From: Mycobacterium sp. 155
GTDB taxonomy: Bacteria; Actinomycetota; Actinomycetes; Mycobacteriales; Mycobacteriaceae
Direction of reading: 5' to 3'
DNA: 64,000 nt
Assembly (NCBI RefSeq): GCF_000373905.1
Contig: NZ_KB892705.1
Location: forward strand, 496,001 to 560,000
In this document: positions 1-64,000 of the stretch, piece after piece
Numbering within the stretch: the first letter of the stretch is position 1
How the letters are laid out: every line of letters starts with the position of its first letter
Program-made: the position numbers and the translations under genes
The notes under the pieces: generated by a model
The model's database searches: none
What the model saw: the letters and a program-made list of their open reading frames with translations, nothing else
Told to the model about the DNA's origin: nothing

Positions 1-1545
1 GGCCGCACGCATCGAGGAGAACAGGCCCAGCGTGCGACCGCCGGCCGCGGTGATCAGACCTTCGATCTCGGCAAGGGCGTCCTCGCCGGTGCCTTCCCGG
101 CCCGGCGGGGCTAAATGCTTGGCGACGTAAAGGATTCCGGACTTGGCATGCTCGAACGGCGAGCCCACGTCGATACCGCGCCAGCCCGGTGTGGTGGCGC
201 CCTCGGAGTCGTCCGGTTTGGCCAGACCCCACGCCCGGGCCATGGCGTCGAAGTTGCCGCCCAGGCTCAGGGTGGCCGAAGTCAGTACGGCGGTGGTGTG
301 GTCAAAGAGCCTGGTGCGCAACAAGCCTGACACGGTCAACGGGGCCACCCGCAGGATGGTCCGGGTGCTGCCGCTGCTGCCCTTGGTGCTCCTCGCGTGC
401 GCGCCTTCTTCGTGGTCCAGCCACACGACGTCCGTGCGGTCGGGAATGGCCGGCACGAACGAGGCCAGGATGCGGGTAGCGGTGTCGTCGACGTCGGACA
501 GTGCGGTCACGGCCTCGTTGCGGGCGGCCGCGGCTTTCGGATCGCTCGGCGAGGTGTCGATCGCCATCCTGGCCTTGTTGGCAGCGTCGCGCAGCGCGGT
601 CAGATAGGTGGCCAGCTCGTCGTCGAGGACGTCGATGCGGCCCGGCTCGGTCTCGTGCAGCAGAGAGGACAGCGTCGCGATGCATGCCTCGAAACGTTCT
701 GCGAGTTCGGGATCCACCAGCCTGGCGGCCCGGCGGTGCGCCACGGCCATCGACGTCGCGGAGAGTTCAGCGGTGGCTATCCCGGTGACGCGATCGGCCA
801 GTTCGTGAGCTTCGTCGACGATCAGCAGCTCGTACTCGGGCAGCACTTTGAAATCGGAGAGGGCATCGATGGCCAGCAGGGCATGGTTGGTCACCACCAC
901 ATCGGCGGCGCCGGCGAGGCTGCGGGCCCGCTCGGCGAAGCAGTCGGTGCCGTATTGGCAGCGTGACACCCCCAGGCACTCCCGCGCAGAGACGCTGACC
1001 TGACTCCAGGAGCGGTCCGGCACACCAGGGCTCACCTCGTCACGGTCGCCGGTCTCGGTGTGCGAGGACCACTCCATGAGACGCTGCACGTCGCGGCCCA
1101 TCGCGCTGATGGCCATCGGGGAGAACAACTCGTCCTGGGGCCTGTCCTCGGGCTCGCCGGCGTCGTTGTGGATCTTGTTGAGGCACAGGTAGTTTCCCCG
1201 ACCCTTCAGCAGGGCGAAGGTGGGGCGGCGGGGGAGCGCTGCGGCCAACGACTCCACGAGCCGCGGCAGATCGCGGTCCACCAGCTGCCGCTGCAGCGCA
1301 ATGGTCGCGGTCGAGACGACGACGGGCTGCTCGGTGGCCAGCGCATGCGCGATCGCCGGAACCAGATAGGCAAGCGACTTGCCCGTGCCGGTGCCGGCCT
1401 GAACCGCCAGGTGTTCACCGGATTCGAAGGCGTGCGTGACGGCCTCGGCCATCTCGATCTGGCCGGTGCGACGTGCGCCGCCCAGCCCGTCGACAGCGAC
1501 CGCGAGCAGGCCGGTGACATCGTTGGTGAAGTCGGATTCCGCCGT
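1..1545 (-). CDS. dinG: ATP-dependent DNA helicase DinG (XPD-like, iron-sulfur), 3' end cut by window
   Basis: Superfamily 2 helicase, expected to unwind DNA 5'-3' in repair and replication. The frame stays open from about 1545 to the window edge. It shows a Walker A motif (AGTGTGKS, about residues 50-57), a DEAH box (VDEAHE, near 815) and four cysteines spaced like the XPD/DinG [4Fe-4S] ligands (in NYLC, REC, SRC and TDC). The last visible residues resemble the GLFSSMRAA stretch before the C-terminal helicase domain, so by comparison with the roughly 660-residue family about a quarter of the protein lies outside. The start is odd: no ATG, GTG or TTG sits after the good ribosome site TAGGAG (1551-1556). 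The codon at the right distance is ACG (1543-1545), and the first in-frame ATG is at 1450-1452. It abuts pncB (stop at 1554), so the two are probably co-transcribed. Confidence 0.9.
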
Positions 1546-1553
1546 GGGAACTC

Positions 1554-2879
1554 CTAACGATCTCGGGCCGACGGGGCGGCAGGCAGGACCAGCCGGGTCC
1601 CGATAGCCGGTTCGCCGCGAGACAGTTTGAGCCCGTCCCACGGCAGGCTGTGCAGTCCGGCGGCGACCCGCTCACGCGCGGCGGCGAGTTCGCCGGCAGG
1701 AGTCGTGTCGGACACCGGGTCGCCACCGGTCACCAACGGGACGGTGAGCGTGCGTGCGGTGAGCCCGTTCGGGGCGGGAGGGGCCTGTCCGCAGGGATAG
1801 ACCACCTCTTCCACGATTGTTCCGGAGGCCTTGGCCAGGCGCAGTGCCTGTTTGCGCCCGCCGTGCGATTCTTTATGGCTGCTGCGCTTGGCCACGGGGA
1901 TGCCATCCACCTCGACGAGCTTGTAGACCATGCTGGCGGTCGGTGCCCCCGAACCGGTCACCACCGAGGTGCCGACGCCGTAGCTGTCGACGGGTTCGGC
2001 GCGCAGGGCGGCGACCGCGAACTCGTCGAGGTCGCCGGAGACCACGATGCGCGTCGACGTCGCGCCCAGGTCGTCGAGCTGGGCGCGGACCTGGCCGGCC
2101 AGCACACCCAGGTCACCCGAGTCGATGCGCACCGCCCCGAGCTCGGTGCCGCCCACCGCGATCGCGTTCGCCACTCCCGCGGTGATGTCGTAGGTGTCCA
2201 CCAGTAACGTTGTGCCGGTGCCGAGAGCGGCCACCTGGCCACGGAACGCGGCCTGCTCGTCCGACCCCGAAGGGGTCGTGTGCAGCAGGGTGTACGCATG
2301 TGCCGCGGTGCCCATGGCGGGCACGCCATAGCGGCGCTGGGCCTCCAGGTTCGAAGAGCCGGCGAAACCGGCCAGGTAGGCCGCGCGGGCCGCTGCGACA
2401 GCTGCCTGTTCGTGGGTACGTCGCGAACCCATCTCGATCATGGGTCGCCCCGCCGCGGCGGTGGTCATCCGAGCCGCGGCAGAGGCGATCGCCGTGTCGT
2501 GGTTGAAGATTGACAGCACCAGCGTTTCGAGGATCACGCACTCGGCGAAACTGCCGTGCACCGACAGCACCGGCGAACCGGGGAAGTACAACTCACCTTC
2601 GGCATAGCCGTCGATGTCCCCCCGGAACCGGTAGTCGGCAAGGTACGCCAGCGTCGCGTCGTCGAGAAAATCCAGGCCGGCCAACGTGGTGGCGTCGAAC
2701 CTGAACTGTCCCAACGCTTCCACGAAGCGCCCGGTACCCGCCACCACGCCGTAGCGGCGGCCGTCGGGCAACCTGCGGGCAAAGACTTCGAACGTGGTTC
2801 GGCGGTGCGCGGTACCGTCCCGAAGCGCGGCGGCGAGCATGGTCAACTCGTACTTGTCGGTGAGCAAAGCGACCGTCAC
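1554..2879 (-). CDS. pncB: Nicotinate phosphoribosyltransferase
   Basis: Converts nicotinate and PRPP to nicotinate mononucleotide, the entry step of the Preiss-Handler NAD salvage route in the cytosol. Family landmarks are [11 protein letters not shown] at the N-terminus, the FEVFARRLP stretch, [15 protein letters not shown], the RIDSGDL segment and [13 protein letters not shown]. At 441 residues the length fits the family. The frame is open further upstream, but the GTG at 2877-2879 is chosen because it places LLTDKYEL directly after the start, and the upstream extension would run through the divergent clpS promoter and gene. It lies upstream of dinG on the same strand, as in M. tuberculosis (Rv1330c-Rv1329c), and diverges from clpS with only 54 bp between starts. 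Confidence 0.93.
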
Positions 2880-2933
2880 AGCAGCAACCGTAGCCGTTTC
2901 GGGGTTTGGGTATCTCGCCGGTATTGTGAGCCC

Positions 2934-3236
2934 ATGGTTACACCGGCGAAGGCCCGTCCGGGTACCCGGGAAGAAGTTGATGTCGCCGGGGTGGAGGCCA
3001 CCGACAGTCCCTGGGTGACCATCGTCTGGGACGATCCCGTCAACCTGATGACATATGTGACCTACGTCTTCCAGAAGCTCTTCGGCTACAGCGAGCCACA
3101 CGCCACCAAGCTCATGCTGCAGGTGCACAACGAGGGCAGGGCCGTCGTGTCGGCGGGTAGCCGTGAATCCATGGAGATCGACGTGTCGAAACTGCACGCC
3201 GCCGGGTTGTGGGCGACCTTGGCGCAGGACCGCTGA
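2934..3236 (+). CDS. clpS: ATP-dependent Clp protease adaptor ClpS
   Basis: Adaptor that binds N-degron substrates and delivers them to ClpC/ClpP. The 100-residue protein has the ClpS core: [20 protein letters not shown], the lid and pocket around [12 protein letters not shown], and a C-terminal helix ending LWATL. The ATG at 2934 is chosen over the open frame further upstream because it gives the normal family length. It diverges from pncB and begins the long plus-strand operon; the DUF2017 gene follows after 6 bp, the same order as Rv1331-Rv1332. Confidence 0.93.
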
Positions 3237-3242
3237 TCGACT

Positions 3243-3821
3243 GTGCGCAAATGGAAGCGGGTCCAGACCGCTGACGGCCCGCGGTTCCGCTCGTCGTTGG
3301 CCGCCCATGAGGCGGTATTGCTGCGGAACCTGGTGACCTCACTGCTGGGCATGCTCGAGGAGCGTGAATCCTCCGTGCCCGCAGACGAACTGCACGCCAT
3401 CACCGGCATCCGGACCGGCAATCCGCAGCCGCCGCAGGACGAAACCCTGCGCCGGCTGCTCCCTGATTTCTACCGGCCGGCCACCGAGCACCCGGCCGGC
3501 TCCGGCACGGCCGAAAGTCTCAACGGCGCGCTGCGCGGCCTGCACGAACCCGCGATCATCGACGCCAAACGCGATGCGGCGCAACGGCTGCTGGAAACGG
3601 TTCCGGACGGCGGCGGCAAGTTCGAGCTGACCGAGAGCGACGCGCAGGCGTGGGCGGCCGCGGTCAACGACGTCCGGCTGGCGCTCGGCACCATGCTCGA
3701 TATCGGGCCGGACGGGTCGCACCGGTTGCCCCGGGAGCACCCGATGGCGGGGCATCTGGACGTATACCAGTGGTTGACGGTGCTGCAGGAGTACCTCGTC
3801 CTGGGACTCATGGGCAAGTAG
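3243..3821 (+). CDS. DUF2017 family protein (Rv1332-like)
   Basis: A 192-residue soluble protein that matches the actinobacterial DUF2017 family always found between clpS and a P1 peptidase. It begins MRKWKRVQTADGPRFRSSL and has a mostly helical composition with no signal peptide or membrane segment. M. tuberculosis annotation calls the homologue a putative regulator, but I see no clear DNA-binding helix-turn-helix. The start is GTG at 3243, 6 bp after clpS; its stop directly abuts the next ATG at 3822, so expression is probably coupled. The function is not established. Confidence 0.85.
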   Translation: MRKWKRVQTADGPRFRSSLAAHEAVLLRNLVTSLLGMLEERESSVPADELHAITGIRTGNPQPPQDETLRRLLPDFYRPATEHPAGSGTAESLNGALRGLHEPAIIDAKRDAAQRLLETVPDGGGKFELTESDAQAWAAAVNDVRLALGTMLDIGPDGSHRLPREHPMAGHLDVYQWLTVLQEYLVLGLMGK

Positions 3822-4841
3822 ATGGGCTCGATCACCGATGTCGGCGGAATCCTGGTCGGCCACCATCACCGCATCGACCCGGATGCGACCCTGGGCGCCG
3901 GTTGGGCGGCGGGTACGACCGTCGTGATCGCGCCACCAGGCACTGTCGGCGCCGTCGACGGCCGCGGCGGTGCGCCGGGCACCCGGGAGACCGATCTGCT
4001 CGACCCGATCAACACGGTCCGCCACGTCGACGCCGTGGTGCTGTCCGGCGGTAGTGCGTACGGCCTGGCCGCTGCCGACGGCGTGATGACCTGGCTGGAG
4101 GAACGCGGCCGCGGCGTGGCGATGGACGGCGGAGTGGTGCCGATCGTGCCGGCCGCGGTCATCTTCGATCTGCCGGTCGGCGGTTGGGCCAACCGGCCGA
4201 CCGCAGAGTTCGGCTACGCGGCGGCCGACGCGGCAGGCACGGAATTCGGGCTCGGTACCTTCGGCGCGGGCGTAGGTGCCAGGGCCGGTGTGCTCAAAGG
4301 CGGAGTCGGCACGGCATCGACCGTCCTGGCCAACGGGGCGACCGTGGGGGCATTGGTGATCGTCAACGCCGTAGGCGATGTCGCGGACCCGGCCACGGGG
4401 CTGCCATGGATGGCCGCGCTGACCGAGGAATTCGGGCTGGTCGCGCCACCCGCGGACCAGCTCGCCGCCTACGCCGACCGGCACATCGAATTGAGCCCGC
4501 TCAACACCACCATCGCAGTCGTCGCCACCGACGCCGCGCTGAGCCCGGCGGCGTGTCGTCGCGTCGCGGTGGCCGCGCACGACGGGCTGGCCCGCGCCAT
4601 CTCGCCCTGCCACACCCCGCTGGATGGCGATACGGTCTTCGCGCTGGCCACCGGTTCCGTCGTGGTCGAACCGGATCCGCGAACCCCCGCCGCGATGTCG
4701 CCCGAGACCATGTTGGTGGCTCAGATCGGGGCGGCCGCCGCCGACGTGCTGGCCCGCGCGGTTCTGGTCGGGGTGCTGGCTGCGGATGCGGTGGCAGGAA
4801 TACCCACCTACCGTGACATGTTGCCGGGAGCGTTCGAATGA
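3822..4841 (+). CDS. P1 (DmpA-type) family peptidase / aminopeptidase, Rv1333-like
   Basis: N-terminal-nucleophile hydrolase of the DmpA/P1 (S58) family, which self-cleaves and then acts as an aminopeptidase or amidase. Visible landmarks are the N-terminal ITDVGGILVGHHH, the glycine-rich LSGGSAYGLAAADGV, GGVGTASTVLANGATVGAL, and LSPLNTTIAVVATDAAL, in which the N-T-T-I segment is where the family places the autoprocessing nucleophile. The 339-residue length is normal. No signal peptide. It sits immediately after the DUF2017 gene and 13 bp before mec, and conservation of this order suggests a housekeeping role, though the physiological substrate is unknown. Confidence 0.87.
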   Translation: MGSITDVGGILVGHHHRIDPDATLGAGWAAGTTVVIAPPGTVGAVDGRGGAPGTRETDLLDPINTVRHVDAVVLSGGSAYGLAAADGVMTWLEERGRGVAMDGGVVPIVPAAVIFDLPVGGWANRPTAEFGYAAADAAGTEFGLGTFGAGVGARAGVLKGGVGTASTVLANGATVGALVIVNAVGDVADPATGLPWMAALTEEFGLVAPPADQLAAYADRHIELSPLNTTIAVVATDAALSPAACRRVAVAAHDGLARAISPCHTPLDGDTVFALATGSVVVEPDPRTPAAMSPETMLVAQIGAAAADVLARAVLVGVLAADAVAGIPTYRDMLPGAFE

Positions 4842-4854
4842 AGGGAGCCGTGCT

Positions 4855-5271
4855 GTGCTGGTGATCCGCGGTGACCTTGTCGAGGCCATGGTGGCCCATG
4901 CGCGGGCGGACCATCCTGACGAGGCGTGCGGGGTGATCGCGGGGGCCGAGGGTTCCGACCAGCCCGACCGGTTCATCTCCATGGCCAATGCCGAGCGGTC
5001 GCCGACGTTCTACCGGTTCGACTCGATGGAGCAGTTCAAGGTGTGGCGCGGGATGGACGAGGCTGACGAGGTGCCCGTCGTCATCTACCACTCGCACACC
5101 GCGACCGAGGCCTATCCGAGCCGCACCGACATCTCGTTGGCCCAAGAGCCCGACGCGCATTACGTGCTGATCTCGACCCGTGACCCGAACGAGCATGAAC
5201 TGCGCAGCTACCGCATCCTCGACGGTGTCGTCACCGAGGAACCCGTCCAGATCGTCGAGCAGTACCAATGA
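4855..5271 (+). CDS. mec: CysO-cysteine peptidase Mec (JAMM/Mov34 metalloprotease)
   Basis: Zinc JAMM isopeptidase that releases cysteine from the C-terminus of the CysO-cysteine adduct in the alternative, thiocarboxylate-dependent cysteine pathway. The JAMM signature is complete: the glutamate in DEACGV and the HSHTATEAYPSRTD segment (H-x-H-x7-S-x2-D). At 138 residues it matches the M. tuberculosis Mec length. The start is GTG at 4855, preceded by AAGGGAG; the longer open frame is rejected because it would overlap the peptidase gene by more than 200 bp. cysO and cysM follow in the same operon. Confidence 0.93.
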   Translation: MLVIRGDLVEAMVAHARADHPDEACGVIAGAEGSDQPDRFISMANAERSPTFYRFDSMEQFKVWRGMDEADEVPVVIYHSHTATEAYPSRTDISLAQEPDAHYVLISTRDPNEHELRSYRILDGVVTEEPVQIVEQYQ

Positions 5272-5302
5272 GCAGTATCAAGCTGTAGAAGGAAACCGCC
5301 GC

Positions 5303-5575
5303 ATGTCTATTTCTGTCTCGATCCCGACTATCCTGCGTCCGCACACCGGTGGGCAGAAGCGGGTCAACGCCTCCGGCGACACGCTGGCCGCGGTGATCAG
5401 CGATCTGGAGGCTAACTATTCGGGCATCTCCGACCGGCTGGTCGATAACGGCAAGCTGCACCGCTTCGTCAACATCTATGTCAACGACGAGGACGTGCGA
5501 TTCTCCGGCGGCCTGGACACCGCGATCGCCGACGGCGACTCGGTGACCATCCTGCCGGCCGTCGCTGGCGGGTAA
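5303..5575 (+). CDS. cysO: Sulfur carrier protein CysO (ubiquitin-like, MoaD/ThiS fold)
   Basis: Small 90-residue beta-grasp sulfur carrier ending in the diagnostic Gly-Gly (LPAVAGG). Its C-terminus becomes a thiocarboxylate that CysM attaches to O-phosphoserine, giving a CysO-cysteine adduct that Mec then hydrolyses. ATG at 5303 follows the ribosome site GAAGGAAA. It is flanked by mec and cysM, so all three dedicated partners are present and co-directional; cysM starts 3 bp after the stop. Confidence 0.95.
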   Translation: MSISVSIPTILRPHTGGQKRVNASGDTLAAVISDLEANYSGISDRLVDNGKLHRFVNIYVNDEDVRFSGGLDTAIADGDSVTILPAVAGG

Positions 5576-6553
<978 letters not shown>

Positions 6554-6563
6554 AGGTGCGGGC

Positions 6564-7229
6564 ATGAGCATGAACAGCCCGGGTCTGCCGGTTCCGACCA
6601 CGCCGAACAAGCCTCCGGCGTGGAAGGTCGGCGGCATCACCATGCTCACCTTCGTCGCGCTGCTCTACGTCATCGAACTGGCTGATCAGCTCTCCGGCGG
6701 GCGGCTGGACCGCAACGGCATCCGGCCGCTGGAGGCCGACGGCCTGTGGGGCATTCTGTTCGCGCCGTTGCTGCACGCCAACTGGCAGCACCTCATGGCC
6801 AACACCGTTCCGGCGCTCGTGCTGGGCTTCCTCGTGACGCTGGCCGGGATGAGCCGGTTCGTCTGGGCGACGGCCATCGTCTGGATCCTCGGCGGCTTCG
6901 GCACCTGGCTGATCGGCGATGTGGGCGGATGCACCCTGCCGACCAACCACATCGGGGCATCCGGGCTGATCTTCGGCTGGCTGGCATTTCTGATGGTGTT
7001 CGGCTGGTTCACCCGCCACCTCTGGCAGATCGTCGTGGGCGTGCTGGTGCTGTTCATCTACGGCGGCGTGCTGTGGGGAGCGATTCCCGAGCTCAACACC
7101 TGTGGCGGGGTCTCGTGGCAGGGACATCTGTGCGGGGCCGTTGCGGGTGTGATTGCGGCGTATCTGTTGTCGGGGCCCGAACGTAAGGCCCGCCAACTTC
7201 GCAAGCCGACCAACCAGCTGACCTCATGA
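6564..7229 (+). CDS. Rhomboid family intramembrane serine protease
   Basis: Polytopic membrane protease of about 221 residues. The catalytic serine lies in [10 protein letters not shown] and the catalytic histidine in [16 protein letters not shown]; the [18 protein letters not shown] helix carries the conserved H-x-x-x-N of the family. About six hydrophobic segments are visible. The ATG at 6564 is preferred to the longer open frame, which would run back into cysM. Its stop overlaps the murI start by 4 bp (ATGA at 7226-7229). Substrates are unknown; the homologue is Rv1337. Confidence 0.88.
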
Positions 7230-8050
7230 GAGACCCGCTCGCGCCGATCGGGATTTTCGATTCCGGTGTCGGTGGGCTCACCGTCGCCCGCGCCATCATC
7301 GATCAGCTGCCCGACGAGAACATCGTCTACGTCGGTGACACGGCCAACGGACCGTACGGGCCACTGACCATTCCGGAGATTCGAGCGCACTCTCTGGCGA
7401 TCGGTGACGACCTGGTCGCCCGCGGGGTCAAGGCCTTGGTGATCGCGTGCAACACCGCGTCCTCGGCGTGCCTGCGCGACGCGCGGGAACGGTACGCCCC
7501 GGTGCCGGTGGTCGAGGTGATCCTGCCGGCGGTGCGTCGCGCAGTGGCCGCCACGCACAACGGCCGCATCGGCGTGATCGGCACCGCGGCGACCATCGCG
7601 TCGCGGGCGTACCAGGACGCTTTCGCCGCCGCTCGCGACACCGAGGTCATCGGCGTGGCCTGCCCACGGTTCGTCGACTTCGTCGAGCGCGGCGTGACCA
7701 GCGGGCGGCAGGTACTCGGCCTGGCCGAGGGATACCTTGAGCCGCTGCAGCGTGCCGAGGTGGACACCCTGGTGCTGGGCTGCACGCACTACCCGATGCT
7801 GTCGGGACTGATCCAGCTGGCGATGGGCGACCATGTCACTTTGGTGTCCTCGGCCGAGGAGACCGCCAAGGATCTGCTGCGGGTGCTCACCGAACTCGAT
7901 TTGCTGAAACCGCACGGGGTTTCCCCGGCCCGACGAATCTTCGAAGCAACCGGCGATCCGGAGGCGTTCACCGCCCTGGCGGCCCGGTTCCTGGGACCGA
8001 GCCTCGACGGCGTCCGGCAGGTGGGGCGTCACGCCGGCGCTGGAACATGA
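7226..8050 (+). CDS. murI: Glutamate racemase
   Basis: Converts L- to D-glutamate for peptidoglycan. Two catalytic cysteines are visible in [14 protein letters not shown] and LGCTHYPML, together with the N-terminal [16 protein letters not shown] and [11 protein letters not shown] motifs. The 274-residue length is standard. Translation is coupled to the rhomboid gene by a 4-bp overlap. It is the only cell-wall precursor gene in this operon and keeps the mycobacterial neighbourhood rhomboid-murI-Rv1339-rph. Confidence 0.95.
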
Positions 8051-8077
8051 TCCCCGTCGCTCAAACCGGCCATGTCT

Positions 8078-8107
8078 TGGCGACATGCATGCCAGGCATG
8101 GCAAGCT
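8078..8107. other. Inverted-repeat hairpin between murI and the phosphodiesterase gene
   Basis: The 64-bp gap contains a perfect palindrome CATGCCAGGCATG (8088-8100) within a longer imperfect CTTGGC...GGCAAG stem. It could be an operator for the downstream gene or a weak hairpin; there is no T-run, so a simple Rho-independent terminator is unlikely. Confidence 0.4.
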
Positions 8108-8114
8108 AGGCACT

Positions 8115-8879
8115 GTGCGTTTGACCGTCCTGGGATGCTCCGGCAGCGTTGTCGGCCCAGACTCGCCGGCGTCGGGATATCTCGTCACCGCGCCGGACAC
8201 CGTCCCGATGGTCCTCGACTTCGGCGGGGGCGTACTGGGGGCGTTGCAACGCCACGCCGACCCCAATGCCGTCAACGTGTTGCTGTCGCATCTGCATGCC
8301 GATCACTGCCTCGACCTGCCCGGACTCTTTGTCTGGCGGCGCTACCACCCGACGCCGGCCACCGAGCGCGGCATCATGTACGGGCCCGCCAACACCTGGG
8401 CGCGGCTGGGTGCGGCGTCGTCGCCCGAGGGTGGCGAGATCGATGACTTCACCGATATCTTCGACGTCCGCAACTGGGTGGACGGCGAATCTGTCGAGCT
8501 GGGTGCAGTGACTATCACGCCACGGTTGGTATGCCATCCCACCGAGTCGTATGGCATGCGGTTCACCGACCCGTTCGGTGCGACGCTGGTGTACAGCGGG
8601 GATACCGGCTTCTGCGACGCGCTTGTGGATCTGGCGCGCGGTGCCGACGTGTTCCTGTGCGAGGCATCGTGGACCGATGATCCGTCCCGGCCGCCGCGGC
8701 TGCATCTGTCGGGCGCCGAGGCCGGTCGCGCTGCTGCCGCGGCCGGCGTGGGCGAGTTGCTGCTGACCCACATTCCGCCGTGGACCTCGCGCGAGGACGT
8801 GATCAGCGAGGCCAAGGCCGAGTTCGACGGTCCGGTGCACGCCGTGGTGTGCGGCGAGGTATTCGACATCACCCGATAG
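8115..8879 (+). CDS. Metallo-beta-lactamase-fold cyclic nucleotide phosphodiesterase (Rv1339-like)
   Basis: The zinc motif HLHADHCLD (about residues 59-67) with downstream metal ligands (VYSGDTG, the CHPTES region, LLTHIPPW) identifies a metallo-beta-lactamase-fold hydrolase. Its M. tuberculosis counterpart Rv1339 has been reported as an atypical cAMP phosphodiesterase, so hydrolysis of cyclic nucleotides is the best guess. The GTG at 8115 is chosen, giving VRLTVLGCSGSV as the first strand, rather than the upstream in-frame ATG, which would translate the palindromic intergenic region. It lies between murI and rph. Confidence 0.85.
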   Translation: MRLTVLGCSGSVVGPDSPASGYLVTAPDTVPMVLDFGGGVLGALQRHADPNAVNVLLSHLHADHCLDLPGLFVWRRYHPTPATERGIMYGPANTWARLGAASSPEGGEIDDFTDIFDVRNWVDGESVELGAVTITPRLVCHPTESYGMRFTDPFGATLVYSGDTGFCDALVDLARGADVFLCEASWTDDPSRPPRLHLSGAEAGRAAAAAGVGELLLTHIPPWTSREDVISEAKAEFDGPVHAVVCGEVFDITR

Positions 8880-8888
8880 GGTTGGCGG

Positions 8889-9668
8889 GTGTCCAGACGA
8901 GAAGATGGCCGCCTCGACGATGAACTGCGGCCGGTAGTTATCACCCGCGGCTTCACCAATCACCCGGCAGGCTCGGTACTGGTGGAATTCGGCCAGACCC
9001 GTGTCATGTGCACCGCGTCGGTGACCGAAGGCGTGCCGCGCTGGCGCAAGGGGACCGGGCAGGGCTGGCTGACCGCCGAATACGCGATGCTGCCGGCCGC
9101 CACCCACGACCGGTCGGATCGAGAGTCGGTCAAGGGTCGCATCGGCGGTCGCACGCAGGAGATCAGCAGGCTCGTGGGCCGCTCGCTGCGGGCGTGCATC
9201 GACCTGGGGGCGTTGGGGGAGAACACCATTGCCATCGACTGCGATGTGCTGCAGGCCGATGGCGGCACCCGCACCGCAGCCATCACCGGGGCCTACGTCG
9301 CGCTGGCCGATGCGGTGACCTACCTGGCCGCTGCGGGACGGCTCTCAGATCCGCGGCCGCTGTCGTGTGCCATCGCGGCGGTGTCGGTCGGCGTGGTCGA
9401 CGGCCGCGTGCGGGTCGATCTGCCCTATATCGAGGATTCCCGTGCCGAGGTGGACATGAACGTCGTAGCCACGGACACCGGAACGCTCGTCGAGGTCCAG
9501 GGCACCGGCGAAGGTGCGACCTTCCCGCGGTCGACGCTGGACAAGCTGTTGGACGCCGCGCTCGGCGCATGCGAGCAGCTGTTCGTGATCCAGCGGGAGG
9601 TACTGGAGTTGCCGTACCCCGGTGTGCTGCCGGAAGGCCCGGCCCCGAAGAAAGCCTTCGGAAGCTGA
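8889..9668 (+). CDS. rph: Ribonuclease PH
   Basis: Phosphate-dependent 3'-5' exoribonuclease that trims tRNA 3' ends. Conserved features are [19 protein letters not shown], the [15 protein letters not shown] phosphate-binding region and the [23 protein letters not shown] active-site strand. At 259 residues it matches the family. The start is GTG at 8889, 9 bp after the phosphodiesterase gene. rdgB follows after 6 bp, a pairing common across bacteria. Confidence 0.95.
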
Positions 9669-9674
9669 GCTTGA

Positions 9675-10280
9675 ATGCCTGAGCTGCTGGTCGCGAGCCG
9701 CAACCCGAAGAAGCTCGCCGAGCTTCGGCGCGTGTTGGATGCCGCCGGAGTGTCGGGACTTTCGCTGCTGTCCCTGGCCGACGTGGCGCCTTTCGACGAG
9801 GCACCCGAGACCGGCGCGACGTTCGAGGACAACGCGCTCGCCAAGGCCACCGACGGGTTCCGGGCAACCGGTCTGGCCTGTGTGGCCGACGATTCCGGGA
9901 TCGCCGTCGCGGCCTTGAACGGCATGCCCGGTGTGCTGTCGGCGCGGTGGTCGGGGTTGCACGGCGACGACGCCGCCAACACCGCACTGCTGCTGGGGCA
10001 ATTGGCGGATGTCCCTGACGAACGGCGGGGCGCGGCTTTCGTCTCGGCCTGTGCCCTGGTGTCTGCCTCCGGTTCGACGGTGGTGCGCGGCGAGTGGCCC
10101 GGGACGGTCACCCGCGAACCCCGCGGCGACGGCGGCTTCGGCTATGACCCGGTGTTCCTACCCGATGGGTCAACCCTGACGGCAGCCGAGCTGACCCCCG
10201 CTGAGAAGGATGCCGTGTCGCACCGCGGCCGGGCGCTCGCGTTATTGGTACCGGCGTTGCGGGAGTTGGCCGGCGAGTAG
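9675..10280 (+). CDS. rdgB: XTP/dITP diphosphatase (non-canonical purine NTP pyrophosphatase)
   Basis: Removes deaminated purine triphosphates such as ITP and XTP from the nucleotide pool. Signatures are LVASRNPKKLAEL at the N-terminus, the catalytic ETGATFEDNALAKA stretch, CVADDSGIAVAALNGMPGV, FGYDPVFLPDG, and the C-terminal EKDAVSHRGRAL. The 201-residue length is normal. This is the last plus-strand gene of the operon that starts at clpS; the inverted repeat after it may end transcription. Confidence 0.94.
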   Translation: MPELLVASRNPKKLAELRRVLDAAGVSGLSLLSLADVAPFDEAPETGATFEDNALAKATDGFRATGLACVADDSGIAVAALNGMPGVLSARWSGLHGDDAANTALLLGQLADVPDERRGAAFVSACALVSASGSTVVRGEWPGTVTREPRGDGGFGYDPVFLPDGSTLTAAELTPAEKDAVSHRGRALALLVPALRELAGE

Positions 10281-10304
10281 CTTGGCGACGGCGAGCGTCC
10301 ACTT

Positions 10305-10352
10305 TGTCACGCCAGCGTGGCTCTCGGCTTCGAACGCCACTCCAGCGTGACA
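10305..10352. repeat. Intergenic inverted repeat, TGTCACGC arms
   Basis: Perfect 8-bp arms TGTCACGC (10305-10312) and GCGTGACA (10345-10352) flank an imperfectly paired centre that contains further GTGGC/GCCAC complementarity. It sits between the convergent rdgB and DUF3817 genes. Its position and lack of a T-run suggest a REP-like or bidirectional attenuator element rather than a classical terminator. Confidence 0.5.
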
Positions 10353-10404
10353 TTGGTGCCGCGTTCGGGCGCGGGTGCTGCGAGCCAGTCGCACGGTGTC
10401 TGTC

Positions 10405-10755
10405 TCAGAGGCTGAAGCGCTCTTTGATGGCGATGGTGTTGAAGTGCTCGACAATGATGCCCAGCAGCGGGATGGTGCCGGCGAGCAGAGTGCCAATGGT
10501 CTTGCCGAGAGGCCAGCGGATCTTGACCGCGAGGTTCGCGGTGAACAGCAGGTAGACGAAGTACACCCAGCCGTGAACGATGCCGATCCAACTGGGCGGG
10601 TTGTCCACCTGGACGATGTACTTGAGCACCATCTCGTAGCAGAGTGCGATCAACCACAGACCCGTGGCCCAGGCCATCACGCGGTAGCCCAGCAGCGCTT
10701 TACGGATAGTGTCCTTGGGCGTGGTGACTTCGGTGTCCGGTTCGGGTGCCGTCAT
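10405..10755 (-). CDS. DUF3817 membrane protein (Rv1342c-like)
   Basis: A 116-residue integral membrane protein of the DUF3817 family. About three hydrophobic helices can be picked out (around LLGYRVMAWATGLWLIALCYEM, WIGIVHGWVYFVYLLFTANL and TIGTLLAGTIPLLGIIVEH). The N-terminus is short and cytoplasmic. ATG at 10755 overlaps the lprD stop by 4 bp, so it is translated with lprD. The function is unknown; the pair is conserved as Rv1343c-Rv1342c. Confidence 0.85.
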   Translation of the reverse strand: MTAPEPDTEVTTPKDTIRKALLGYRVMAWATGLWLIALCYEMVLKYIVQVDNPPSWIGIVHGWVYFVYLLFTANLAVKIRWPLGKTIGTLLAGTIPLLGIIVEHFNTIAIKERFSL

Positions 10756-11123
10756 CTGTCGGTCCTGTCTTTCTTCTCGGCATCGCGCTTGGCCAGTTCA
10801 GCGAGGTAGCGGTTGTACTCGCTCATCACCTGATCGTCGTCTTGTGTTGCAGGCCTTGGCCTTTCGGGTAGTAGCCCGGCAGGGATCTCGGTCTGCTTTG
10901 CCACCGGTTGTGGTGGAGTGTCCTCGTAACGGACGAACTTGTAATACGCATAGAAGCAGAAGGCGGCGAACATCGGCCACTGCAGGGCGTAGCCCAGGTT
11001 CTGGAAGCTACCCGAGACCGATTCATACCGCGTCCACTGCCACCAGGCCAGCCCCATACAGCCAGCCGCGCCCAGGCAGACCAACGCGATGAGCGCCGGC
11101 CTCCTACGCCTTGTAGTGGACAT
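10752..11123 (-). CDS. lprD: LprD-like lipoprotein
   Basis: A 123-residue protein with a basic start (MSTTRRRRP), a hydrophobic stretch and a lipobox-like LGAAGC near residue 22, consistent with the mycobacterial lipoprotein LprD. A second hydrophobic segment (around WPMFAAFCFYAYYKF) suggests it is also membrane-embedded. The C-terminal tail is highly charged (AKRDAEKKDRTDR). It is the first gene of a two-gene minus-strand operon with the DUF3817 gene; the promoter should lie in 11124-11281. No enzymatic role is known. Confidence 0.82.
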   Translation of the reverse strand: MSTTRRRRPALIALVCLGAAGCMGLAWWQWTRYESVSGSFQNLGYALQWPMFAAFCFYAYYKFVRYEDTPPQPVAKQTEIPAGLLPERPRPATQDDDQVMSEYNRYLAELAKRDAEKKDRTDR

Positions 11124-11281
11124 TAGTCCACGGTACCGCGCGGTCCTGGATCAGCTCGCATCCGTCAGACCTTCGGGCTGGCGGACGGCATGTCCGTCCT
11201 TTTCGGGGGCGTTGATGTCAACGTAGCGAGTGACACCGACAGATTGAGCAGCACGACGGGGCGCTAGGCTGATGCGCAAAC

Positions 11282-11363
11282 GCGCGAGTGTCGGAACTGG
11301 CAGACGAGATGGATTTAGGTTCCATTGCCTTAGGGCGTGGGGGTTCGAGTCCCCCCTCGCGCA
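11282..11363 (+). tRNA. tRNA-Leu, anticodon UAG
   Basis: The acceptor stem GCGCGAG (11282-11288) pairs fully with CTCGCGC (11356-11362), followed by discriminator A. The anticodon arm is ATGGA-TTTAGGT-TCCAT, placing anticodon TAG, and the T arm is GGGGG-TTCGAGT-CCCCC. A long variable arm makes it a class II tRNA, as expected for leucine. The 3' CCA is not encoded. It reads CUA leucine codons. Confidence 0.95.
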
Positions 11364-11743
11364 CTGTTAGGTCCCTTTGGGCCTCCACGGGAGCCGCGTT
11401 CGACTTCACCGCGTTGAGAATGGCGACGACGTTGTCGACGTCGCCTGTTCAGGTCATCGAGCGTTGGCGGCTTGGCGCGGAGCCTGGGTATGTTCAAGGG
11501 CGGTGACCAGGTCGAGTCGGTCTCAAACAGTCTCTGGGTCAAGGACTTCTGCAGAGAACCGTGTGCCCCCGCAGATCTTGGCTGGAGAATTCCAGGTTGC
11601 TCGACATACTGCGCAAGTCACTGACCACCCCAGATGATTGGACCGAACCGGACTGTCTACCAGTCGACTCCGACGAATCACGGGGGATTGCTGCATCTGG
11701 GAAGATGGATGTGCCTGGTAAGACTCATGTCAGGAGGAGACCA
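11364..11743. other. 380-bp intergenic region after tRNA-Leu
   Basis: No convincing gene. It contains an inverted repeat GGCGACG...CGTCGCC (11422-11445), about 60 bp after the tRNA, which may help end tRNA transcription. The promoter for the SpoIIAA-like gene should also lie here. By eye I found no copy of the tRNA 3' end that would mark an integrated element. Confidence 0.5.
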
Positions 11744-12112
11744 ATGATCGAATTACTGCCCGACCTGCCAGACGGGGTGTTCGGGGTTCGGGTGTCGGGT
11801 CATGTCAGCGGCGATGAGATGCGGCAGTTCCGACCGGCTATGGACGACCTGTCGAAGAATAGTGAGATCCGGATCGTCGAGGTCATCGATTCGGACTATG
11901 CGGGCTTTGGGCCCGGCGGACTGATCGAGGATCTCAAACTCGGACTCGGGCTGGTGGCCCACCATCACTCGGCGTTCAAACGGATTGCCGTTGTGTCGGA
12001 CAAGGATTGGGTGGCCCACGCCATGCATGCGTTCGCCTGGATGGTTCCCGGCGAGCTCCGAGTCTTTGGCCTTGATGAGCTCGACGCGGCCAAGGAATGG
12101 GCGGCGGGCTGA
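11744..12112 (+). CDS. SpoIIAA/STAS-like protein
   Basis: A 122-residue soluble protein resembling the SpoIIAA-like (STAS/SEC14-type) family, seen in FGVRVSGHVSGDEMRQF, the IRIVEVID strand, the KRIAVVSDKDWVAH segment and the C-terminal GELRVFGLDELDAAKEWAAG. Members of this family are thought to bind hydrophobic ligands or act as regulatory modules; the specific role is unknown. The ATG at 11744 is selected because the ribosome site AGGAGGAGA (11732-11740) is ideal; the longer open frame lacks one. It stands alone between tRNA-Leu and the minus-strand Rieske ferredoxin-reductase operon. Confidence 0.78.
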   Translation: MIELLPDLPDGVFGVRVSGHVSGDEMRQFRPAMDDLSKNSEIRIVEVIDSDYAGFGPGGLIEDLKLGLGLVAHHHSAFKRIAVVSDKDWVAHAMHAFAWMVPGELRVFGLDELDAAKEWAAG

Positions 12113-12285
12113 GCCTGCGGCTAGTGCCGTCACGTCGACGACGCCCTGCTACCCGACGAACCATTCTGCTGGGACGGAATCGCCGGCGAGGCTTGCCGAG
12201 GTGGCACCGAGATCATCTGTGCCCAACCACAATCCGTATCGAGCACCGAGTTGACCTGTGCTCACAGCATCTTGCTCGTGGTTCT

Positions 12286-13536
12286 TCAGGTGGCTGCCAG
12301 TTCGTCCGATAGCCCGTCGGCCCCGAACCCCGCGGTGTGCGCAGCGGCGGTGCGGGCGGCAACCTGCTCGGCGAGTTGACGCTCGATGAGCTTGCGGTGC
12401 CGGGTGAACAACCGCGGATTGTCCATGGCGAACACGGCCGTCGCGACGCCGTCGCGTTCGTAGAGTGCCACGAATGATGCGGAGCCGGGATCGCCGTCGA
12501 TGAACCGGACGGTATCCCCAGGTTGGCGGTGCCCGGCGAATTGCAGTTGGCGCCCATACTGTTTCGACCAGAAGTACGGTGCGGCGGGTGGTCCCTGCGG
12601 CGCACCGAGGATCGCCGACGCGACGACGCGGGCTTGTTGGGTGGCGTTCGTCCAATGCTCACTGCGGTGGTGGGCTCCGAGATGGACGTTGAAGGACGTC
12701 GCGCAGTCGCCGACCGCATACACGCCGGGTGCCCCGGTACGGCAGCCGTCATCGGTGCGAAATCCGTTCTCGACGGCGATCTCCGAATGCGTCAACCACT
12801 CGGTGTTGGGGATCGCACCTATCCCGACGACCACCACGTCGGCGGCCAGTTCGGTGCCGTCGTCGAGCACCACGCCCGTCACGCGCTCTTCGCCGGTCAC
12901 CCCGGACACGCAGACGCCGGTCAGCAATGTCACGTCATTCAGCCCGTGCAGCGCCGTACATGCCGTCGCCACTTCTTCGCCGAGGACGCCGACCAGTGGC
13001 GCCGTGGACATCTCGACGACGGTGACTTCGACGCCGCGGCTCGCTGCGGTGCTGGCGACCTCGGCTCCGATGAACCCGGCACCCACGACCACCAGCCGCC
13101 GTGCGTTCTCGAGGGAACCGCGCAGCGCACGCGCATCGTCGACCGTGCGCAACGTGTGCACGCCGGGCAGTGGCCGACAACCGGGTAGTGAACGAGCCCG
13201 CGCTCCGGTGGCGAGCACGACCGCCTCGGCGGTCAGCGTGCTGCCGTCGTCGAGCGTCACGGTATGGCCGCCGCTGGCATCGGATGTCAGTCCCACGGCG
13301 GCGCGGCCAAGCACCCAATTGGCTTGCAGGGCGTCGATGTCATCCGACTCGGCCAGCTCGATCGACGGCTGGCCGGTCAGATACTCCTTGGACAGCGGCG
13401 GACGGTCGTACGGCATGTGCGGCTCGTCGCCGATGACGGTGACCGGGCCTTGGTAGCCGGCCGCACGCAGCTCGCGGACAGTGGATAGTCCGGCCAGGGA
13501 TGCGCCGACCACCACGACCGATGTCGGGCAGCTCAT
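12286..13536 (-). CDS. FAD/NAD-dependent ferredoxin reductase of a Rieske oxygenase system
   Basis: A 416-residue pyridine-nucleotide:ferredoxin reductase of the type that feeds Rieske oxygenases. It has an N-terminal FAD Rossmann motif (VVVGASLAGLSTVRELRAAG), a second NAD(P) motif (LVVVGAGFIGAEVASTAASRG) and the FAD-contacting GVYAVGDCA box, followed by a C-terminal reductase domain. It passes electrons from NAD(P)H to the Rieske ferredoxin encoded just upstream. ATG at 13536 overlaps the ferredoxin stop by 4 bp; the longer open frame is rejected because it would run inside the ferredoxin gene. It is transcribed divergently from the oxygenase component. Confidence 0.88.
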   Translation of the reverse strand: MSCPTSVVVVGASLAGLSTVRELRAAGYQGPVTVIGDEPHMPYDRPPLSKEYLTGQPSIELAESDDIDALQANWVLGRAAVGLTSDASGGHTVTLDDGSTLTAEAVVLATGARARSLPGCRPLPGVHTLRTVDDARALRGSLENARRLVVVGAGFIGAEVASTAASRGVEVTVVEMSTAPLVGVLGEEVATACTALHGLNDVTLLTGVCVSGVTGEERVTGVVLDDGTELAADVVVVGIGAIPNTEWLTHSEIAVENGFRTDDGCRTGAPGVYAVGDCATSFNVHLGAHHRSEHWTNATQQARVVASAILGAPQGPPAAPYFWSKQYGRQLQFAGHRQPGDTVRFIDGDPGSASFVALYERDGVATAVFAMDNPRLFTRHRKLIERQLAEQVAARTAAAHTAGFGADGLSDELAAT

Positions 13537-13886
13537 GCCGCGTCCACCTCGAGCCAGATCTGACCGTCCTCGGCGCCGACGCCATAGGTGCGTACTGCAA
13601 TTTTCGCGGGCGGGCCGGATACCTCGCCCGTGCGCAGGTCGAAACAGGACTCGTGTAGCGGGCACTCCACGGTGCAGTCCTCGACCCAGCCGTCGGCCAG
13701 CGACGCGTCCTGATGGGTGCAGGTGTCATCGATGGCGAACAGTCCAGAGTCGGTGTGGAAGATTGTGATCGGATCCAGCCCCGGTAACCGCACGGTGAGT
13801 ACCTCGCCGACCGGTAGTGCATCGAGTTGCCCGACGACGATACGGCCGGAGATCGGCTCGGTCAGCGGCACAGAAGACGCATCCAC
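13533..13886 (-). CDS. Rieske-type [2Fe-2S] ferredoxin
   Basis: A 117-residue Rieske ferredoxin. The cluster ligands are in CTHQDASL and CPLHESCFD (C-x-H and C-x2-H), spaced as in biphenyl or naphthalene dioxygenase ferredoxins. It shuttles electrons from the reductase to the oxygenase alpha subunit. It is the first gene of a two-gene minus-strand operon, translationally coupled to the reductase, and shares a 238-bp divergent promoter region with the oxygenase gene, which carries two IclR-like palindromes. Confidence 0.9.
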   Translation of the reverse strand: MDASSVPLTEPISGRIVVGQLDALPVGEVLTVRLPGLDPITIFHTDSGLFAIDDTCTHQDASLADGWVEDCTVECPLHESCFDLRTGEVSGPPAKIAVRTYGVGAEDGQIWLEVDAA

Positions 13887-13901
13887 GGCCAGTCCTTTCT
13901 T

Positions 13902-13920
13902 TGTTGCGATAGACGCAACA
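13902..13920. promoter_or_regulatory. Palindrome 1 in the divergent oxygenase promoter (probable IclR operator)
   Basis: Perfect 7-bp inverted arms TGTTGCG and CGCAACA around a 5-bp centre ATAGA, ending 16 bp upstream of the ferredoxin start. A lone half-site CGCAAC follows at 13932-13937. The 6-5-6 core is repeated near the oxygenase start (14020-14036), and an IclR regulator gene lies in the same cluster, so operator function is inferred. Confidence 0.65.
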
Positions 13921-14019
13921 CACTCTTATAACGCAACAGTATGCCAGTGTGAGCCGCCTCACGTCAATCCGTTGACATGGCCTGGACCGTGGGCGATTAT
14001 TGATGCGAATGACGCGCAC

Positions 14020-14036
14020 GTTGCGTATTCAGCAAC
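14020..14036. promoter_or_regulatory. Palindrome 2 in the divergent oxygenase promoter (probable IclR operator)
   Basis: GTTGCG-TATTC-AGCAAC has the same 6-5-6 architecture as palindrome 1 with one arm mismatch. It lies about 89 bp upstream of the oxygenase start. The two sites are 117 bp apart centre to centre, close to eleven helical turns, so they lie roughly on the same DNA face. Confidence 0.6.
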
Positions 14037-14124
14037 AGCTCGGAGGCAAGATGCGCAAGGTCGCCACCACCGATGCCGCAGCCCATCCCATCGGACTCTT
14101 CGACACACGACGATTGGTGAATTC

Positions 14125-15309
14125 ATGACGACAATCGACAACCCCGCTCCGGCAGCGACGGGTGGCAACCCTGACGGGGGAACCCTGGTTCGGACGCTGG
14201 GCGGCGAATACTATTACGACCCTGGGATTTTCCGCGCCGAGCAAGAGAACATCTTCGAGGCAATGTGGTTCTGCTCGGTGCGCAGTGCGGATCTGCCCGA
14301 CCCGGGAGATTTCCGCAAGGTCCAGGTAGGCCGGGAGAGCGTGCTGATCGTCCGTGGCCGAGACAAGCAGCTACGTGCCTTCCTGAACATCTGCCGGCAT
14401 CGCGGAGCGATGCTGTGCACCGAGGACTCCGGCGCAGTCAAGCGCCATCTGCGCTGCCCATACCATGCCTGGACCTACGGGCTGGACGGCAAGCTGGTCG
14501 CGGCGCCCAATCTGGGCGCGCTGAAGGACGACAATGGCGTCGACATCGACCGCACCGAATACGGTCTGGTGCCGGTCGCGCTCCGTGAGTGGCTCGGCTA
14601 CGCCTGGGTCTGTCTGGCCGAAGAGCCGCCGTCTTTCGAGACCGACGTGATCGGTGCCGTCACTGAGCGGCTGGGTGATCCGACCGCGATCGACCACTAC
14701 CACGTAGATGAGTTGTCGGTGGGCCGCCGCGTCGTCTACGACGTCGCCGCCAACTGGAAGCTCATCGTCGAAAACTTCATGGAGTGCTACCACTGCGCCA
14801 CCATTCACCCTGAGCTCACCGAAGTGCTGCCGGAATTCGCCGACGGCCTTGCCGCCCAGTACTTCGTCGGCCACGGTGCCGCGTTCGGCGAGGACATCGA
14901 CGGGTTCACCATCGATGGTCGGGCCGGTTTCGACACGATTCCCGGGGTGACCGACGATCAGCAACGCAAGTACTACGCGATCACGGTGCGGCCGACGGTA
15001 TTCATCAACCTCGTGCCCGATCACGTGATCCTGCATCGGATGTTCCCGCTGGCCGCTGACCGCACAATCGTGGAGTGCGATTGGCTGTTCAGTCCCGACG
15101 TGGTGGCCTCGGGTCGCGACGTCGAGCATTCGATGGAGCTGTTCCACCGGGTCAACCAACAGGATTTCGACGCCTGTGAACGTACGCAACCGGCGATGTC
15201 GTCGCGGGCGTACCGAAACGGGGGGGTACTGGTACCCGCCGAGCACCACATCGGGGAGTTTCATCGGTGGACGCTGGACAAACTGGGCGACACCCGGCCG
15301 AAGGGCTAG
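14125..15309 (+). CDS. Rieske non-heme iron oxygenase, alpha subunit
   Basis: The terminal oxygenase of a multicomponent Rieske system, 394 residues. The N-terminal Rieske cluster ligands are Cys90-x-His92 (CRHRG) and Cys111-x2-His114 (CPYHAW). The catalytic mononuclear iron histidines are His223 and His228 in NFMECYHCATIHP, and the third ligand is probably the aspartate in QQDFDACE. Sequence style is closer to quaternary-amine oxygenases (GbcA, CntA, stachydrine demethylase type) than to classic aromatic dioxygenases, but the substrate is not certain. No beta subunit is nearby, which fits alpha-only enzymes. The ATG at 14125 is used because the upstream open frame crosses the operator region. 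An IclR regulator follows. Confidence 0.88.
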   Translation: MTTIDNPAPAATGGNPDGGTLVRTLGGEYYYDPGIFRAEQENIFEAMWFCSVRSADLPDPGDFRKVQVGRESVLIVRGRDKQLRAFLNICRHRGAMLCTEDSGAVKRHLRCPYHAWTYGLDGKLVAAPNLGALKDDNGVDIDRTEYGLVPVALREWLGYAWVCLAEEPPSFETDVIGAVTERLGDPTAIDHYHVDELSVGRRVVYDVAANWKLIVENFMECYHCATIHPELTEVLPEFADGLAAQYFVGHGAAFGEDIDGFTIDGRAGFDTIPGVTDDQQRKYYAITVRPTVFINLVPDHVILHRMFPLAADRTIVECDWLFSPDVVASGRDVEHSMELFHRVNQQDFDACERTQPAMSSRAYRNGGVLVPAEHHIGEFHRWTLDKLGDTRPKG

Positions 15310-15375
15310 CGGCGGGTGCGGCAGGCTGAACGGAAGACTCATATGCTCGCCTTGCACCCTTACACTGGACGCGCT

Positions 15376-16158
15376 ATGAGCGTGCCCAGCAACAGCCGTC
15401 AGCCGGCCGCGGCTGTCCAGTCGGTCGACCGTGCCCTGCAGGTGCTCGAGATCCTGGCCAAGCTGCAGACGGCCGGGGTCACCGAGATCGCGGCCGAGAT
15501 CGGCGTCCACAAGTCGACGGTGTCCCGGCTGATCGCGGTCCTGGAATCACGGGGATTCGTCGAGCAACTGTCCGACCGCGGCAAATACCAGCTGGGTTTC
15601 TCGATCGTGCGACTGGCCGGATCGACCACTGCTCGGATGGACCTGGTCAAGCAGTCCCAGGACATCTGTGATCAGGTCGCGGAGAGGACCGGTGAGAGCA
15701 CCAACATCGCGATTCTCGACGGGGGCCGGATCATCAATATCGTCGAATCCGTCGGCCGGGGTGAAATCGCGCTGCGCAGCTGGGTCGGCCAGAGCTGCCC
15801 CGCACACGCCACGTCCAGTGGCAAGATCCTGCTGGCCGCGCTGCCGCCCTCGGAGGTGCGGGCCCGGCTGGGCCGCAGGCTGGACTCCTACACTCCTCGT
15901 ACCATCGTCGATTTCGCCAGTCTCGGTACCGAACTCGAAGCCGCCAGGGAACAGGGATGGGCGCCGACGTGCGAGGAACTCGAGACCGGACTCAACGCGG
16001 TGGCGGCCCCGGTGCGCGATCACAACGGGTCCGTCATTGCCTCGCTGAGTATTTCGGGTCCGGCCTATCGGCTGGAGCAGTCCCGGTTCGATGAGATCGC
16101 TCGTGTGGCCATCGAAGCGGCCGAGCAGATCAGCCGGCGAATCGGCTACACCGGCTGA
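15376..16158 (+). CDS. IclR family transcriptional regulator
   Basis: A 260-residue IclR protein. The N-terminal winged helix-turn-helix (about residues 17-75) reads SVDRALQVLEILAKLQ, then VTEIAAEIGVHKSTVSRLIAVL. The C-terminal effector domain has AHATSSGKILLAALP and the typical LNAVAAPVRDHNGSVIASLSISGP. It follows the oxygenase gene by 66 bp and is the obvious regulator of the divergent reductase-ferredoxin and oxygenase operons through the two palindromes. The ATG at 15376 is chosen since it leaves a normal short arm before the HTH. Confidence 0.92.
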   Translation: MSVPSNSRQPAAAVQSVDRALQVLEILAKLQTAGVTEIAAEIGVHKSTVSRLIAVLESRGFVEQLSDRGKYQLGFSIVRLAGSTTARMDLVKQSQDICDQVAERTGESTNIAILDGGRIINIVESVGRGEIALRSWVGQSCPAHATSSGKILLAALPPSEVRARLGRRLDSYTPRTIVDFASLGTELEAAREQGWAPTCEELETGLNAVAAPVRDHNGSVIASLSISGPAYRLEQSRFDEIARVAIEAAEQISRRIGYTG

Positions 16159-16161
16159 GGT

Positions 16162-16914
16162 GTGCAAGCCATCACGAGCACGCTGGTCGCGGGTCGGATG
16201 ATTTGTTCGCCCGCAAACGGCCACAATGACGTCATCGAACACATCGGTTTTGATGATCTCGTCGCCCGCGTCGTTGCGCACGCCGAGCAGCCCGGCACGT
16301 CGATCGTCGGGATCGCCGGGCCGCCCGGTGCTGGCAAGACCACGCTCGCCGAGGCCGTGGTCGCCGCCACCACGGCGCGGCTGGGCGCGGCCGTTGTCGC
16401 CCACGTGCCGATGGACGGATTCCACCTCGCCGATGCCGAGTTGGGTCGCCTCGGTCGGCTGTCCCGCAAGGGCGCGCCCGACACCTTCGACGCCGCCGGG
16501 TACTCGGCACTGCTGCGACGGATCCGCAGTCCGCGCGGTGACGTGGTCTACGCGCCGGCCTTCGAGCGGGAGCTCGAGCAGCCCATAGCCGGCGCGATCG
16601 GGGTCGCGCCCGCAGCCCGGGTGGTCATCACCGAGGGGAACTACCTTCTTCTCGATGCGCCGCAATGGCGCGCAGTCGCAGCCGAGATCGACGAGATCTG
16701 GTACTGCACAGTCGATGACGCAGCGCGGGTGCGTCGGCTCATCGACCGTCACATCCGGTTCGGCAAATCCGTGGAGGCCGCGCGGCGCTGGGTGCAGGAG
16801 GTCGATGAGCCCAACGCCCGGCTGATCGCCGCCACCGCATCCCGAGCGGCCGGCATGGTGAGGACTGACCGCGTACCTCCGGCGACGAACTGGTCAGGAG
16901 AAGTGTCTCGCTGA
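16162..16914 (+). CDS. P-loop nucleoside/nucleotide kinase family protein (uridine kinase/PRK-like)
   Basis: Has a Walker A GIAGPPGAGKTTLAEAV (about residues 50-66) and VPMDGFHLADAEL, typical of the phosphoribulokinase/uridine kinase/pantothenate kinase group, plus VVITEGNYLLLDAPQW and a C-terminal RHIRFGKSVEAARRWV helix. It probably phosphorylates a sugar, nucleoside or related small molecule; the exact substrate cannot be read from the sequence. The start is uncertain: GTG at 16162 directly after the IclR stop, or ATG at 16198. It may be read through from the IclR gene. Confidence 0.75.
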   Translation: MQAITSTLVAGRMICSPANGHNDVIEHIGFDDLVARVVAHAEQPGTSIVGIAGPPGAGKTTLAEAVVAATTARLGAAVVAHVPMDGFHLADAELGRLGRLSRKGAPDTFDAAGYSALLRRIRSPRGDVVYAPAFERELEQPIAGAIGVAPAARVVITEGNYLLLDAPQWRAVAAEIDEIWYCTVDDAARVRRLIDRHIRFGKSVEAARRWVQEVDEPNARLIAATASRAAGMVRTDRVPPATNWSGEVSR

Positions 16915-16965
16915 TCGCGACCGCGCCACGATGCCGCCGCGATGGTACGAGAATGTAGTTCTCGT

Positions 16966-17400
16966 TTACTCGGCGGCGAACCCTTGGGCGCAGAATTCCC
17001 ACACTTCGTCGGCGGTGATCGGGTAGGGCCCGGTGCCGTCGGCGCCGCCGCTCGACTGCGCGACGAACATGACCGTCTGCATGGTCATCGCGGCCATCCG
17101 ACGCGTATCGATGCCTTCGCGCAGCACGCCGGCGTCGGCGGCTTCCTCCATGAGTTCGGTGAACAGCGCCAACAGCAGCTCGTGCTTGCCGTCGAATTGG
17201 AGGTAGAAGCTCCGCAGCGACTGCCGCGAACGGTCGACGACCTCTTGCACCGTGAAGTCGGTGCTGCCCTTTTCGATGATGATCGCCTGCGCGGCATCCA
17301 GGAAGCGCTGAACGCGCTGCGCTACTCGCAGTTTGGCGGTTTTGATCGACCGCTCGACCGCCCGTTGCTTCTACGCGGGTTCTTCGCCGGCGGTGGTCAC
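16966..17400 (-). pseudogene. TetR-family regulator gene with premature amber codon (probable pseudogene)
   Basis: The reading frame encodes a TetR-like N-terminal DNA-binding domain: VAQRVQRFLDAAQAIIIEKGSTDFTVQEVVDRSRQSLRSFYLQFDGK with helix-turn-helix spacing, broken here by my quoting only as key parts around residues 25-70. The likely GTG start (17398-17400) is followed nine codons later by TAG (17371-17373), after which the same frame continues to 16966. Between the TAG and the GTG at 17250 there is no ATG, GTG or TTG, and starting at 17250 would delete the first helix. Even counted through the TAG the product is only about 144 residues against about 200 for the family, as if the ligand-binding domain had an internal deletion. 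It faces the thiolase gene. Confidence 0.55.
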
Positions 17401-17646
17401 CGGCGGCTCGGATGGTTGTCGAGTCGGGCGAACATGCGCTGACTGTATCGGAAGGGCACCTTGCCATCGTGATGTCGGCATCGTCGCGGTAGGCGTATCG
17501 GAGACTTCGACTTTCTGGCAGAACAAAGAACATTCTCATGCTGCCCGATCGATGGCGGCATGGTTATGTGAGCTTGTGAGCTCGCTGACGTGGAACTGAC
17601 GGCCTCGGCCTACCCGAAGGCCAAGTCCTAGATCGGAGCAACTGTC

Positions 17647-18795
17647 GTGCGCGAAACCGTCGTCGTCGAAGCCGTCCGCACGCCTGTCGGCAAACGCAAC
17701 GGTGGATTGTCCCGGTTCCACGCCGCCGATCTGTCCGCACTCGTGCTCAACGCGCTCGTCGAGCGTGCCGGCATCAATCCCAACATCGTCGATGACGTGG
17801 TGTGGGGTTGCGTCTCGCAGGTCGGTGACCAGTCGAGCAACATCGGCCGCTACTCGGTGCTCGCGGCGGGTTGGCCCGAACACATCCCCGGCACCACGGT
17901 CAATCGGGCCTGCGGATCCAGCCAGCAGGCACTGGATTTCGCAGTGCAGGCGGTGATGTCGGGTCAACAGGACGTCGTGATTGCCGGCGGGGTCGAGGTG
18001 ATGAGCCGGGTCCCACTCGGAGCGGCACGCGCCACCGGTCAGCCATATGGCCCGCAAGTACTCGACCGGTACCGGGGTTTCACCTTCAACCAGGGCATTT
18101 CGGCTGAAATGATCTCGCAGAGATGGGGTTTCAATCGAACCCGACTTGACGAGTACGCCGTGGCATCGCACGAACGGGCTGCTGCCGCGCAGGACAGCGG
18201 TGTCTTCGAGACGCAGACGATCACGGTGTTCCCCGATGACGGCGACCCCGTGGTGGACGACGAGGGCGTGCGGCGGGGAACCACGGTCGAGAAGCTGGCC
18301 GAGCTCAAGCCCGCGTTCGTCGAGGACGGCGTCATCCATGCCGGCAACTCGTCGCAGATCTCCGATGGCGCGGCAGCGTTGTTGGTGATGACTGAGGAAA
18401 ACGCTGTGGCGATGGGGCTTTCGCCGATCGTGCGGTACCGTGCCGGCGCAGTCACCGGCGCCGACCCGGTGCTGATGCTGACCGGCCCGATCCCGGCCAC
18501 CGAGAAAGTGCTGCACAAGGCCGGCGTTCGGCTCGACGAAGTCGGTGTGTTCGAGGTCAACGAAGCCTTCGCGCCGGTGCCGCTGGCCTGGCTCGTCGAA
18601 ACGGGTGCCGACGAAGCCAAGCTCAACCCGCTGGGCGGTGCGATCGCGCTGGGGCATCCGCTCGGAGCGTCAGGTGCGGTCTTGATGACACGGATGATCA
18701 ATCACATGCGCGACAAGGGAATTCGATACGGATTGCAAACCATGTGTGAGGGCGGCGGTACGGCAAACGCCACACTGGTCGAACTTGTCGGGTAA
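17647..18795 (+). CDS. Acetyl-CoA C-acyltransferase (thiolase)
   Basis: A 382-residue thiolase that cleaves 3-ketoacyl-CoA or condenses acetyl-CoA units. The nucleophile is Cys89 in NRACGSSQQ, with His337 in GHPLGASGA and the second Cys367 in MCEGGG. The VEVNEAFA-type motif (EVNEAFAPVPLAW) is also present. It resembles the FadA-type thiolases of mycobacterial fatty-acid or sterol side-chain breakdown; FadA5-like proteins have CQCGSGQQ instead. The start is GTG at 17647. No other beta-oxidation gene is adjacent; the degraded TetR gene upstream may once have regulated it. Confidence 0.9.
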   Translation: MRETVVVEAVRTPVGKRNGGLSRFHAADLSALVLNALVERAGINPNIVDDVVWGCVSQVGDQSSNIGRYSVLAAGWPEHIPGTTVNRACGSSQQALDFAVQAVMSGQQDVVIAGGVEVMSRVPLGAARATGQPYGPQVLDRYRGFTFNQGISAEMISQRWGFNRTRLDEYAVASHERAAAAQDSGVFETQTITVFPDDGDPVVDDEGVRRGTTVEKLAELKPAFVEDGVIHAGNSSQISDGAAALLVMTEENAVAMGLSPIVRYRAGAVTGADPVLMLTGPIPATEKVLHKAGVRLDEVGVFEVNEAFAPVPLAWLVETGADEAKLNPLGGAIALGHPLGASGAVLMTRMINHMRDKGIRYGLQTMCEGGGTANATLVELVG

Positions 18796-18854
18796 AACCC
18801 GAACCTCCCGGACCCGGTCACCGATGTCGGAACCGCGACCAGAGCCGCGGTCTC

Positions 18855-19193
18855 TCAGTAGTTGCTGCAGCTCCCGGCGATCGAGCTGATCGGCCCGAAG
18901 TACTGCGAAGCCGCCGGGCTGCTCTCCAACTGTGCGACTGTCTGTTGGCGATCGGACGGCGGTGAGGCCAGGAAGCTGCGCAGCGCGCCCTGTGCGAACG
19001 GCGATGTGTTGAACTCCTCGGCCAGCGCGGGCTGCTGCGCGTTGAGCGCCGCGATGACCTGGTCATAGGTGCACGTCGTGTTGATCACCGGACCGAAGTC
19101 GGGTGCCGCTGATGCGACACCGACAGACAAGGGCACGGACAACGCGACGCCACAGACAGCGATCGCCAGATTCGTGCGTGACAGCTTGACCAT
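18855..19193 (-). CDS. Haemophore-related exported protein (Rv0203-like family)
   Basis: A 112-residue secreted protein with a Sec signal peptide (basic MVKLSRTN, hydrophobic core, cleavage near ASAA-PDFG at about residue 30). The mature part has two cysteines (TTCTYDQ and AGSCSNY) and the mycobacterial haemophore-related pattern TCTYDQVIAALNAQQPALA...FLASPPSDRQ. The family includes the haem-binding Rv0203, but haem binding here is inferred only. It is a single gene on the minus strand with its promoter in the 276-bp gap shared with the LtrA gene. Confidence 0.82.
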   Translation of the reverse strand: MVKLSRTNLAIAVCGVALSVPLSVGVASAAPDFGPVINTTCTYDQVIAALNAQQPALAEEFNTSPFAQGALRSFLASPPSDRQQTVAQLESSPAASQYFGPISSIAGSCSNY

Positions 19194-19469
19194 GTGTCGC
19201 TACCCCCATCATTGCTCGCCGTAGGCCGCCAGATTTGCCGAGGCGGTTCTCTAGATTGGACTCGTTCGAGGTTAACAGGGTCGGCCGACATCGCGTCCGC
19301 CACACGCACTGACCAGGGACGACATGGTCTGGCTTGCGAATTGCGCCTGTTATGCAGCGACCGTGAAGGCGCGGACGGTCTTGGGTGCCATCTGACAGCC
19401 CGGCGCTGCGGGGATCGCCGCTCACCCCGGTACCGTCACCTTCGACACCGATCGGGAGGACGCTGACAC

Positions 19470-20741
19470 GTGGCCGAGGGCGATTCGAGTTCGCCGGTGC
19501 AGACCCACCGGATCCGCCGGATGTCGGGACGTGATCCCCATGAACTGCACCGGGTCTCCTCGCCGTTGGAGTTGTTGTTCGACCTGACCTTCGCAATCGC
19601 CTTCGGCGTGGCGGCCGCGCAGTTGGCGCATCTGCTGGCCGAGGGGCACGTGGCCGCCGGGCTGCTGGGTTTCGGGTTTGCGGTGTTCGCCATCTGGTGG
19701 GCGTGGATGAACTTCAGCTGGTTCGCCTCGGCGTATGACACCGATGACTGGATCTATCGGCTGATGACCATGGTGCAGATGGTCGGCGTCATCATCCTGG
19801 CACTGGGGCTCCCGCAGACCTTTGCCTCAATCGAACATGGCGGACACGTGGACAACACCGTCGTGGTGGCGGGGTATGTGGTGATGCGGATCGCCATGGT
19901 GGGCCAGTGGCTGCGGGCCGCGCGTCAAGATCCGGACCGGCGGTCCGCCTGCCTGACCTACGCGGTCGTGATCGTCGTCGCGCAGATCGGCTGGGTCGGC
20001 CAGATCCTGGTGAACACGTCGGCATCGGTGTTCGCGGCGAGCGCACTGGTACTGATGGCGTTCGAGATCTCTGGTCCATTCTTCGCCGAGCGCCGGATGG
20101 GCGGCACGCCCTGGCATGCCCACCACATCGCCGAGCGATACGGGCTGCTGGCGATCATCGCGCTCGGCGAGGGTGTCGTCGGAACGGTGGCGTCACTGTC
20201 TGCCGCGGTCGGTGAGCACGGCTGGTCCGCCGACGCGGTCGTGCTAGCGGTGGCCGGGACAGGTCTCACGTTCGGGATGTGGTGGGTGTACTTCCTGGTT
20301 CCGGCTGGCGAGTTGCTACATGCTCACCGCGAGGTCTCGTTCCTGTACGGATATCTGCATTTGGTGGTGTTCGGTTCGATCGTGGCGACCGGCGCCGGGC
20401 TGCACGTCGCGGCCTACTACTTCGAAGAGCAGTCCGCGCTGAGCGCGGTGGGCACCGTGATGGCTGTCGCGATTCCGGTTGGGGCCTACATCGCCGCCAT
20501 GTTCGTCATCTATTCGTTGTTGGTCGGCGCATTCGATGCTTTCCACACCGGACTGCTGGTTGTCGCCGGTGCGGTATTGGCCATCGCGGTGGCGATGGCT
20601 GCCGCGGGCGTTCCTATGGCGCCGTGCCTGCTCGTGGTGACGGCGGCGCCGATGGTCATCGTGGCGGGTTTCGAACTGGTGGGGCATCGGCATGCCGGAG
20701 CGATCGTCGCCAGACGGCTGGCCGATCAGCGGGGCGAGTGA
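19470..20741 (+). CDS. Low temperature requirement protein A (LtrA) family membrane protein
   Basis: A 423-residue integral membrane protein with roughly ten to eleven hydrophobic segments. The family signature follows the start: HRVSSPLELLFDLTFAIAFG, WWAWMNFSWFASAYDTDDW, and later HIAERYGLLAIIALGEGVVG. LtrA was first linked to cold growth in Listeria; its biochemical function remains unclear. The GTG at 19470 follows a good site GGGAGGA (19455-19461). It is monocistronic and converges with the MFS gene, whose stop is inside its last codons' region (20726). Confidence 0.88.
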   Translation: MAEGDSSSPVQTHRIRRMSGRDPHELHRVSSPLELLFDLTFAIAFGVAAAQLAHLLAEGHVAAGLLGFGFAVFAIWWAWMNFSWFASAYDTDDWIYRLMTMVQMVGVIILALGLPQTFASIEHGGHVDNTVVVAGYVVMRIAMVGQWLRAARQDPDRRSACLTYAVVIVVAQIGWVGQILVNTSASVFAASALVLMAFEISGPFFAERRMGGTPWHAHHIAERYGLLAIIALGEGVVGTVASLSAAVGEHGWSADAVVLAVAGTGLTFGMWWVYFLVPAGELLHAHREVSFLYGYLHLVVFGSIVATGAGLHVAAYYFEEQSALSAVGTVMAVAIPVGAYIAAMFVIYSLLVGAFDAFHTGLLVVAGAVLAIAVAMAAAGVPMAPCLLVVTAAPMVIVAGFELVGHRHAGAIVARRLADQRGE

Positions 20742-21995
20742 GTCTCGAAGCTCTCCAACAACATCCGGTCCTGCTCGACCTGCATGAGCCTGCGGGCCTT
20801 GCTACGGGTGATCAGGATGCCGATGGTGGCCAGCACCCAGATCGCGTATTGCACGGTCCAGGCCACCCGGAACGACGCGGCCGAATAGTCGCCGGCATGG
20901 GACAGGATGACTCCCATGGTCTGCATGACCAGCAGTGCCGCTATGAATCCGCCCATGTTGACCATGCCCTGTGCGGTGCCCAGCGTGGCGCTCGGATTGA
21001 ACGTGCGGGCGAAGTCGAAGCCGACCATCGAACCCGGCCCGCCCACCGAGATGATCACGATGAGCACCACCAGCAGCCATAGCGGGGCGCGGCCCGGTAG
21101 TGCCAGCACCACAGTCCAGATCAGCGCGTTGCTTGCAACGATGCCGAGCACCAGGCGCGACCGGTGATGCGGGTGGCGGCCGGTGAAGATCCCGATCGCG
21201 ATGCCCGCGACGATCGCGACCGCCACCGAGAGGGTCAGCAATGAGCCGGCCGCGGTCGTGGACAAGCCCTGCGCGACGGTCAGATAGGGCACACCCCACA
21301 TCAGCGCAAACACCGTCACCGAGAACTGGGTGCCCATGTGAGTGAAGAAGCCCAGCCGTGTCCCGGGCCGCAGCCACACCGTTTTCACGCTGGCCAGGAT
21401 GTCGTGGACGGTGGTGGTCTCGACCGTGACCACGCGCCCGTGCGGGCTGTTGCGAATCAAGGCGAACGCGAGTGTCATCGCCACCACTCCCAAAGCGGCC
21501 ACGCTGAGATAGGCCGGGGTCCAGCCGGAACCGGTGAGCAGCGCCAGGAACGGCACTGCCGACAGCACCTGGCCGAACTGCCCGCAGATGCCGGTCAACT
21601 GGGTGACGAGCGGCACCTGCGCGGGTTTGAACCAGTGCGGCACCAGGCGCAGTACCGAGATGAAGGTGACCGCGTCGCCGAGGCCCACGATCGCGCGAGC
21701 CGTGAACGCCGCGGGCAAGGATTCGCTGACCGCCAACACCAATTGGCCTGTCGCCATCAGGGCGGCGCCGGAGACGATGAGCACGCGTGAGCCGAACCGG
21801 TCGAGCAGCAACCCGGCGGGCACCTGCGCACCGGCGTAGACGATCACCTGCAGCACGACGAAGCTCGACAGCACACTCGGATTGGCGGCAAACCGATCGG
21901 CGGCCTGCAGGCCGGAAACGCCGAGGGTGGTTCGGTCGAGTACCGCGACGATGTACGCAAGCAGTCCGGTGGCCCAGACGATCCAGGGACGCACT
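20726..21995 (-). CDS. Major facilitator superfamily transporter
   Basis: About 423 residues with twelve predicted membrane helices. The MFS loop motif after helix 2 is present as GLLLDRFGSR, and helix 1 reads WIVWATGLLAYIVAVLDR. The substrate is unknown. The GTG at 21995 is chosen since it follows a GAAAGG site and starts just before helix 1; an ATG at 22039 would add 15 residues and overlap the small upstream ORF by 32 bp. The C-terminus overlaps the LtrA gene's 3' end by 16 bp in convergent orientation. A divergent MerR gene upstream is its likely regulator. Confidence 0.85.
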
Positions 21996-22007
21996 CGCGG
22001 CCTTTCG

Positions 22008-22226
22008 TCAAACGGATTTGTCTTGATATCCCGCAACATGGTCGCGCACGCGGGGGTGGCTTTCCAGTTCTGGCCAGGTGAATTCACTCACGGCGGCTCG
22101 CCGACCGCGCAGGTAATAGTTGGCTGTGATCGCAGTGACATGTGTAAATTCATGCCCGGTGGTCAATATATCTGCAGATGAAACGTGGGACAGCCCAGTT
22201 ATCGGCTGTGTTGTTTCTGTGGTCAA
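22008..22226 (-). CDS. Possible small protein upstream of the MFS gene
   Basis: A 72-residue reading frame starting at TTG (22224-22226) and ending 12 bp before the MFS GTG start. Composition looks protein-like (EFTHVTAITANYYLRGRRAAV, then FTWPELESHPRVRDHVAGYQDK) and it occupies the whole interval between the MFS gene and the divergent MerR promoter. No family recognised, no signal or membrane segment. Placement suggests an MFS-linked operon leader gene, but it could be spurious. Confidence 0.4.
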   Translation of the reverse strand: MTTETTQPITGLSHVSSADILTTGHEFTHVTAITANYYLRGRRAAVSEFTWPELESHPRVRDHVAGYQDKSV

Positions 22227-22303
22227 AACTTCGCTCGTAGTCGTTTTGTCGGGGTAGGGTGGGGGAATGCATCGCTGTCCGGCTCGGCGCGGGAGTAGCC
22301 AGA

Positions 22304-22912
22304 TTGGCTGAGTACCGGTTGGATGATCTGGCGCGAATCTCGGGCGTCAGCGCTAGGAACATCCGCGCCTATCGTGAGCGCGGGTTGCTCGATCCACCCC
22401 GTCGTGTCGGTCGTTCGGCGTACTACAGCGACACCCACCTGGCCCAACTGGCGGCGATCAGCCGGCTTCTCGGCAAAGGATTCAGTTCCGCGCACATCGC
22501 AGAGTTCTTCGATGGGCTGCGGCACGGCCAGAGCCTTGTCGACGTCCTGGGTATCCCGCCGACGGCGGTCGGTCAACAGGCCCGTCGTCTGCAGGTCGCC
22601 CCAGCAGATCCTGACTTGGGCACCCTTGTCTCGCGTGGTTTGGTGCGAATCATCGACGGCGCTGTGGTTCTGACCGATCCGGTGCTGGCGGAGGTCGTCG
22701 ACCACATACCGGATCAACACATGTGGCTGCACGCTATCGCCCAGGTGGTCGCGTCGACCGATGCTGCGGTCGGCGCGCTTGCCGAGTCGGCGGTCGGGAC
22801 GGTCGCCGACTGTTTGACCGATCAACAGGAGTCCGACAGCCGCGCTCTGGTGCATGCCGTGCTGTCCGGTCTGCTCGACCAGGCCGTCAAGCGGGCTGCT
22901 GCGATCGCCTGA
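22304..22912 (+). CDS. MerR family transcriptional regulator
   Basis: About 202 residues. The N-terminal winged HTH is clear: YRLDDLARISGVSARNIRAYRERGLLDPPRRVGRS is the MerR pattern (residues 3-38, key residues R-x-Y-R-x-R-G-L-L), followed by AYYSDTHLAQLAAI. The C-terminal half is helical with no metal-binding cysteines, so it more likely senses an organic compound than a metal. TTG at 22304 is chosen because GGGAG (22291-22295) is at the right distance; a GTG at 22259 would add 15 residues. It diverges from the MFS transporter. Confidence 0.85.
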   Translation: MAEYRLDDLARISGVSARNIRAYRERGLLDPPRRVGRSAYYSDTHLAQLAAISRLLGKGFSSAHIAEFFDGLRHGQSLVDVLGIPPTAVGQQARRLQVAPADPDLGTLVSRGLVRIIDGAVVLTDPVLAEVVDHIPDQHMWLHAIAQVVASTDAAVGALAESAVGTVADCLTDQQESDSRALVHAVLSGLLDQAVKRAAAIA

Positions 22913-23018
22913 GCGGCACACCCGCGAGGTGGCGGAGCCACGCTGAACTGCAAGCGCCGTAAGGAAATTCGCGGCACGGGCGACTTACCCGGCCCAGACG
23001 GTTCTTGATCGACAGGCT

Positions 23019-23036
23019 GGCGCCTTCGGTGGCGCC
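23019..23036. terminator. Hairpin after the MerR gene
   Basis: GGCGCC-TTCGGT-GGCGCC forms a strong GC hairpin with a TTCG-containing loop about 107 bp after the MerR stop. There is no U-run, so termination would be of the non-canonical, U-less kind reported for mycobacteria. Confidence 0.45.
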
Positions 23037-23042
23037 TCTCGA

Positions 23043-23108
23043 CGTCGGTGTGAATCGTCGGTGTGAATATTGATAGAGATGTGACCAGTGGCGTTGATGT
23101 GAATATTG
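23043..23108. promoter_or_regulatory. Direct repeats upstream of the Rv2525c-like gene
   Basis: A perfect 13-bp tandem repeat CGTCGGTGTGAAT occupies 23043-23055 and 23056-23068. The downstream part, TGTGAATATTG (23062-23072), recurs at 23098-23108. The three TGTGAAT boxes lie 26-85 bp before the start of the gene at 23134, in promoter position, and could bind a regulator. This is inferred from position alone. Confidence 0.5.
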
Positions 23109-23133
23109 GGACGACTGTCGTAACCTGATATTC

Positions 23134-23847
23134 GTGTCGATGTCCCGGCGCGAGCTGCTCAGATGCGCCGCTGCTACACCCGCGCTGCTCGGGCTGGGCG
23201 GGCTGGTTGCCGCGCCGCCCGCAGGTGCCGCGCCGTTGGGCGTGCTGCTCGACTATGCCGCGGGCGTCATCAAGGCCTCCGACATTCGATCGGCGGGCGC
23301 AATCGGCGCGATCCGCTACGTCTCCGATCGTCGCCCCGGCGGCGCGTGGATGCTCGGTAAGCCGATCCAGCTTCCCGAGGCCCGCGATCTCTACCAGAAC
23401 GGTATGAAGATCGTGTCCTGCTACCAGTACGGCAAGCAGGACACCGCGGACTGGCTGGGTGGACAGAACGCGGGTGTGCAGCACGCCAAGCGGGGCTGGC
23501 AACTTCATGTTGCCGCGGGCGGCCCCTACGGCGCGCCGATCTATGCATCCATCGATGACGACCCCACGCCCGAGCAGTACAAACAGCAAGTCGCACCTTA
23601 TCTTCGGGGCTGGGAGTCGGTGATCGGCCACCAGCGCACCGGCGTCTACGCGAACTCCAAGACCATCGAGTGGGCGTTGCAGGACGGTCTCGGCTCCTAC
23701 TTCTGGCAGCACAATTGGGGGTCCCCGGGCGGCGTCGCCCACCCCGCCGCGCAGCTGCATCAGGTCGAGATCGACAAGCGCAACGTCGGGGGAGTCGGGG
23801 TGGACATCAACCACATCCTCAAGCCGCAATTTGGCCAGTGGGACTGA
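23134..23847 (+). CDS. Tat-exported DUF1906 protein, glycoside-hydrolase-like fold (Rv2525c homologue)
   Basis: A 237-residue exported protein. The twin-arginine signal SRRELLR is followed by a hydrophobic run and an APPAGAAP cleavage region near residue 31. The mature part is the DUF1906 (glycoside-hydrolase-like TIM-barrel) domain: LLDYAAGVIKASDI, SCYQYGKQDTADW, the acidic YASIDDDP strand, TGVYANSKTIEW and the C-terminal VDINHIL. The M. tuberculosis homologue Rv2525c is a Tat substrate next to fas and has been linked to cell-wall and beta-lactam phenotypes; activity is not established. The start is GTG at 23134 or ATG at 23140. It lies upstream of fas on the same strand. Confidence 0.88.
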   Translation: MSMSRRELLRCAAATPALLGLGGLVAAPPAGAAPLGVLLDYAAGVIKASDIRSAGAIGAIRYVSDRRPGGAWMLGKPIQLPEARDLYQNGMKIVSCYQYGKQDTADWLGGQNAGVQHAKRGWQLHVAAGGPYGAPIYASIDDDPTPEQYKQQVAPYLRGWESVIGHQRTGVYANSKTIEWALQDGLGSYFWQHNWGSPGGVAHPAAQLHQVEIDKRNVGGVGVDINHILKPQFGQWD

Positions 23848-24361
23848 CCGGTAAGTCTTTTTCAGCAAACTTTTCGGATCCACCCGTACGGTTCGCTTGA
23901 CATATGTCGCCTCAATGTCGACCGGCGACATGGCAGTCCGACGGGCTTCGTCGGCCCCGGATTTTAGATAACGATTTGATAACAATGCTGCTTTGATCTG
24001 CATTGTTGTTGCTACCCGAACGTAACCACCTGCCAGCAGGAAGTTTGTACCGAATGCGTTCTGCCGCTGTCGAACGCGGTGTTACGTTACCGGGGGTTAC
24101 CCGTGCGTAGAACTCGTCAGTAACCAATCGCGCGGAGAAATGGCCGCTTGCTCTTATGACACCCTTAGTACGGCAGGGATGCTCACCCACCTTTCTGGAC
24201 CACCCGGAACCTGAACCGGAGGCGGCTCCCTGCCGGATTCGACGCTGAATCGCCGATGGCCTAACGCCCGGGGGACTTGAGCCTCTGGGCCCGACAGCCA
24301 TGGCAGGCATACGGCCGCCCGTACGCGACAACACCCGAGCAGCACCGAGGAGATAGCCCCA
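23848..24361. promoter_or_regulatory. 514-bp fas promoter and leader region
   Basis: No gene supported. The first part (about 23850-24010) is AT-rich for this genome and holds the inverted repeat at 23981-24007. GTTAC/GTAAC motifs cluster at 24021, 24081-24091, 24096 and 24119. The remaining about 230 bp is a GC-rich leader ending in GAGGAGATAGCCCCA-GTG. The region must contain the promoter for fas-acpS; in M. tuberculosis this promoter is activated by FasR, so the motifs here are candidate FasR sites (inference). Confidence 0.6.
23981..24007. promoter_or_regulatory. AT-rich inverted repeat in the fas upstream region
   Basis: Perfect 8-bp arms AACAATGC (23981-23988) and GCATTGTT (24000-24007) with an 11-bp spacer, about 355 bp before the fas start and immediately after a GATAACGATTTGATAAC stretch. 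It is a candidate regulator site for fas. Confidence 0.5.
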
Positions 24362-27300
24362 GTGACGATCTACGAACACGACCGAGTGTCCGCCGGTTGG
24401 AACGACGAGTCTGGATCCGACGGACTGCCGGTCGACTCCGCCCACGCACTTGTCGACCGGCTCAGCGCCGGCGAACCCTACGCGGTGGCTTTCGGCGGTC
24501 AGGGCAGCGCTTGGCTGGAAACCCTTGAGGAACTGGTGTCCTCCGCCGGGATCGAAGCCGAGCTGGCGACCCTGGCCGGCGAGGCAGAGCTGATGCTGGA
24601 GCCCATCGCCGCCGAGCTCGTCGTGGTCCGGCCTATCGGCTTCGACCCGCTGCAGTGGGTCCGCGCGCTGGCCTCCGAAGAGCCGGTGCCGTCGGTCAAG
24701 CAGCTGACGTCGGCCGCGGTGTCGGTGCCGGGCGTGCTGCTGACCCAGATCGCCGCCATTCGCGCCCTGGCCCGTCAGGGGATGGACCTGACCGCCACCC
24801 CGCCGGTGGCGGTCGTGGGGCACTCCCAGGGCGTGCTGGCCGTCGAGGCGCTCAAGGCCGGCGGCGCCAAGGATGTCGAGTTGCTCGCGTTGGCCCAGCT
24901 GATCGGTGCCGCGGGCACACTCGTGGCCCGCCGGCGCGGTATCACCGTGCTGGGCGACCGGCCGCCGATGGTCTCGGTCACCAACGCCGAGCCCGAGCGC
25001 ATCTACGAACTGCTCGCGGAGTTCTCTCAGGATGTCCGCACCGTGCTGCCGCCGGTGCTGTCCATCCGCAACGGTCGTCGTTCGGTCGTCATCACCGGCA
25101 CGCCCGAGCAGCTGTCCCGGTTCGAGCTGTACTGCACCCAGATCGCCGAGAAGGAAGAGTCCGAGCGCAAGAGCAAAGTCCGCGGCGGCGCGGTGTTCGC
25201 GCCGGTGTTCGACCCGGTCCAGGTCGAGGTCGGCTTCCACACCCCGCGCTTGTCCGACGGCATCGAGATCGTGGGCCGCTGGGCCGAGGCCGTGGGCCTC
25301 GACGTCACGCTCGCCAAGGCGATGACCGAGGCGATCCTGGTCAACCAGGTGGACTGGGTCGAAGAGATCACCGGGGTGCACTCGGCAGGCGCCCGCTGGA
25401 TTCTCGACCTGGGCCCCGGCGACATTCTCACCCGGCTGACCGCTCCCGTCATTCGCGGGCTCGGGGTGGGCATCGTGCCCGCCGCTACGCGCGGCGGCCA
25501 GCGCAACCTGTTCACCATCGGTGCGGTGCCCGAGGTGGCCCGCCCGTGGTCCAGCTACACCCCGACCCTGGTGTCGCTGCCCGACGGCTCGGTCAAGCTC
25601 GAGACCAAGTTCACCCGGCTCACCGGGCGCTCGCCGATCCTGCTCGCCGGTATGACCCCGACGACCGTCGATGCCAAGATCGTCGCGGCCGCCGCCAATG
25701 CCGGCCACTGGGCCGAGTTGGCCGGCGGTGGTCAGGTCACCGAGGGCATATTCGACGACCGCATGACCGAGCTGACCACGCTGCTGGAGCCCGGCCGCGC
25801 GATCCAGTTCAACACTCTGTTCCTGGACCCCTACCTGTGGAAGCTTCAGGTCGGCGGCAAGCGCCTGGTGCAGAAGGCCCGGCAGTCGGGTGCCCCGATC
25901 GACGGCGTCGTCGTCAGCGCGGGCATTCCCGATCTGGAAGAGGCCGTCGAGCTGATCGACGAACTCAACGACGCCGGCATCAGCCACGTGGTGTTCAAGC
26001 CGGGCACCGTCGAGCAGATCCGCTCGGTGATCCGGATCGCCGCCGAGGCACCCACGAAGCCGGTGATCGTGCACATCGAGGGCGGCCGCGCCGGTGGCCA
26101 CCACTCGTGGGAGGACCTCGACGACCTGCTGCTGACCACCTACTCGGAGCTGCGTAGCCGGTCCAACATCACCATCTGCGTCGGCGGTGGCATCGGTACG
26201 CCCGAGCAGGCCGCCGAGTACCTGTCCGGCCGCTGGTCGGCCGGCCACGGCTACCCGCTGATGCCGATCGACGGCATCCTCGTCGGCACGGCCGCGATGG
26301 CCACGCTGGAGGCGACCACCAGCCCCCAGGTCAAGGAGCTTCTGGTGGCGACCCAGGGCACCGACCAGTGGGTGGGTGCCGGAAAAGCCCAGGGCGGCAT
26401 GGCCTCCGGACGCAGCCAGCTCGGCGCCGACATCCACGAGATCGACAACACCGCGTCACGCTGCGGCCGGTTGCTCGACGAGGTGGCCGGCGACGCCGAC
26501 GCGGTCGCGGACCGTCGCGACGAGATCGTCGCGGCCATGGCCGACACGGCCAAGCCCTACTTCGGCGACGTCGCCGACATGACCTACCTGCAGTGGTTGC
26601 GCCGCTACGTCGAGCTGGCCATCGGGGACGGCAACAGCACCGCCGACACCAAGCGGGACCACTCGCCGTGGCTGGACATCACCTGGCGCGACCGCTTCGA
26701 GCAGATGCTCAAGCGTGCCGAAGGGCGTTTGCACGCACAGGATTTCGGTCCGGTCGAGACGGTGTTCGACAACGACGCGCTACTCGAGGATCCCAAGGCC
26801 GCGCTGGCCGCCCTAGTCGGTGCCTACCCGGACGCCGCATCGGTGCAGCTGCACCCGGCCGACGTCCCGTTCTTCACGGAACTGTGCAAGACGCTGGGCA
26901 AGCCGGTCAACTTCGTGCCGGTCATCGACAAGGATGTGCGCCGCTGGTGGCGCAGTGACTCGCTGTGGCAGGCGCACGACGCCCGCTACACGGCCGACCA
27001 GGTGTGCGTCATCCCCGGCACCGCCGCCGTCGCCGGCATCACCCGTGTCGACGAGCCCGTCGGCGAGTTGCTCGACCGCTTCGAGCAGGCCGCCGTCGAC
27101 GAGGCGCTGTCAGCGGGTGCCCAGCCGGTGCCCGCGCTGTCCCGACGGGCCCGCCGCGCCGGCGTGTCCGGTCCGCTGGCCGTACTGCTCGATGCTCCCG
27201 ATGTGCTGTGGGCCGGGCGTACCGCCACCAACCCGGTGCACCGCATCGCCGCGCCCGCCGACTGGCAGGTCAACGAAAATCGTTCCGCCACCAACGCTTC

Positions 27301-30300
27301 GACCGGAGCCCGGCTTGAGGTGGTCGACGACACGCACGTCGTGCTCTCGGTGCCGCTGTCGGGTACCTGGATCGAGATCCGGTTCAGCCTGACCGACGCC
27401 GTGCACAGCGGTGGAGCCCCGATCGTTTCGGTCGAGGACGCCTCGACCGCGATGCGGGCCGTGCTGGCCATCGCCGCGGGCGTCAATGGTCCCGACGCGC
27501 TGCCGCCGGTGACCGACTCCACCGCCACCTTGACGGTCGAGTGGGATCCCGAGACGGTCGCCGACCACACCGGCGTGACCGCCACCTTCGGCGCCCCGCT
27601 GGCCCCGACGCTGACCGTGGTTCCGGATGCGCTGGTCGGTCGGTGCTGGCCCGCGGTGTTCGCCGCGATCGGATCGGCCGTCACCGACGAAGGATTCCCG
27701 GTCGTCGAGGGTCTGCTGAGCCTGGTGCACCTGGACCACGCCGCGCAGCTGCATGCTCCGCTGCCGGCGGAACAGGCCGAATTGACCGTCGCCGCAACGG
27801 CTTCGGCCGCTTATGACACCGAGGTGGGGCGAGTGGTCCCGGTTTCGGTGGTCGTGAAGGCTGCCGACGGAACGCTGCTGGCCACGCTCGAGGAGCGGTT
27901 CGCCATCCGTGGCCGCACCGGCGACGCCGAGCTGGCTGACCCGGTCAAGGCCGGTGGCGCCATCTCCGACAACGCCACCGACACGCCGCGTCGCCGTCGC
28001 CGCGACATCACTATCGGTGCCCCGGTCGACATGCGGCCGTTCGCCGTGGTGTCCGGTGACCACAACCCGATCCACACCGATCGGGCGGCCGCGCTGCTGG
28101 CAGGCCTGGATTCGCCCATCGTGCACGGCATGTGGCTCTCGGCCGCGGCCCAGCACGTGGCCACCGCCACCGACGGCAAGCCGGCTCCGCCGGCCAAGTT
28201 GATCGGCTGGACCGCCCGCTTCCTGGGTATGGTCAAGCCCGGCGATGAGGTCGACTTCCGCGTCGATCGCGTCGGAATCGACGTCGGCGCCGAGGTACTC
28301 GAGGTGCAGGCGCGCGTCGGCTCCGATCTGGTGATGTCGGCGACCGCCCGCTTGGCCGCGCCCAAGACCGTCTATGCGTTCCCCGGCCAGGGTATCCAGT
28401 ACAAGGGCATGGGCATGGAGGTCCGGGCCCGGTCCAAGGCCGCCCGCAAGGTGTGGGACTCGGCGGACAAGTTCACCCGCGAGACCCTCGGCTTCTCGGT
28501 CCTGCATGTGGTGCGGGACAACCCGACCAGCCTGATCGCCTCCGGTGTGCACTACCACCATCCCGACGGTGTGCTGTTCCTGACGCAGTTCACCCAGGTG
28601 GCCATGGCCACTGTCGCGGCGGCTCAGGTCGCCGAGATGCGTGAGCAGGGTGCGTTCGTCGAGGGCGCCATCGCCTGCGGGCACTCCGTCGGTGAATACA
28701 CCGCACTGGCCTGCGTTTCCGGCGTGTACCAGTTGGAAGCCCTGCTCGAGGTGGTGTTTGCGCGCGGCGGCAAGATGCACGACATCGTCGAGCGTGACGA
28801 GCAGGGCCGGTCCAACTACCGGCTGGCCGCGATCCGGCCGTCGCAGATCGATCTCCCCGACGCCGACGTCAAGGACTTCGTCGCCGAAATTGGAGCTCGT
28901 ACTGGAGAATTTTTACAGATCGTGAACTTCAACCTGCGTGGTTCGCAGTACGCGGTCGCCGGTACCGTGCGCGGTCTGGAGGCACTGGAGGAAGAGGTCG
29001 AGCGGCGTCGCGAGCTCAGTGGCGGCCGACGCTCGTTCATCCTGGTGCCTGGCGTCGACGTGCCCTTCCACTCCAGCGTGCTGCGCGTGGGTGTCGACGA
29101 CTTCCGCCGCAGCCTGGACCGCGTCATGCCGCGCGACAACGACCCCGAGCTGATCATCGGCAAGTACATCCCGAACCTCGTGCCGCGGCCGTTCACCCTG
29201 GACAAGGACTTCATCCAGGAGATCCGCGATCTGGTTCCGGCCGAGCCGCTCGACGAGGTGCTCGCCGACTACGACACCTGGCGGAACGAGAAGCCGGGGG
29301 AGCTGTGCCGCAAGGTCGTCATCGAGCTGCTGGCCTGGCAGTTCGCCAGCCCGGTGCGCTGGATCGAGACGCAGGACCTGCTGTTCATCGAGGAGGCCGC
29401 AGGCGGTCTCGGTGTTGAGCGGTTCGTCGAGATCGGCGTGAAGTCGGCTCCGACGGTTGCCGGCCTGGCTACCAACACGCTCAAGCTGCCCGAGTACTCG
29501 CACAGCACCGTCGAGGTGCTCAACAGCGAGCGCGACGCGGCAGTGCTGTTCGCCACCGACACCGATCCGGAGCCGGACCCCGATGTCGATGAAGGTCCCG
29601 CAGAACCGTCCACCGGCTCCGCCGAGGCCGCTCCTGCGGCGGCCCCGGCACCCGCCGCGGCCCCGGTCGCGGCGTCCGGTGGCCCACGGCCCGAGGACAT
29701 CGCGTTTGATGCCGCCGACGCCACTGTGGCGCTCATCGCGCTGTCGGCCAAGATGCGCCTCGATCAGATCGAAGGGCTGGACTCCATCGAGTCCATCACC
29801 GACGGTGCGTCGTCGCGCCGGAACCAGCTGCTGGTGGACCTGGGCTCCGAGCTGAACCTCGGTGCCATCGACGGTGCCGCCGAAGCCGATCTGGGTGCGC
29901 TGAAGGGGCAGGTGAGCAAGCTCGCCCGCACCTATAAGCCGTTCGGCCCGGTGCTGTCGGACGCCATCAACGACCAGCTGCGGACCGTGTTCGGTCCGTC
30001 CGGCAAGCGTCCGGCCTACATCGCCGAGCGGATCGCCAAAACCTGGGAGCTGGGTGCCGGCTGGGCCAAGCACGTCACCGTCGAGGTCGCGCTGGGCACT
30101 CGTGAGGGCAACAGCGTGCGCGGCGGCGACCTGGGTGCCCTGCACCCCGGTGCGCTGGCCGACGCCGCCAGCGTCGACAAGGTGATCGACGCGGCCGTGG
30201 CGGCAATTGCGGCCCGGCGTGGTGTGCCTGTCTCGTTGCCGTCGGCCGGCGGTGCCGGTGGCGGTGTGGTGGATTCGGCAGCGCTCGGCGAGTTCGCCGA

Positions 30301-33300
30301 GAAGGTCACCGGACGTGACGGTGTGCTGGCGGCCGCGGCGCGGACGATCTTGGGTCAGCTCGGGCTCGACAACGCCGTGACCGCCCCGGAGACGGCAACC
30401 GACGCCGAGCTCATCGACCTCGTGACCACCGAACTCGGTTCGGACTGGCCGCGACTCGTCGCGCCGACATTCGACGCCCGCAAGGCCGTCGTGTTCGACG
30501 ACCGGTGGGCCAGTGCCCGTGAGGATCTGGTCAAGCTGTGGTTGGCCGACGAGAGCGAGATCGACTCGGAGTGGCCGCGGCTGTCCGAACGCTTCGAAGG
30601 TGCCGGGCATGTGGTTGGCACCCAGGCGAATTGGTGGCAGGGCAAGGCCCTGGCCGCAGGCCGCAACGTGCATGCGTCGCTGTTCGGTCGCATTGCAGCC
30701 GGCGCCGAGAACCCGGGCAAGGGCCGCTACCGTGACGAGATCGCGGTCGTGACCGGTGCCTCGAAGGGTTCGATCGCCTCCGCGGTGGTCGGGCAACTGC
30801 TCGACGGCGGTGCCACCGTCATCGCCACCACCTCGCGCCTGGACGACGACCGGTTGGCCTTCTACAAGAAGCTCTACCGCGACAACGCTCGTTTCGGCGC
30901 CACGCTGTGGGTGGTTCCGGCCAACATGGCGTCCTACTCCGACATCGACAAGCTGGTCGAGTGGGTCGGCAGTGATCAGGTCGAAAGCCTTGGGCCGCAA
31001 GCCATTCACCTCAAGGACGCGCAGACTCCGACGCTGCTGTTCCCGTTCGCCGCACCACGCGTGGCCGGGGATCTGTCGGAGGCCGGTTCGCGCTCCGAGA
31101 TGGAGATGAAGGTGCTGCTGTGGGCCGTGGAGCGGCTCGTCGGTGGGCTGTCCAGGATTGGCGCCGACCGTGACATCGCTTCACGCCTGCACGTGGTGCT
31201 GCCGGGCTCGCCCAACCGCGGCATGTTCGGTGGCGACGGTGCCTACGGCGAGTCCAAGGCGGCACTCGACGCGCTGGTGAACCGCTGGAGTGCCGAGGCG
31301 TCGTGGGCCGAGCGGGTCACCCTGGCGCACGCGCTGATCGGCTGGACCAAGGGCACGGGCCTGATGGGTCACAACGACGCCATCGTCAGCGCGGTCGAAG
31401 AGGCCGGCGTGACCACTTACACCAGTGCGGAGATGGCAGCCATGCTGCTGGACCTGTGCACGGTCGAGTCGAAGGTGGCCGCGGCGAATGCGCCGATCAA
31501 GGTCGACCTGACCGGTGGTCTCGGCGACATCAAGATCGACATGGCTGAGCTGGCTGCCAAGGCCCGCGAGGAGATGTCTTCTGCGGCAGCAGAAGACGGA
31601 GCTTCCGACGGCGACAATCGCGGTACTGTCGCCGCGTTGCCCTCGCCCCCGCGCGGATACGCCCCGGCGCCCGCGCCGGTCTTCGAAAGCCTCGATGTCG
31701 ACCCGGCCGATCTGGTGGTCATCGTCGGCGGTGCCGAACTCGGCCCGTACGGTTCCTCGCGTACCCGTTACGAGATGGAGGTCTCCGGCGAGTTGTCGGC
31801 GGCCGGCGTGCTGGAGCTGGCGTGGACGACCGGACTGGTCAAGTGGGAGGACGATCCCAAGGCCGGCTGGTACGACACCGAAACCGGTGAGCTGGTTGAC
31901 GAATCGGAGATCGTGGAGCGTTACCACGACATCGTCGTCGAGCGCTGCGGCATCCGCGAGTTCGTCGACGACGGCGCGATCGATCCGGACCACGCCTCGC
32001 CGCTGCTCGTCAGCGTCTTCCTGGACAAGGACTTCTCGTTCGTCGTGTCCAGCGAGGCCGACGCCCGGGCGTTCGTGTCCTTCGATCCTGAGCACACCGT
32101 GGCCCGGCCGGTGCCGGACTCCGGTGACTGGCAGGTGATCCGCAAGGCGGGCACCGAAATTCGGGTGCCGCGCAAGACCAAGCTGTCGCGGACCGTCGGC
32201 GCGCAGATCCCCACCGGGTTCGACCCGACGGTGTGGGGCATCACCCCGGACATGGCCAGTTCCATCGACCGGGTGGCGCTGTGGAACATCGTGGCGACCG
32301 TCGATGCGTTCCTGTCGTCGGGCTTCACGCCGACCGAGCTGATGCGTTGGGTGCACCCGAGCCTGGTGGCCAGCACGCAGGGCACCGGTATGGGCGGCAT
32401 GACCTCGATGCAGACCATGTACCACGGCAACCTGCTGGGCCGCGCCAAGCCGAACGACATCCTGCAGGAGGTGCTGCCGAACGTTGTTGCGGCACACGTC
32501 ATGCAGTCCTACGTCGGCGGCTACGGCGCAATGGTCCATCCGGTCGGCGCATGCGCCACGGCCGCGGTCTCGGTCGAGGAGGGTGTCGACAAGATCCGCC
32601 TGGGCAAGGCCGATCTGGTGGTGGCCGGTGGCTTCGACGATCTGACGCTGGAGGCCATCATCGGCTTCGGTGACATGGCGGCTACCGCCGACACCGAGAC
32701 GATGCGGGCCAAGGGCATCAGCGACTCGAAGTTCTCCCGCGCCAACGACCGGCGTCGGCTCGGGTTCCTCGAGGCACAGGGTGGTGGCACCATCCTGCTG
32801 GCCCGCGGTGACCTGGCCGCCAAGATGGGTCTGCCGGTGCTGGCGGTGATCGGCTACGCGCAGAGCTTCGCCGACGGTGTGCACACCTCGATCCCCGCTC
32901 CGGGCCTGGGTGCCCTGGGTGCGGGCCGTGGCGGCAAGGACTCGGCGCTGTCGCGTGCGCTGGCCAAGCTGGGTGTGGGTGCCGACGACATCGCGGTGAT
33001 CTCCAAGCACGACACCTCGACGTTGGCCAACGATCCCAACGAGACCGAGCTGCACGAGCGGCTGGCCGATTCAATGGGCCGCTCGGAGGGTGCGCCGCTG
33101 TTCATCGTCAGCCAGAAGTCGCTGACCGGGCACGCCAAGGGCGGCGCCGCGGTGTTCCAGATGATGGGTCTGTGCCAGATCCTGCGCGACGGCGTCATCC
33201 CGCCGAACCGCAGCCTGGACTGCGTCGACGACGAGCTGGCCACCTCCGGTCACTTCGTCTGGGTGCGTGAGCCCCTGGACCTGCGCGGCAAGTTCCCGCT

Positions 33301-33604
33301 CAAGGCCGGTCTGGTGACCAGCCTCGGGTTCGGTCACGTGTCGGGCTTGGTCGCGCTGGTGCATCCGGAGGCGTTTATCGCGTCGCTCGATCCGGCTGAG
33401 CGGGAGAGCTACCGCAAGCGTGCCGAACAGCGCACGCTGGCCGGTCAGCGCCGGTTGGCCTCGGCCATCGCCGGTGGGCGTCCGATGTACGAGAAGCCTG
33501 CCGACCGCCGGTTCGACCACGATGTGCCGGAGAAGCCCCAGGAAGCGGCCATGTTGCTCGACCCGGATGCCCGACTTGGCAATGACGATCTCTATGCGCG
33601 ATGA
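24362..33604 (+). CDS. fas: Type I fatty acid synthase, multidomain
   Basis: A 3,080-residue single-chain FAS-I that makes the C16-C26 acyl-CoA precursors of phospholipids and mycolic acids in the cytosol. Domain order is the fused fungal-like one: acetyltransferase (GHSQG, Ser155), enoyl reductase (around GGRAGGHHSWED and VGGGIGTP, about residues 430-650), dehydratase hot-dog (GDHNPIHTD, His1234), malonyl/palmitoyl transferase (GHSVGEY, Ser1442), acyl carrier (DGASSRRNQLL, Ser1817 or 1818), ketoreductase (VTGASKGS, about 2130) and ketosynthase (Cys2731, His2883 in KHDTST, His2924 in GHAKGG). There is no phosphopantetheine transferase domain; acpS follows 43 bp later. The GTG start gives MTIYEHDRVS, matching M. 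tuberculosis. Codons near 28888-28925 are unusually AT-rich. Confidence 0.98.
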   Translation: MTIYEHDRVSAGWNDESGSDGLPVDSAHALVDRLSAGEPYAVAFGGQGSAWLETLEELVSSAGIEAELATLAGEAELMLEPIAAELVVVRPIGFDPLQWVRALASEEPVPSVKQLTSAAVSVPGVLLTQIAAIRALARQGMDLTATPPVAVVGHSQGVLAVEALKAGGAKDVELLALAQLIGAAGTLVARRRGITVLGDRPPMVSVTNAEPERIYELLAEFSQDVRTVLPPVLSIRNGRRSVVITGTPEQLSRFELYCTQIAEKEESERKSKVRGGAVFAPVFDPVQVEVGFHTPRLSDGIEIVGRWAEAVGLDVTLAKAMTEAILVNQVDWVEEITGVHSAGARWILDLGPGDILTRLTAPVIRGLGVGIVPAATRGGQRNLFTIGAVPEVARPWSSYTPTLVSLPDGSVKLETKFTRLTGRSPILLAGMTPTTVDAKIVAAAANAGHWAELAGGGQVTEGIFDDRMTELTTLLEPGRAIQFNTLFLDPYLWKLQVGGKRLVQKARQSGAPIDGVVVSAGIPDLEEAVELIDELNDAGISHVVFKPGTVEQIRSVIRIAAEAPTKPVIVHIEGGRAGGHHSWEDLDDLLLTTYSELRSRSNITICVGGGIGTPEQAAEYLSGRWSAGHGYPLMPIDGILVGTAAMATLEATTSPQVKELLVATQGTDQWVGAGKAQGGMASGRSQLGADIHEIDNTASRCGRLLDEVAGDADAVADRRDEIVAAMADTAKPYFGDVADMTYLQWLRRYVELAIGDGNSTADTKRDHSPWLDITWRDRFEQMLKRAEGRLHAQDFGPVETVFDNDALLEDPKAALAALVGAYPDAASVQLHPADVPFFTELCKTLGKPVNFVPVIDKDVRRWWRSDSLWQAHDARYTADQVCVIPGTAAVAGITRVDEPVGELLDRFEQAAVDEALSAGAQPVPALSRRARRAGVSGPLAVLLDAPDVLWAGRTATNPVHRIAAPADWQVNENRSATNASTGARLEVVDDTHVVLSVPLSGTWIEIRFSLTDAVHSGGAPIVSVEDASTAMRAVLAIAAGVNGPDALPPVTDSTATLTVEWDPETVADHTGVTATFGAPLAPTLTVVPDALVGRCWPAVFAAIGSAVTDEGFPVVEGLLSLVHLDHAAQLHAPLPAEQAELTVAATASAAYDTEVGRVVPVSVVVKAADGTLLATLEERFAIRGRTGDAELADPVKAGGAISDNATDTPRRRRRDITIGAPVDMRPFAVVSGDHNPIHTDRAAALLAGLDSPIVHGMWLSAAAQHVATATDGKPAPPAKLIGWTARFLGMVKPGDEVDFRVDRVGIDVGAEVLEVQARVGSDLVMSATARLAAPKTVYAFPGQGIQYKGMGMEVRARSKAARKVWDSADKFTRETLGFSVLHVVRDNPTSLIASGVHYHHPDGVLFLTQFTQVAMATVAAAQVAEMREQGAFVEGAIACGHSVGEYTALACVSGVYQLEALLEVVFARGGKMHDIVERDEQGRSNYRLAAIRPSQIDLPDADVKDFVAEIGARTGEFLQIVNFNLRGSQYAVAGTVRGLEALEEEVERRRELSGGRRSFILVPGVDVPFHSSVLRVGVDDFRRSLDRVMPRDNDPELIIGKYIPNLVPRPFTLDKDFIQEIRDLVPAEPLDEVLADYDTWRNEKPGELCRKVVIELLAWQFASPVRWIETQDLLFIEEAAGGLGVERFVEIGVKSAPTVAGLATNTLKLPEYSHSTVEVLNSERDAAVLFATDTDPEPDPDVDEGPAEPSTGSAEAAPAAAPAPAAAPVAASGGPRPEDIAFDAADATVALIALSAKMRLDQIEGLDSIESITDGASSRRNQLLVDLGSELNLGAIDGAAEADLGALKGQVSKLARTYKPFGPVLSDAINDQLRTVFGPSGKRPAYIAERIAKTWELGAGWAKHVTVEVALGTREGNSVRGGDLGALHPGALADAASVDKVIDAAVAAIAARRGVPVSLPSAGGAGGGVVDSAALGEFAEKVTGRDGVLAAAARTILGQLGLDNAVTAPETATDAELIDLVTTELGSDWPRLVAPTFDARKAVVFDDRWASAREDLVKLWLADESEIDSEWPRLSERFEGAGHVVGTQANWWQGKALAAGRNVHASLFGRIAAGAENPGKGRYRDEIAVVTGASKGSIASAVVGQLLDGGATVIATTSRLDDDRLAFYKKLYRDNARFGATLWVVPANMASYSDIDKLVEWVGSDQVESLGPQAIHLKDAQTPTLLFPFAAPRVAGDLSEAGSRSEMEMKVLLWAVERLVGGLSRIGADRDIASRLHVVLPGSPNRGMFGGDGAYGESKAALDALVNRWSAEASWAERVTLAHALIGWTKGTGLMGHNDAIVSAVEEAGVTTYTSAEMAAMLLDLCTVESKVAAANAPIKVDLTGGLGDIKIDMAELAAKAREEMSSAAAEDGASDGDNRGTVAALPSPPRGYAPAPAPVFESLDVDPADLVVIVGGAELGPYGSSRTRYEMEVSGELSAAGVLELAWTTGLVKWEDDPKAGWYDTETGELVDESEIVERYHDIVVERCGIREFVDDGAIDPDHASPLLVSVFLDKDFSFVVSSEADARAFVSFDPEHTVARPVPDSGDWQVIRKAGTEIRVPRKTKLSRTVGAQIPTGFDPTVWGITPDMASSIDRVALWNIVATVDAFLSSGFTPTELMRWVHPSLVASTQGTGMGGMTSMQTMYHGNLLGRAKPNDILQEVLPNVVAAHVMQSYVGGYGAMVHPVGACATAAVSVEEGVDKIRLGKADLVVAGGFDDLTLEAIIGFGDMAATADTETMRAKGISDSKFSRANDRRRLGFLEAQGGGTILLARGDLAAKMGLPVLAVIGYAQSFADGVHTSIPAPGLGALGAGRGGKDSALSRALAKLGVGADDIAVISKHDTSTLANDPNETELHERLADSMGRSEGAPLFIVSQKSLTGHAKGGAAVFQMMGLCQILRDGVIPPNRSLDCVDDELATSGHFVWVREPLDLRGKFPLKAGLVTSLGFGHVSGLVALVHPEAFIASLDPAERESYRKRAEQRTLAGQRRLASAIAGGRPMYEKPADRRFDHDVPEKPQEAAMLLDPDARLGNDDLYAR

Positions 33605-33647
33605 GCGCTTGCGCGAAGAGCAAGAGGGCGTGAGCTAAGGTCGCTGG

Positions 33648-34046
33648 GTGGCGATAGTCGGAGTAGGCATCGATCTGGTTTCCATACCGGATTTCGCTGA
33701 GCAGGTTGATCGGCCAGGCACGGTTTTCGCCGAGACGTTCACACCAGGTGAGCGCCGGGACGCCGCGGACAAGAGTTCCTCGGCGGCCCGGCACTTGGCG
33801 GCCCGGTGGGCCGCCAAGGAGGCGGTGATCAAGGCCTGGTCGGGTTCGCGGTTCTCCAAGCGACCGATGCTGCCGGAGGACATCCACCGCGACATCGAGG
33901 TGGTCACCGACATGTGGGGCCGTCCGAAGGTCCGGCTGTCAGGCGAAATTGCCCGGCACCTGGAGAACACGACCATCCATGTGTCGCTCACGCACGAGGC
34001 GGACACCGCCGCCGCCGTGGCGATCATCGAGGAACTCGAGCCCTAG
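33648..34046 (+). CDS. acpS: Holo-[acyl-carrier-protein] synthase
   Basis: Transfers 4'-phosphopantetheine from CoA to the FAS-I carrier domain (and probably the FAS-II carrier). The 132-residue protein has the AcpS signatures VGVGIDLVSIPDF and HLAARWAAKEAVIKAW (metal and CoA contacts), plus VSLTHEADTAAAVAI near the end. The GTG start at 33648 lies 43 bp after fas, so both form one transcript, as in M. tuberculosis (Rv2524c-Rv2523c). Confidence 0.95.
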   Translation: MAIVGVGIDLVSIPDFAEQVDRPGTVFAETFTPGERRDAADKSSSAARHLAARWAAKEAVIKAWSGSRFSKRPMLPEDIHRDIEVVTDMWGRPKVRLSGEIARHLENTTIHVSLTHEADTAAAVAIIEELEP

Positions 34047-34050
34047 CTCC

Positions 34051-34111
34051 GCGAGCGTGCGCGTCTGCCGCCCGACACGCCGTGTCTGGTCAGCATTTCG
34101 CGCACGCTCGC
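34051..34111. repeat. Large double palindrome between acpS and the dipeptidase gene
   Basis: Perfect 13-bp inverted arms GCGAGCGTGCGCG (34051-34063) and CGCGCACGCTCGC (34099-34111) enclose a second palindrome GACACG-C-CGTGTC (34074-34086). The cruciform-like architecture resembles the short palindromic intergenic elements scattered in fast-growing mycobacterial genomes. It may also act as a transcription terminator for fas-acpS. Confidence 0.7.
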
Positions 34112-34142
34112 TGGGCTCGACTGTGACGCTAGTGTCATCACC

Positions 34143-35480
34143 ATGAGTGATGTCGTGCAGCGGATCCAACAGGTATTGCCGTCGGTACGGGCCGATCTGG
34201 AGGATCTGGTCCGCATCCCCTCGGTATGGGCTGACCCAGCCCGCCGTGGTGAGGTGGCCCGCAGCGCCCAAGCTGTCGCAAAGCTGTTGTCCGATGCGGG
34301 TTTCCCCGACGTCACGATCGTCAGCGAAGGCGGCGCGCCCGCCGTCATCGCGCACTACCCGGCCCCGCCAGGGGCGCCCACGGTGTTGCTGTACGCCCAC
34401 CATGATGTGCAGCCCGAAGGCGATCCCGCTCAATGGAACTCGGCGCCATTCGAGCCGCAGGAGCGCGACGGCCGGCTCTACGGCCGTGGTACCGCGGACG
34501 ATAAGGCCGGTATCGCAACGCATCTGGCCGCGATCCGGGCCTTCGACGGCAAGCCACCGGTCGGTGTGACGGTGTTTGTCGAAGGCGAAGAAGAGTCCGG
34601 TTCCCCATCGCTGGGAGCCCTGTTGACCGCCCATCGTGACGCCCTGGCCGCCGATGTCATCGTCATCGCGGACTCAGACAATTGGAGCACCGAAACCCCT
34701 GCGTTGACGGTGTCTCTGCGAGGGCTGGCGGACTGCGTCGTCGAGGTCGCCACCCTCGACCACGGGCTGCATTCGGGCTTGTGGGGCGGGGTGGTGCCGG
34801 ACGCACTGAGCGTCCTGGTGCGGCTGCTGGCCAGCTTGCACGACGACGACGGCAACGTCGCGGTCGCCGGCCTGCACGAGGCGTCCGCCGCGGACGTCGA
34901 CCGCGGTGACGACTGGGTCCACCAGGAATCAGGTCTGCTCGACGGGGTATCCGAAATCGGCTCGGGCTCAGTGGTGCAACGCATGTGGGCCAAACCCGCC
35001 GTCACGGTGATCGGCATCGACACCACGCCCATCGACAAATCGTCCAACACTCTCATCCCGCGCGCCCGCGCGAAAGTGAGCATGCGCGTGGCGCCTGGCG
35101 GCGACGCCCGTGCTCACCTCGAAGCGCTGACGCATCACCTTGAGCTGCACACCCCGTGGGGCGCACGGGTAACGGTCACACCAGGCGACATCGGGCAGCC
35201 GTACGCCATCGATGCCACCGGCCCGGTGTACGACGCGGCCCGCGCCGCGTTCCGTCAGGCCTGGGGCACTGATCCGGTGGATATGGGCATGGGCGGCTCG
35301 ATCCCGTTCATCGCTGAGTTCGCCACAGCGTTCCCCGCCGCGACGATCCTGGTCACCGGTGTCGAGGATCCCCGCACCCAGGCGCACAGCATCAACGAGA
35401 GCTTGCACCTCGGCGTGTTGGAGAAGGCGGCGACCGCCGAGGCGCTGCTGCTGGAGCGGCTGGGACAGCTACACCAATAG
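34143..35480 (+). CDS. M20 family metallopeptidase / dipeptidase (Rv2522c-like)
   Basis: A 445-residue zinc peptidase of the M20 (ArgE/DapE/carnosinase) group. Metal-binding motifs are YAHHDVQPEGD and the RGTADDKAG box with its bridging aspartate, followed by VEGEEESGSPSL with the catalytic and metal glutamates. The dimerisation insert lies around residues 180-330 and the last ligand in DPRTQAHSINESL. No signal peptide. It probably cleaves dipeptides in the cytosol. It lies next to acpS as in M. tuberculosis and marks the right end of the conserved block; the polysaccharide island starts 78 bp later on the other strand. Confidence 0.9.
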   Translation: MSDVVQRIQQVLPSVRADLEDLVRIPSVWADPARRGEVARSAQAVAKLLSDAGFPDVTIVSEGGAPAVIAHYPAPPGAPTVLLYAHHDVQPEGDPAQWNSAPFEPQERDGRLYGRGTADDKAGIATHLAAIRAFDGKPPVGVTVFVEGEEESGSPSLGALLTAHRDALAADVIVIADSDNWSTETPALTVSLRGLADCVVEVATLDHGLHSGLWGGVVPDALSVLVRLLASLHDDDGNVAVAGLHEASAADVDRGDDWVHQESGLLDGVSEIGSGSVVQRMWAKPAVTVIGIDTTPIDKSSNTLIPRARAKVSMRVAPGGDARAHLEALTHHLELHTPWGARVTVTPGDIGQPYAIDATGPVYDAARAAFRQAWGTDPVDMGMGGSIPFIAEFATAFPAATILVTGVEDPRTQAHSINESLHLGVLEKAATAEALLLERLGQLHQ

Positions 35481-35558
35481 GTCGCGGGCGGCCGTAGCCG
35501 CCCGCGGCACGGAGGATGCACACCAACAAGCGGTGTGCATCAAAACCGGCGGTTCAGT

Positions 35559-36866
35559 TCAATGTCCGATGAGGTTCAGGACCTGTTCAGCCGCATTCTC
35601 GCCACTGACGAACGCTTCGTCGGTCCATTGATATCCCCACTCTCCGTACCGACCACACCACGCGATCCCGATGTCCGCTAGATAACCGTGCACAGTTTCG
35701 AGAGCCGCGGCCCGGTCGAGATCGAAGATGATGTTTGCGTAAGGGATGTGCAGCGTATTCGCGAAGATGATTCGGTCGGATTCGCGCAGGATGCCGCATT
35801 TCCTGAGATCGCGGAGCACCGGCTCGATCAGACTGTCCGGACTGCGGTCCAGCGGCCGGTACTTGGCCGAGAAATAACATTCAGCCTGCAGGCTGCCGCA
35901 ACCGGTAGGTGCGTTATTCGGCGAGAGTAGGTGTGGCGTACTAAGCCTGGTGAACGTTATCTCGCGGTCGTAGTAGTACGACCAGTGGGCGTCGAGGAGG
36001 TCCGCACGATCGACACCGACGTTGACGAGCACCACCTCGGTGCAGGCGAGGCGGTCTGTCGCGTCGAGCACGTCAGGTGGTGTCCCCTCGATCATCGGCA
36101 CCAGTGTCTTCAGTGGGATGGAGGAGATGAGGTGCGTGTAGTCGATGCGCTGCCCGTTACGGAACGTAAGTAACCTGCGCTTGGGGTCCACCGCGCTGAC
36201 CTCGTGGCTGGTTCTGACATCGGCATCCTGGGCGAACCGGCGAAGATAGGCCGCGAATCCACCGCGAGTCGGGTAACGGAAATAGTCCACGTAATGGGTG
36301 TGGGGAGTGTTGGGCCCCAGTGCACCCCGCAGAACTTCGTCGAGGCTGGGTCGGTAGAACCGGGGCCCCAGCCAGTCCGTACTCATATTGTCAGCGGTGG
36401 TTGTGTGGTACTTGTATGCGTACTCCATCGGAAAGGTCTCAGCGAAGGTCTTGCCGAATGCCGCGTAGAGCCATTCCTGGTAGTTCTTGAATTTACGCGC
36501 CGGCTCGTCCTGCACGGCGACGAAATCCTTGATGACGTCGACCACCAAGTCCTCGGGCAAACCGTGCAGATTGACTTGTGCTGGATGCTTGATCCAATGG
36601 CCGCGCCAGAGATTGTTGATCTTTGCGTGCAAAGTCTCGTACGCACCATCGATATTGTCAGCCAATAACTCTTGGATCCGGGTATCGCTGGTGAAGGAAA
36701 CGTGCGGTCCCTCGTCGAACATGAAACCGTGCCACTCATGCGATGAGGTATGTCCGCCGTAGTGGGGCAGCTTCTCGAACATCACCGGTGACAGACCCGC
36801 CGAACGCAATCGATGTGACGCGCCGAACCCCGCCATACCGGATCCGAGGATCGCAACATTTGTCAT
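35559..36866 (-). CDS. FAD-dependent amine-oxidase-fold protein, UDP-galactopyranose mutase-like
   Basis: A 435-residue flavoprotein with an N-terminal dinucleotide motif (VAILGSGMAGFGASHRL) and FEKLPHYGGHTSSHEWHG, a pattern shared by protoporphyrinogen-oxidase-like proteins and UDP-galactopyranose mutases. The C-terminus has the FAD contact GRYGEWGYQWTDEAFVSGENAA. In polysaccharide clusters such proteins are often sugar-ring mutases or unknown redox enzymes; a sugar-nucleotide role is inferred from context only. Its ATG overlaps the upstream glycosyltransferase stop by 4 bp, so the two genes form a coupled operon. Confidence 0.75.
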   Translation of the reverse strand: MTNVAILGSGMAGFGASHRLRSAGLSPVMFEKLPHYGGHTSSHEWHGFMFDEGPHVSFTSDTRIQELLADNIDGAYETLHAKINNLWRGHWIKHPAQVNLHGLPEDLVVDVIKDFVAVQDEPARKFKNYQEWLYAAFGKTFAETFPMEYAYKYHTTTADNMSTDWLGPRFYRPSLDEVLRGALGPNTPHTHYVDYFRYPTRGGFAAYLRRFAQDADVRTSHEVSAVDPKRRLLTFRNGQRIDYTHLISSIPLKTLVPMIEGTPPDVLDATDRLACTEVVLVNVGVDRADLLDAHWSYYYDREITFTRLSTPHLLSPNNAPTGCGSLQAECYFSAKYRPLDRSPDSLIEPVLRDLRKCGILRESDRIIFANTLHIPYANIIFDLDRAAALETVHGYLADIGIAWCGRYGEWGYQWTDEAFVSGENAAEQVLNLIGH

Positions 36867-38074
36867 GGGTTAGCCGATCCTTCTAACTCGCTTTGCGGGA
36901 TGGTGCGATCGATTGACTCCGCGAGGTCGCTGAGCGCACGCTTGCGACGTTGCATTGCCTCAGTTTCCGGCAGTCCTACGGCGGACAGGACCTGAGCCCA
37001 GCGATAGACGTGGTCGTGACGGCGTAATGAGTTCACGACGTTGGTTTTGCTGATCCGTTCACAGCGAGTCGGATCAGCGTCCAATGTTGAGATGACAGCT
37101 GAGATCTGGTCGGAATCATCGGGGAGTGGGATGACCGCGTCCTCCCAGCCGAACCATTCGTGGAACGCCTGAGTGTCGGGAACATCGCCGACGAGGATGG
37201 CGCCACCGGCGGCGCCTTCGAAGTAACGAAATCCCAATTCTTGTTGGCCGCCGGTGCGTTCGGGATTATTGAACAATGCCAGATTTACCAGGAAGTACCG
37301 CGAACGCTTGATCATGTCCGCAAGTCGGTTGCGGTGCTCGACGTAGCTCGTGACTTCGGAATTCTTCACGGTGTCGTACATGTAGTAGAAGTCGTCTGTG
37401 GCTGCGATCCTGAGGAGTGCGTTGTGGGTCAGTTCCGGGCGGCGACCCATTGCATAGAAATCGATGACTCTCTCGGGCGCCGAGGGATACGGGCAAAATT
37501 TGAGAGCATCGGTAGAGGGCGGGATGTGGTGGCAGGGACGGCCGGTGGCCCGTGCCAGCGGCTCGGCAGTGCCCGCGTCGGCGACAAAAATGTGATCGAA
37601 GCGTTTGAGTAGATTGAGGAGATTCCCGAGGGCGGGAATGTCGGCAGCATAGATTTCTTCTATGTAGCACGCGGAGACTTTTGCCGCTGATCGCCACATT
37701 GCGCACGGAGCGAGTGCACGTAAGTCGGCCACTGATTCCGTGCTGAGGAAGACCAGGTCGTAGTGGCGGGACAGGCCGGCGGGCAGGCGCCGACGACCCG
37801 CGATTGGGCAAGCTTGTTCGAGCCGCAGGCTCAACCGCTGTAAGACCCGCAGCGACAGCTGCCGAACCTTACCCAGAATGGCCTGAAATAGACCTTCTGC
37901 ACCCTCGTGAGCGACCGAGCCGGAGGGGGCGATCACATCAACGTCGTCCACCGATGCGATGAGGTCTTCGAGTTCGTACTGTAAGCATCGCGAGATCAGT
38001 GGCGCGATGTCGCGGTTTGAGACACACAGAATCCGTGCACCCGGACTCTTCGTACTGAATCGGTAACGCCGCAT
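36863..38074 (-). CDS. Glycosyltransferase family protein (CgeB/GT1-like)
   Basis: A 403-residue soluble protein resembling the glycosyl transferases group 1 type with a CgeB-like C-terminus: VPDTQAFHEWFGWEDAVIPLPDD and GFRYFEGAAGGAILVGDVPD, the stretch where these enzymes bind the sugar nucleotide. The N-terminal half has RILCVSNRDIAPLISRCLQYEL and a HIFVADAGTAEPLA strand. There is no membrane segment. It is the first gene of the two-gene operon with the FAD protein, and its promoter lies in the 330-bp region shared with the divergent methyltransferase gene. Donor and acceptor are unknown. Confidence 0.72.
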   Translation of the reverse strand: MRRYRFSTKSPGARILCVSNRDIAPLISRCLQYELEDLIASVDDVDVIAPSGSVAHEGAEGLFQAILGKVRQLSLRVLQRLSLRLEQACPIAGRRRLPAGLSRHYDLVFLSTESVADLRALAPCAMWRSAAKVSACYIEEIYAADIPALGNLLNLLKRFDHIFVADAGTAEPLARATGRPCHHIPPSTDALKFCPYPSAPERVIDFYAMGRRPELTHNALLRIAATDDFYYMYDTVKNSEVTSYVEHRNRLADMIKRSRYFLVNLALFNNPERTGGQQELGFRYFEGAAGGAILVGDVPDTQAFHEWFGWEDAVIPLPDDSDQISAVISTLDADPTRCERISKTNVVNSLRRHDHVYRWAQVLSAVGLPETEAMQRRKRALSDLAESIDRTIPQSELEGSANP

Positions 38075-38404
38075 CTCACAGACTCCACACGTGGACTGCG
38101 CTCACGAGAGTAGTCATGCGACTGGTGGCTTTCATGGTGCGACAGCCAGGGGACGGGACGTTTGACATGTGCGAAACTCTCTTTGCTGGATACATCCGGC
38201 TGAGCCGAGTGTACCCAACGGGTTGATCTTGGTAGGCACCGTCGTCAAAGGGTAGTTTGGCAGCTTAAGCCACGCGCTGCGGATCTTATTGAAGCAAGAC
38301 GGCACGCCGTGTGCAGAGCAGAGGATAGTCAATGTAGATTCGCTAGCGGAATACTTGTCAACGTGCACGGTTGCGTCGTAGAGGTCGAAAGAGTGTTGTT
38401 GAAC
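38075..38404. promoter_or_regulatory. 330-bp divergent promoter region in the polysaccharide island
   Basis: Lies between the divergent glycosyltransferase (minus) and methyltransferase (plus) operons. No gene is supported; it is less GC-rich than the flanking genes. Both operon promoters should be here. I see no clear palindrome that would mark an operator. Confidence 0.5.
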
Positions 38405-39646
38405 ATGACTGAGCAGTCCACGTTATCGTGCCGGTTCTGCACACGACCCCTGAACCGGACGTTCGTTGACTTGGGAATGTCGCCATTGTGCCAGTCGCAC
38501 CTGGGGCCTGATGAACTCGAGCGTGGTGAGGAGTTCTACCCCTTGCACGTCTTCGTGTGTGAGGGCTGCCTGCTGGTCCAACTCCATGAGTACGTCCGAC
38601 CTGAGGCGATATTCACCGAGTACGCGTACTTCTCCTCCTACGTCGACACGTTGCTGCGATACGCCGAGGAATATGTCGAGGAGGTTGTTCCACGGTTTCG
38701 GCTGAACTCGCGGAGCACGGTGGTCGAGGTCGCCAGCAACGACGGCTACCTTCTGCAGTACTTCGCGAAAAAGGACATACCGGTACTGGGTATCGAGCCC
38801 GCCGGCAACGTTGCAGAGGCCGCCGAAAGCAAAGGAATTCCCACTCGAATTCGGTTCTTCGGCGTGCGCACCGCGCAGGAGCTGGTTGACGAGGGTGTCA
38901 CAGCTGATCTCCTGTTGGGCAACAATGTGTTGCCGCACGTGCCCGACCTGCATGACTTCGTCGGAGGACTCAAGATCCTGCTCGCGCCGGGTGGCACCGT
39001 CACAATCGATTTCCAGCACCTGATGCGGATGGTTGAGGGCAATCAGTTCGACACGATTTATCAGGAACACTTTTCTTACCTGTCGCTCGCCGTGGTCGTC
39101 AGGCTCTTCGCACATCACGGGTTGACGGTCTTCGACGTCGCCGAACTCGGCACCCACGGCGGATCGTTACGGATCTTCGCCACCCACGCGGAGCGTGGTG
39201 TTGAGCCGGGGTCGCGCGTGGCCGATGTCTTGGCGGAAGAGGAACGCCGCGGGATGAACGAATTGGCCTACTACGCGAAGTTCGATGAGCGAGTAAAAGA
39301 AACCAAGCGCGGTCTCCTCGAATTCCTCATCGCGGCTAAGCGGGACGGCAAGTCGATCGTCGGCTACGGTGCGGCCGGCAAGACCAACACCCTGCTGAAC
39401 TATTGCGGCATCCGAACGGATTTCATCGACTACACCGTCGATCGCAACCCGTACAAGCAGGGGAAGTTCCTGCCTGGTACCCATATCCCGATTCTGTCTC
39501 CCGACCGTATTCGGGAAACTAGGCCCGATTATCTGTTCGTAGGTCCATGGAACCTGGTCGACGAAATCATGGAACAGACATCCTATATTCGCGAATGGGG
39601 TGGGCAGTGGCTGATCCCGATCCCCGAAGTAAGGGTTGTGCGCTGA
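38405..39646 (+). CDS. Sugar C-methyltransferase (zinc-binding, class I SAM-dependent)
   Basis: A 413-residue protein of the NDP-sugar C-methyltransferase type. It has an N-terminal zinc module (CRFC and CEGC), a SAM-binding domain (VVEVASNDGYLLQYF, with LGNNVLPHVPDL) and the C-terminal domain of the family (VGYGAAGKTNTLLNY, then PDYLFVGPWNL). Such enzymes methylate C3 or C5 of 4-keto sugar nucleotides, giving branched sugars. The ATG at 38405 is chosen since upstream codons are not family-like. It heads a plus-strand operon; the next gene's ATG follows 1 bp after its stop. Confidence 0.87.
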   Translation: MTEQSTLSCRFCTRPLNRTFVDLGMSPLCQSHLGPDELERGEEFYPLHVFVCEGCLLVQLHEYVRPEAIFTEYAYFSSYVDTLLRYAEEYVEEVVPRFRLNSRSTVVEVASNDGYLLQYFAKKDIPVLGIEPAGNVAEAAESKGIPTRIRFFGVRTAQELVDEGVTADLLLGNNVLPHVPDLHDFVGGLKILLAPGGTVTIDFQHLMRMVEGNQFDTIYQEHFSYLSLAVVVRLFAHHGLTVFDVAELGTHGGSLRIFATHAERGVEPGSRVADVLAEEERRGMNELAYYAKFDERVKETKRGLLEFLIAAKRDGKSIVGYGAAGKTNTLLNYCGIRTDFIDYTVDRNPYKQGKFLPGTHIPILSPDRIRETRPDYLFVGPWNLVDEIMEQTSYIREWGGQWLIPIPEVRVVR

Positions 39647-39647
39647 A

Positions 39648-40757
39648 ATGACTGATACCGCAGCGGATATCGTCGAGCAGGACCTTGAGTACATCACCAG
39701 TGAACTGTGCGAAGAGTTCGGCCGTATGGGAGGCAAGCGTCTACTCATCGTGGGGGGCGCGGGGTTTCTCGGCTACTACCTGGTGCAGGCCGTGCTGCAC
39801 TGGAACCGCACCGCCGGCAGACTGAACCCCATCCGGCTTACGGTGTACGACAACTATATTCGTGGAATTCCGGAGTGGTTGGCCGCGCTGGACGGCACTG
39901 CCCATCTCGAGTTGATTCGCCACGACATCACCGAGCCGCTGCCTGATGACATCGGTGATGTTCAATACATCGTGCACGCGGGTTCTATCGCCTCGCCGAT
40001 CTTCTATCGGCGTCATCCGATCGAGACGATGGACGCCAACATCGGCGGTCTGCGAAGGCTTCTGGACTATGCGCTGGGGCAACAGTCGTCATCACATCCA
40101 GTGGAGGGGTTCCTGTTCTACTCCAGCAGCGAAATCTATGGTGACCCAACACCAGAGAACATCCCGACACCCGAAACCTATCGAGGCAATGTGTCGTGCA
40201 CGGGACCGCGCTCGTGTTACGACGAGTCCAAGCGATTCGGTGAGACCCTTTGTGTGTTCTTTGCCCAGCAGCATGATCTTCCGATCACCGTGGTCAGACC
40301 GTTCAACAACTATGGACCCGGTTTGAAAATCACCGACAAACGAGTGTTGCCCGACTTCGCCCGTGACATCCTTTCCGGCCGCGACATCGTGATGAAGTCC
40401 ACTGGGACCCCGAGCCGGACGTTCTGCTATGTCGCAGACGCAGTCGTCGGTTATTACAAGGTGCTGGTGAAAGGTCGCCCCGGCGAGGCATACAACATCG
40501 GTGTCGAGACTCCGGAGATCACCATGGCTGAGTTGGCGGAGAAAGTAGTCGTGCTCGGTCATGAATTGTGGGGTTACACAGGCAAGGTGGTGCGCAATAT
40601 CGACGAGGACTACCTCGCCGACAACCCTGAGCGCCGGTGCCCGGTGATCGAGAAGGCCAGGAAAGAATTGGGTTATGCACCGAAAATTCTTGTTGACGAG
40701 GGGCTTCGGCGCTCACTGATCTGGTATGCAGGCAACCGCGACGCCGAGGATGCCTGA
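39648..40757 (+). CDS. NAD-dependent sugar-nucleotide epimerase/dehydratase, UDP-glucuronate decarboxylase-like
   Basis: An extended SDR of 369 residues with an unusual N-terminal helical extension before the NAD motif GGAGFLGYYL (about residues 35-44). The active-site SSSEIYG and CYDESKRFGE (catalytic Y-x3-K) are exactly of the UDP-glucuronate decarboxylase type, and VRPFNNYGPG and SRTFCYVADAV are typical too. With the adjacent UDP-glucose dehydrogenase it could turn UDP-glucuronate into UDP-xylose or a 4-keto pentose, a likely acceptor for the upstream C-methyltransferase. The stop overlaps the next ATG (TGATG). Confidence 0.82.
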   Translation: MTDTAADIVEQDLEYITSELCEEFGRMGGKRLLIVGGAGFLGYYLVQAVLHWNRTAGRLNPIRLTVYDNYIRGIPEWLAALDGTAHLELIRHDITEPLPDDIGDVQYIVHAGSIASPIFYRRHPIETMDANIGGLRRLLDYALGQQSSSHPVEGFLFYSSSEIYGDPTPENIPTPETYRGNVSCTGPRSCYDESKRFGETLCVFFAQQHDLPITVVRPFNNYGPGLKITDKRVLPDFARDILSGRDIVMKSTGTPSRTFCYVADAVVGYYKVLVKGRPGEAYNIGVETPEITMAELAEKVVVLGHELWGYTGKVVRNIDEDYLADNPERRCPVIEKARKELGYAPKILVDEGLRRSLIWYAGNRDAEDA

Positions 40758-42082
40758 TGCGCATCGCGATCATCGGAACGGGGTACGTCGGCCTGGTCAC
40801 AGGGGCATGTTTGGCCGAGAAAGGCCACGACGTCGTCTGTGTCGATTTGGACCGATCCAAGGTCGACGCAATCAACCGCAGTGAGTCCCCGATCTTCGAA
40901 CAAGGCCTCGAAGACCTGCTCGTGCGCAATGTCGGGCGTCGTTTGCGGGCTACGACAGATACCCGTGAGGCGGTATTGGGTTCCGAGATCACGTTCATCG
41001 CAGTGGGAACCCCGTTCGATGGCACGAGGATCGACTTGACGCACATTGAAGAGTCGGCCCGTGCGATCGGTGCGGCGTTGGGCGAGGCCCACGACTACCA
41101 CGTCGTGGTGGTAAAGAGCACCGTGATTCCGGGTACCACTGATGGCGTTGTGCTCCCGATTCTCGAAGCGGCCTCGGGTAAGCGCGCGCATGTCGATTTC
41201 GGCGTTGGAATGAACCCGGAGTTCCTCACCGAAGGGGAGGCCGTCGGAGATTTCATGCGGCCCGATCGAATCATCTGCGGTGGCATCGATGCGCGAACAC
41301 ATGCGGTGCTGGAATCGGTGTACCTGCCGTTCTCCGATGCGCCGTGTGTGCGAACGAACAACAACACTGCGGAGATGGTCAAGTACACCTCCAACGCGAT
41401 GCTCGCCACGATGATCTCCTTCTCGAACGAGATATCCAAATTGAGTGCGGCACTTGGCGGTATCGATGTCGTAGAAGTTATGGACGGGGTACACACGAGT
41501 CGCTATCTGACCACCGTGCTCGATGACGGCCGGCGGGTGGTTCCGCCTATCGCATCGTTCCTGATGGCTGGCTGCGGCTTCGGCGGAAGCTGTCTGCCCA
41601 AGGACGTCAACGCACTTATCGCACGAGGCGGGGATGCCGGAATTCCGATGCCGTTGCTGCAGTCGGTCATCGACGTCAACGAGGCGCAGCCTAACGAGAT
41701 GTTTCGGCTATTGGCCAAACATTTCGCCAGTCTCGCGGGGGTAAAGGTCGCGGTCCTCGGTTTGTCGTTTCGGCCCGACACCAGTGATACCCGGGAGTCA
41801 CCCGCCATTCCGATCGTGCATGGTTTGCGGGAGCGGGGCGCCATCGTGTCCGTGTATGACCCGGTAGCCGATGGGAGCCGGATCTTCGACGACGTCCGCA
41901 TCTGCGACTCACTGGTGAGCGCTGTGGCGGAGGCCGAGGCTGTCCTGGTCGTCACACGATGGGCCGAGTTCGAACATCTGCCGGCTGTGCTGGCTGAAAC
42001 AGGGCAGAACCCGGTTGTCGTAGATGGCCGGCGCATGTTGGACAAATCGGCCTTCGATCGTTACGAAGGCATCGGGCTGTGA
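40757..42082 (+). CDS. UDP-glucose 6-dehydrogenase / nucleotide sugar dehydrogenase
   Basis: A 441-residue NAD-dependent four-electron dehydrogenase that oxidises C6 of a nucleotide sugar to the uronate. Features are the N-terminal IAIIGTGYVGLVTGACLAE, GMNPEFLTEGEAVGDF, and the catalytic Cys279 in CGFGGSCLPKDVNAL, then LGLSFRPDTSDTRESPAI. It is more like UDP-glucose dehydrogenases than the AlgD-like enzyme at 46847-48220. It is coupled to the upstream SDR by a 1-bp overlap and to the next gene by a 4-bp overlap. It supplies UDP-glucuronate for the polymer or for the neighbouring decarboxylase. Confidence 0.9.
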   Translation: MRIAIIGTGYVGLVTGACLAEKGHDVVCVDLDRSKVDAINRSESPIFEQGLEDLLVRNVGRRLRATTDTREAVLGSEITFIAVGTPFDGTRIDLTHIEESARAIGAALGEAHDYHVVVVKSTVIPGTTDGVVLPILEAASGKRAHVDFGVGMNPEFLTEGEAVGDFMRPDRIICGGIDARTHAVLESVYLPFSDAPCVRTNNNTAEMVKYTSNAMLATMISFSNEISKLSAALGGIDVVEVMDGVHTSRYLTTVLDDGRRVVPPIASFLMAGCGFGGSCLPKDVNALIARGGDAGIPMPLLQSVIDVNEAQPNEMFRLLAKHFASLAGVKVAVLGLSFRPDTSDTRESPAIPIVHGLRERGAIVSVYDPVADGSRIFDDVRICDSLVSAVAEAEAVLVVTRWAEFEHLPAVLAETGQNPVVVDGRRMLDKSAFDRYEGIGL

Positions 42083-43428
42083 CGGAAGAGGCTCTGCCTG
42101 AACAGTTTCCGACACTCAATCTGAGCAGCCTCCGGGAATCGCTCGGCGTAGACGAGCCGGGTGCGGACATGTACGAATCGTGCATGTCTCTGTACCCGAT
42201 CTGCCGCAGCATTACCGGTGACGGTGTCCGCGAGACACTTGCATTCATCGGGGCAGATCTGCCGCTCGTGGTACATGAGGTGCCAAGCGGAACCCCCGTG
42301 CTCGACTGGACGGTGCCGCGGGAATGGAATATCCGTGATGCGTTCGTGAAGAACGCGGCGGGTGAACGCGTGATCGACTTCGCCGACAGCAACCTGCACG
42401 TGGTCGGCTACAGCGTGCCCGTGCATGGCAGGGCAACCCTGTCGGAGTTGAAGGCGCATTTGTATTCGCTGCCCGACCGTCCCGAGTGGATTCCGTACCG
42501 CAGCTCGTTTTACGCGGAAAATTGGGGATTCTGCCTGAGCGACGCGAAGTTGAGTGAACTTCCTGACGGCGAGTACGAGTATTGCATCGACTCCACACTC
42601 TCGAACGGTTCACTGACATATGCCGAGCTGACCCTGCCCGGCACCAGCACCGATGAGATCCTGATCAGCTGCCATATCTGTCACCCATCGTTGTGTAACG
42701 ACAACCTGGCGGGTATCGCGGTTGCCACATATCTGGCGCGCTACTTGGCAGTCGTTCCCCACCGGTACACCTACCGCTTTCTGTTCATACCGGTGACCAT
42801 CGGTGCGATCACGTGGCTGGCTCGCAACGAGAGCGACCTCGACCGTATTCAGCACGGTTTGGTGCTGAGTCTGCTCGGTGATCGTGGCCACATCACCTAT
42901 AAGCGCAGTCAACGGGAGTGCGCCGTTGTCGACAGGGCGGCGGAGCATGTCCTGGCTCATTCCGGCGCACCCTTCGACATCATCGATTTCAGCCCGTATG
43001 GCTACGACGAAAGGCAGTTTTGCTCACCGGGATTCGATCTTCCGGTCGGTTGTCTGATGCGCACCCCGCACGGTAAGTACCCGGAATACCACACATCGGG
43101 GGACAACCTCGATTTCATCGATGCCGCCTCGCTCGAGGGCTCGTTGGACACGGGTCTGAAGATTCTGGAAGTACTCGAGAAGAACGCGGTTTACCGCAAT
43201 CTCAAACCCAAGGGAGAACCGCAACTAGGTCGCCGGGGTCTCTATCGCGCTATGGCGGATCGAACTGACGGCGGGTTTGACGAGATGGCATTGCTGTGGG
43301 TGCTCAACCAGAGCGACGGCACGCGTTCATTACTCGACATTGCCGAGCGGTCGTCCCTGCCCTTCGCGGTTTTGCATCGCGCGGCCACAGCGCTCCTTGA
43401 GCACGATCTTGTCGAGAAGGTGGGCTGA
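42079..43428 (+). CDS. DUF4910 aminopeptidase-like protein with C-terminal winged helix
   Basis: A 449-residue protein of the DUF4910 family, which has an M28-peptidase-like zinc core. Candidate metal ligands are in ILISCHICHPSLCNDNLAG and in EYHTSGDNLDF. The C-terminal 50 residues (LLWVLNQSDGTRSLLDIAERSSL...) look like a winged-helix domain. Members turn up in polysaccharide and secondary-metabolite clusters, where they may hydrolyse an amide bond; the real substrate is unknown. GTG at 42079 overlaps the dehydrogenase stop by 4 bp. Earlier-family start choice is not ambiguous. Confidence 0.78.
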   Translation: MTEEALPEQFPTLNLSSLRESLGVDEPGADMYESCMSLYPICRSITGDGVRETLAFIGADLPLVVHEVPSGTPVLDWTVPREWNIRDAFVKNAAGERVIDFADSNLHVVGYSVPVHGRATLSELKAHLYSLPDRPEWIPYRSSFYAENWGFCLSDAKLSELPDGEYEYCIDSTLSNGSLTYAELTLPGTSTDEILISCHICHPSLCNDNLAGIAVATYLARYLAVVPHRYTYRFLFIPVTIGAITWLARNESDLDRIQHGLVLSLLGDRGHITYKRSQRECAVVDRAAEHVLAHSGAPFDIIDFSPYGYDERQFCSPGFDLPVGCLMRTPHGKYPEYHTSGDNLDFIDAASLEGSLDTGLKILEVLEKNAVYRNLKPKGEPQLGRRGLYRAMADRTDGGFDEMALLWVLNQSDGTRSLLDIAERSSLPFAVLHRAATALLEHDLVEKVG

Positions 43429-43455
43429 CAGAGTGGATCGGCGGGAAGGCTACTC

Positions 43456-44373
43456 GTGACTGCGATCGCCCTGGGTACCCGCGTATTGGTCACAGGTGCT
43501 TCGGGTTTCATCGGATCGGGACTGCTCGACGAGTTGGTTCTACGAGGAGCGCAAGTCAGCGGTGTGTCTCGGCGAGCTCGGCCGGATACCGACGAAATAT
43601 CGTGGAGGAAAGTCGATCTCAGCGATGGAGATGCCGTCGATGCGCTCTTTGCGGAGATCGATCCACATCTTGTGTTCCATCTCTCGAGTTGGGTGTCGGG
43701 TCGGCAGAATCTCCACAACGTGCGCACGGCATTCACCGGTAACGTTGCGTCGGCGGTGAACGTGTTGGCGGCCGCCACCGCGTCAGGGTGCCAACGCGTG
43801 GTACTCGCAGGATCGATCGAGGAGCCGCGCCGCGACGACGGGGACGTTCCATCGTCGCCCTACGCCGTATCAAAGTCGGCTCAGACGCTCTATGCTCGAT
43901 TTTTCCGGGCCGTGTACCAGACGCCGGTCGTGGTGGCACGTATTTCCATGGTGTATGGGCCCGGTCAGCGTGAAACGGCCAAGGTGGTGCCCTACTCGAT
44001 TCTGTCCGGCCTCAATGGACGTGCGGCCGAGCTAGGCGGAGGAGCTCGCCCGATCGACTGGATATACATCGACGATGTGGTTCGAGGCCTGATCACCCTC
44101 GGCGAAGTATCGGGCATCGAAGGCCGAACACTGGATGTTGGTTCTGGATGTACAACCACTGTCGAAGAGATGGTCACCCGTATTGCGACGAAGCTGGACG
44201 CGCCGGCTCCAGTAATTGGCACACGTCCGGATCGGACTATGGAGATTGTCCGGTGTGCTGACCCGAGAGAAACGTACGTGTGCACTGGGTTTCGGCCACA
44301 GGTTGGCCTTGAGGCCGGTCTCGACGCCACGATTGCATGGTTTCGTACCGAGCTTGCGGCCGGTAGGTTCTGA
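43456..44373 (+). CDS. NAD-dependent epimerase/dehydratase (SDR)
   Basis: An extended SDR of 305 residues. NAD motif VTGASGFIGSGLLDEL, active-site LAGSIEEP and SPYAVSKSAQ (catalytic Y-x3-K), then ARISMVYGPGQR. The end has the substrate-binding fold. It probably epimerises or reduces the sugar nucleotide made by the upstream genes. The start is GTG at 43456, 27 bp after the DUF4910 gene. It is the last gene of this plus-strand operon and converges with a glycosyltransferase gene 28 bp away. Confidence 0.83.
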   Translation: MTAIALGTRVLVTGASGFIGSGLLDELVLRGAQVSGVSRRARPDTDEISWRKVDLSDGDAVDALFAEIDPHLVFHLSSWVSGRQNLHNVRTAFTGNVASAVNVLAAATASGCQRVVLAGSIEEPRRDDGDVPSSPYAVSKSAQTLYARFFRAVYQTPVVVARISMVYGPGQRETAKVVPYSILSGLNGRAAELGGGARPIDWIYIDDVVRGLITLGEVSGIEGRTLDVGSGCTTTVEEMVTRIATKLDAPAPVIGTRPDRTMEIVRCADPRETYVCTGFRPQVGLEAGLDATIAWFRTELAAGRF

Positions 44374-44401
44374 CGTGAGCCCGCTGGCGAGATCTCTCCG
44401 G

Positions 44402-45592
44402 TCAGTGGTCGAACACGGTCGTATACAGGTCGATCAGGTGCTGTTGTGAGACGCTCCAGGACAAGTTGCACTCGACCCGTGCACGTCCTAACTCGCCGAG
44501 CTTCTGTCGGCGGTCCGGGTCTGCGAGGAGCTCATCGATCGCATCTGCAAAACCGGATTCGTCATTGGCAGGGACGTAGATGGCTGCTTCGCCCGCAGAC
44601 ACTCGCGCCTCGGTGAGCTCGAAGGAGACGATTGGGCGTCCCATCGCCATGTACTCGATGACCTTGTTCATGGTCGAAACGTCGTTGAGCGGATTGAACG
44701 GATCAGGGGACAGACAGACGTCGGCTGTCGACAGACACCGCTGGACGAACTCGTCGGACACCCGACCGGTGAATTCGACTATATCGGCGATCCCGAGTTT
44801 CTCAGCCAGGGCCACCATGGCGTCGAACGCATCACCCGCTCCCATGAACACGCAGTGAAAATCTGTGCGTCCGATACGATCACGCAGAATTTGAATGGCG
44901 CGCAGGGCGTAGTCAACGCCGTCCTGAGGGCCCATCACACCCAGGTAGGCCAGTAAGTGTTGCTTACCTCGACGCAGACTATCGTCAGGCTCGCGTGGGT
45001 AGAACCGGTCCAAGTCGGGGGCGCTGCGGACCACGACGACGCGGTCCGGATCCATGCCACCGCGTTCAATGGCTACTCGCCGATAACTCTCATTGGTGGA
45101 GATGACGTAATCTGCGGCGGCGAAGGTGAGTCGTTCCACGAACTTGGTGACTGCCAGTAGTGCGCGCCTGTCGCCAGCGAAACGTGACATGAAAAGTTCC
45201 GGGACCAGATCGTGATGGTCAAACACGAACCGGGCACCCCACGGCCGCAATACCAACGCGATAAGGAACAGGAGATCAGGCGGGTTGCAGGCGTGTACGA
45301 CATCTACAGGTTGCGTGCGCCGCACCCGGATTGCCAAACGCAGTGTGTGCCACATCGCTAGCGAGTACTCGCGTAGGTATCCCAGCGGACCACCCGCTGC
45401 CGGCCGAAGCGGGTAACGAAGGATCCTGACCCCGTCGATGACAGCTTCGGGCTCGGTGTCCTGCTTGCCGCCTGCGGGGCATATCACAGTGACCGCAAAC
45501 CCCGCCTCCACCAGCGCTCGGCTTTCTTGCCAGACACGCCGATCGAATGGCACTGAGAGGTTCTCGACCAGAATCAGGATGTGTTTATTCAC
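44402..45592 (-). CDS. Glycosyltransferase family 4 protein
   Basis: A 396-residue GT-B glycosyltransferase. N-terminal ILVENLSVPFDRRVWQESRAL is typical of a GT4 subgroup in exopolysaccharide clusters; the C-terminal donor site has YLGVMGPQDGVDYAL, FTGRVSDEFV and a P-L-N-D-V-S-T-M-N-K loop, which replaces the common E-x7-E motif. No membrane segments, so it acts at the cytoplasmic face on a lipid-linked acceptor. The GTG start at 45592 overlaps the upstream glycosyltransferase's stop by 8 bp. Donor sugar is unknown. Confidence 0.86.
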   Translation of the reverse strand: MNKHILILVENLSVPFDRRVWQESRALVEAGFAVTVICPAGGKQDTEPEAVIDGVRILRYPLRPAAGGPLGYLREYSLAMWHTLRLAIRVRRTQPVDVVHACNPPDLLFLIALVLRPWGARFVFDHHDLVPELFMSRFAGDRRALLAVTKFVERLTFAAADYVISTNESYRRVAIERGGMDPDRVVVVRSAPDLDRFYPREPDDSLRRGKQHLLAYLGVMGPQDGVDYALRAIQILRDRIGRTDFHCVFMGAGDAFDAMVALAEKLGIADIVEFTGRVSDEFVQRCLSTADVCLSPDPFNPLNDVSTMNKVIEYMAMGRPIVSFELTEARVSAGEAAIYVPANDESGFADAIDELLADPDRRQKLGELGRARVECNLSWSVSQQHLIDLYTTVFDH

Positions 45593-46751
45593 GGTAGTAC
45601 TCTATTTTGGTCAATGATTCGAGTTCGCGCTCGGTGGCTGACACGCTTGCGTCAAGGCTAAATTCCCGTTCGACCCTTACCCGTGCGGCTCGCCCCATTG
45701 CAGTGGCCAGTGAATCGTCGGTGAGAATTCGCAGCAATCCGTCGGCCATGGCACGAGGATCGTGGGGCGGTACAAGGAAGCCGGTAGTTCCGTCATCGAT
45801 CATTTCCGGTATTCCACCGACAGCTGTGCATACCGCGGGTCGGCCTGCGGCCATTGCCTCCAGCAGGGCCATCGGGAAGCATTCGACGCTGTAGGAACTC
45901 AGTACGAAGACGTTGACGGTTTGCAAGATCGCGGGGATGTCCGATCGAGCTCCGGCCATGACCACCTTGTCGCCGAGATCGAGTTCCGCAGTGAGCTGTT
46001 CGATTCGTGAACGCATCTCTCCGTCACCGACGATGAGTAATTTTGTGGTGGGTAACGCGTCTACGACCATTCGTGTGGCGCGCAGCAGCATCTCGTGGTC
46101 TTTTTCTGGGCGCAGCGCCGCGACGATCGCGACAACCTTGTCGGTCGGGGCGATGCCGAACTCGGCCGCTGCGGTAGCCCCGGCGGATCGGTCCGTCTCG
46201 AAGTTGTCCAGATCGACACCGTTGTAAATGATGCGAACCTTATCGGCCGGATACCCGAGCTCTTCGACTATGTACGACGTCTGAGCTTGTGCCACACCGA
46301 AATATGCGCTGGTGACGTGGTCGAGCAAACGGTCGGCGAGTCTGCGGATGGTGTTCCTGCGGGTGATGTCGCCGTAGTTGTGGACCCAGACCACATTGTG
46401 CGGTACCCGGGCAAGCGCTGCCGCTATCCTGCCGAGCGTCTCGGCGTTGTAGCCCCGGGTGATCACGACGTCGGGTCGAAAATCACGCATGTGCTGGATC
46501 AGATCGAGGATCGCGCGGATCGCCTGTCGCTTACGACGATCCAGCGCTATGGCGGGTGTGGTGGTGCCCTCGAGGTCGGAGAAAAGTGTTCCCTTCTCGC
46601 CGAGACAGATTACCGAGGTGCTGAACCTGTCGGGGTCGAGACTCGGCATCAGAGTGGTGACATGCCGTTCTGCCCCACCGATATTGAGATCGGGCACGAC
46701 GTACATCACCCGGATACGTCGTGTGGATACGGCTTGGTGATCGGCCGTCAC
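45585..46751 (-). CDS. Glycosyltransferase family 4 protein
   Basis: About 388 residues. The acceptor domain has VMYVVPDLNIGGAERHVTTL and the donor domain KVVAIVAALRPEKDHEMLL and the E-x7-E motif in VECFPMALLEAMAAGRP, the hallmark of GT4 retaining enzymes. The start is placed at GTG 46751 (MTADHQAVSTRRIRVMYV); an ATG at 46823 would add 24 less family-like residues. It follows the AlgD-like dehydrogenase gene and overlaps the next glycosyltransferase, so the three genes form one operon. Confidence 0.85.
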   Translation of the reverse strand: MTADHQAVSTRRIRVMYVVPDLNIGGAERHVTTLMPSLDPDRFSTSVICLGEKGTLFSDLEGTTTPAIALDRRKRQAIRAILDLIQHMRDFRPDVVITRGYNAETLGRIAAALARVPHNVVWVHNYGDITRRNTIRRLADRLLDHVTSAYFGVAQAQTSYIVEELGYPADKVRIIYNGVDLDNFETDRSAGATAAAEFGIAPTDKVVAIVAALRPEKDHEMLLRATRMVVDALPTTKLLIVGDGEMRSRIEQLTAELDLGDKVVMAGARSDIPAILQTVNVFVLSSYSVECFPMALLEAMAAGRPAVCTAVGGIPEMIDDGTTGFLVPPHDPRAMADGLLRILTDDSLATAMGRAARVRVEREFSLDASVSATERELESLTKIEYYRE

Positions 46752-46846
46752 CCGTGTTCCCGAGCGTCGGGGGAGGTTAGCGTGGTGATCGAGGCGGTCT
46801 GGTCCGTCAGGCGGTTGGGCCATTGATCAATCGGCACGGAGTGTTC

Positions 46847-48220
46847 CTACCAACCGATGCCGAAATACCCAGGCTTGGTGCGACGGGTCTCTGCATCTGG
46901 AAGACGTACCAGGTCAACTATCACCCGGTCGCCATCGAGGGCATCGATGGCCGCCCCGAGGCCTGGTTCGGTCGCACCGACCACCAGCAATTCCCCGTGG
47001 TCGAGCGCTTCAGAAAGATCAGCGGTGATCAGCTGCGCGACGTGTGGCAAGTGTTCGTCGAGATATTCGCGGTTGGCGCCGATGAGTTGGGACAGTGCCA
47101 CATTGGGGTCGTATACCTTCACGTGGTAACCCTTGCCGATCAGGCGTTCGGCGAGTTCGACCATTGGACTTTCCCGAAGGTCGTCAGTGCCTGACTTGAA
47201 GGCCAATCCCAAGATGGTGATGTTGCGCCGGCCCAATTCGATGATCTTGTCGACAGTCCGGCGCAGCTGGGCATCGTTGGATACAAGCACGTTAGACAGG
47301 ACCGGCAACTCCAGGTCGTTCTGTCGGGCGGTGTGGGTCAATGCTCGTACGTCCTTGGGCAGGCATGATCCGCCGAACGCGAAGCCGGGACGGAGGTACG
47401 CCGGACTGATGTTGAGCTTCGTGTCGCTCAAGAAGATGTCCATGACGGTGTGAGAGTCCAGGCCCAGGCGCGCGCACAGCGCTCCGATTTCGTTGCCGAA
47501 GGTGACTTTGAGGGCATGAAAACTGTTGTCGACGTACTTCGTCATCTCTGCGACTGGGATGGGGACGCGGAAACGGGGTCCGGGGAGTCCGTCGTAGAGG
47601 TCCATGACCTCGGAGCCGCTGCGTGCATCACTTTCGCCGACCACCGTCTTGGGCGGATTCTTGAAATCCGCCACGCTTGTGCCTTCCCGTAGGAATTCGG
47701 GATTGACGCATACCCCGAAATCGACGCCGACTCGCTTGCCGGAAGTGCGTTCCAGGATCGGTATCAACAGCTGCTCGCAGGTTCCCGGCACCATTGTGCT
47801 GCGGAAGACGATGACGTGCCAGCCGTCCTTGTGCATCAGCGCTGTGCCGATCTGCTCGCTGACATTTTCGAGGAATCGAGTCAGCAGTCCGCCGGAGGCG
47901 GTCGACGGTGTTCCCACGCACACGATGGAGATATCCGAAGCAGACACTGCTTGAGCAGCATCGGCGGTGACCGTGAGCCGACCCGACTGAACCGCATCGG
48001 CCACCAATTCGCCGATGCGCTCTTCCACTACCGGGGACTTACCGGCGCGGAGGAACTCCAGTTTTGTGTGACTCACATCAACACCGACGACGGTGTGACC
48101 CCGCGTGGCCAAACAGGCTGCCGATACGCAACCCACGTATCCGAGGCCGAACACGCTGATCGACTTTTTGGCAGCTACACCGTCGGCCAGGCCGGGGGCG
48201 ATATGGGCAGCTTTCGACAT
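46847..48220 (-). CDS. GDP-mannose 6-dehydrogenase-like nucleotide sugar dehydrogenase (AlgD type)
   Basis: A 457-residue nucleotide sugar dehydrogenase. The NAD domain is ISVFGLGYVGCVSAACLATRGH, and the stretches FRSTMVPGT, NPEFLREGTSVADF, VEMTKY-equivalent VAEMTKYVDNSFHALKVTF, RPGFAFGGSCLPKDVRALTH (catalytic Cys286) and GTDDLRESPMVELAERLIGKGY follow Pseudomonas AlgD closely, more so than UDP-glucose dehydrogenases. A 20-residue N-terminal extension is extra. If it is AlgD-like it converts GDP-mannose to GDP-mannuronate, the alginate monomer donor. It starts the minus-strand operon with two GT4 genes; substrate is inferred from sequence memory, not tested. Confidence 0.8.
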   Translation of the reverse strand: MSKAAHIAPGLADGVAAKKSISVFGLGYVGCVSAACLATRGHTVVGVDVSHTKLEFLRAGKSPVVEERIGELVADAVQSGRLTVTADAAQAVSASDISIVCVGTPSTASGGLLTRFLENVSEQIGTALMHKDGWHVIVFRSTMVPGTCEQLLIPILERTSGKRVGVDFGVCVNPEFLREGTSVADFKNPPKTVVGESDARSGSEVMDLYDGLPGPRFRVPIPVAEMTKYVDNSFHALKVTFGNEIGALCARLGLDSHTVMDIFLSDTKLNISPAYLRPGFAFGGSCLPKDVRALTHTARQNDLELPVLSNVLVSNDAQLRRTVDKIIELGRRNITILGLAFKSGTDDLRESPMVELAERLIGKGYHVKVYDPNVALSQLIGANREYLDEHLPHVAQLITADLSEALDHGELLVVGATEPGLGAAIDALDGDRVIVDLVRLPDAETRRTKPGYFGIGW

Positions 48221-48663
48221 TCCGTCAGTCTAGCAAATTTTTCTATGGTCGCGATAATTCCATCGATGGTCGAGGGTGTAGCGTGCAACCATGGCCTCCA
48301 CCTGGTGATGACCTGTGTTAATCCCAGCGCAGAGCTGCTGTTGATCGTATATTTCTTCCGCAGGGGCGGTGGGCCAAGTCGGAGTGCTTCTTATCTATGT
48401 ATTCGCTGTGTGTAGTTCAAGCAAATGTAGGTTGATGCCCTCGCTGGGTCGCTGATGATTGTCCTGGCGGTGACGGAGTTGGTAAGGAACGCGTTGCCGC
48501 GAAATCGGGTACTGCGGCCGGCCGAATGTTTGCTCGTGCTCAATGGGCACAGGTGCGGCGCGGCTCAAAATGTTATGTAAGTGATAGATGCGACTGTTGT
48601 GGTTGTGAAAATGTGCGTAATAATCTGAGCGTCCGCACCTAAAGCCCAAAGTCAGGGGACTGA
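48221..48663. promoter_or_regulatory. 443-bp divergent promoter region between dehydrogenase and secreted lyase genes
   Basis: No gene is supported; the short frames here lack family features. The DNA is relatively AT-rich, with a 10-bp palindrome CCATCGATGG (48260-48269) and an AT-rich stretch (about 48575-48625, including TAATAAT) just upstream of the lyase gene that could hold its promoter. The promoter of the minus-strand AlgD-like operon must also be here. Confidence 0.5.
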
Positions 48664-49908
48664 ATGAAGCACCTCCGAAGTGCGTGCGCGATGTTCGGAG
48701 CAGTGACGATCGCGATGTCAGGTGTTCTCGTTACGTCCTGGGTTCCCGCAATGGCGGAGGTGTTAGCGGTTTTCGAGGCGACCGCAATGAAAGTGGCACC
48801 GGCGTGGGCGGGCAAGGTGATAAATGACCGGGCCGCAACGGGCGGCACTGCGTTGGCTCTGACCTCGTCGGGTGGTACGGCGGCTGCCACGGTGCAGTTA
48901 CCCTCGGCCGCGACCATTGTCGTGCGCGCCAAAGGTGGCACGTGCTCCAACACACCCAAGTTGACGGTGTTGGTCGATGGTCGCGCGGTTGGTGTTCTCA
49001 CCGTCGCTTCAGCTGCATGGAAAGACTATCCCGTTGCGACGCAAGTGATTAGCGGACCGCACACGGTTACGCTACGACTCGACGCTGGTAATCGGTTCGC
49101 TTTCTGCACAGGGTCGGTGGCCGTCGACACCATCGCGGTGGCCGGCGCTGCTGACAACAGCGGCCCCGCGGAACCGCCGGTCGACACCACGTCGCGAATC
49201 TTCAACGGAGACTATTCAACAGCGAATTTCGCGCAGTGGCCGACCGTGCAAAACCGCTACTACACGGGCTCTGGAAGTGGTTACAGCCCTACGTATTCGG
49301 CGCAAATCGTCGATGACACGGTGAAGGGTAAAGCGGCACGCTTCGAGGTGCGCTCGGGCGATGTACCGTCATTCGGAGGTGGTGAACGATCCGAGGTGGC
49401 CGATAGTCTCAGTGGTGCGGAGGGCCAAACCCTGTGGTACGCCTTCTCCACCAAATTCGATCCGACGTACCCGCAGAATCGCGCCAGCCTTGGCTGGGGA
49501 CTGACAAATCAATGGCATCCTTCGTCGAACACCGGCAGTCCTCCGGTGGGCTGGTACGTGGACGTCCGCAATGGTTATTGGTCGCTGGTCATCCAGAAGC
49601 AATCCGCCCCGGGGGAGTATGAGCAGGTGTTCTCCCTTATCGACCTTCCGCTCGCCGTCGGTACCTGGCACGACGTAAAGATGCAGGTGAAGTGGTCCAC
49701 CTCAGACTCGACGGGCTTTGTCAGATTGTGGCACAACGGGGTCCGGCAAAAGTTCGTCGACGGCTCGGACACCTACTTCGTCCGTACCATGATTCCCGGT
49801 ACCAACTACGTGTATTACAAAGAAGGAATCTACCGCCAGCCGATGGCACCTACCGAAATCGTTTACCACGCAGGTTTTCGCTCGGCCAGCACGGAAGCAG
49901 GCTTATGA
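48664..49908 (+). CDS. Secreted polysaccharide lyase (heparin lyase I/PL20-like) with N-terminal CBM-like domain
   Basis: A 414-residue exported protein with a Sec signal peptide (cleavage near VPAMA, about residue 31). Residues 35-165 form a carbohydrate-binding-like domain with two cysteines (GGTCSN and AFCTGS) and SAAWKDYPVA plus GPHTVTLRLDAGN, similar to CBM60-type xylan-binding modules. After a short linker (about 165-180) comes the lyase domain: ARFEVRSGDVPSFGGGERSEV, LWYAFSTKFDP, LTNQWH, GWYVDVRNGYWSL, TWHDVKMQVKWS and the diagnostic YYKEGIYR, as in the Polysacc_lyase fold of heparinase I and glucuronan lyase. It should cut a uronic-acid polymer outside the cell. A paralogue without the CBM lies at 55268. 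Confidence 0.78.
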   Translation: MKHLRSACAMFGAVTIAMSGVLVTSWVPAMAEVLAVFEATAMKVAPAWAGKVINDRAATGGTALALTSSGGTAAATVQLPSAATIVVRAKGGTCSNTPKLTVLVDGRAVGVLTVASAAWKDYPVATQVISGPHTVTLRLDAGNRFAFCTGSVAVDTIAVAGAADNSGPAEPPVDTTSRIFNGDYSTANFAQWPTVQNRYYTGSGSGYSPTYSAQIVDDTVKGKAARFEVRSGDVPSFGGGERSEVADSLSGAEGQTLWYAFSTKFDPTYPQNRASLGWGLTNQWHPSSNTGSPPVGWYVDVRNGYWSLVIQKQSAPGEYEQVFSLIDLPLAVGTWHDVKMQVKWSTSDSTGFVRLWHNGVRQKFVDGSDTYFVRTMIPGTNYVYYKEGIYRQPMAPTEIVYHAGFRSASTEAGL

Positions 49909-49935
49909 GGGCCGGGCGTACATATATACGCACGA

Positions 49936-52092
49936 TCAAATCCGTTGTGGTGGACCCGATTCGGTAAGTACGGCAGCGAGGCTACTGGTATCGATGTGCA
50001 GTCGGCGTGCGGTCCCGTTGTCAATCCACTGAGCGAGCAGAAGCCGTCTGTCCATGCGTATTTGTGCAGAGGTGATGACGGCGTCGTCCTCGGGTATACG
50101 CAGCAGCGTCATCAATGCCACCGGCCCGGTGGCATTGATGTGCGTGCCGACCCACCAGGCCGGTATCCGGTGTTCTAGCCGATCCGACCACCAGCCATGC
50201 TGCGAGTTGCTGTCGCCGCAGACCTGTACGAGGTCGAAAGGGACTGTCGCCGCGTAGCTCATCTGCAGCACCAGGACGCCACCGCGGTCGATGAGATGTC
50301 CACTACCGGTGTCAGTGACCGGTGTCGGTTTCATGTCCGGATGCAGCGGCCAAATTAAGTCGACGTTATGCGTTCCTCGGCTGTCCAACAGGTCAACGAC
50401 CGCCACGGTCGAATCACCCGGCGCGGCTATAAGCCAGCGACGATGGCTGACCGGCGAATCCAGTCGAAGGTAGCCGTCGTGTGCCGCGTCGACGACACCG
50501 GCGGCGAGATCGACTGACACGGAGCTGATCCGGGCATGCCGGCGCCAGTAGAACGGCCCGCCGATTTGAGATTGGTCAGTGTTGTCGACGCAGACCGTCG
50601 GGTGCGCGCGGGTGCCGCGGTGCACGGCTCGCCAGTCGGGGTGACCGTAGTAGCTGGCGGTGCCAGGGTCGACGATGACATCGTGTCCGTCACAGCTGAG
50701 GGTCACCGCGAGTGCATCGGCATGCCCGTGCGCGGCGATTGACAAATACCCGAGTGCACCGACATCCATGGTGAGTCGGTTACGCCCGCGGCGCAGCACA
50801 ACCAGGCCAGCCTTGTCCGCATAATGACTGGATTCGATCTCGCCGCTACCTATGCCAGCGCCAAGGCCGTCGAGTTCGTTGTCAACAGCGTCGGCGATCC
50901 AGCTGGCCGTGATTGTCGGGCTCCCGTAGCGGATCGCCCGATGCTCGGTCAACGCGGAGACGATACCCAGGTGTTGTCGCACTGTACGTTTCGATTCGGG
51001 CCCTAGGCGCAGTGCGAAGCTGTCGTCGTCGTCGCCGTAACGTGGGTCGGGATCGTCGGAGCCGACCATTGCGGCAAGATGATCGGCGTCACGGCACAAA
51101 GCCGCGGTGAGCGCGGCAGGAATCGGGGTGCCGCTCGACCGGAGCAGTGTCGCGACCAACGCAATGAGTTCGGTGGTGAACATTTGGTACGAGATCGACT
51201 GTTCGGCACCCGCTCCGTCCGGCAAGATCTGCCGATCTGCCTCGACCGCCAGGCGGTCCAATGCACGATTGAAAAATCTTGCAGGAGTGGCGAGTTCGGG
51301 AAGGATCAGATGGGTCGTCAGGAGGCCGGTAAGCTCGCCGACCAGGTGGTTGTTGGCCGAACTATAGAGAGAGCGGTCGTGCCAGCAGTAGCGTGCGCTG
51401 ATGTCGAGGACATGCGCCAGTCTCTGAAATCGCGTTGTAGTGAGACCCGGTGCGGTGCACAGCCCCTGCAGGGCAACCGCGAGAGAAATGGCCCGTATCC
51501 CGACTTCAAAGGCACCTCGCCAGGCGATACCGACGCCGGGTGGGTTCTGTTCGATCCAGGAATCGATCTGGGCCAGTGCGGCATCGGCGTAGTGTTCGTC
51601 ACCGGTGAACAGCCAGGCCTCCGCTAGGAGCGGCAGGTGCTGTAAGCGGTTGAGCTCCCAGATCCACTTTGGGTCGGCGTCGGCCGTCCGGTGGTTGATT
51701 TGGTTGCTAGGACAGCGTGGCCAGTGGAAGTCAGCAATTGCGTCGTAATTCCAATCCACGTGCTCGCCGAGCAGTGCTCGTGGATATCCGAAGTAGGTGT
51801 ACTCGCCGGCCAGTGTGCGTGTCGCAGACTCGAGGACGGGAACGACCTGTTCGGGGTGCCGGTCGGCGATCCGACGGGCGCGGCTCTCGTTGAGCAGTAC
51901 CGCACGATCGGTGCCGGCCCGAAAACGGGCAAGTGCCTCGTCCCAGTCTCCGATCTGGGCGGTCAATCCGGTAGCTGCATCGTGAATTGCGCCACGGTGC
52001 ATTATGCGGCCGCCTGCACGCCGAAGCCGCGAGGCGATTTCACCCGGCGACATTGCGGCCACGCGGCCCGCGTACCACGCCAGCTTGGACAC
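49936..52092 (-). CDS. Heparinase II/III family protein
   Basis: A 718-residue protein: an N-terminal alpha/alpha toroid (about residues 1-370, including NQINHRTADADPKWIWELNRLQHL and SSANNHLVGELTGLLT) followed by a beta-sandwich Heparinase II/III domain (about 400-650). The latter has HGHADALAVTLSCDGHDVIVDPG and GTRAHPTVCVDNTDQSQ. No signal peptide is seen, so it may act inside the cell or be a structural assembly factor, as proposed for the same family in many O-antigen clusters. It is the last gene of the operon asparagine-synthase-like, glycosyltransferase, heparinase, 39 bp after the glycosyltransferase. Start GTG 52092. Confidence 0.85.
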   Translation of the reverse strand: MSKLAWYAGRVAAMSPGEIASRLRRAGGRIMHRGAIHDAATGLTAQIGDWDEALARFRAGTDRAVLLNESRARRIADRHPEQVVPVLESATRTLAGEYTYFGYPRALLGEHVDWNYDAIADFHWPRCPSNQINHRTADADPKWIWELNRLQHLPLLAEAWLFTGDEHYADAALAQIDSWIEQNPPGVGIAWRGAFEVGIRAISLAVALQGLCTAPGLTTTRFQRLAHVLDISARYCWHDRSLYSSANNHLVGELTGLLTTHLILPELATPARFFNRALDRLAVEADRQILPDGAGAEQSISYQMFTTELIALVATLLRSSGTPIPAALTAALCRDADHLAAMVGSDDPDPRYGDDDDSFALRLGPESKRTVRQHLGIVSALTEHRAIRYGSPTITASWIADAVDNELDGLGAGIGSGEIESSHYADKAGLVVLRRGRNRLTMDVGALGYLSIAAHGHADALAVTLSCDGHDVIVDPGTASYYGHPDWRAVHRGTRAHPTVCVDNTDQSQIGGPFYWRRHARISSVSVDLAAGVVDAAHDGYLRLDSPVSHRRWLIAAPGDSTVAVVDLLDSRGTHNVDLIWPLHPDMKPTPVTDTGSGHLIDRGGVLVLQMSYAATVPFDLVQVCGDSNSQHGWWSDRLEHRIPAWWVGTHINATGPVALMTLLRIPEDDAVITSAQIRMDRRLLLAQWIDNGTARRLHIDTSSLAAVLTESGPPQRI

Positions 52093-52131
52093 GAATTTCC
52101 CTTCTGCCGAACTCGCAGCAGCGACAAGGTG

Positions 52132-53229
52132 TTAGAAGCGGGTTAGCTCTCGATAGAGTGCTTCGATCCGGCGCCACACCACGTTGATGTCGAAATGAGT
52201 CTCGATGCGGGAGTGGGCAGCGGCCCCGCACCGAACCCTTACCTCCGGGTTGTAGATGACTTGTCGCAGCGCGTCTGTGATGGCGTCGACGTCGTCAGGC
52301 GGCACCACTACGCCGCACCCGCCGCCGATCATTTCGGCCAGCCCACCGACATCGCTGGCGACAACACACAGTCCGCGCGTCATTGCTTCCAGTACAGCCA
52401 TGGGCTGACCCTCATTGCGGGACGGCAGGACCAACACGTGAGAGCGGTCGAGCAGTTCTGCGACCGCTTCCGTAGGCAACCAGTCGAATAGCTCAACGGT
52501 GCTGTCGAGGCCGAGTTCCCGGATGCGCTGCCGGGCAAGCTCGACCTCGCCATCCCCGGCGAGGGTCAACGTCGCGGGTGCGGGCTCGGTGGCGAACTCT
52601 GGATCGTGGCTCAGGGCGCTCCACGCGTCCAGCAGTCGAAACGCTCCTTTGTGATCGCCGATGCGCCCGAGGAATACCACCCGCACCGGTCCGCCTGTGG
52701 TGTCGTGTGTTATCTGTGGATGGAGAACAATTGCATTGGGGATTGCGATGATTCGCGCGTTGGGTGCGATCAGTTGGAGCTGCTTTGCCTGTACTTCACT
52801 GAGCGCGATCACGGTGTTCGCTCGGGAAAGCGTGGCTCGGATTATTTTCTGGGCGAATCGCGGTGCTTGATCGTAGAACTCGGGGAAACCTGATGCGTGG
52901 ATGTGCAGAACGATGTGTGCCTGGGTCAGCGTGCCGATCCACAGCAGGATGCTCTTCCGGACGAAGCTGGAGTCCGCACTGCTGTGGATGTGAATCACGC
53001 TGGGCCGGTACCGGATCAGCTCGGCTAGGAATTTCAGTGCGCCGCACGCAAATGCTGCGATCTTGTCAGTCGCGGAGCCATCGCGATGGGTTGCGACGTG
53101 CCGCACGTTCCAGTCCGTCCACAGCGGCGTCTGACGAATGTCCCGAACATAGGTGGCGACACCACCTCGGGTCCGCATGCTGGTCGAGACCCATAGTGCC
53201 CGATGCTCAGACATGGATTTCTCCATCAT
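52132..53229 (-). CDS. Glycosyltransferase family 4 protein
   Basis: A 365-residue GT4 enzyme. It has MRTRGGVATYVRDIR near the start, LGRIGDHKGAFRLLDAW as the donor-domain opening, and the E-x7-E motif in NEGQPMAVLEAMTRG followed by DVGGLAEMI. ATG at 53229 is chosen because it overlaps the upstream amidotransferase stop (ATGA), so they are translationally coupled; upstream in-frame codons overlap that gene further. It presumably adds one sugar to the lipid-linked repeat unit on the cytoplasmic face. Confidence 0.87.
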   Translation of the reverse strand: MMEKSMSEHRALWVSTSMRTRGGVATYVRDIRQTPLWTDWNVRHVATHRDGSATDKIAAFACGALKFLAELIRYRPSVIHIHSSADSSFVRKSILLWIGTLTQAHIVLHIHASGFPEFYDQAPRFAQKIIRATLSRANTVIALSEVQAKQLQLIAPNARIIAIPNAIVLHPQITHDTTGGPVRVVFLGRIGDHKGAFRLLDAWSALSHDPEFATEPAPATLTLAGDGEVELARQRIRELGLDSTVELFDWLPTEAVAELLDRSHVLVLPSRNEGQPMAVLEAMTRGLCVVASDVGGLAEMIGGGCGVVVPPDDVDAITDALRQVIYNPEVRVRCGAAAHSRIETHFDINVVWRRIEALYRELTRF

Positions 53230-55070
53230 GACGCGATCGATCTCAACCGGTTGACCAGTTGCCGATGCCACACTTCGAGTGAGAGCAGGGTCCAGATCCG
53301 CGGCTGCTCATCGCGCTCACCGGTCCTGTGCGCATGCAACAACGCACTGACCGCCGCCCGGTCGAATGTGGACGCGACGAAGGAGGACGGGTCAGTCAGA
53401 AGATCGAATGCCATGTCTTGCAAGCCAGTTCGGAACCAGGCATCCAGCGGAACCTTGAAGCCCACCTTTGGGCGGTCCACGACGTCGGAGGGGAGGTGTT
53501 TCCGAGCCACCTCCTTCACGACCCACTTGGTGGTGCGACCCCGTACCTTGACATTGCTCGGCAGCGAGAATGCCAGTTCCACCAGGCGGTGATCGAGAAA
53601 CGGCGGGCGCAGCTCCAGGGACGCCGCCATTGACATGCGGTCGCCACGCTCGAGGAGATTGTCGGCCAGCCAGGTGTGGACGTCGGCATAGAGCATCCGC
53701 TGCAATGCGTCGCCCCGGCCGTTGAGATAAGGGGCCGGTATGCATCGTGCCGGCGGACGTCCGATCAGCGCTGTTCTTTCCCAGGTGGTGAACGGTGCAA
53801 ACCAGGCCCGCATCCGTTCGGCGTGACTTGTCTCCGACAGTGCGCGCAGTGCGATACCGAGCCGGGCTCGGTCGGCGGGTAGTGACCGCTCCAGCCGGCG
53901 TAAGACGGCTGTCGGAATCGGGCCTGCCCACCGAGTGGCAGCTGCGAATCGGTGCTTTGGATAGCCGCCGAACAATTCGTCGCTGCCTTCACCGGACAAG
54001 ACCACCTTGACCTCTTCGCGAGCGAGTTGGGCGAGGCGGAAGACCGCGACATCGGCGGGTTCGGACAACGGGGCGTCGCGATGCCAGCTCAAATTCGACC
54101 AGGTTTGTTGGAAGTCGTCGGCGGTTACCTGAACCTCGTGATGGGTACTGCCGACGACGCCAGCAACCTTTCGTGCCCATGACGTCTCATCGAACCGGGC
54201 GTCGCCGAACCCGGCCGAGAACGTGTGCACGCCGGCCCCCTGGCGTTCACGTGCTACGAGGGCGGTGATCAGACTGCTGTCCACGCCGCCGGATAGATAT
54301 GTGCCCACCGGCACGTCGGCAATCAGGGCCTCGCGCACAGATTCGGTGAGTGCGGTGTCGACGAGGCGAACGGCATCGGCAGGGCTGATCTCCTCAGCGT
54401 TGCCGTGTGATGGCAGTGTCCAATACGGCGTAATTCGTATCGAGCCGTCGGCTCGGAGTAGCAGGTGATGACCTTGTGGAAGCTTTCTCACACCACGTAT
54501 CAGCGTATGTGGCGATGGCACGGAACGGTGTGCGAGGTAGTCGTGCAGACTGTCCGTGTCGACATCGGGTGAACCGATCACCGGCAGCAGCGCTTTGATC
54601 TCGGACGCGAACGCGAACACGTTGGCGCCGGCGTAGTAGTAGAGCGGCAGGATGCCGAGTCGATCTCGAAACAGGTGAGTTTCGTTTGTGGTCGTATCGT
54701 GCACGGCGTAGGCGAACTGGCCACGCAATCGCGTGACACCCGCCGGCCCGTACTTTTCGTACAGGGCCAACAGCACCTCAGTGTCGCCGTGGGTGCGGAA
54801 CGGGTAGGCCAACTCTCGCCGTAGTTCGCGGTAGTTGAGGATTTCGCCGTTGAAGGTCAAGTGGGCAGTGCCGCTGACGCTGGTCATCGGCTGCTGCGAT
54901 CCGGTCACGTCGATGATCGACAGCCGAGTGTGGCCGAGTCCAACGGGCCCGTCGATCCAGACACCGTCGCCGTCGGGTCCTCGATGGGTTATCTGGGTCG
55001 TCATCTGGCGCAGCAGCTCTGCCGACACTGGTTCACCGTCGAGGTTGCGTATCCCAGCTATCCCGCACAC
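53226..55070 (-). CDS. Asparagine synthase-like glutamine amidotransferase
   Basis: A 614-residue AsnB-family protein with an N-terminal class II glutaminase (nucleophile Cys2 in MCGIAGIRN; RGPDGDG, LTFNGEILNYRELR, DRLGILPLYYY) and a C-terminal ATP pyrophosphatase domain (SGGVDSSLITAL, about residue 257 on). In this setting it is more likely to amidate a sugar uronate or another cluster product than to make asparagine; WbpS-type homologues in Gram-negative O-antigen clusters amidate uronic acids. Start GTG at 55070. It is the first gene of a three-gene minus-strand operon. Confidence 0.85.
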   Translation of the reverse strand: MCGIAGIRNLDGEPVSAELLRQMTTQITHRGPDGDGVWIDGPVGLGHTRLSIIDVTGSQQPMTSVSGTAHLTFNGEILNYRELRRELAYPFRTHGDTEVLLALYEKYGPAGVTRLRGQFAYAVHDTTTNETHLFRDRLGILPLYYYAGANVFAFASEIKALLPVIGSPDVDTDSLHDYLAHRSVPSPHTLIRGVRKLPQGHHLLLRADGSIRITPYWTLPSHGNAEEISPADAVRLVDTALTESVREALIADVPVGTYLSGGVDSSLITALVARERQGAGVHTFSAGFGDARFDETSWARKVAGVVGSTHHEVQVTADDFQQTWSNLSWHRDAPLSEPADVAVFRLAQLAREEVKVVLSGEGSDELFGGYPKHRFAAATRWAGPIPTAVLRRLERSLPADRARLGIALRALSETSHAERMRAWFAPFTTWERTALIGRPPARCIPAPYLNGRGDALQRMLYADVHTWLADNLLERGDRMSMAASLELRPPFLDHRLVELAFSLPSNVKVRGRTTKWVVKEVARKHLPSDVVDRPKVGFKVPLDAWFRTGLQDMAFDLLTDPSSFVASTFDRAAVSALLHAHRTGERDEQPRIWTLLSLEVWHRQLVNRLRSIAS

Positions 55071-55148
55071 ACTCGCTCCGACTGCCTGTCCATGGCGTTA
55101 GCTCCCTGTTCGAACGTTGATCGGACTAAAATCCGATAACGCTACCGT

Positions 55149-55177
55149 GTTGCCTCAGCAACGTTACTTTACGTTAC
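55149..55177. promoter_or_regulatory. Inverted and direct repeats between the amidotransferase and lyase genes
   Basis: The divergent gap contains a hairpin GTTGC-CTCA-GCAAC (55149-55162) immediately followed by two ACGTTAC direct repeats (in 55160-55177). Lying between two divergent starts, it is a candidate operator; no regulator gene is adjacent. Confidence 0.4.
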
Positions 55178-55267
55178 AGTCAGCATAGAGCAGGAACTCG
55201 TACCGCCGGGATCCCCGCAATATTGCGCCGGTCTCGATGAGTGGTGAGTTTGGGGGAGGAGCAGGCT

Positions 55268-56083
55268 ATGACCGGCTATACAGGTGCCCGAATTGCCCTG
55301 TGGCCTGCCGTGATCGTATCCGCGATGACTCTTGTGGCGCCGGCAGCGCCGGCTGCCGCTGCGAGACTCTGCACCGGTGACTACTCGACGGGCGATTTCA
55401 GCCAATGGCAATACGTACAGAACCAGGGTTATCTCGGTTCTGGTGCGGGCTACGCGCCACCGAACTATTCCGCGCTCATCGTGGAGGACCCGGTCAAAGG
55501 TCAGGTGGCACGTTTCGAAGTACGCCCTGGAGACGTCCCAGGGTTCGGTGGCTCGGAGCGATCTGAGGTTGAGGGTGGCGGCAATACTGGAGGTGCCGAG
55601 GGACAGACGCTCTGGTACGCATTCTCGACCAGATTCGATCCCAGTTTTCCGCAGAATCACGCAGATTTGGGGTGGGAACTGACCAACCAGTGGCACTCCA
55701 ATGCGGAAATTGGAAGCCCGCCAATAGGGTGGTATGTCGACATGCGTAACGGATTCTGGTCACTGACCGTCCAGAAGCAGTCCAGCCCAGGCGTTTACCG
55801 GCAAGTGTTCTCGATCTTCGATGTTCCGCTGGGTACCGATTGGCACGATATCAAGATGCAAATTCATTGGTCTGCGTCCGACGACAACGGATGGATCCGG
55901 CTGTGGCACAACGGGCAGCGACAACGATTCACCAACGGCGACGACACTTTCCACGTTCGCACCCTCATTCCCGGTGAGTCGTCGGTCTACTACAAGGAGG
56001 GTCTTTACCGGGCCCCGACAACAACGAGCGACATCGTGTATCACTCCGGATTCCGTTGTGGCACCGATGAATCAGATCTCTGA
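55268..56083 (+). CDS. Secreted polysaccharide lyase (heparin lyase I/PL20-like), paralogue
   Basis: A 271-residue exported enzyme: signal peptide with cleavage near PAAAA-RLC at about residue 32, then only the lyase domain. Its sequence tracks the lyase part of the protein at 48664-49908 over its whole length: RFEVRPGDVPGFGGSERSEV, LWYAFSTRFDP, LTNQWH, GWYVDMRNGFWSL, WHDIKMQIHWS and YYKEGLYR. It lacks the carbohydrate-binding domain. ATG at 55268 follows an excellent site GGGGGAGGAG (55252-55261); the earlier in-frame start is rejected because of that. It converges with the fusion gene 26 bp downstream. Confidence 0.78.
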   Translation: MTGYTGARIALWPAVIVSAMTLVAPAAPAAAARLCTGDYSTGDFSQWQYVQNQGYLGSGAGYAPPNYSALIVEDPVKGQVARFEVRPGDVPGFGGSERSEVEGGGNTGGAEGQTLWYAFSTRFDPSFPQNHADLGWELTNQWHSNAEIGSPPIGWYVDMRNGFWSLTVQKQSSPGVYRQVFSIFDVPLGTDWHDIKMQIHWSASDDNGWIRLWHNGQRQRFTNGDDTFHVRTLIPGESSVYYKEGLYRAPTTTSDIVYHSGFRCGTDESDL

Positions 56084-56109
56084 ACGGCAGGCGAACGTGA
56101 CCGCTGTGT

Positions 56110-58524
56110 TCAAAGTCGGCGGGGGTTGGCCCGGAGTCTGATCGCTGGGGCGACAGGCCGACCAGACAGTAATCCCTCGACTGAACCGGCATCGAGTGCA
56201 CGCCGATAGATCTCGAGCGCACCATGCGCTGCAGCTACGGTCTCGCTGATATCCCGATCGGTGTGGGCGGCGGAGACGACGAACGATTGGCCGAGTACCC
56301 CGCGCTGCAGCATTTCTTGCAGAAACAGAGTACGGAACGCTTGTGACGGTGTGCCGTCGGTACCTCGGGTGACAAAAATCAGACAGGATGGCCGACCCTG
56401 CGCGAAGACGAAATCGGCGATCCCATAGTCGGCGGCGGCGTTGTTGAACCCGGCGGCCAGCTGCGTTCCGATAGCTTCCATCCGCCCGATGGGATCGCCC
56501 TGGCGGTAGGCCTGTACTACGGCACGAAAGGCGGCTAGCCCTGTGGTCTCTGGTCCATGCGTGGTGGATAACAGGAACACACGATCACGGTCGGTGTTCA
56601 GGCCGCCGAGTTCCATCAGCTCCCGGCGACCCGCTAAGGCCGATATCGCGAATCCGTTACCCATTGCCTTGCCCCAGCAAGACAGGTCCGGGGTTACGTT
56701 GTAGACACTCTGAGCGCCACCGGTGGACCACCGGAATCCGGTGATCATCTCATCGAAGATCAGAACCGTTCCGTTGGCGTCGCACAGCGACCGCACCCCC
56801 TCGAGGAACCCTGGTTCCGGTTCCGCAAGGGCAGTGGCGGCCTCCATGATCACGGCGGCAATCGTGTCGGGGTTGCTGTCGAAGCATCGCTGCAACGATG
56901 AGAGATTGTTGTACTCGAATTGCACTGTGTGCTGACTGATGTCTGGTATGCCACTGGACATTGCCGTTGTGCCGATGAACCAGTCATCGACTGAGAAAAA
57001 CGGTTGGGTACAGAGCGCAAGCGCGTGTCGTCCGGTCGCGGCTCGGGCGAGCCGGATAGCGGCAGTGGTGACGTCGGATCCGTTCTTGGCGAACTTGACC
57101 ATGTCTGCGCCTGGCACAAGCTCGATGAAATCCTGTGCCGCTAGCAGTTCGAGCTCGGTTGGACGGGTGAAGCTCATGCCATCGAGCGCGGCCGCGTAGG
57201 CAGCGTCGACGACCGGCCGGTAGCCGTGCCCGAGCACGACGGAGCGCAAACCCATGCCGTACTCGACGAATTCATTTCCGTCGACATCCCAGACCCGGGC
57301 GCCATGACCACGGCGAAGAACCGGCGCCAGTCCCTCGGGGTACTGATCCGAACCGCGGGCGTACGTGTGTGCCCCACCGGGGATGAGTTCGTGAAGCCGG
57401 GATTGGAGCCGTTGCGATGCCGTGAACGTCCGCGCTCGGTGGGGCGAGGGCAACTCGGTCACCCACCGGCCGTCCAATTCAGGAAAGCGGCGACTGACTT
57501 CAGGTAGCAGGTCAGGCACCGTGAGCATCACCAAATCTGGCTGTGCTGCGACGAGTTCGGCTGGAGAGATGATGGGAATATCGGTGCCTGGCATTCGGCG
57601 GCCCTGTTTTTCCGGCGATGCGTCAGCAACGGCCGTCAACAGGCTGGAATCCAGCCGAGCCCGGCTCAGCAGGGCTACGGCGCGGGATGCGGCGCCGTAG
57701 CCGAAGACTTTCCGGCTGCCCGCCTGGCTTTGCAGCCAGTCGCGCAGCTCGGTTGCGTCTCGGTCGGCAGCGTCCTGCAGGGAGCGGAAGGCAGCAGCGG
57801 TCGTGATGGCTTTCGCGTGCTCCCGCTCGAGAATGGTCTGAACCGAGGGGTCTTGCGGAGTCGGGTCATCGCCGGGAATCGCTGCGATCAATACTGTTCC
57901 GCCGTACAGGTCGAATTCCCATACCTTGGCGACACCCAGCCCCACGCGACGCAGCAGATACCGTAGCGCTGTCAGTGAGTAGTACGCGAAATGCCCGTGC
58001 CGCAATGCATTCCATTGGCCGTGCTCGACGATTGTGAGGATCGAGTGGTATTGCAACAGCAACACGCCATCGGGATTCAGACACCGTGCGCGCTGGTGGA
58101 GCGCAGCGGCCTGGTCGGGTGCGTGCATGAGTCCGAAGCTGTCCAACACCAGGTCGGCGCGTTGGTCTCCCAGGGAGAATCCTCGTGAGGTGAGCAGCGG
58201 TAGCCAACTGCCGCCGTGCGGACTGCCGAACTCGAGTGCGGTCGTCCCGTGCAGCCAGCCGGTATCTTCGACCAGCCCGACCGCGGCGGCGGCCTGATCT
58301 CTGAGCGCCTGTGGCTCTATCCCTCGCGGTTCCTGCACGATGGTGTCGTCGTCGGCAAGCTGTGCGAGACCGCACCTTTCGCACAGGATCATCACCAGAG
58401 GGTGCGTCGATTCAGCGGGCAGTAGCGGCGCGTCGACCGGCGGGAAATAGTCCCCCGCCGGGACCGTCCCGAGGTCGAGGATGCGGTGCAACTCGCCATT
58501 GTTGCACCCACGGCAACGCCTCAT
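56110..58524 (-). CDS. Fusion of sugar C-methyltransferase-like and class III aminotransferase domains
   Basis: An 804-residue two-part protein. Residues 1-400 resemble the zinc-binding C-methyltransferase family (CRGC and CERC zinc pairs; VFGYGAASRAVALL and PDLVMLTVPDL in the C-terminal part), but the SAM loop is divergent (ALEFGSPHGGSWLPLL). Residues about 400-804 are a PLP class III aminotransferase of the glutamate-1-semialdehyde aminomutase type: LIPGGAHTYARG, VKFAKNGSDVTTAAIRLARAATG, LIFDEMITGF and the PLP lysine in CWGKAMGNG. The two activities would methylate and aminate the same sugar nucleotide. It is the last gene of the minus-strand operon starting at 61118. Confidence 0.83.
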   Translation of the reverse strand: MRRCRGCNNGELHRILDLGTVPAGDYFPPVDAPLLPAESTHPLVMILCERCGLAQLADDDTIVQEPRGIEPQALRDQAAAAVGLVEDTGWLHGTTALEFGSPHGGSWLPLLTSRGFSLGDQRADLVLDSFGLMHAPDQAAALHQRARCLNPDGVLLLQYHSILTIVEHGQWNALRHGHFAYYSLTALRYLLRRVGLGVAKVWEFDLYGGTVLIAAIPGDDPTPQDPSVQTILEREHAKAITTAAAFRSLQDAADRDATELRDWLQSQAGSRKVFGYGAASRAVALLSRARLDSSLLTAVADASPEKQGRRMPGTDIPIISPAELVAAQPDLVMLTVPDLLPEVSRRFPELDGRWVTELPSPHRARTFTASQRLQSRLHELIPGGAHTYARGSDQYPEGLAPVLRRGHGARVWDVDGNEFVEYGMGLRSVVLGHGYRPVVDAAYAAALDGMSFTRPTELELLAAQDFIELVPGADMVKFAKNGSDVTTAAIRLARAATGRHALALCTQPFFSVDDWFIGTTAMSSGIPDISQHTVQFEYNNLSSLQRCFDSNPDTIAAVIMEAATALAEPEPGFLEGVRSLCDANGTVLIFDEMITGFRWSTGGAQSVYNVTPDLSCWGKAMGNGFAISALAGRRELMELGGLNTDRDRVFLLSTTHGPETTGLAAFRAVVQAYRQGDPIGRMEAIGTQLAAGFNNAAADYGIADFVFAQGRPSCLIFVTRGTDGTPSQAFRTLFLQEMLQRGVLGQSFVVSAAHTDRDISETVAAAHGALEIYRRALDAGSVEGLLSGRPVAPAIRLRANPRRL

Positions 58525-58617
58525 GTCAGGGTCGTCCGGTGCACATCGAATCGGCGGATTTTGCGGTCACGACGGTTTCGGCCCGTGATGCTGCGGCGGG
58601 CAACTGGTCCGAACTGA

Positions 58618-59646
58618 TCAGGCATCTTGGGGGACCTGGCGTAACGATTCGTCGACGAGCCCGGCGTTGCGCAACGCCTCCAAACGCCTCAAGCGGGTGA
58701 ACTGGTTGAGGAAGGACTCCTCGGTCAGCCCGTATTCGGTATAGCGTTCGTAAAGTTCCGCAGCACCGGCAGAAACTGACCACTTGGCCTCGAACCCGAG
58801 GACCCGGCGGCTCGCGGAGAAGTCCACGCGGTAAGAACGCGGATCCGAACCAGTCTCACCGGTGACCACTACACGTGACCCGGGGACAACCCCTGCTACC
58901 GCATCGGCGATCTGTGCAACGGTGACGTTATTAGATTCGCATCCGATGTTGAGTGCAACTGACCGCACGCGGTCGGCAGGAGCATCCAATGACAGTAGGA
59001 AAGCCTGGGCGATGTCCCGGGCATGCACCAGCGGACGCCACGGAGTGCCGTCGGAAAGCACCCGGATGTCCCCGGTAAGGACCGCGTGCCCCACCAGGTT
59101 GTTGAGCACGATGTCGGCCCGCAGCCGAGGGGAGAATCCGAATGCGGTGGCATTGCGCAGAAAGACCGGACAGAAGTCGTCGCTGGCGAGTGCGACCAGA
59201 TCGTCTTCTACGCGGACCTTGCTTTCCGCGTAGGGAGTTAAGGGGCGCAAAGGTGCGTCTTCTCCGACCAATCCGTCCCCCGCGGCCCCGTACACCGAAC
59301 ACGTGGAGGCGTAGAGGAATCGGCTTACACCCGCGTGCTTGGCCAGTCGGGCGAGCCGGGTCGAGGCGTGGTGGTTGATGTCGTAGGTGATCTGCGGTGC
59401 CAGCTCGCCCAACGGGTCATTGGACAGCGCGGCCAAATGAATGACGGCGTCGAAGCCCTCGAGTTGATGTGGTGTCACATCGCGCAGGTCGACACGCAGG
59501 GTCGTGCAGGATGCGGGTTCGGGGCCCAACACACAGTCGGCGTAAAACCCGCAATCCAGACCGATCACCTCATGGCCTGCGGATTTCAATACCGGCACCA
59601 TGACTGTGCCGAGATAGCCCTGATGGCCTGTGACGAGTACCCGCAT
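58618..59646 (-). CDS. NAD-dependent epimerase/dehydratase (SDR)
   Basis: A 342-residue extended SDR: NAD motif VTGHQGYLGTVMVPVL, active site STCSVYGAAGDG and PYAESKVRVE (catalytic Y-x3-K), then FLRNATAFGFSP and RPLVHARDIAQAF. It is of the type seen beside sugar-1-phosphate nucleotidylyltransferases and probably dehydrates or epimerises the NDP-sugar from the cytidylyltransferase at 60306. It is followed 93 bp later by the methyltransferase-aminotransferase fusion. Confidence 0.85.
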   Translation of the reverse strand: MRVLVTGHQGYLGTVMVPVLKSAGHEVIGLDCGFYADCVLGPEPASCTTLRVDLRDVTPHQLEGFDAVIHLAALSNDPLGELAPQITYDINHHASTRLARLAKHAGVSRFLYASTCSVYGAAGDGLVGEDAPLRPLTPYAESKVRVEDDLVALASDDFCPVFLRNATAFGFSPRLRADIVLNNLVGHAVLTGDIRVLSDGTPWRPLVHARDIAQAFLLSLDAPADRVRSVALNIGCESNNVTVAQIADAVAGVVPGSRVVVTGETGSDPRSYRVDFSASRRVLGFEAKWSVSAGAAELYERYTEYGLTEESFLNQFTRLRRLEALRNAGLVDESLRQVPQDA

Positions 59647-59667
59647 ATCTGTATCAGCCCTTTGTCA

Positions 59668-60309
59668 TCAAATTTTCACGGTGAGCTTCTCGGCCGTGAA
59701 TGCTTCGGCATACACCGAATGGCATTGCACGCCACGGACTCTCGCCAGAGCGCGAAAGGCCTCCGCGTCGAACCAATCGTGACCGGCCTGCGACGGGTAG
59801 TGCTCGAGCAGCAGCCGGACCTTGTCGTCGACAGTCGGTGGCTCCAGCGGAAAGAATATGTTGGCACGCGGAGTGTCCGCCTCCCACTTCAGAATTTCGT
59901 AACCGAACAGCGCGTGGTTGCGAAACTCGGTCGGTAAGAGCTTCGCCAGTAGTCGGTGATCCTGGTGGGCGTCGGTGCGATTCGGACCAAACACAAATTG
60001 CGGTTCGCAGGTACGGCGAAACTCGTGCAGAGATTCTTTGATACGACCCCAGTGCTGGGGAGCGCGTCCGTCGGGAATGTCGAGCACGGTGACCTCGACA
60101 TGGCTGCCGGGGCACAAGGACGCGAGAGCTTTACGCTCTTCGGCCTCACGGACCCCGCCCGCGCCACTGAGAACCAGTGCGTGCACTCGCAGACCAGGGT
60201 GGCCGGCACACAATTGCAGCAGAGTGCCCCCCATGCCGATCGCGATGTCATCGCAATGGGCACCGGTGACCGCGATTTCGGTTAGGGAGCCCGCACTGAA
60301 CGTGATCAC
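59668..60309 (-). CDS. PIG-L family deacetylase
   Basis: A 213-residue zinc-dependent N-deacetylase of the PIG-L/LmbE family. The first metal motif appears as AHCDDIAIGMGGTL (usually HPDDE, so here the proline is Cys and the catalytic acid pair is retained as DD), and the second as AHQDHRLL. GTG at 60309 overlaps the cytidylyltransferase stop (GTGA). In a sugar cluster it would remove N-acetyl groups from an amino-sugar nucleotide or lipid-linked sugar. The longer open frame lies inside the upstream gene and is rejected. Confidence 0.83.
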   Translation of the reverse strand: MITFSAGSLTEIAVTGAHCDDIAIGMGGTLLQLCAGHPGLRVHALVLSGAGGVREAEERKALASLCPGSHVEVTVLDIPDGRAPQHWGRIKESLHEFRRTCEPQFVFGPNRTDAHQDHRLLAKLLPTEFRNHALFGYEILKWEADTPRANIFFPLEPPTVDDKVRLLLEHYPSQAGHDWFDAEAFRALARVRGVQCHSVYAEAFTAEKLTVKI

Positions 60310-61118
60310 GGGGTGTTTCCGATGGCAGCCGCCGAGATCCCATTCGGTTGCTCCCACACCATCCACGGCCGATCACCACGTCGGTATCTTTCGTCGAGTT
60401 CGGCCCGTTCTTTGAAGGTGTCGGCCGGTTTCCAGAACCCCTCGTAGCGGTAGCCGAAAAGGCGTCCCTCGCCAGCGAGCTTGCCGCACACGTCTTCGAC
60501 GAGATCTCCCCCGGGAGGCAGGTAGTCGAAGATTTCCTGGCTCAGCACAAAGAATCCACCGTTCTCCCAGATGGGCAGGTTGGATACCGGGTTGATGCTG
60601 CTGACGTACCCCGTTTCGTCGATGTCGACACAGTGGAACGACGACTGTGGCGGTACCACCATCATCGAGGCCGCTGCGCCGGACCGATGGAACCCAGCAA
60701 TCAACTCATCCATCGGTGCGTCGGTGAGCACGTCGGCGTAGTTGGCCAGGAAATACTGGTCGCCGTCCAACTGCGGACGTATCCGGCGTAAACGCTCACC
60801 GATTGCCGACTCGAGGCCTGTATCGACAAAGGTGATCTTCCAGTCGGCGATGTCGGAATGCATCAGTTTGATTTGGCCGCGGTGCATTACGAAGTCGTTG
60901 GACTCGGCTTCTTGGTAGGACAGGAAATAATTCTTGATGTGAGATGCACCATAGCCCAGGCACAGGATGAATTCACGGTGGCCGTAGTGGGCGTAGTAGC
61001 GCATCACATGCCAGATCAGTGGGCGAGGCCCCACCAGCTGCATAGGTTTTGGTACATCATCTTCGGCGCCGTTGCGCATACGCATCCCGTATCCGCCGCA
61101 GAACAACACCACTTTCAC
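60306..61118 (-). CDS. Sugar-1-phosphate cytidylyltransferase-like nucleotidyltransferase
   Basis: A 270-residue nucleotidyltransferase. VKVVLFCGGYGMRMRNG is the P-loop-like signature, PKPMQLVGPRPLIWHVMRYYAHYGHREFILCLGYGASHIKNYF matches glucose-1-phosphate cytidylyltransferase (RfbF) in its key residues (K-P-M, W-H, G-Y), and ENGGFFVLSQEIFDYL and GFWKPADTFKERAEL complete the fold. It probably activates a sugar-1-phosphate with CTP. The GTG at 61118 is chosen; an earlier open frame is not family-like. It is the first gene of the four-gene operon to the fusion at 56110. Confidence 0.84.
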   Translation of the reverse strand: MKVVLFCGGYGMRMRNGAEDDVPKPMQLVGPRPLIWHVMRYYAHYGHREFILCLGYGASHIKNYFLSYQEAESNDFVMHRGQIKLMHSDIADWKITFVDTGLESAIGERLRRIRPQLDGDQYFLANYADVLTDAPMDELIAGFHRSGAAASMMVVPPQSSFHCVDIDETGYVSSINPVSNLPIWENGGFFVLSQEIFDYLPPGGDLVEDVCGKLAGEGRLFGYRYEGFWKPADTFKERAELDERYRRGDRPWMVWEQPNGISAAAIGNTP

Positions 61119-61273
61119 TGCACACCCCCAGTGTGATCGTCGTTCAGCGCTGCTGATGGCTGCATTACGCGCAGTGGGCAACTGACGACTTCAACCCCGA
61201 CCTTCACTAGCCGCCAGTAAGTAATATTCTGTAAATAGAAGCCATATTTTGCAGCAAAGTCATAGTCTCTAGG

Positions 61274-61290
61274 GCAATTTAGCAAATTGC
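61274..61290. promoter_or_regulatory. Palindrome in the AT-rich promoter region of the cytidylyltransferase operon
   Basis: GCAATTT-AGC-AAATTGC, perfect 7-bp arms with a 3-bp centre, about 155 bp upstream of the operon start and inside a clearly AT-rich stretch (about 61195-61320). A regulator operator is plausible; a short terminator for the upstream DUF4832 gene is less likely, given its stop at 61330 and the lack of GC in the stem. Confidence 0.45.
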
Positions 61291-61329
61291 TTAGATATCT
61301 GCAACTACGCATTAATCATGCTCGGCTCG

Positions 61330-62949
61330 TCAGGTCACACGAAATGTCGTGATCGGGTAGGCGCCGTCGGCGTCGCGGCCAGGCTGGGCGAGTTGCATCG
61401 GCGGATAGTCCATGGTGTGCGTCGCGTCAGGCTTGTGTTCGTGCCAGGCGACTCGCACCCGTACTGAGTAGTTGCCGCGGGGTAGGTTCCCGATCACCAG
61501 GTTGCTGTCGACGGTATGCGCAGCTGGGAGACCGTCGGCCTTCTCGAAGTGCTGATCGGCGACTATCGCACGCAGGTTTACCTGGCCGGTCACGGTGCGG
61601 ATTACCGTGCCGGTATCGGATAGGACGTCGAACTCTGGCTGCCAGTTCTCGTACGTGGGAGCCGAGCCGAAGTTGGTCCAGCGCAGCGGGATGCGTACGG
61701 GTGTGCCCGCAGTTGCTTGTATTGGCGGGCCAGCGGCGATTACCGCGTAGCGGTAGCCGCTGAATTTGTTGGCACGCGACCAGATCGTGAAGTCATCAGG
61801 CGACATGGGCTTGTTTGAGGACTGCGCAGGGAAACCGGTACTGGCAGTCATCGACACGTGGTAGTTGACGACGTCGCGCAGTCCGGTCAGATAGTAATCG
61901 GTGGTGCTGGTGCCCGGCGGGATCTGGGGAATCCATTCAGTCACGATTGGCGCGACCCTGTACCGGTTTGCGATGACCTGGTTGATCGGGTCATGGCTGC
62001 GCACGTAGTGTGAGTCACGCTGCGCCGCCCAGTCTGGTATTGGCGCGTACACGCCGAGCCCGTCTGCGCGGATGCCAACCAATTTTTTCCGGTTTTGCAG
62101 CAACGGACTATCGCGAAACATCTGTTTGACGATCTCCGGGTTTCCCGGAGCTGTGATTATTTGAGTATTCGGGAACGCTGCCAGGTTTGCGGCCACCAGG
62201 TACGCGATTGACTGCTTGGTGATGAATTGATCTCCGTATTGGCTGAAATAGCCAAGTTGGGCTTCACTGTCCGAGGGGCCGGGACCTGGTATACCGAGTG
62301 TGTTGCTCATGAAGGCGACATGATTCTCGCTGAAGTCGCCATAGCCGGACATCTCGAACAGTGCGATTCGTTCATCACGGTCATAGCGGTGACCCAGGGC
62401 CGTCAACAGGTCGGCGAAATACGAGAGATATGCCTCGTTGTTCCAGTCGGGGATCACATAGGTGATGCCGTCGTGGACGTAGTTTCGGGTCGCGCCGCTG
62501 ACCGATTGCAACCAATCGGGCACGGAGATGTCGGTGTTGTGTGGATAGGAGGTTTCACAGCACGAATTGAACGACGTGATGCGGAAACCGAAACGACGAC
62601 CGTGCTGTGCGGCCGCATCGACAGCCTCGTCCAGGGCGGTGAAGTCGAATTTTTCGCTGTCAGGGGCGTTGTGAGGCAATGTACGCGGGTCACGCGGCTG
62701 TAGAAGGCGCCAATCGATTCGAACGTTCACGTCATTGGTGCCTGGCCACGGTGGAAACTGTTGATTAGCCGTGCTTGCTTGCGGGAAAAGTGGGCTTAGT
62801 AAATTCTCGTATTGCCCGCGTAACGGATTGACGAGATCTGGACCTTCGAAGGCGGCGTAGCCGGATGCCAGGGTATTCGCGCTGGGCGCTGAACATGAGG
62901 CCAGCACGCACACGATTGCTACAGCGACGATCTGGATGCGTCGACGCAC
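61330..62949 (-). CDS. DUF4832 lipoprotein, glycoside-hydrolase-like
   Basis: A 539-residue exported lipoprotein: the signal MRRRIQIVAVAIVCVLASC ends in a lipobox with the acylated cysteine near residue 19. It resembles the DUF4874/DUF4832 families (TIM-barrel N-terminus with WRLLQPRDPRTLPHN, FGFRITSFNS, ALFEMSGYGDFSE; beta-sandwich C-terminus with RWTNFGSAPTYENW and GNYSVRVRVAW), found as extracellular polysaccharide-processing proteins. Catalytic acids cannot be assigned safely. The GTG start lies 31 bp inside the 3' end of the polymerase gene, so the two genes are co-transcribed. Confidence 0.75.
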   Translation of the reverse strand: MRRRIQIVAVAIVCVLASCSAPSANTLASGYAAFEGPDLVNPLRGQYENLLSPLFPQASTANQQFPPWPGTNDVNVRIDWRLLQPRDPRTLPHNAPDSEKFDFTALDEAVDAAAQHGRRFGFRITSFNSCCETSYPHNTDISVPDWLQSVSGATRNYVHDGITYVIPDWNNEAYLSYFADLLTALGHRYDRDERIALFEMSGYGDFSENHVAFMSNTLGIPGPGPSDSEAQLGYFSQYGDQFITKQSIAYLVAANLAAFPNTQIITAPGNPEIVKQMFRDSPLLQNRKKLVGIRADGLGVYAPIPDWAAQRDSHYVRSHDPINQVIANRYRVAPIVTEWIPQIPPGTSTTDYYLTGLRDVVNYHVSMTASTGFPAQSSNKPMSPDDFTIWSRANKFSGYRYAVIAAGPPIQATAGTPVRIPLRWTNFGSAPTYENWQPEFDVLSDTGTVIRTVTGQVNLRAIVADQHFEKADGLPAAHTVDSNLVIGNLPRGNYSVRVRVAWHEHKPDATHTMDYPPMQLAQPGRDADGAYPITTFRVT

Positions 62950-64000
62950 GGCACCTCGGCCCTTCCAGTATCCCCTGGTGGCAGGTCGCCATGGCGCGCG
63001 AGATACGCGACGACTGCGGCCATTGCGACAATAAGCCAGATCAATGTCGAAACCTGGACAAACCCACCCATATCGAGGATCGCGCTAGTGGCGATCACCA
63101 CCGCAATGGCGCCACTGATTCCGCCGCCGAGTTCCGCCACAACTGGAGATGGTGCTGCCGAGGCCCGAATCGCCAATACGATGGCAGTAATCAACACAAG
63201 GGCGTAGCAGATCAGGCCGAGGATACCGCCCTCCATCAGCCGGGAGAAGTATTCATTGTCAAGAACCGGCTGGTTGGGAACCGCCGGGTAGGTGCCCATC
63301 CCTGTGCCCACCCAAAAATGTTCCTGATAGTGGGTGAGCACGTAACTCCTACCGGTCGATCGCGATTCGATTGACGGGTCATCGGAAAACACGGCGAAAG
63401 AGGCGGCCAGAGCAGTGGCGATACGCAACTGCAGCAGCCAACCGGCCCCTACCGCAACAAGTAAGCCTCCCAGTGTCGCGGCCAAGCGGGTGACTCGCCA
63501 CCGCCAGCACATTACGATCGTTGCGGCCACCAAGCCGAGTACGACTGATCTTGACACTGTGGACAATGCCCCCAAGGCCACCACGCCGGTGCACAGTACC
63601 CACGGCCAGATCCGATCGTGTTTGGCACGGGCGCTGCCGATGACTCCGACGCCGATCGGTATCAGGATGGTCAGCACGACGGCGAGTTCGAGTGGATGCC
63701 CGGCAGAGCCTTGTGAGCGAACAATACCTTCGCGCATAAGGTCTTTGACCAGCATGAAATCGCTCGTTTTCAGGCCTGGCAGTTTGAAACTGGCGGCGAG
63801 ATCCAGCCCGGTAGCCGACTGGAGAAGCGCGAAACCGGAGCTCACTGCTCCACCCACCAGCAATCCCTTTAGTGCTAGTTGGACGTCGTCGGCGGTGGTA
63901 AGCAGCGACATGACCGCGCCGACCATCATTACCAGCCCAACGGTCACATAGTTGTACTGTCCGGAGAATTCAGCTGCTTTCGGTGTGAGGCCTGCGCCGA
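62919..64000 (-). CDS. O-antigen ligase/polymerase (Wzy-like) membrane protein, 5' end cut by window
   Basis: A polytopic protein, open to the right window edge; at least 360 residues are seen and the true start lies beyond 64000. It has around nine hydrophobic helices and the O-antigen ligase (Wzy_C) loop pattern: RSTGRSYVLTHYQEHFWVGTGMGTYP, followed by YFSRLMEGGILGLICYALVL. Proteins of this type polymerise or ligate lipid-linked oligosaccharide units outside the membrane. Its presence argues for a Wzy-dependent route. It overlaps the DUF4832 gene by 31 bp. The internal GTG at 63945-63947 is not taken as the start, since the frame continues upstream. Confidence 0.83.
   Translation of the reverse strand, partial: GAGLTPKAAEFSGQYNYVTVGLVMMVGAVMSLLTTADDVQLALKGLLVGGAVSSGFALLQSATGLDLAASFKLPGLKTSDFMLVKDLMREGIVRSQGSAGHPLELAVVLTILIPIGVGVIGSARAKHDRIWPWVLCTGVVALGALSTVSRSVVLGLVAATIVMCWRWRVTRLAATLGGLLVAVGAGWLLQLRIATALAASFAVFSDDPSIESRSTGRSYVLTHYQEHFWVGTGMGTYPAVPNQPVLDNEYFSRLMEGGILGLICYALVLITAIVLAIRASAAPSPVVAELGGGISGAIAVVIATSAILDMGGFVQVSTLIWLIVAMAAVVAYLARHGDLPPGDTGRAEVPCVDASRSSL

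Follow-up and report, generated by a model that had tools for sequence, protein, structure and literature searches.

The presence of a long run of glycosyltransferase, nucleotide-sugar and lyase genes in a mycobacterial genome raises the question of which glycan would be made from them, and by which route. In the window, i.e. the whole stretch of 64,000 nucleotides of Mycobacterium sp. 155 DNA analysed here, the polysaccharide genes begin at position 35559 and continue to 6.4 kb beyond the window end (C1:566391, window position 64000 being C1:560000), a span of about 35 kb. This island is bordered by an M20-peptidase gene on one side and bcp on the other, two genes that are near each other in 25 of the 29 further mycobacterial loci inspected. 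Its GC content is 0.592, 0.613 and 0.605 in three window pieces, compared with 0.668 for positions 1-35480. The island genes are under purifying selection, with dN/dS of 0.085-0.379 in 21 of 26 genes relative to Mycobacterium sp. 141, the other five being those of a swapped block. The low GC content together with these ratios indicates a gene set that is more than a product of chance.

All gene classes which an earlier note on this DNA had named for positions 35559-64000 were found: four GT4-like glycosyltransferases, two nucleotide-sugar dehydrogenases, a UDP-GlcA-decarboxylase-like SDR, a C-methyltransferase, an AsnB-type amidotransferase, a Hepar_II_III protein, two PF14099 lyases and a Wzy_C protein. 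The first part of the island, module 1, contains:

35559..36866, minus strand: FAD protein, UDP-galactopyranose-mutase-like (PF01593/PF13450; best PDB match UDP-galactopyranose mutase 4dsg, E 2.6e-29)
36863..38074, minus strand: glycosyltransferase GT_a (PF13524, 35 bits)
38309..39646, plus strand: sugar C-methyltransferase CMT1 (PF08484 220 bits, PF08421)
39636..40757, plus strand: SDR1, UDP-glucuronate-decarboxylase-like (PF01370; best PDB matches UDP-glucuronate decarboxylase, E 5.6e-45)
40757..42082, plus strand: UGDH1, UDP-glucose-6-dehydrogenase-like (TIGR03026, 398 bits)
42079..43428, plus strand: DUF4910/DUF2172/HTH_47 peptidase-like protein (PF16254 366 bits; PDB 3k9t, 'putative peptidase')
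43456..44373, plus strand: SDR2, NDP-sugar epimerase/dehydratase-like (PF01370; best PDB match UDP-glucose 4-epimerase related, E 1.3e-25)

The flavoprotein and the DUF4910 protein had not been listed earlier. The PDB scores of UGDH1 lie close together (3gg2 best with 277 bits, AlgD 274 bits, UDP-Glc dehydrogenases 252-268 bits) and therefore point to no clear single dehydrogenase type. Next to module 1 is the uronate module:

44402..45592, minus strand: GT4 glycosyltransferase GT_b (PF13692/PF00534)
45585..46823, minus strand: GT4 glycosyltransferase GT_c (PF00534 141 bits; best NCBIfam match TIGR03088, 225 bits, below the cut-off of 409)
46847..48220, minus strand: GMD (UGDH2), GDP-mannose 6-dehydrogenase-like (best PDB match AlgD 1mfz)

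The match of GMD to AlgD 1mfz scored 442 bits and the next, to a UDP-glucose dehydrogenase, 255 bits, so that by similarity GMD is an AlgD-type GDP-mannose 6-dehydrogenase, closer to that enzyme than to UDP-glucose dehydrogenases. The catalytic loop PGF(A/S)(F/Y)GGSCLPKD is conserved in 47 of the 49 loci having a GMD-type match. Both of the uronate-forming dehydrogenases proposed earlier are thus present, with the correction that one is of the GDP-mannose type. The AlgD likeness implies D-mannuronate, which is probably a component of the acidic surface polysaccharide of the island.

The central part of the island was directly seen to be replaced in the close relative Mycobacterium sp. 141 (G063), the DNA of which is 93-95 % identical to that of the window strain:

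48564..55914, no strand: block exchanged in Mycobacterium sp. 141 (edges by blastn at 48563 and 55915)
48664..49908, plus strand: PLa, secreted polysaccharide lyase with CBM60 (PF14099 120 bits; PF16841 28.0 bits, cut-off 28.2)
49936..52092, minus strand: HepII, heparinase II/III-fold protein (PF07940 152 bits, PF16889)
52132..53271, minus strand: GT4 glycosyltransferase GT_d (PF00534, 105 bits)
53226..55070, minus strand: AsnB-type amidotransferase (PF00733 351 bits, PF13537; TIGR01536 over cut-off; TIGR03108 480 bits, below the cut-off of 817)
55241..56083, plus strand: PLb, second secreted lyase (PF14099, 114 bits)

The swapped block of 7.35 kb comprises HepII, GT_d, AsnB and the two lyases, relics of the old block remain, and the flanking arms are 93.6 % identical in blastn. 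A different central block in so close a relative would resemble the capsule-type switching of other bacteria. Both lyases have N-terminal hydrophobic stretches of the secretion type and share 58 % identity across their common part; PLa, the only one compared with glucuronan lyase 2zzj, matched it weakly (E 1.8e-4). Lyase presence tracks the HepII clades, requiring 6 changes, as against a mean of 16.9 and a least value of 11 in 500 shuffles. Formation of uronamides is a possible role of AsnB.

In a profile comparison HepII matched heparinase III (E 3.8e-13), heparinase III lyases being its nearest solved relatives, and no signal peptide and no hydrophobic or membrane segment was found in it. 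N247, H249, Y302 and H455 were invariant among 27 sequences and Y481 was conserved in at least 90 % of them. The 302-455-481 spacing equals that of Y291-H444-Y470 in PL33, the catalytic roles being set by spacing only (PMC11848413; here and below, papers with PMC numbers are cited for the part of their text that was available). The predicted catalytic residues would be those of uronate lyases and of a human C5-epimerase. Since they are kept in a protein lacking a signal peptide, HepII is probably a cytosolic biosynthetic editor of uronate, for which C5-epimerisation appears to be the first choice of role and proofreading as a lyase the second. Dermatan sulfate epimerase 1 (DS-epi1) has a heparinase-like fold and its active-site Tyr, His and second Tyr match those of HepII, by motif and spacing only, although it works in the Golgi, on a polymer of GlcA (PMC8006597). 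It is possible, if rather unlikely, that HepII is no epimerase and would instead be an intracellular lyase which clears or proofreads lipid-linked uronate intermediates, as its closest solved relatives and the PL17 and PL39 lyases, which have this fold and attack the mannuronate of alginate (PMC11848413), would suggest; against this, retention of a cytosolic degradative enzyme beside synthesis genes across phyla would be unusual, and identical residues carry out epimerisation in DS-epi1 (PMC8006597).

The remaining genes, module 4 and those for export and polymerisation, extend past the window:

56110..58524, minus strand: C-methyltransferase/class-III aminotransferase fusion, module 4 (PF08484 and PF00202; NF004856 over cut-off)
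58618..59646, minus strand: SDR3, module 4 (PF01370, 146 bits)
59668..60366, minus strand: PIG-L-type protein, module 4 (PF02585, 50 bits)
60306..61181, minus strand: glucose-1-phosphate-cytidylyltransferase-like protein, module 4 (TIGR02623 182 bits, below the cut-off of 300)
61330..62949, minus strand: DUF4832-like protein with an N-terminal hydrophobic stretch (PF16116 24.6 bits, below the cut-off of 29.2)
62919..64000 and on to C1:560274 (L002:919-2274), minus strand: Wzy_C polymerase-like membrane protein (PF04932 35.5 bits, cut-off 31.7)
L002:2271-3077, past the window: Wzz-like protein (PF02706 18.4 bits, below the cut-off of 25.5)
L002 about 3277-4350, past the window: glycosyltransferase GT_e
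L002:4344-5792, past the window: glycosyltransferase GT2_f
L002:5789-7414, past the window: Wzx-type flippase (PF01943 70.4 bits, cut-off 28.2)
L002:7327-8391, past the window: glycosyltransferase GT_g

The second C-methyltransferase with its fused aminotransferase, the PIG-L, cytidylyltransferase-like and DUF4832 proteins were further additions to the earlier list. The Wzy_C protein has about 10 hydrophobic segments, its polymerase role being putative as PF04932 also includes ligases, and the Wzz-like protein has two, placed at its ends. Of the functions for which the earlier note had wished to search past position 64000, Wzx and a weak Wzz were there, accompanied by three additional glycosyltransferases, and a genome profile search gave no PF02397-type initiating transferase inside the island. 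The genome has two PF02397 matches, both at a distance of 2 Mb and next to another Wzx/Wzy locus (two flippases, one Wzy_C protein, two PF02397 genes), and a transferase encoded outside the island may act in trans. Wzx exceeds its Pfam cut-off and Wzy does so narrowly, and the proposal of a Wzy-dependent polysaccharide, acidic and containing uronate, is supported as an inference.

Mycobacteria are known for glycolipids of the glycopeptidolipid or lipooligosaccharide kind, with which C-methyl and branched sugars would be compatible. That the island encodes such a surface glycolipid or oligosaccharide and no polymer is nevertheless improbable, since a flippase, a Wzy_C protein, a Wzz-like protein and two secreted homologues of endo-type lyases are encoded; moreover, among the matches of the 30 ORFs scanned in the island and just beyond, no acyltransferase or polyketide-synthase family occurred, apart from a GNAT protein adjoining bcp. 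The two lyases and HepII could also be taken for part of a catabolic island for uptake and degradation of environmental uronate polymers, but this is very improbable indeed: glycosyltransferases, nucleotide-sugar enzymes, Wzx and Wzy predominate, HepII has no signal, and no uronate uptake or catabolic families were among the matches of the scanned island ORFs.

The expectation of a patchy distribution was borne out, the island locus with HepII occurring in 25 of 396 genomes of the genus, GMD in 36 and GT_b, the most strongly conserved of the uronate-module genes, in 37 (E<=1e-60). HepII and GT_b shared 24 genomes, HepII and GMD 21, and GT_b and GMD 32 (Fisher p <=1e-21, uncorrected for kinship); GMD was not found in four HepII genomes (G136, G256, G303, which is 58 % complete, and G305). 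GT_b was inside the retrieved stretch of 43 of 57 HepII loci (L107-L164 minus L158), and outside the actinobacteria the retrieved stretches held GT_b in 15 and GMD in 4 of 18, HepII and GT_b occurring together from mycobacteria to Prevotellaceae and Peptoclostridium. The view that mycobacteria do not normally have gene sets of this kind was not supported: relatives of the island Wzx occur in 6 of 18 genus genomes, the window's own left out, and PF02397 transferases in 303 of 396, so that polyprenyl-linked glycan loci are widespread in the genus.

The island is a composite, its modules being found apart as well, and the single polymer assumed earlier is only a possible product. Modules 4 and 5 stand with their own PF02397 gene, and without HepII, GMD or GT_b, in a locus of G013 (L238), a genome that was negative for all three in genome-wide searches too. 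There may accordingly be two products: one polymer made by modules 4-5, which comprise the cytidylyl-sugar genes with Wzx, Wzy, Wzz, GT_e, GT2_f and GT_g, and another made by uronate modules 1-3 through the Wzx2/Wzy2/PF02397 locus 2 Mb off, with its two flippases, Wzy_C protein and two PF02397 genes. Most HepII loci have a flippase only distantly or not similar to the island Wzx and nearer to Wzx2, called through weak matches (23-34 %) to the latter. Two separate systems appear unlikely, however, as Antrihabitans cavernicola (L126) joins Wzx, Wzy, Wzz, GT_e, GT2_f and GT_g of the same types with HepII, GMD and GT_b, and the whole set is held together in both the window's genome and Mycobacterium sp. 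141.

The preferred reading, with a probability of about 0.68, is that of a locus built of modules, with cassette switching, for making an acidic heteropolysaccharide that would be extracellular or capsule-like. In the scheme that we infer, with all its chemistry, step order and surface location, GMD would provide GDP-mannuronate, UGDH1 and SDR1 UDP-glucuronate and UDP-xylose-type precursors, and the cytidylyltransferase/PIG-L/SDR/C-methyltransferase/aminotransferase module one more sugar, probably a branched one or an amino sugar. A lipid-linked repeat would be initiated by a PF02397 transferase from elsewhere in the genome and assembled by the glycosyltransferases, GT_b being central, with the uronate edited by cytosolic HepII and possibly amidated by AsnB. 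Wzx would flip the unit, Wzy polymerise it and the short Wzz-like protein set the length, and the secreted PF14099 lyases, which accompany the HepII type, would trim or release the polymer. A bolder version, speculative and quite unlikely as a whole, is an alginate-like acidic mycobacterial capsule made by an otherwise unseen route, in which GDP-mannuronate would enter a lipid-linked repeat and HepII, as a cytosolic C5-epimerase, would turn some D-mannuronate into L-guluronate before export; HepII would form a cassette with one glycosyltransferase, AsnB and the secreted lyases that go with it, and exchange of this cassette would switch the surface type. If the preferred reading is true, some environmental mycobacteria would bear a variable acidic surface polymer that has no place in the customary view of the mycobacterial envelope, with a bearing on biofilms, phage adsorption and polymer passage across the mycomembrane, and HepII paired with GT_b would offer a testable case of a putative uronate-editing enzyme in the cytosol.

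In agreement with the earlier note, no such mycobacterial locus was found described in the literature searched. The AlgD-type dehydrogenase is shared with the alginate system. Alginate itself is formed through a synthase-dependent pathway in which the epimerase is a beta-helix protein, whereas the island encodes a flippase, a polymerase-like protein and a protein of the heparinase fold. The alginate lyases PL15, PL17 and PL39 have the heparinase-like fold in common with HepII (PMC11848413). The best NCBIfam matches of GT_b and GT_c are XrtA glycosyltransferase models, and that of AsnB an XrtA amidotransferase model, all below cut-offs; unlike XrtA/PEP-CTERM exopolysaccharide systems, the window strain's genome gave 0 matches to exosortase (PF09721). 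The psc1 locus of Rubrivivax gelatinosus has group-1 glycosyltransferases, wbpS-type asparagine synthases, CapK and Wzx, and transposon hits in several of its genes affected biofilm; the term 'heparinase' does not occur in the available text (PMC3684757).

Wzy-type sets had been regarded as typical of Gram-negative bacteria, but Wzx/Wzy loci have been studied in the actinomycete Actinoplanes (PMC13390465) and Rhodococcus is well known for its acidic exopolysaccharides (PMC12786566). The wps and imp loci of Actinoplanes missouriensis likewise have a flippase, a polymerase, a Wzz-like protein and glycosyltransferases in a single locus with sugar-modifying enzymes interspersed, and differ in gene order, host and the presence of sulfotransferases; the terms heparinase, uronic and asparagine synth are absent from the available main text (PMC13390465). 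The Rhodococcus polymers are not linked to genes in the review, the available main text of which lacks 'Wzy', 'Wzx' and 'gene cluster' (PMC12786566). They are uronate-rich products of related mycolic-acid bacteria, one being reported to contain 25 % guluronic and 24 % mannuronic acid (PMC11767811), and strain p52, in the part of its description available, forms on acetate an exopolysaccharide with guluronic, mannuronic and galacturonic acids.

The host genome (4.61 Mb in two contigs, with the window at C1:496001-560000) carries the island from window position 35559 to C1:566391, a length of about 35 kb. To its left lie an M20 peptidase gene and a large ORF at the fas position, and to its right a lipoprotein-like ORF, followed by a gene for a GNAT protein and then by bcp, a gene order which we take to correspond to Rv2520c-Rv2524c of M. 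tuberculosis. When 30 of 59 bcp loci were compared, including that of the window, the M20 gene was found no more than 1.5 kb from bcp in 25 of the 29 other mycobacterial loci, and compared with this usual mycobacterial M20-bcp arrangement the island is an insertion. The GC content is 0.59-0.61 across the part of the island in the window, compared with 0.668 upstream. A recent plasmid origin was not supported, as the heparinase II/III-fold protein of the island (HepII) matched 12 of 72,556 plasmid records, all below 60 % identity and none covering 80 % of the query.

The genes fall into five modules, given here in window coordinates together with the left flanking gene:
34143-35480: M20 peptidase gene, left flank
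35559-44373: module 1, UDP-galactopyranose-mutase-like flavoprotein, glycosyltransferase GT_a, C-methyltransferase, UDP-glucuronate-decarboxylase-like SDR, UDP-glucose-dehydrogenase-like enzyme, DUF4910 protein, nucleotide-sugar SDR (SDR2)
44402-48220: module 2, glycosyltransferases GT_b and GT_c, GDP-mannose 6-dehydrogenase-like protein (GMD)
48664-56083: module 3, PF14099 lyase PLa, HepII, glycosyltransferase GT_d, amidotransferase AsnB, PF14099 lyase PLb
56110-61181: module 4, C-methyltransferase/aminotransferase fusion, SDR protein SDR3, PIG-L, cytidylyltransferase-like protein
61330 to L002:8391 (L002 being the stretch that runs past the window end): module 5, DUF4832 protein, Wzy, Wzz-like protein, GT_e, GT2_f, Wzx, GT_g

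Among solved proteins GMD is by far closest to AlgD (442 vs 255 bits). The DUF4910/DUF2172/HTH_47 protein (window 42079-43428), of the 3k9t type and labelled a 'putative peptidase', is placed amid nucleotide-sugar genes. The fusion at window 56110-58524 joins a C-methyltransferase and a glutamate-1-semialdehyde-aminomutase-like domain in a single frame of 804 amino acids; in three other genomes (G171, G154 and G170) the counterparts of both domains are two separate pieces on opposite strands. The gene content speaks against a catabolic island, and this reading was rejected.

HepII, GT_b and GMD tend to occur together. Within the genus (396 genomes, the window's own counted), HepII was found in 25, GT_b (E 1e-60) in 37 and GMD (E 1e-110) in 36, with 24 genomes shared by HepII and GT_b, 21 by HepII and GMD and 32 by GT_b and GMD (Fisher p 1e-21 to 1e-37, uncorrected for kinship). 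GMD of the island type is present in 17 of 201 family genomes, in 10 of 31 genera. The named scan comprised 76 loci, including relatives in Mycolicibacterium, Nocardia, Rhodococcus, Williamsia, Gordonia, Pseudonocardia, Actinomycetospora and Geodermatophilus, and more distant ones in Prevotellaceae, Muribaculaceae and Peptoclostridium; Mycobacterium sp. 141 and M. aurum are carriers of relatives as well. In 43 of 58 loci (L107-L164), GMD and GT_b (at least 45 % identity) each lie within 10 kb, a distance within which AsnB was found in 11, a PF02397-type initiating transferase in 14 and the UDP-glucose-6-dehydrogenase-like UGDH1 in one. The gene directly adjacent to HepII is a same-strand GT_b in 9 of 57 named loci and GMD in 22. 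Among the 18 non-actinobacterial loci GT_b is inside the stretch in 15 but GMD in only 4, so that the HepII-GT_b pair is the more widely kept unit. Within the genus AsnB (at least 59 % identity) occurs in 3 of 23 HepII stretches, compared with 8 of 14 HepII-free GMD or GT_b stretches (p 0.008, with unequal stretch lengths and kinship). A simple alternation of HepII and AsnB is not claimed, since Nocardia loci outside the genus carry both.

The lyases follow the type of HepII. A HepII tree was built from 60 of 62 stretches (L155 and L156 were too short); of the 25 HepII genomes of the genus, G303 and G390, which had no stretches, and G305, with a split match, are outside it. In G305 (C2:4529047-4532272) the match is in two pieces about 1.1 kb apart. 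The window's clade consists of 13 mycobacterial rows, 11 with a lyase in the stretch, the two others having stretches of 18 and 20 kb; in a second clade (Actinomycetospora) the figure is 7 of 8, which takes in weaker matches (34-37 %). Lyase matches at 28-30 % were seen in three Pseudonocardia rows and in genomes G098 and G136. Counted over 51 of the 60 rows (nine lyase-free rows with stretches below 20 kb were set aside, and matches below 150 amino acids, such as the relic in Mycobacterium sp. 141, were scored absent), lyase presence requires 6 changes on the tree, compared with a mean of 16.9 and a minimum of 11 in 500 shuffles. This shows linked inheritance rather than specificity.

In Mycobacterium sp. 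141 the island likewise sits between the M20 gene and bcp, with 95.0 % identity over 33501-44377 and 93.6 % over 44370-48563 and 55915-72016 (window numbering). In place of 48563-55915 this genome has approximately 6.15 kb of other sequence. HepII and GT_d are of another type there (48 % and 43 %, respectively) and lie on the opposite strand; the block also contains an ORF whose AMP-binding match is weak and a piece of a Mutator-family transposase (19.3 bits, below the cut-off of 21). Relics of the window-type HepII at the end of this block match window 51113-51234 (88.6 %), 51431-51634 (86.3 %) and 52011-52048, and further pieces correspond to window 55156-55211 and to the 55 C-terminal residues of PLb (94.5 %). 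Such relics imply that the sp. 141 lineage formerly carried the window-type HepII and PLb, and we infer that the other HepII entered in the same event as the block replacement. Neither AsnB nor intact lyases were found in the 40 kb fetched from sp. 141. The dN/dS ratio was 0.085-0.379 in the 21 comparable island genes. The PIG-L gene of sp. 141 (L059, L060) has one in-frame stop relative to the window frame, which may fall in a wrongly long N-terminus.

HepII has no hydrophobic segment, whereas PLa, PLb and the DUF4832 protein each have one. Among solved structures, heparinases III are the closest to it. In an alignment of 27 sequences (with 26 out of 30 relatives taken, L107, L111, L127 and L167 being dropped), N247, H249, Y302 and H455 are invariant and Y481 nearly so, and the spacing of residues 302, 455 and 481 (153 and 26) is identical to that of the PL33 catalytic residues Y291, H444 and Y470 (PMC11848413). 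This apparatus is common to alginate lyases PL17 and PL39 and the epimerase DS-epi1 (PMC11848413; PMC8006597). As HepII is kept with biosynthesis genes and is apparently cytosolic, it probably serves as an editor in biosynthesis rather than as a secreted lyase; it may be an epimerase or a lyase, the sequence being compatible with either. A Rhodococcus strain grown on acetate gives only a hint, its EPS containing 25.34 % guluronic, 24.09 % mannuronic and 22.65 % galacturonic acid (PMC11767811).

No PF02397 transferase gene was found within the island. The two in the genome are 2 Mb distant, in a second locus (C1:2595001-2632000; L035, L036) adjoined by accD5, Maf and accA3. Two flippases, several glycosyltransferases and a Wzy_C protein are encoded there as well, along with a polysaccharide deacetylase and a CBM60 protein. 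In genome G225 the HepII locus is itself close to Maf and accD5. PF02397 is present in 303 of the 396 genus genomes. Relatives of the island Wzx occur in 7 of 30 other genomes (6 of 18 within the genus), in five of these directly beside a PF02397 gene. In genome G013 (L238) modules 4 and 5 come with a PF02397 gene of their own, and neither locus nor genome-wide searches found HepII, GMD or GT_b there, whereas in Antrihabitans cavernicola (L126) the same types of Wzx, Wzy, Wzz, GT_e, GT2_f and GT_g are together with HepII, GMD and GT_b. The parts of the island can thus be joined or kept apart; for the window island a single polymer is our first choice, with two polymers as the alternative. L235-L241 represent a recurrent mycobacterial locus of Wzx, GT2_f, GT_e, cytidylyltransferase, PIG-L, C-methyltransferase and PF02397 genes, without HepII, of which literature searches found no description.

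The open-licence literature searched yielded no mycobacterial Wzx/Wzy or uronate locus of this kind, and nothing relevant on a link of HepII with GMD or with an epimerase. Wzx/Wzy clusters have already been studied in Actinoplanes (PMC13390465) and acidic EPS is already known from Rhodococcus (PMC12786566), and a Rubrivivax biofilm screen reports hits in AsnB, CapK, glycosyltransferase and Wzx genes (PMC3684757). Membership of the XrtA systems was rejected because the genome has no exosortase; GT_b, GT_c and AsnB of the island resemble XrtA models, below the cut-off.
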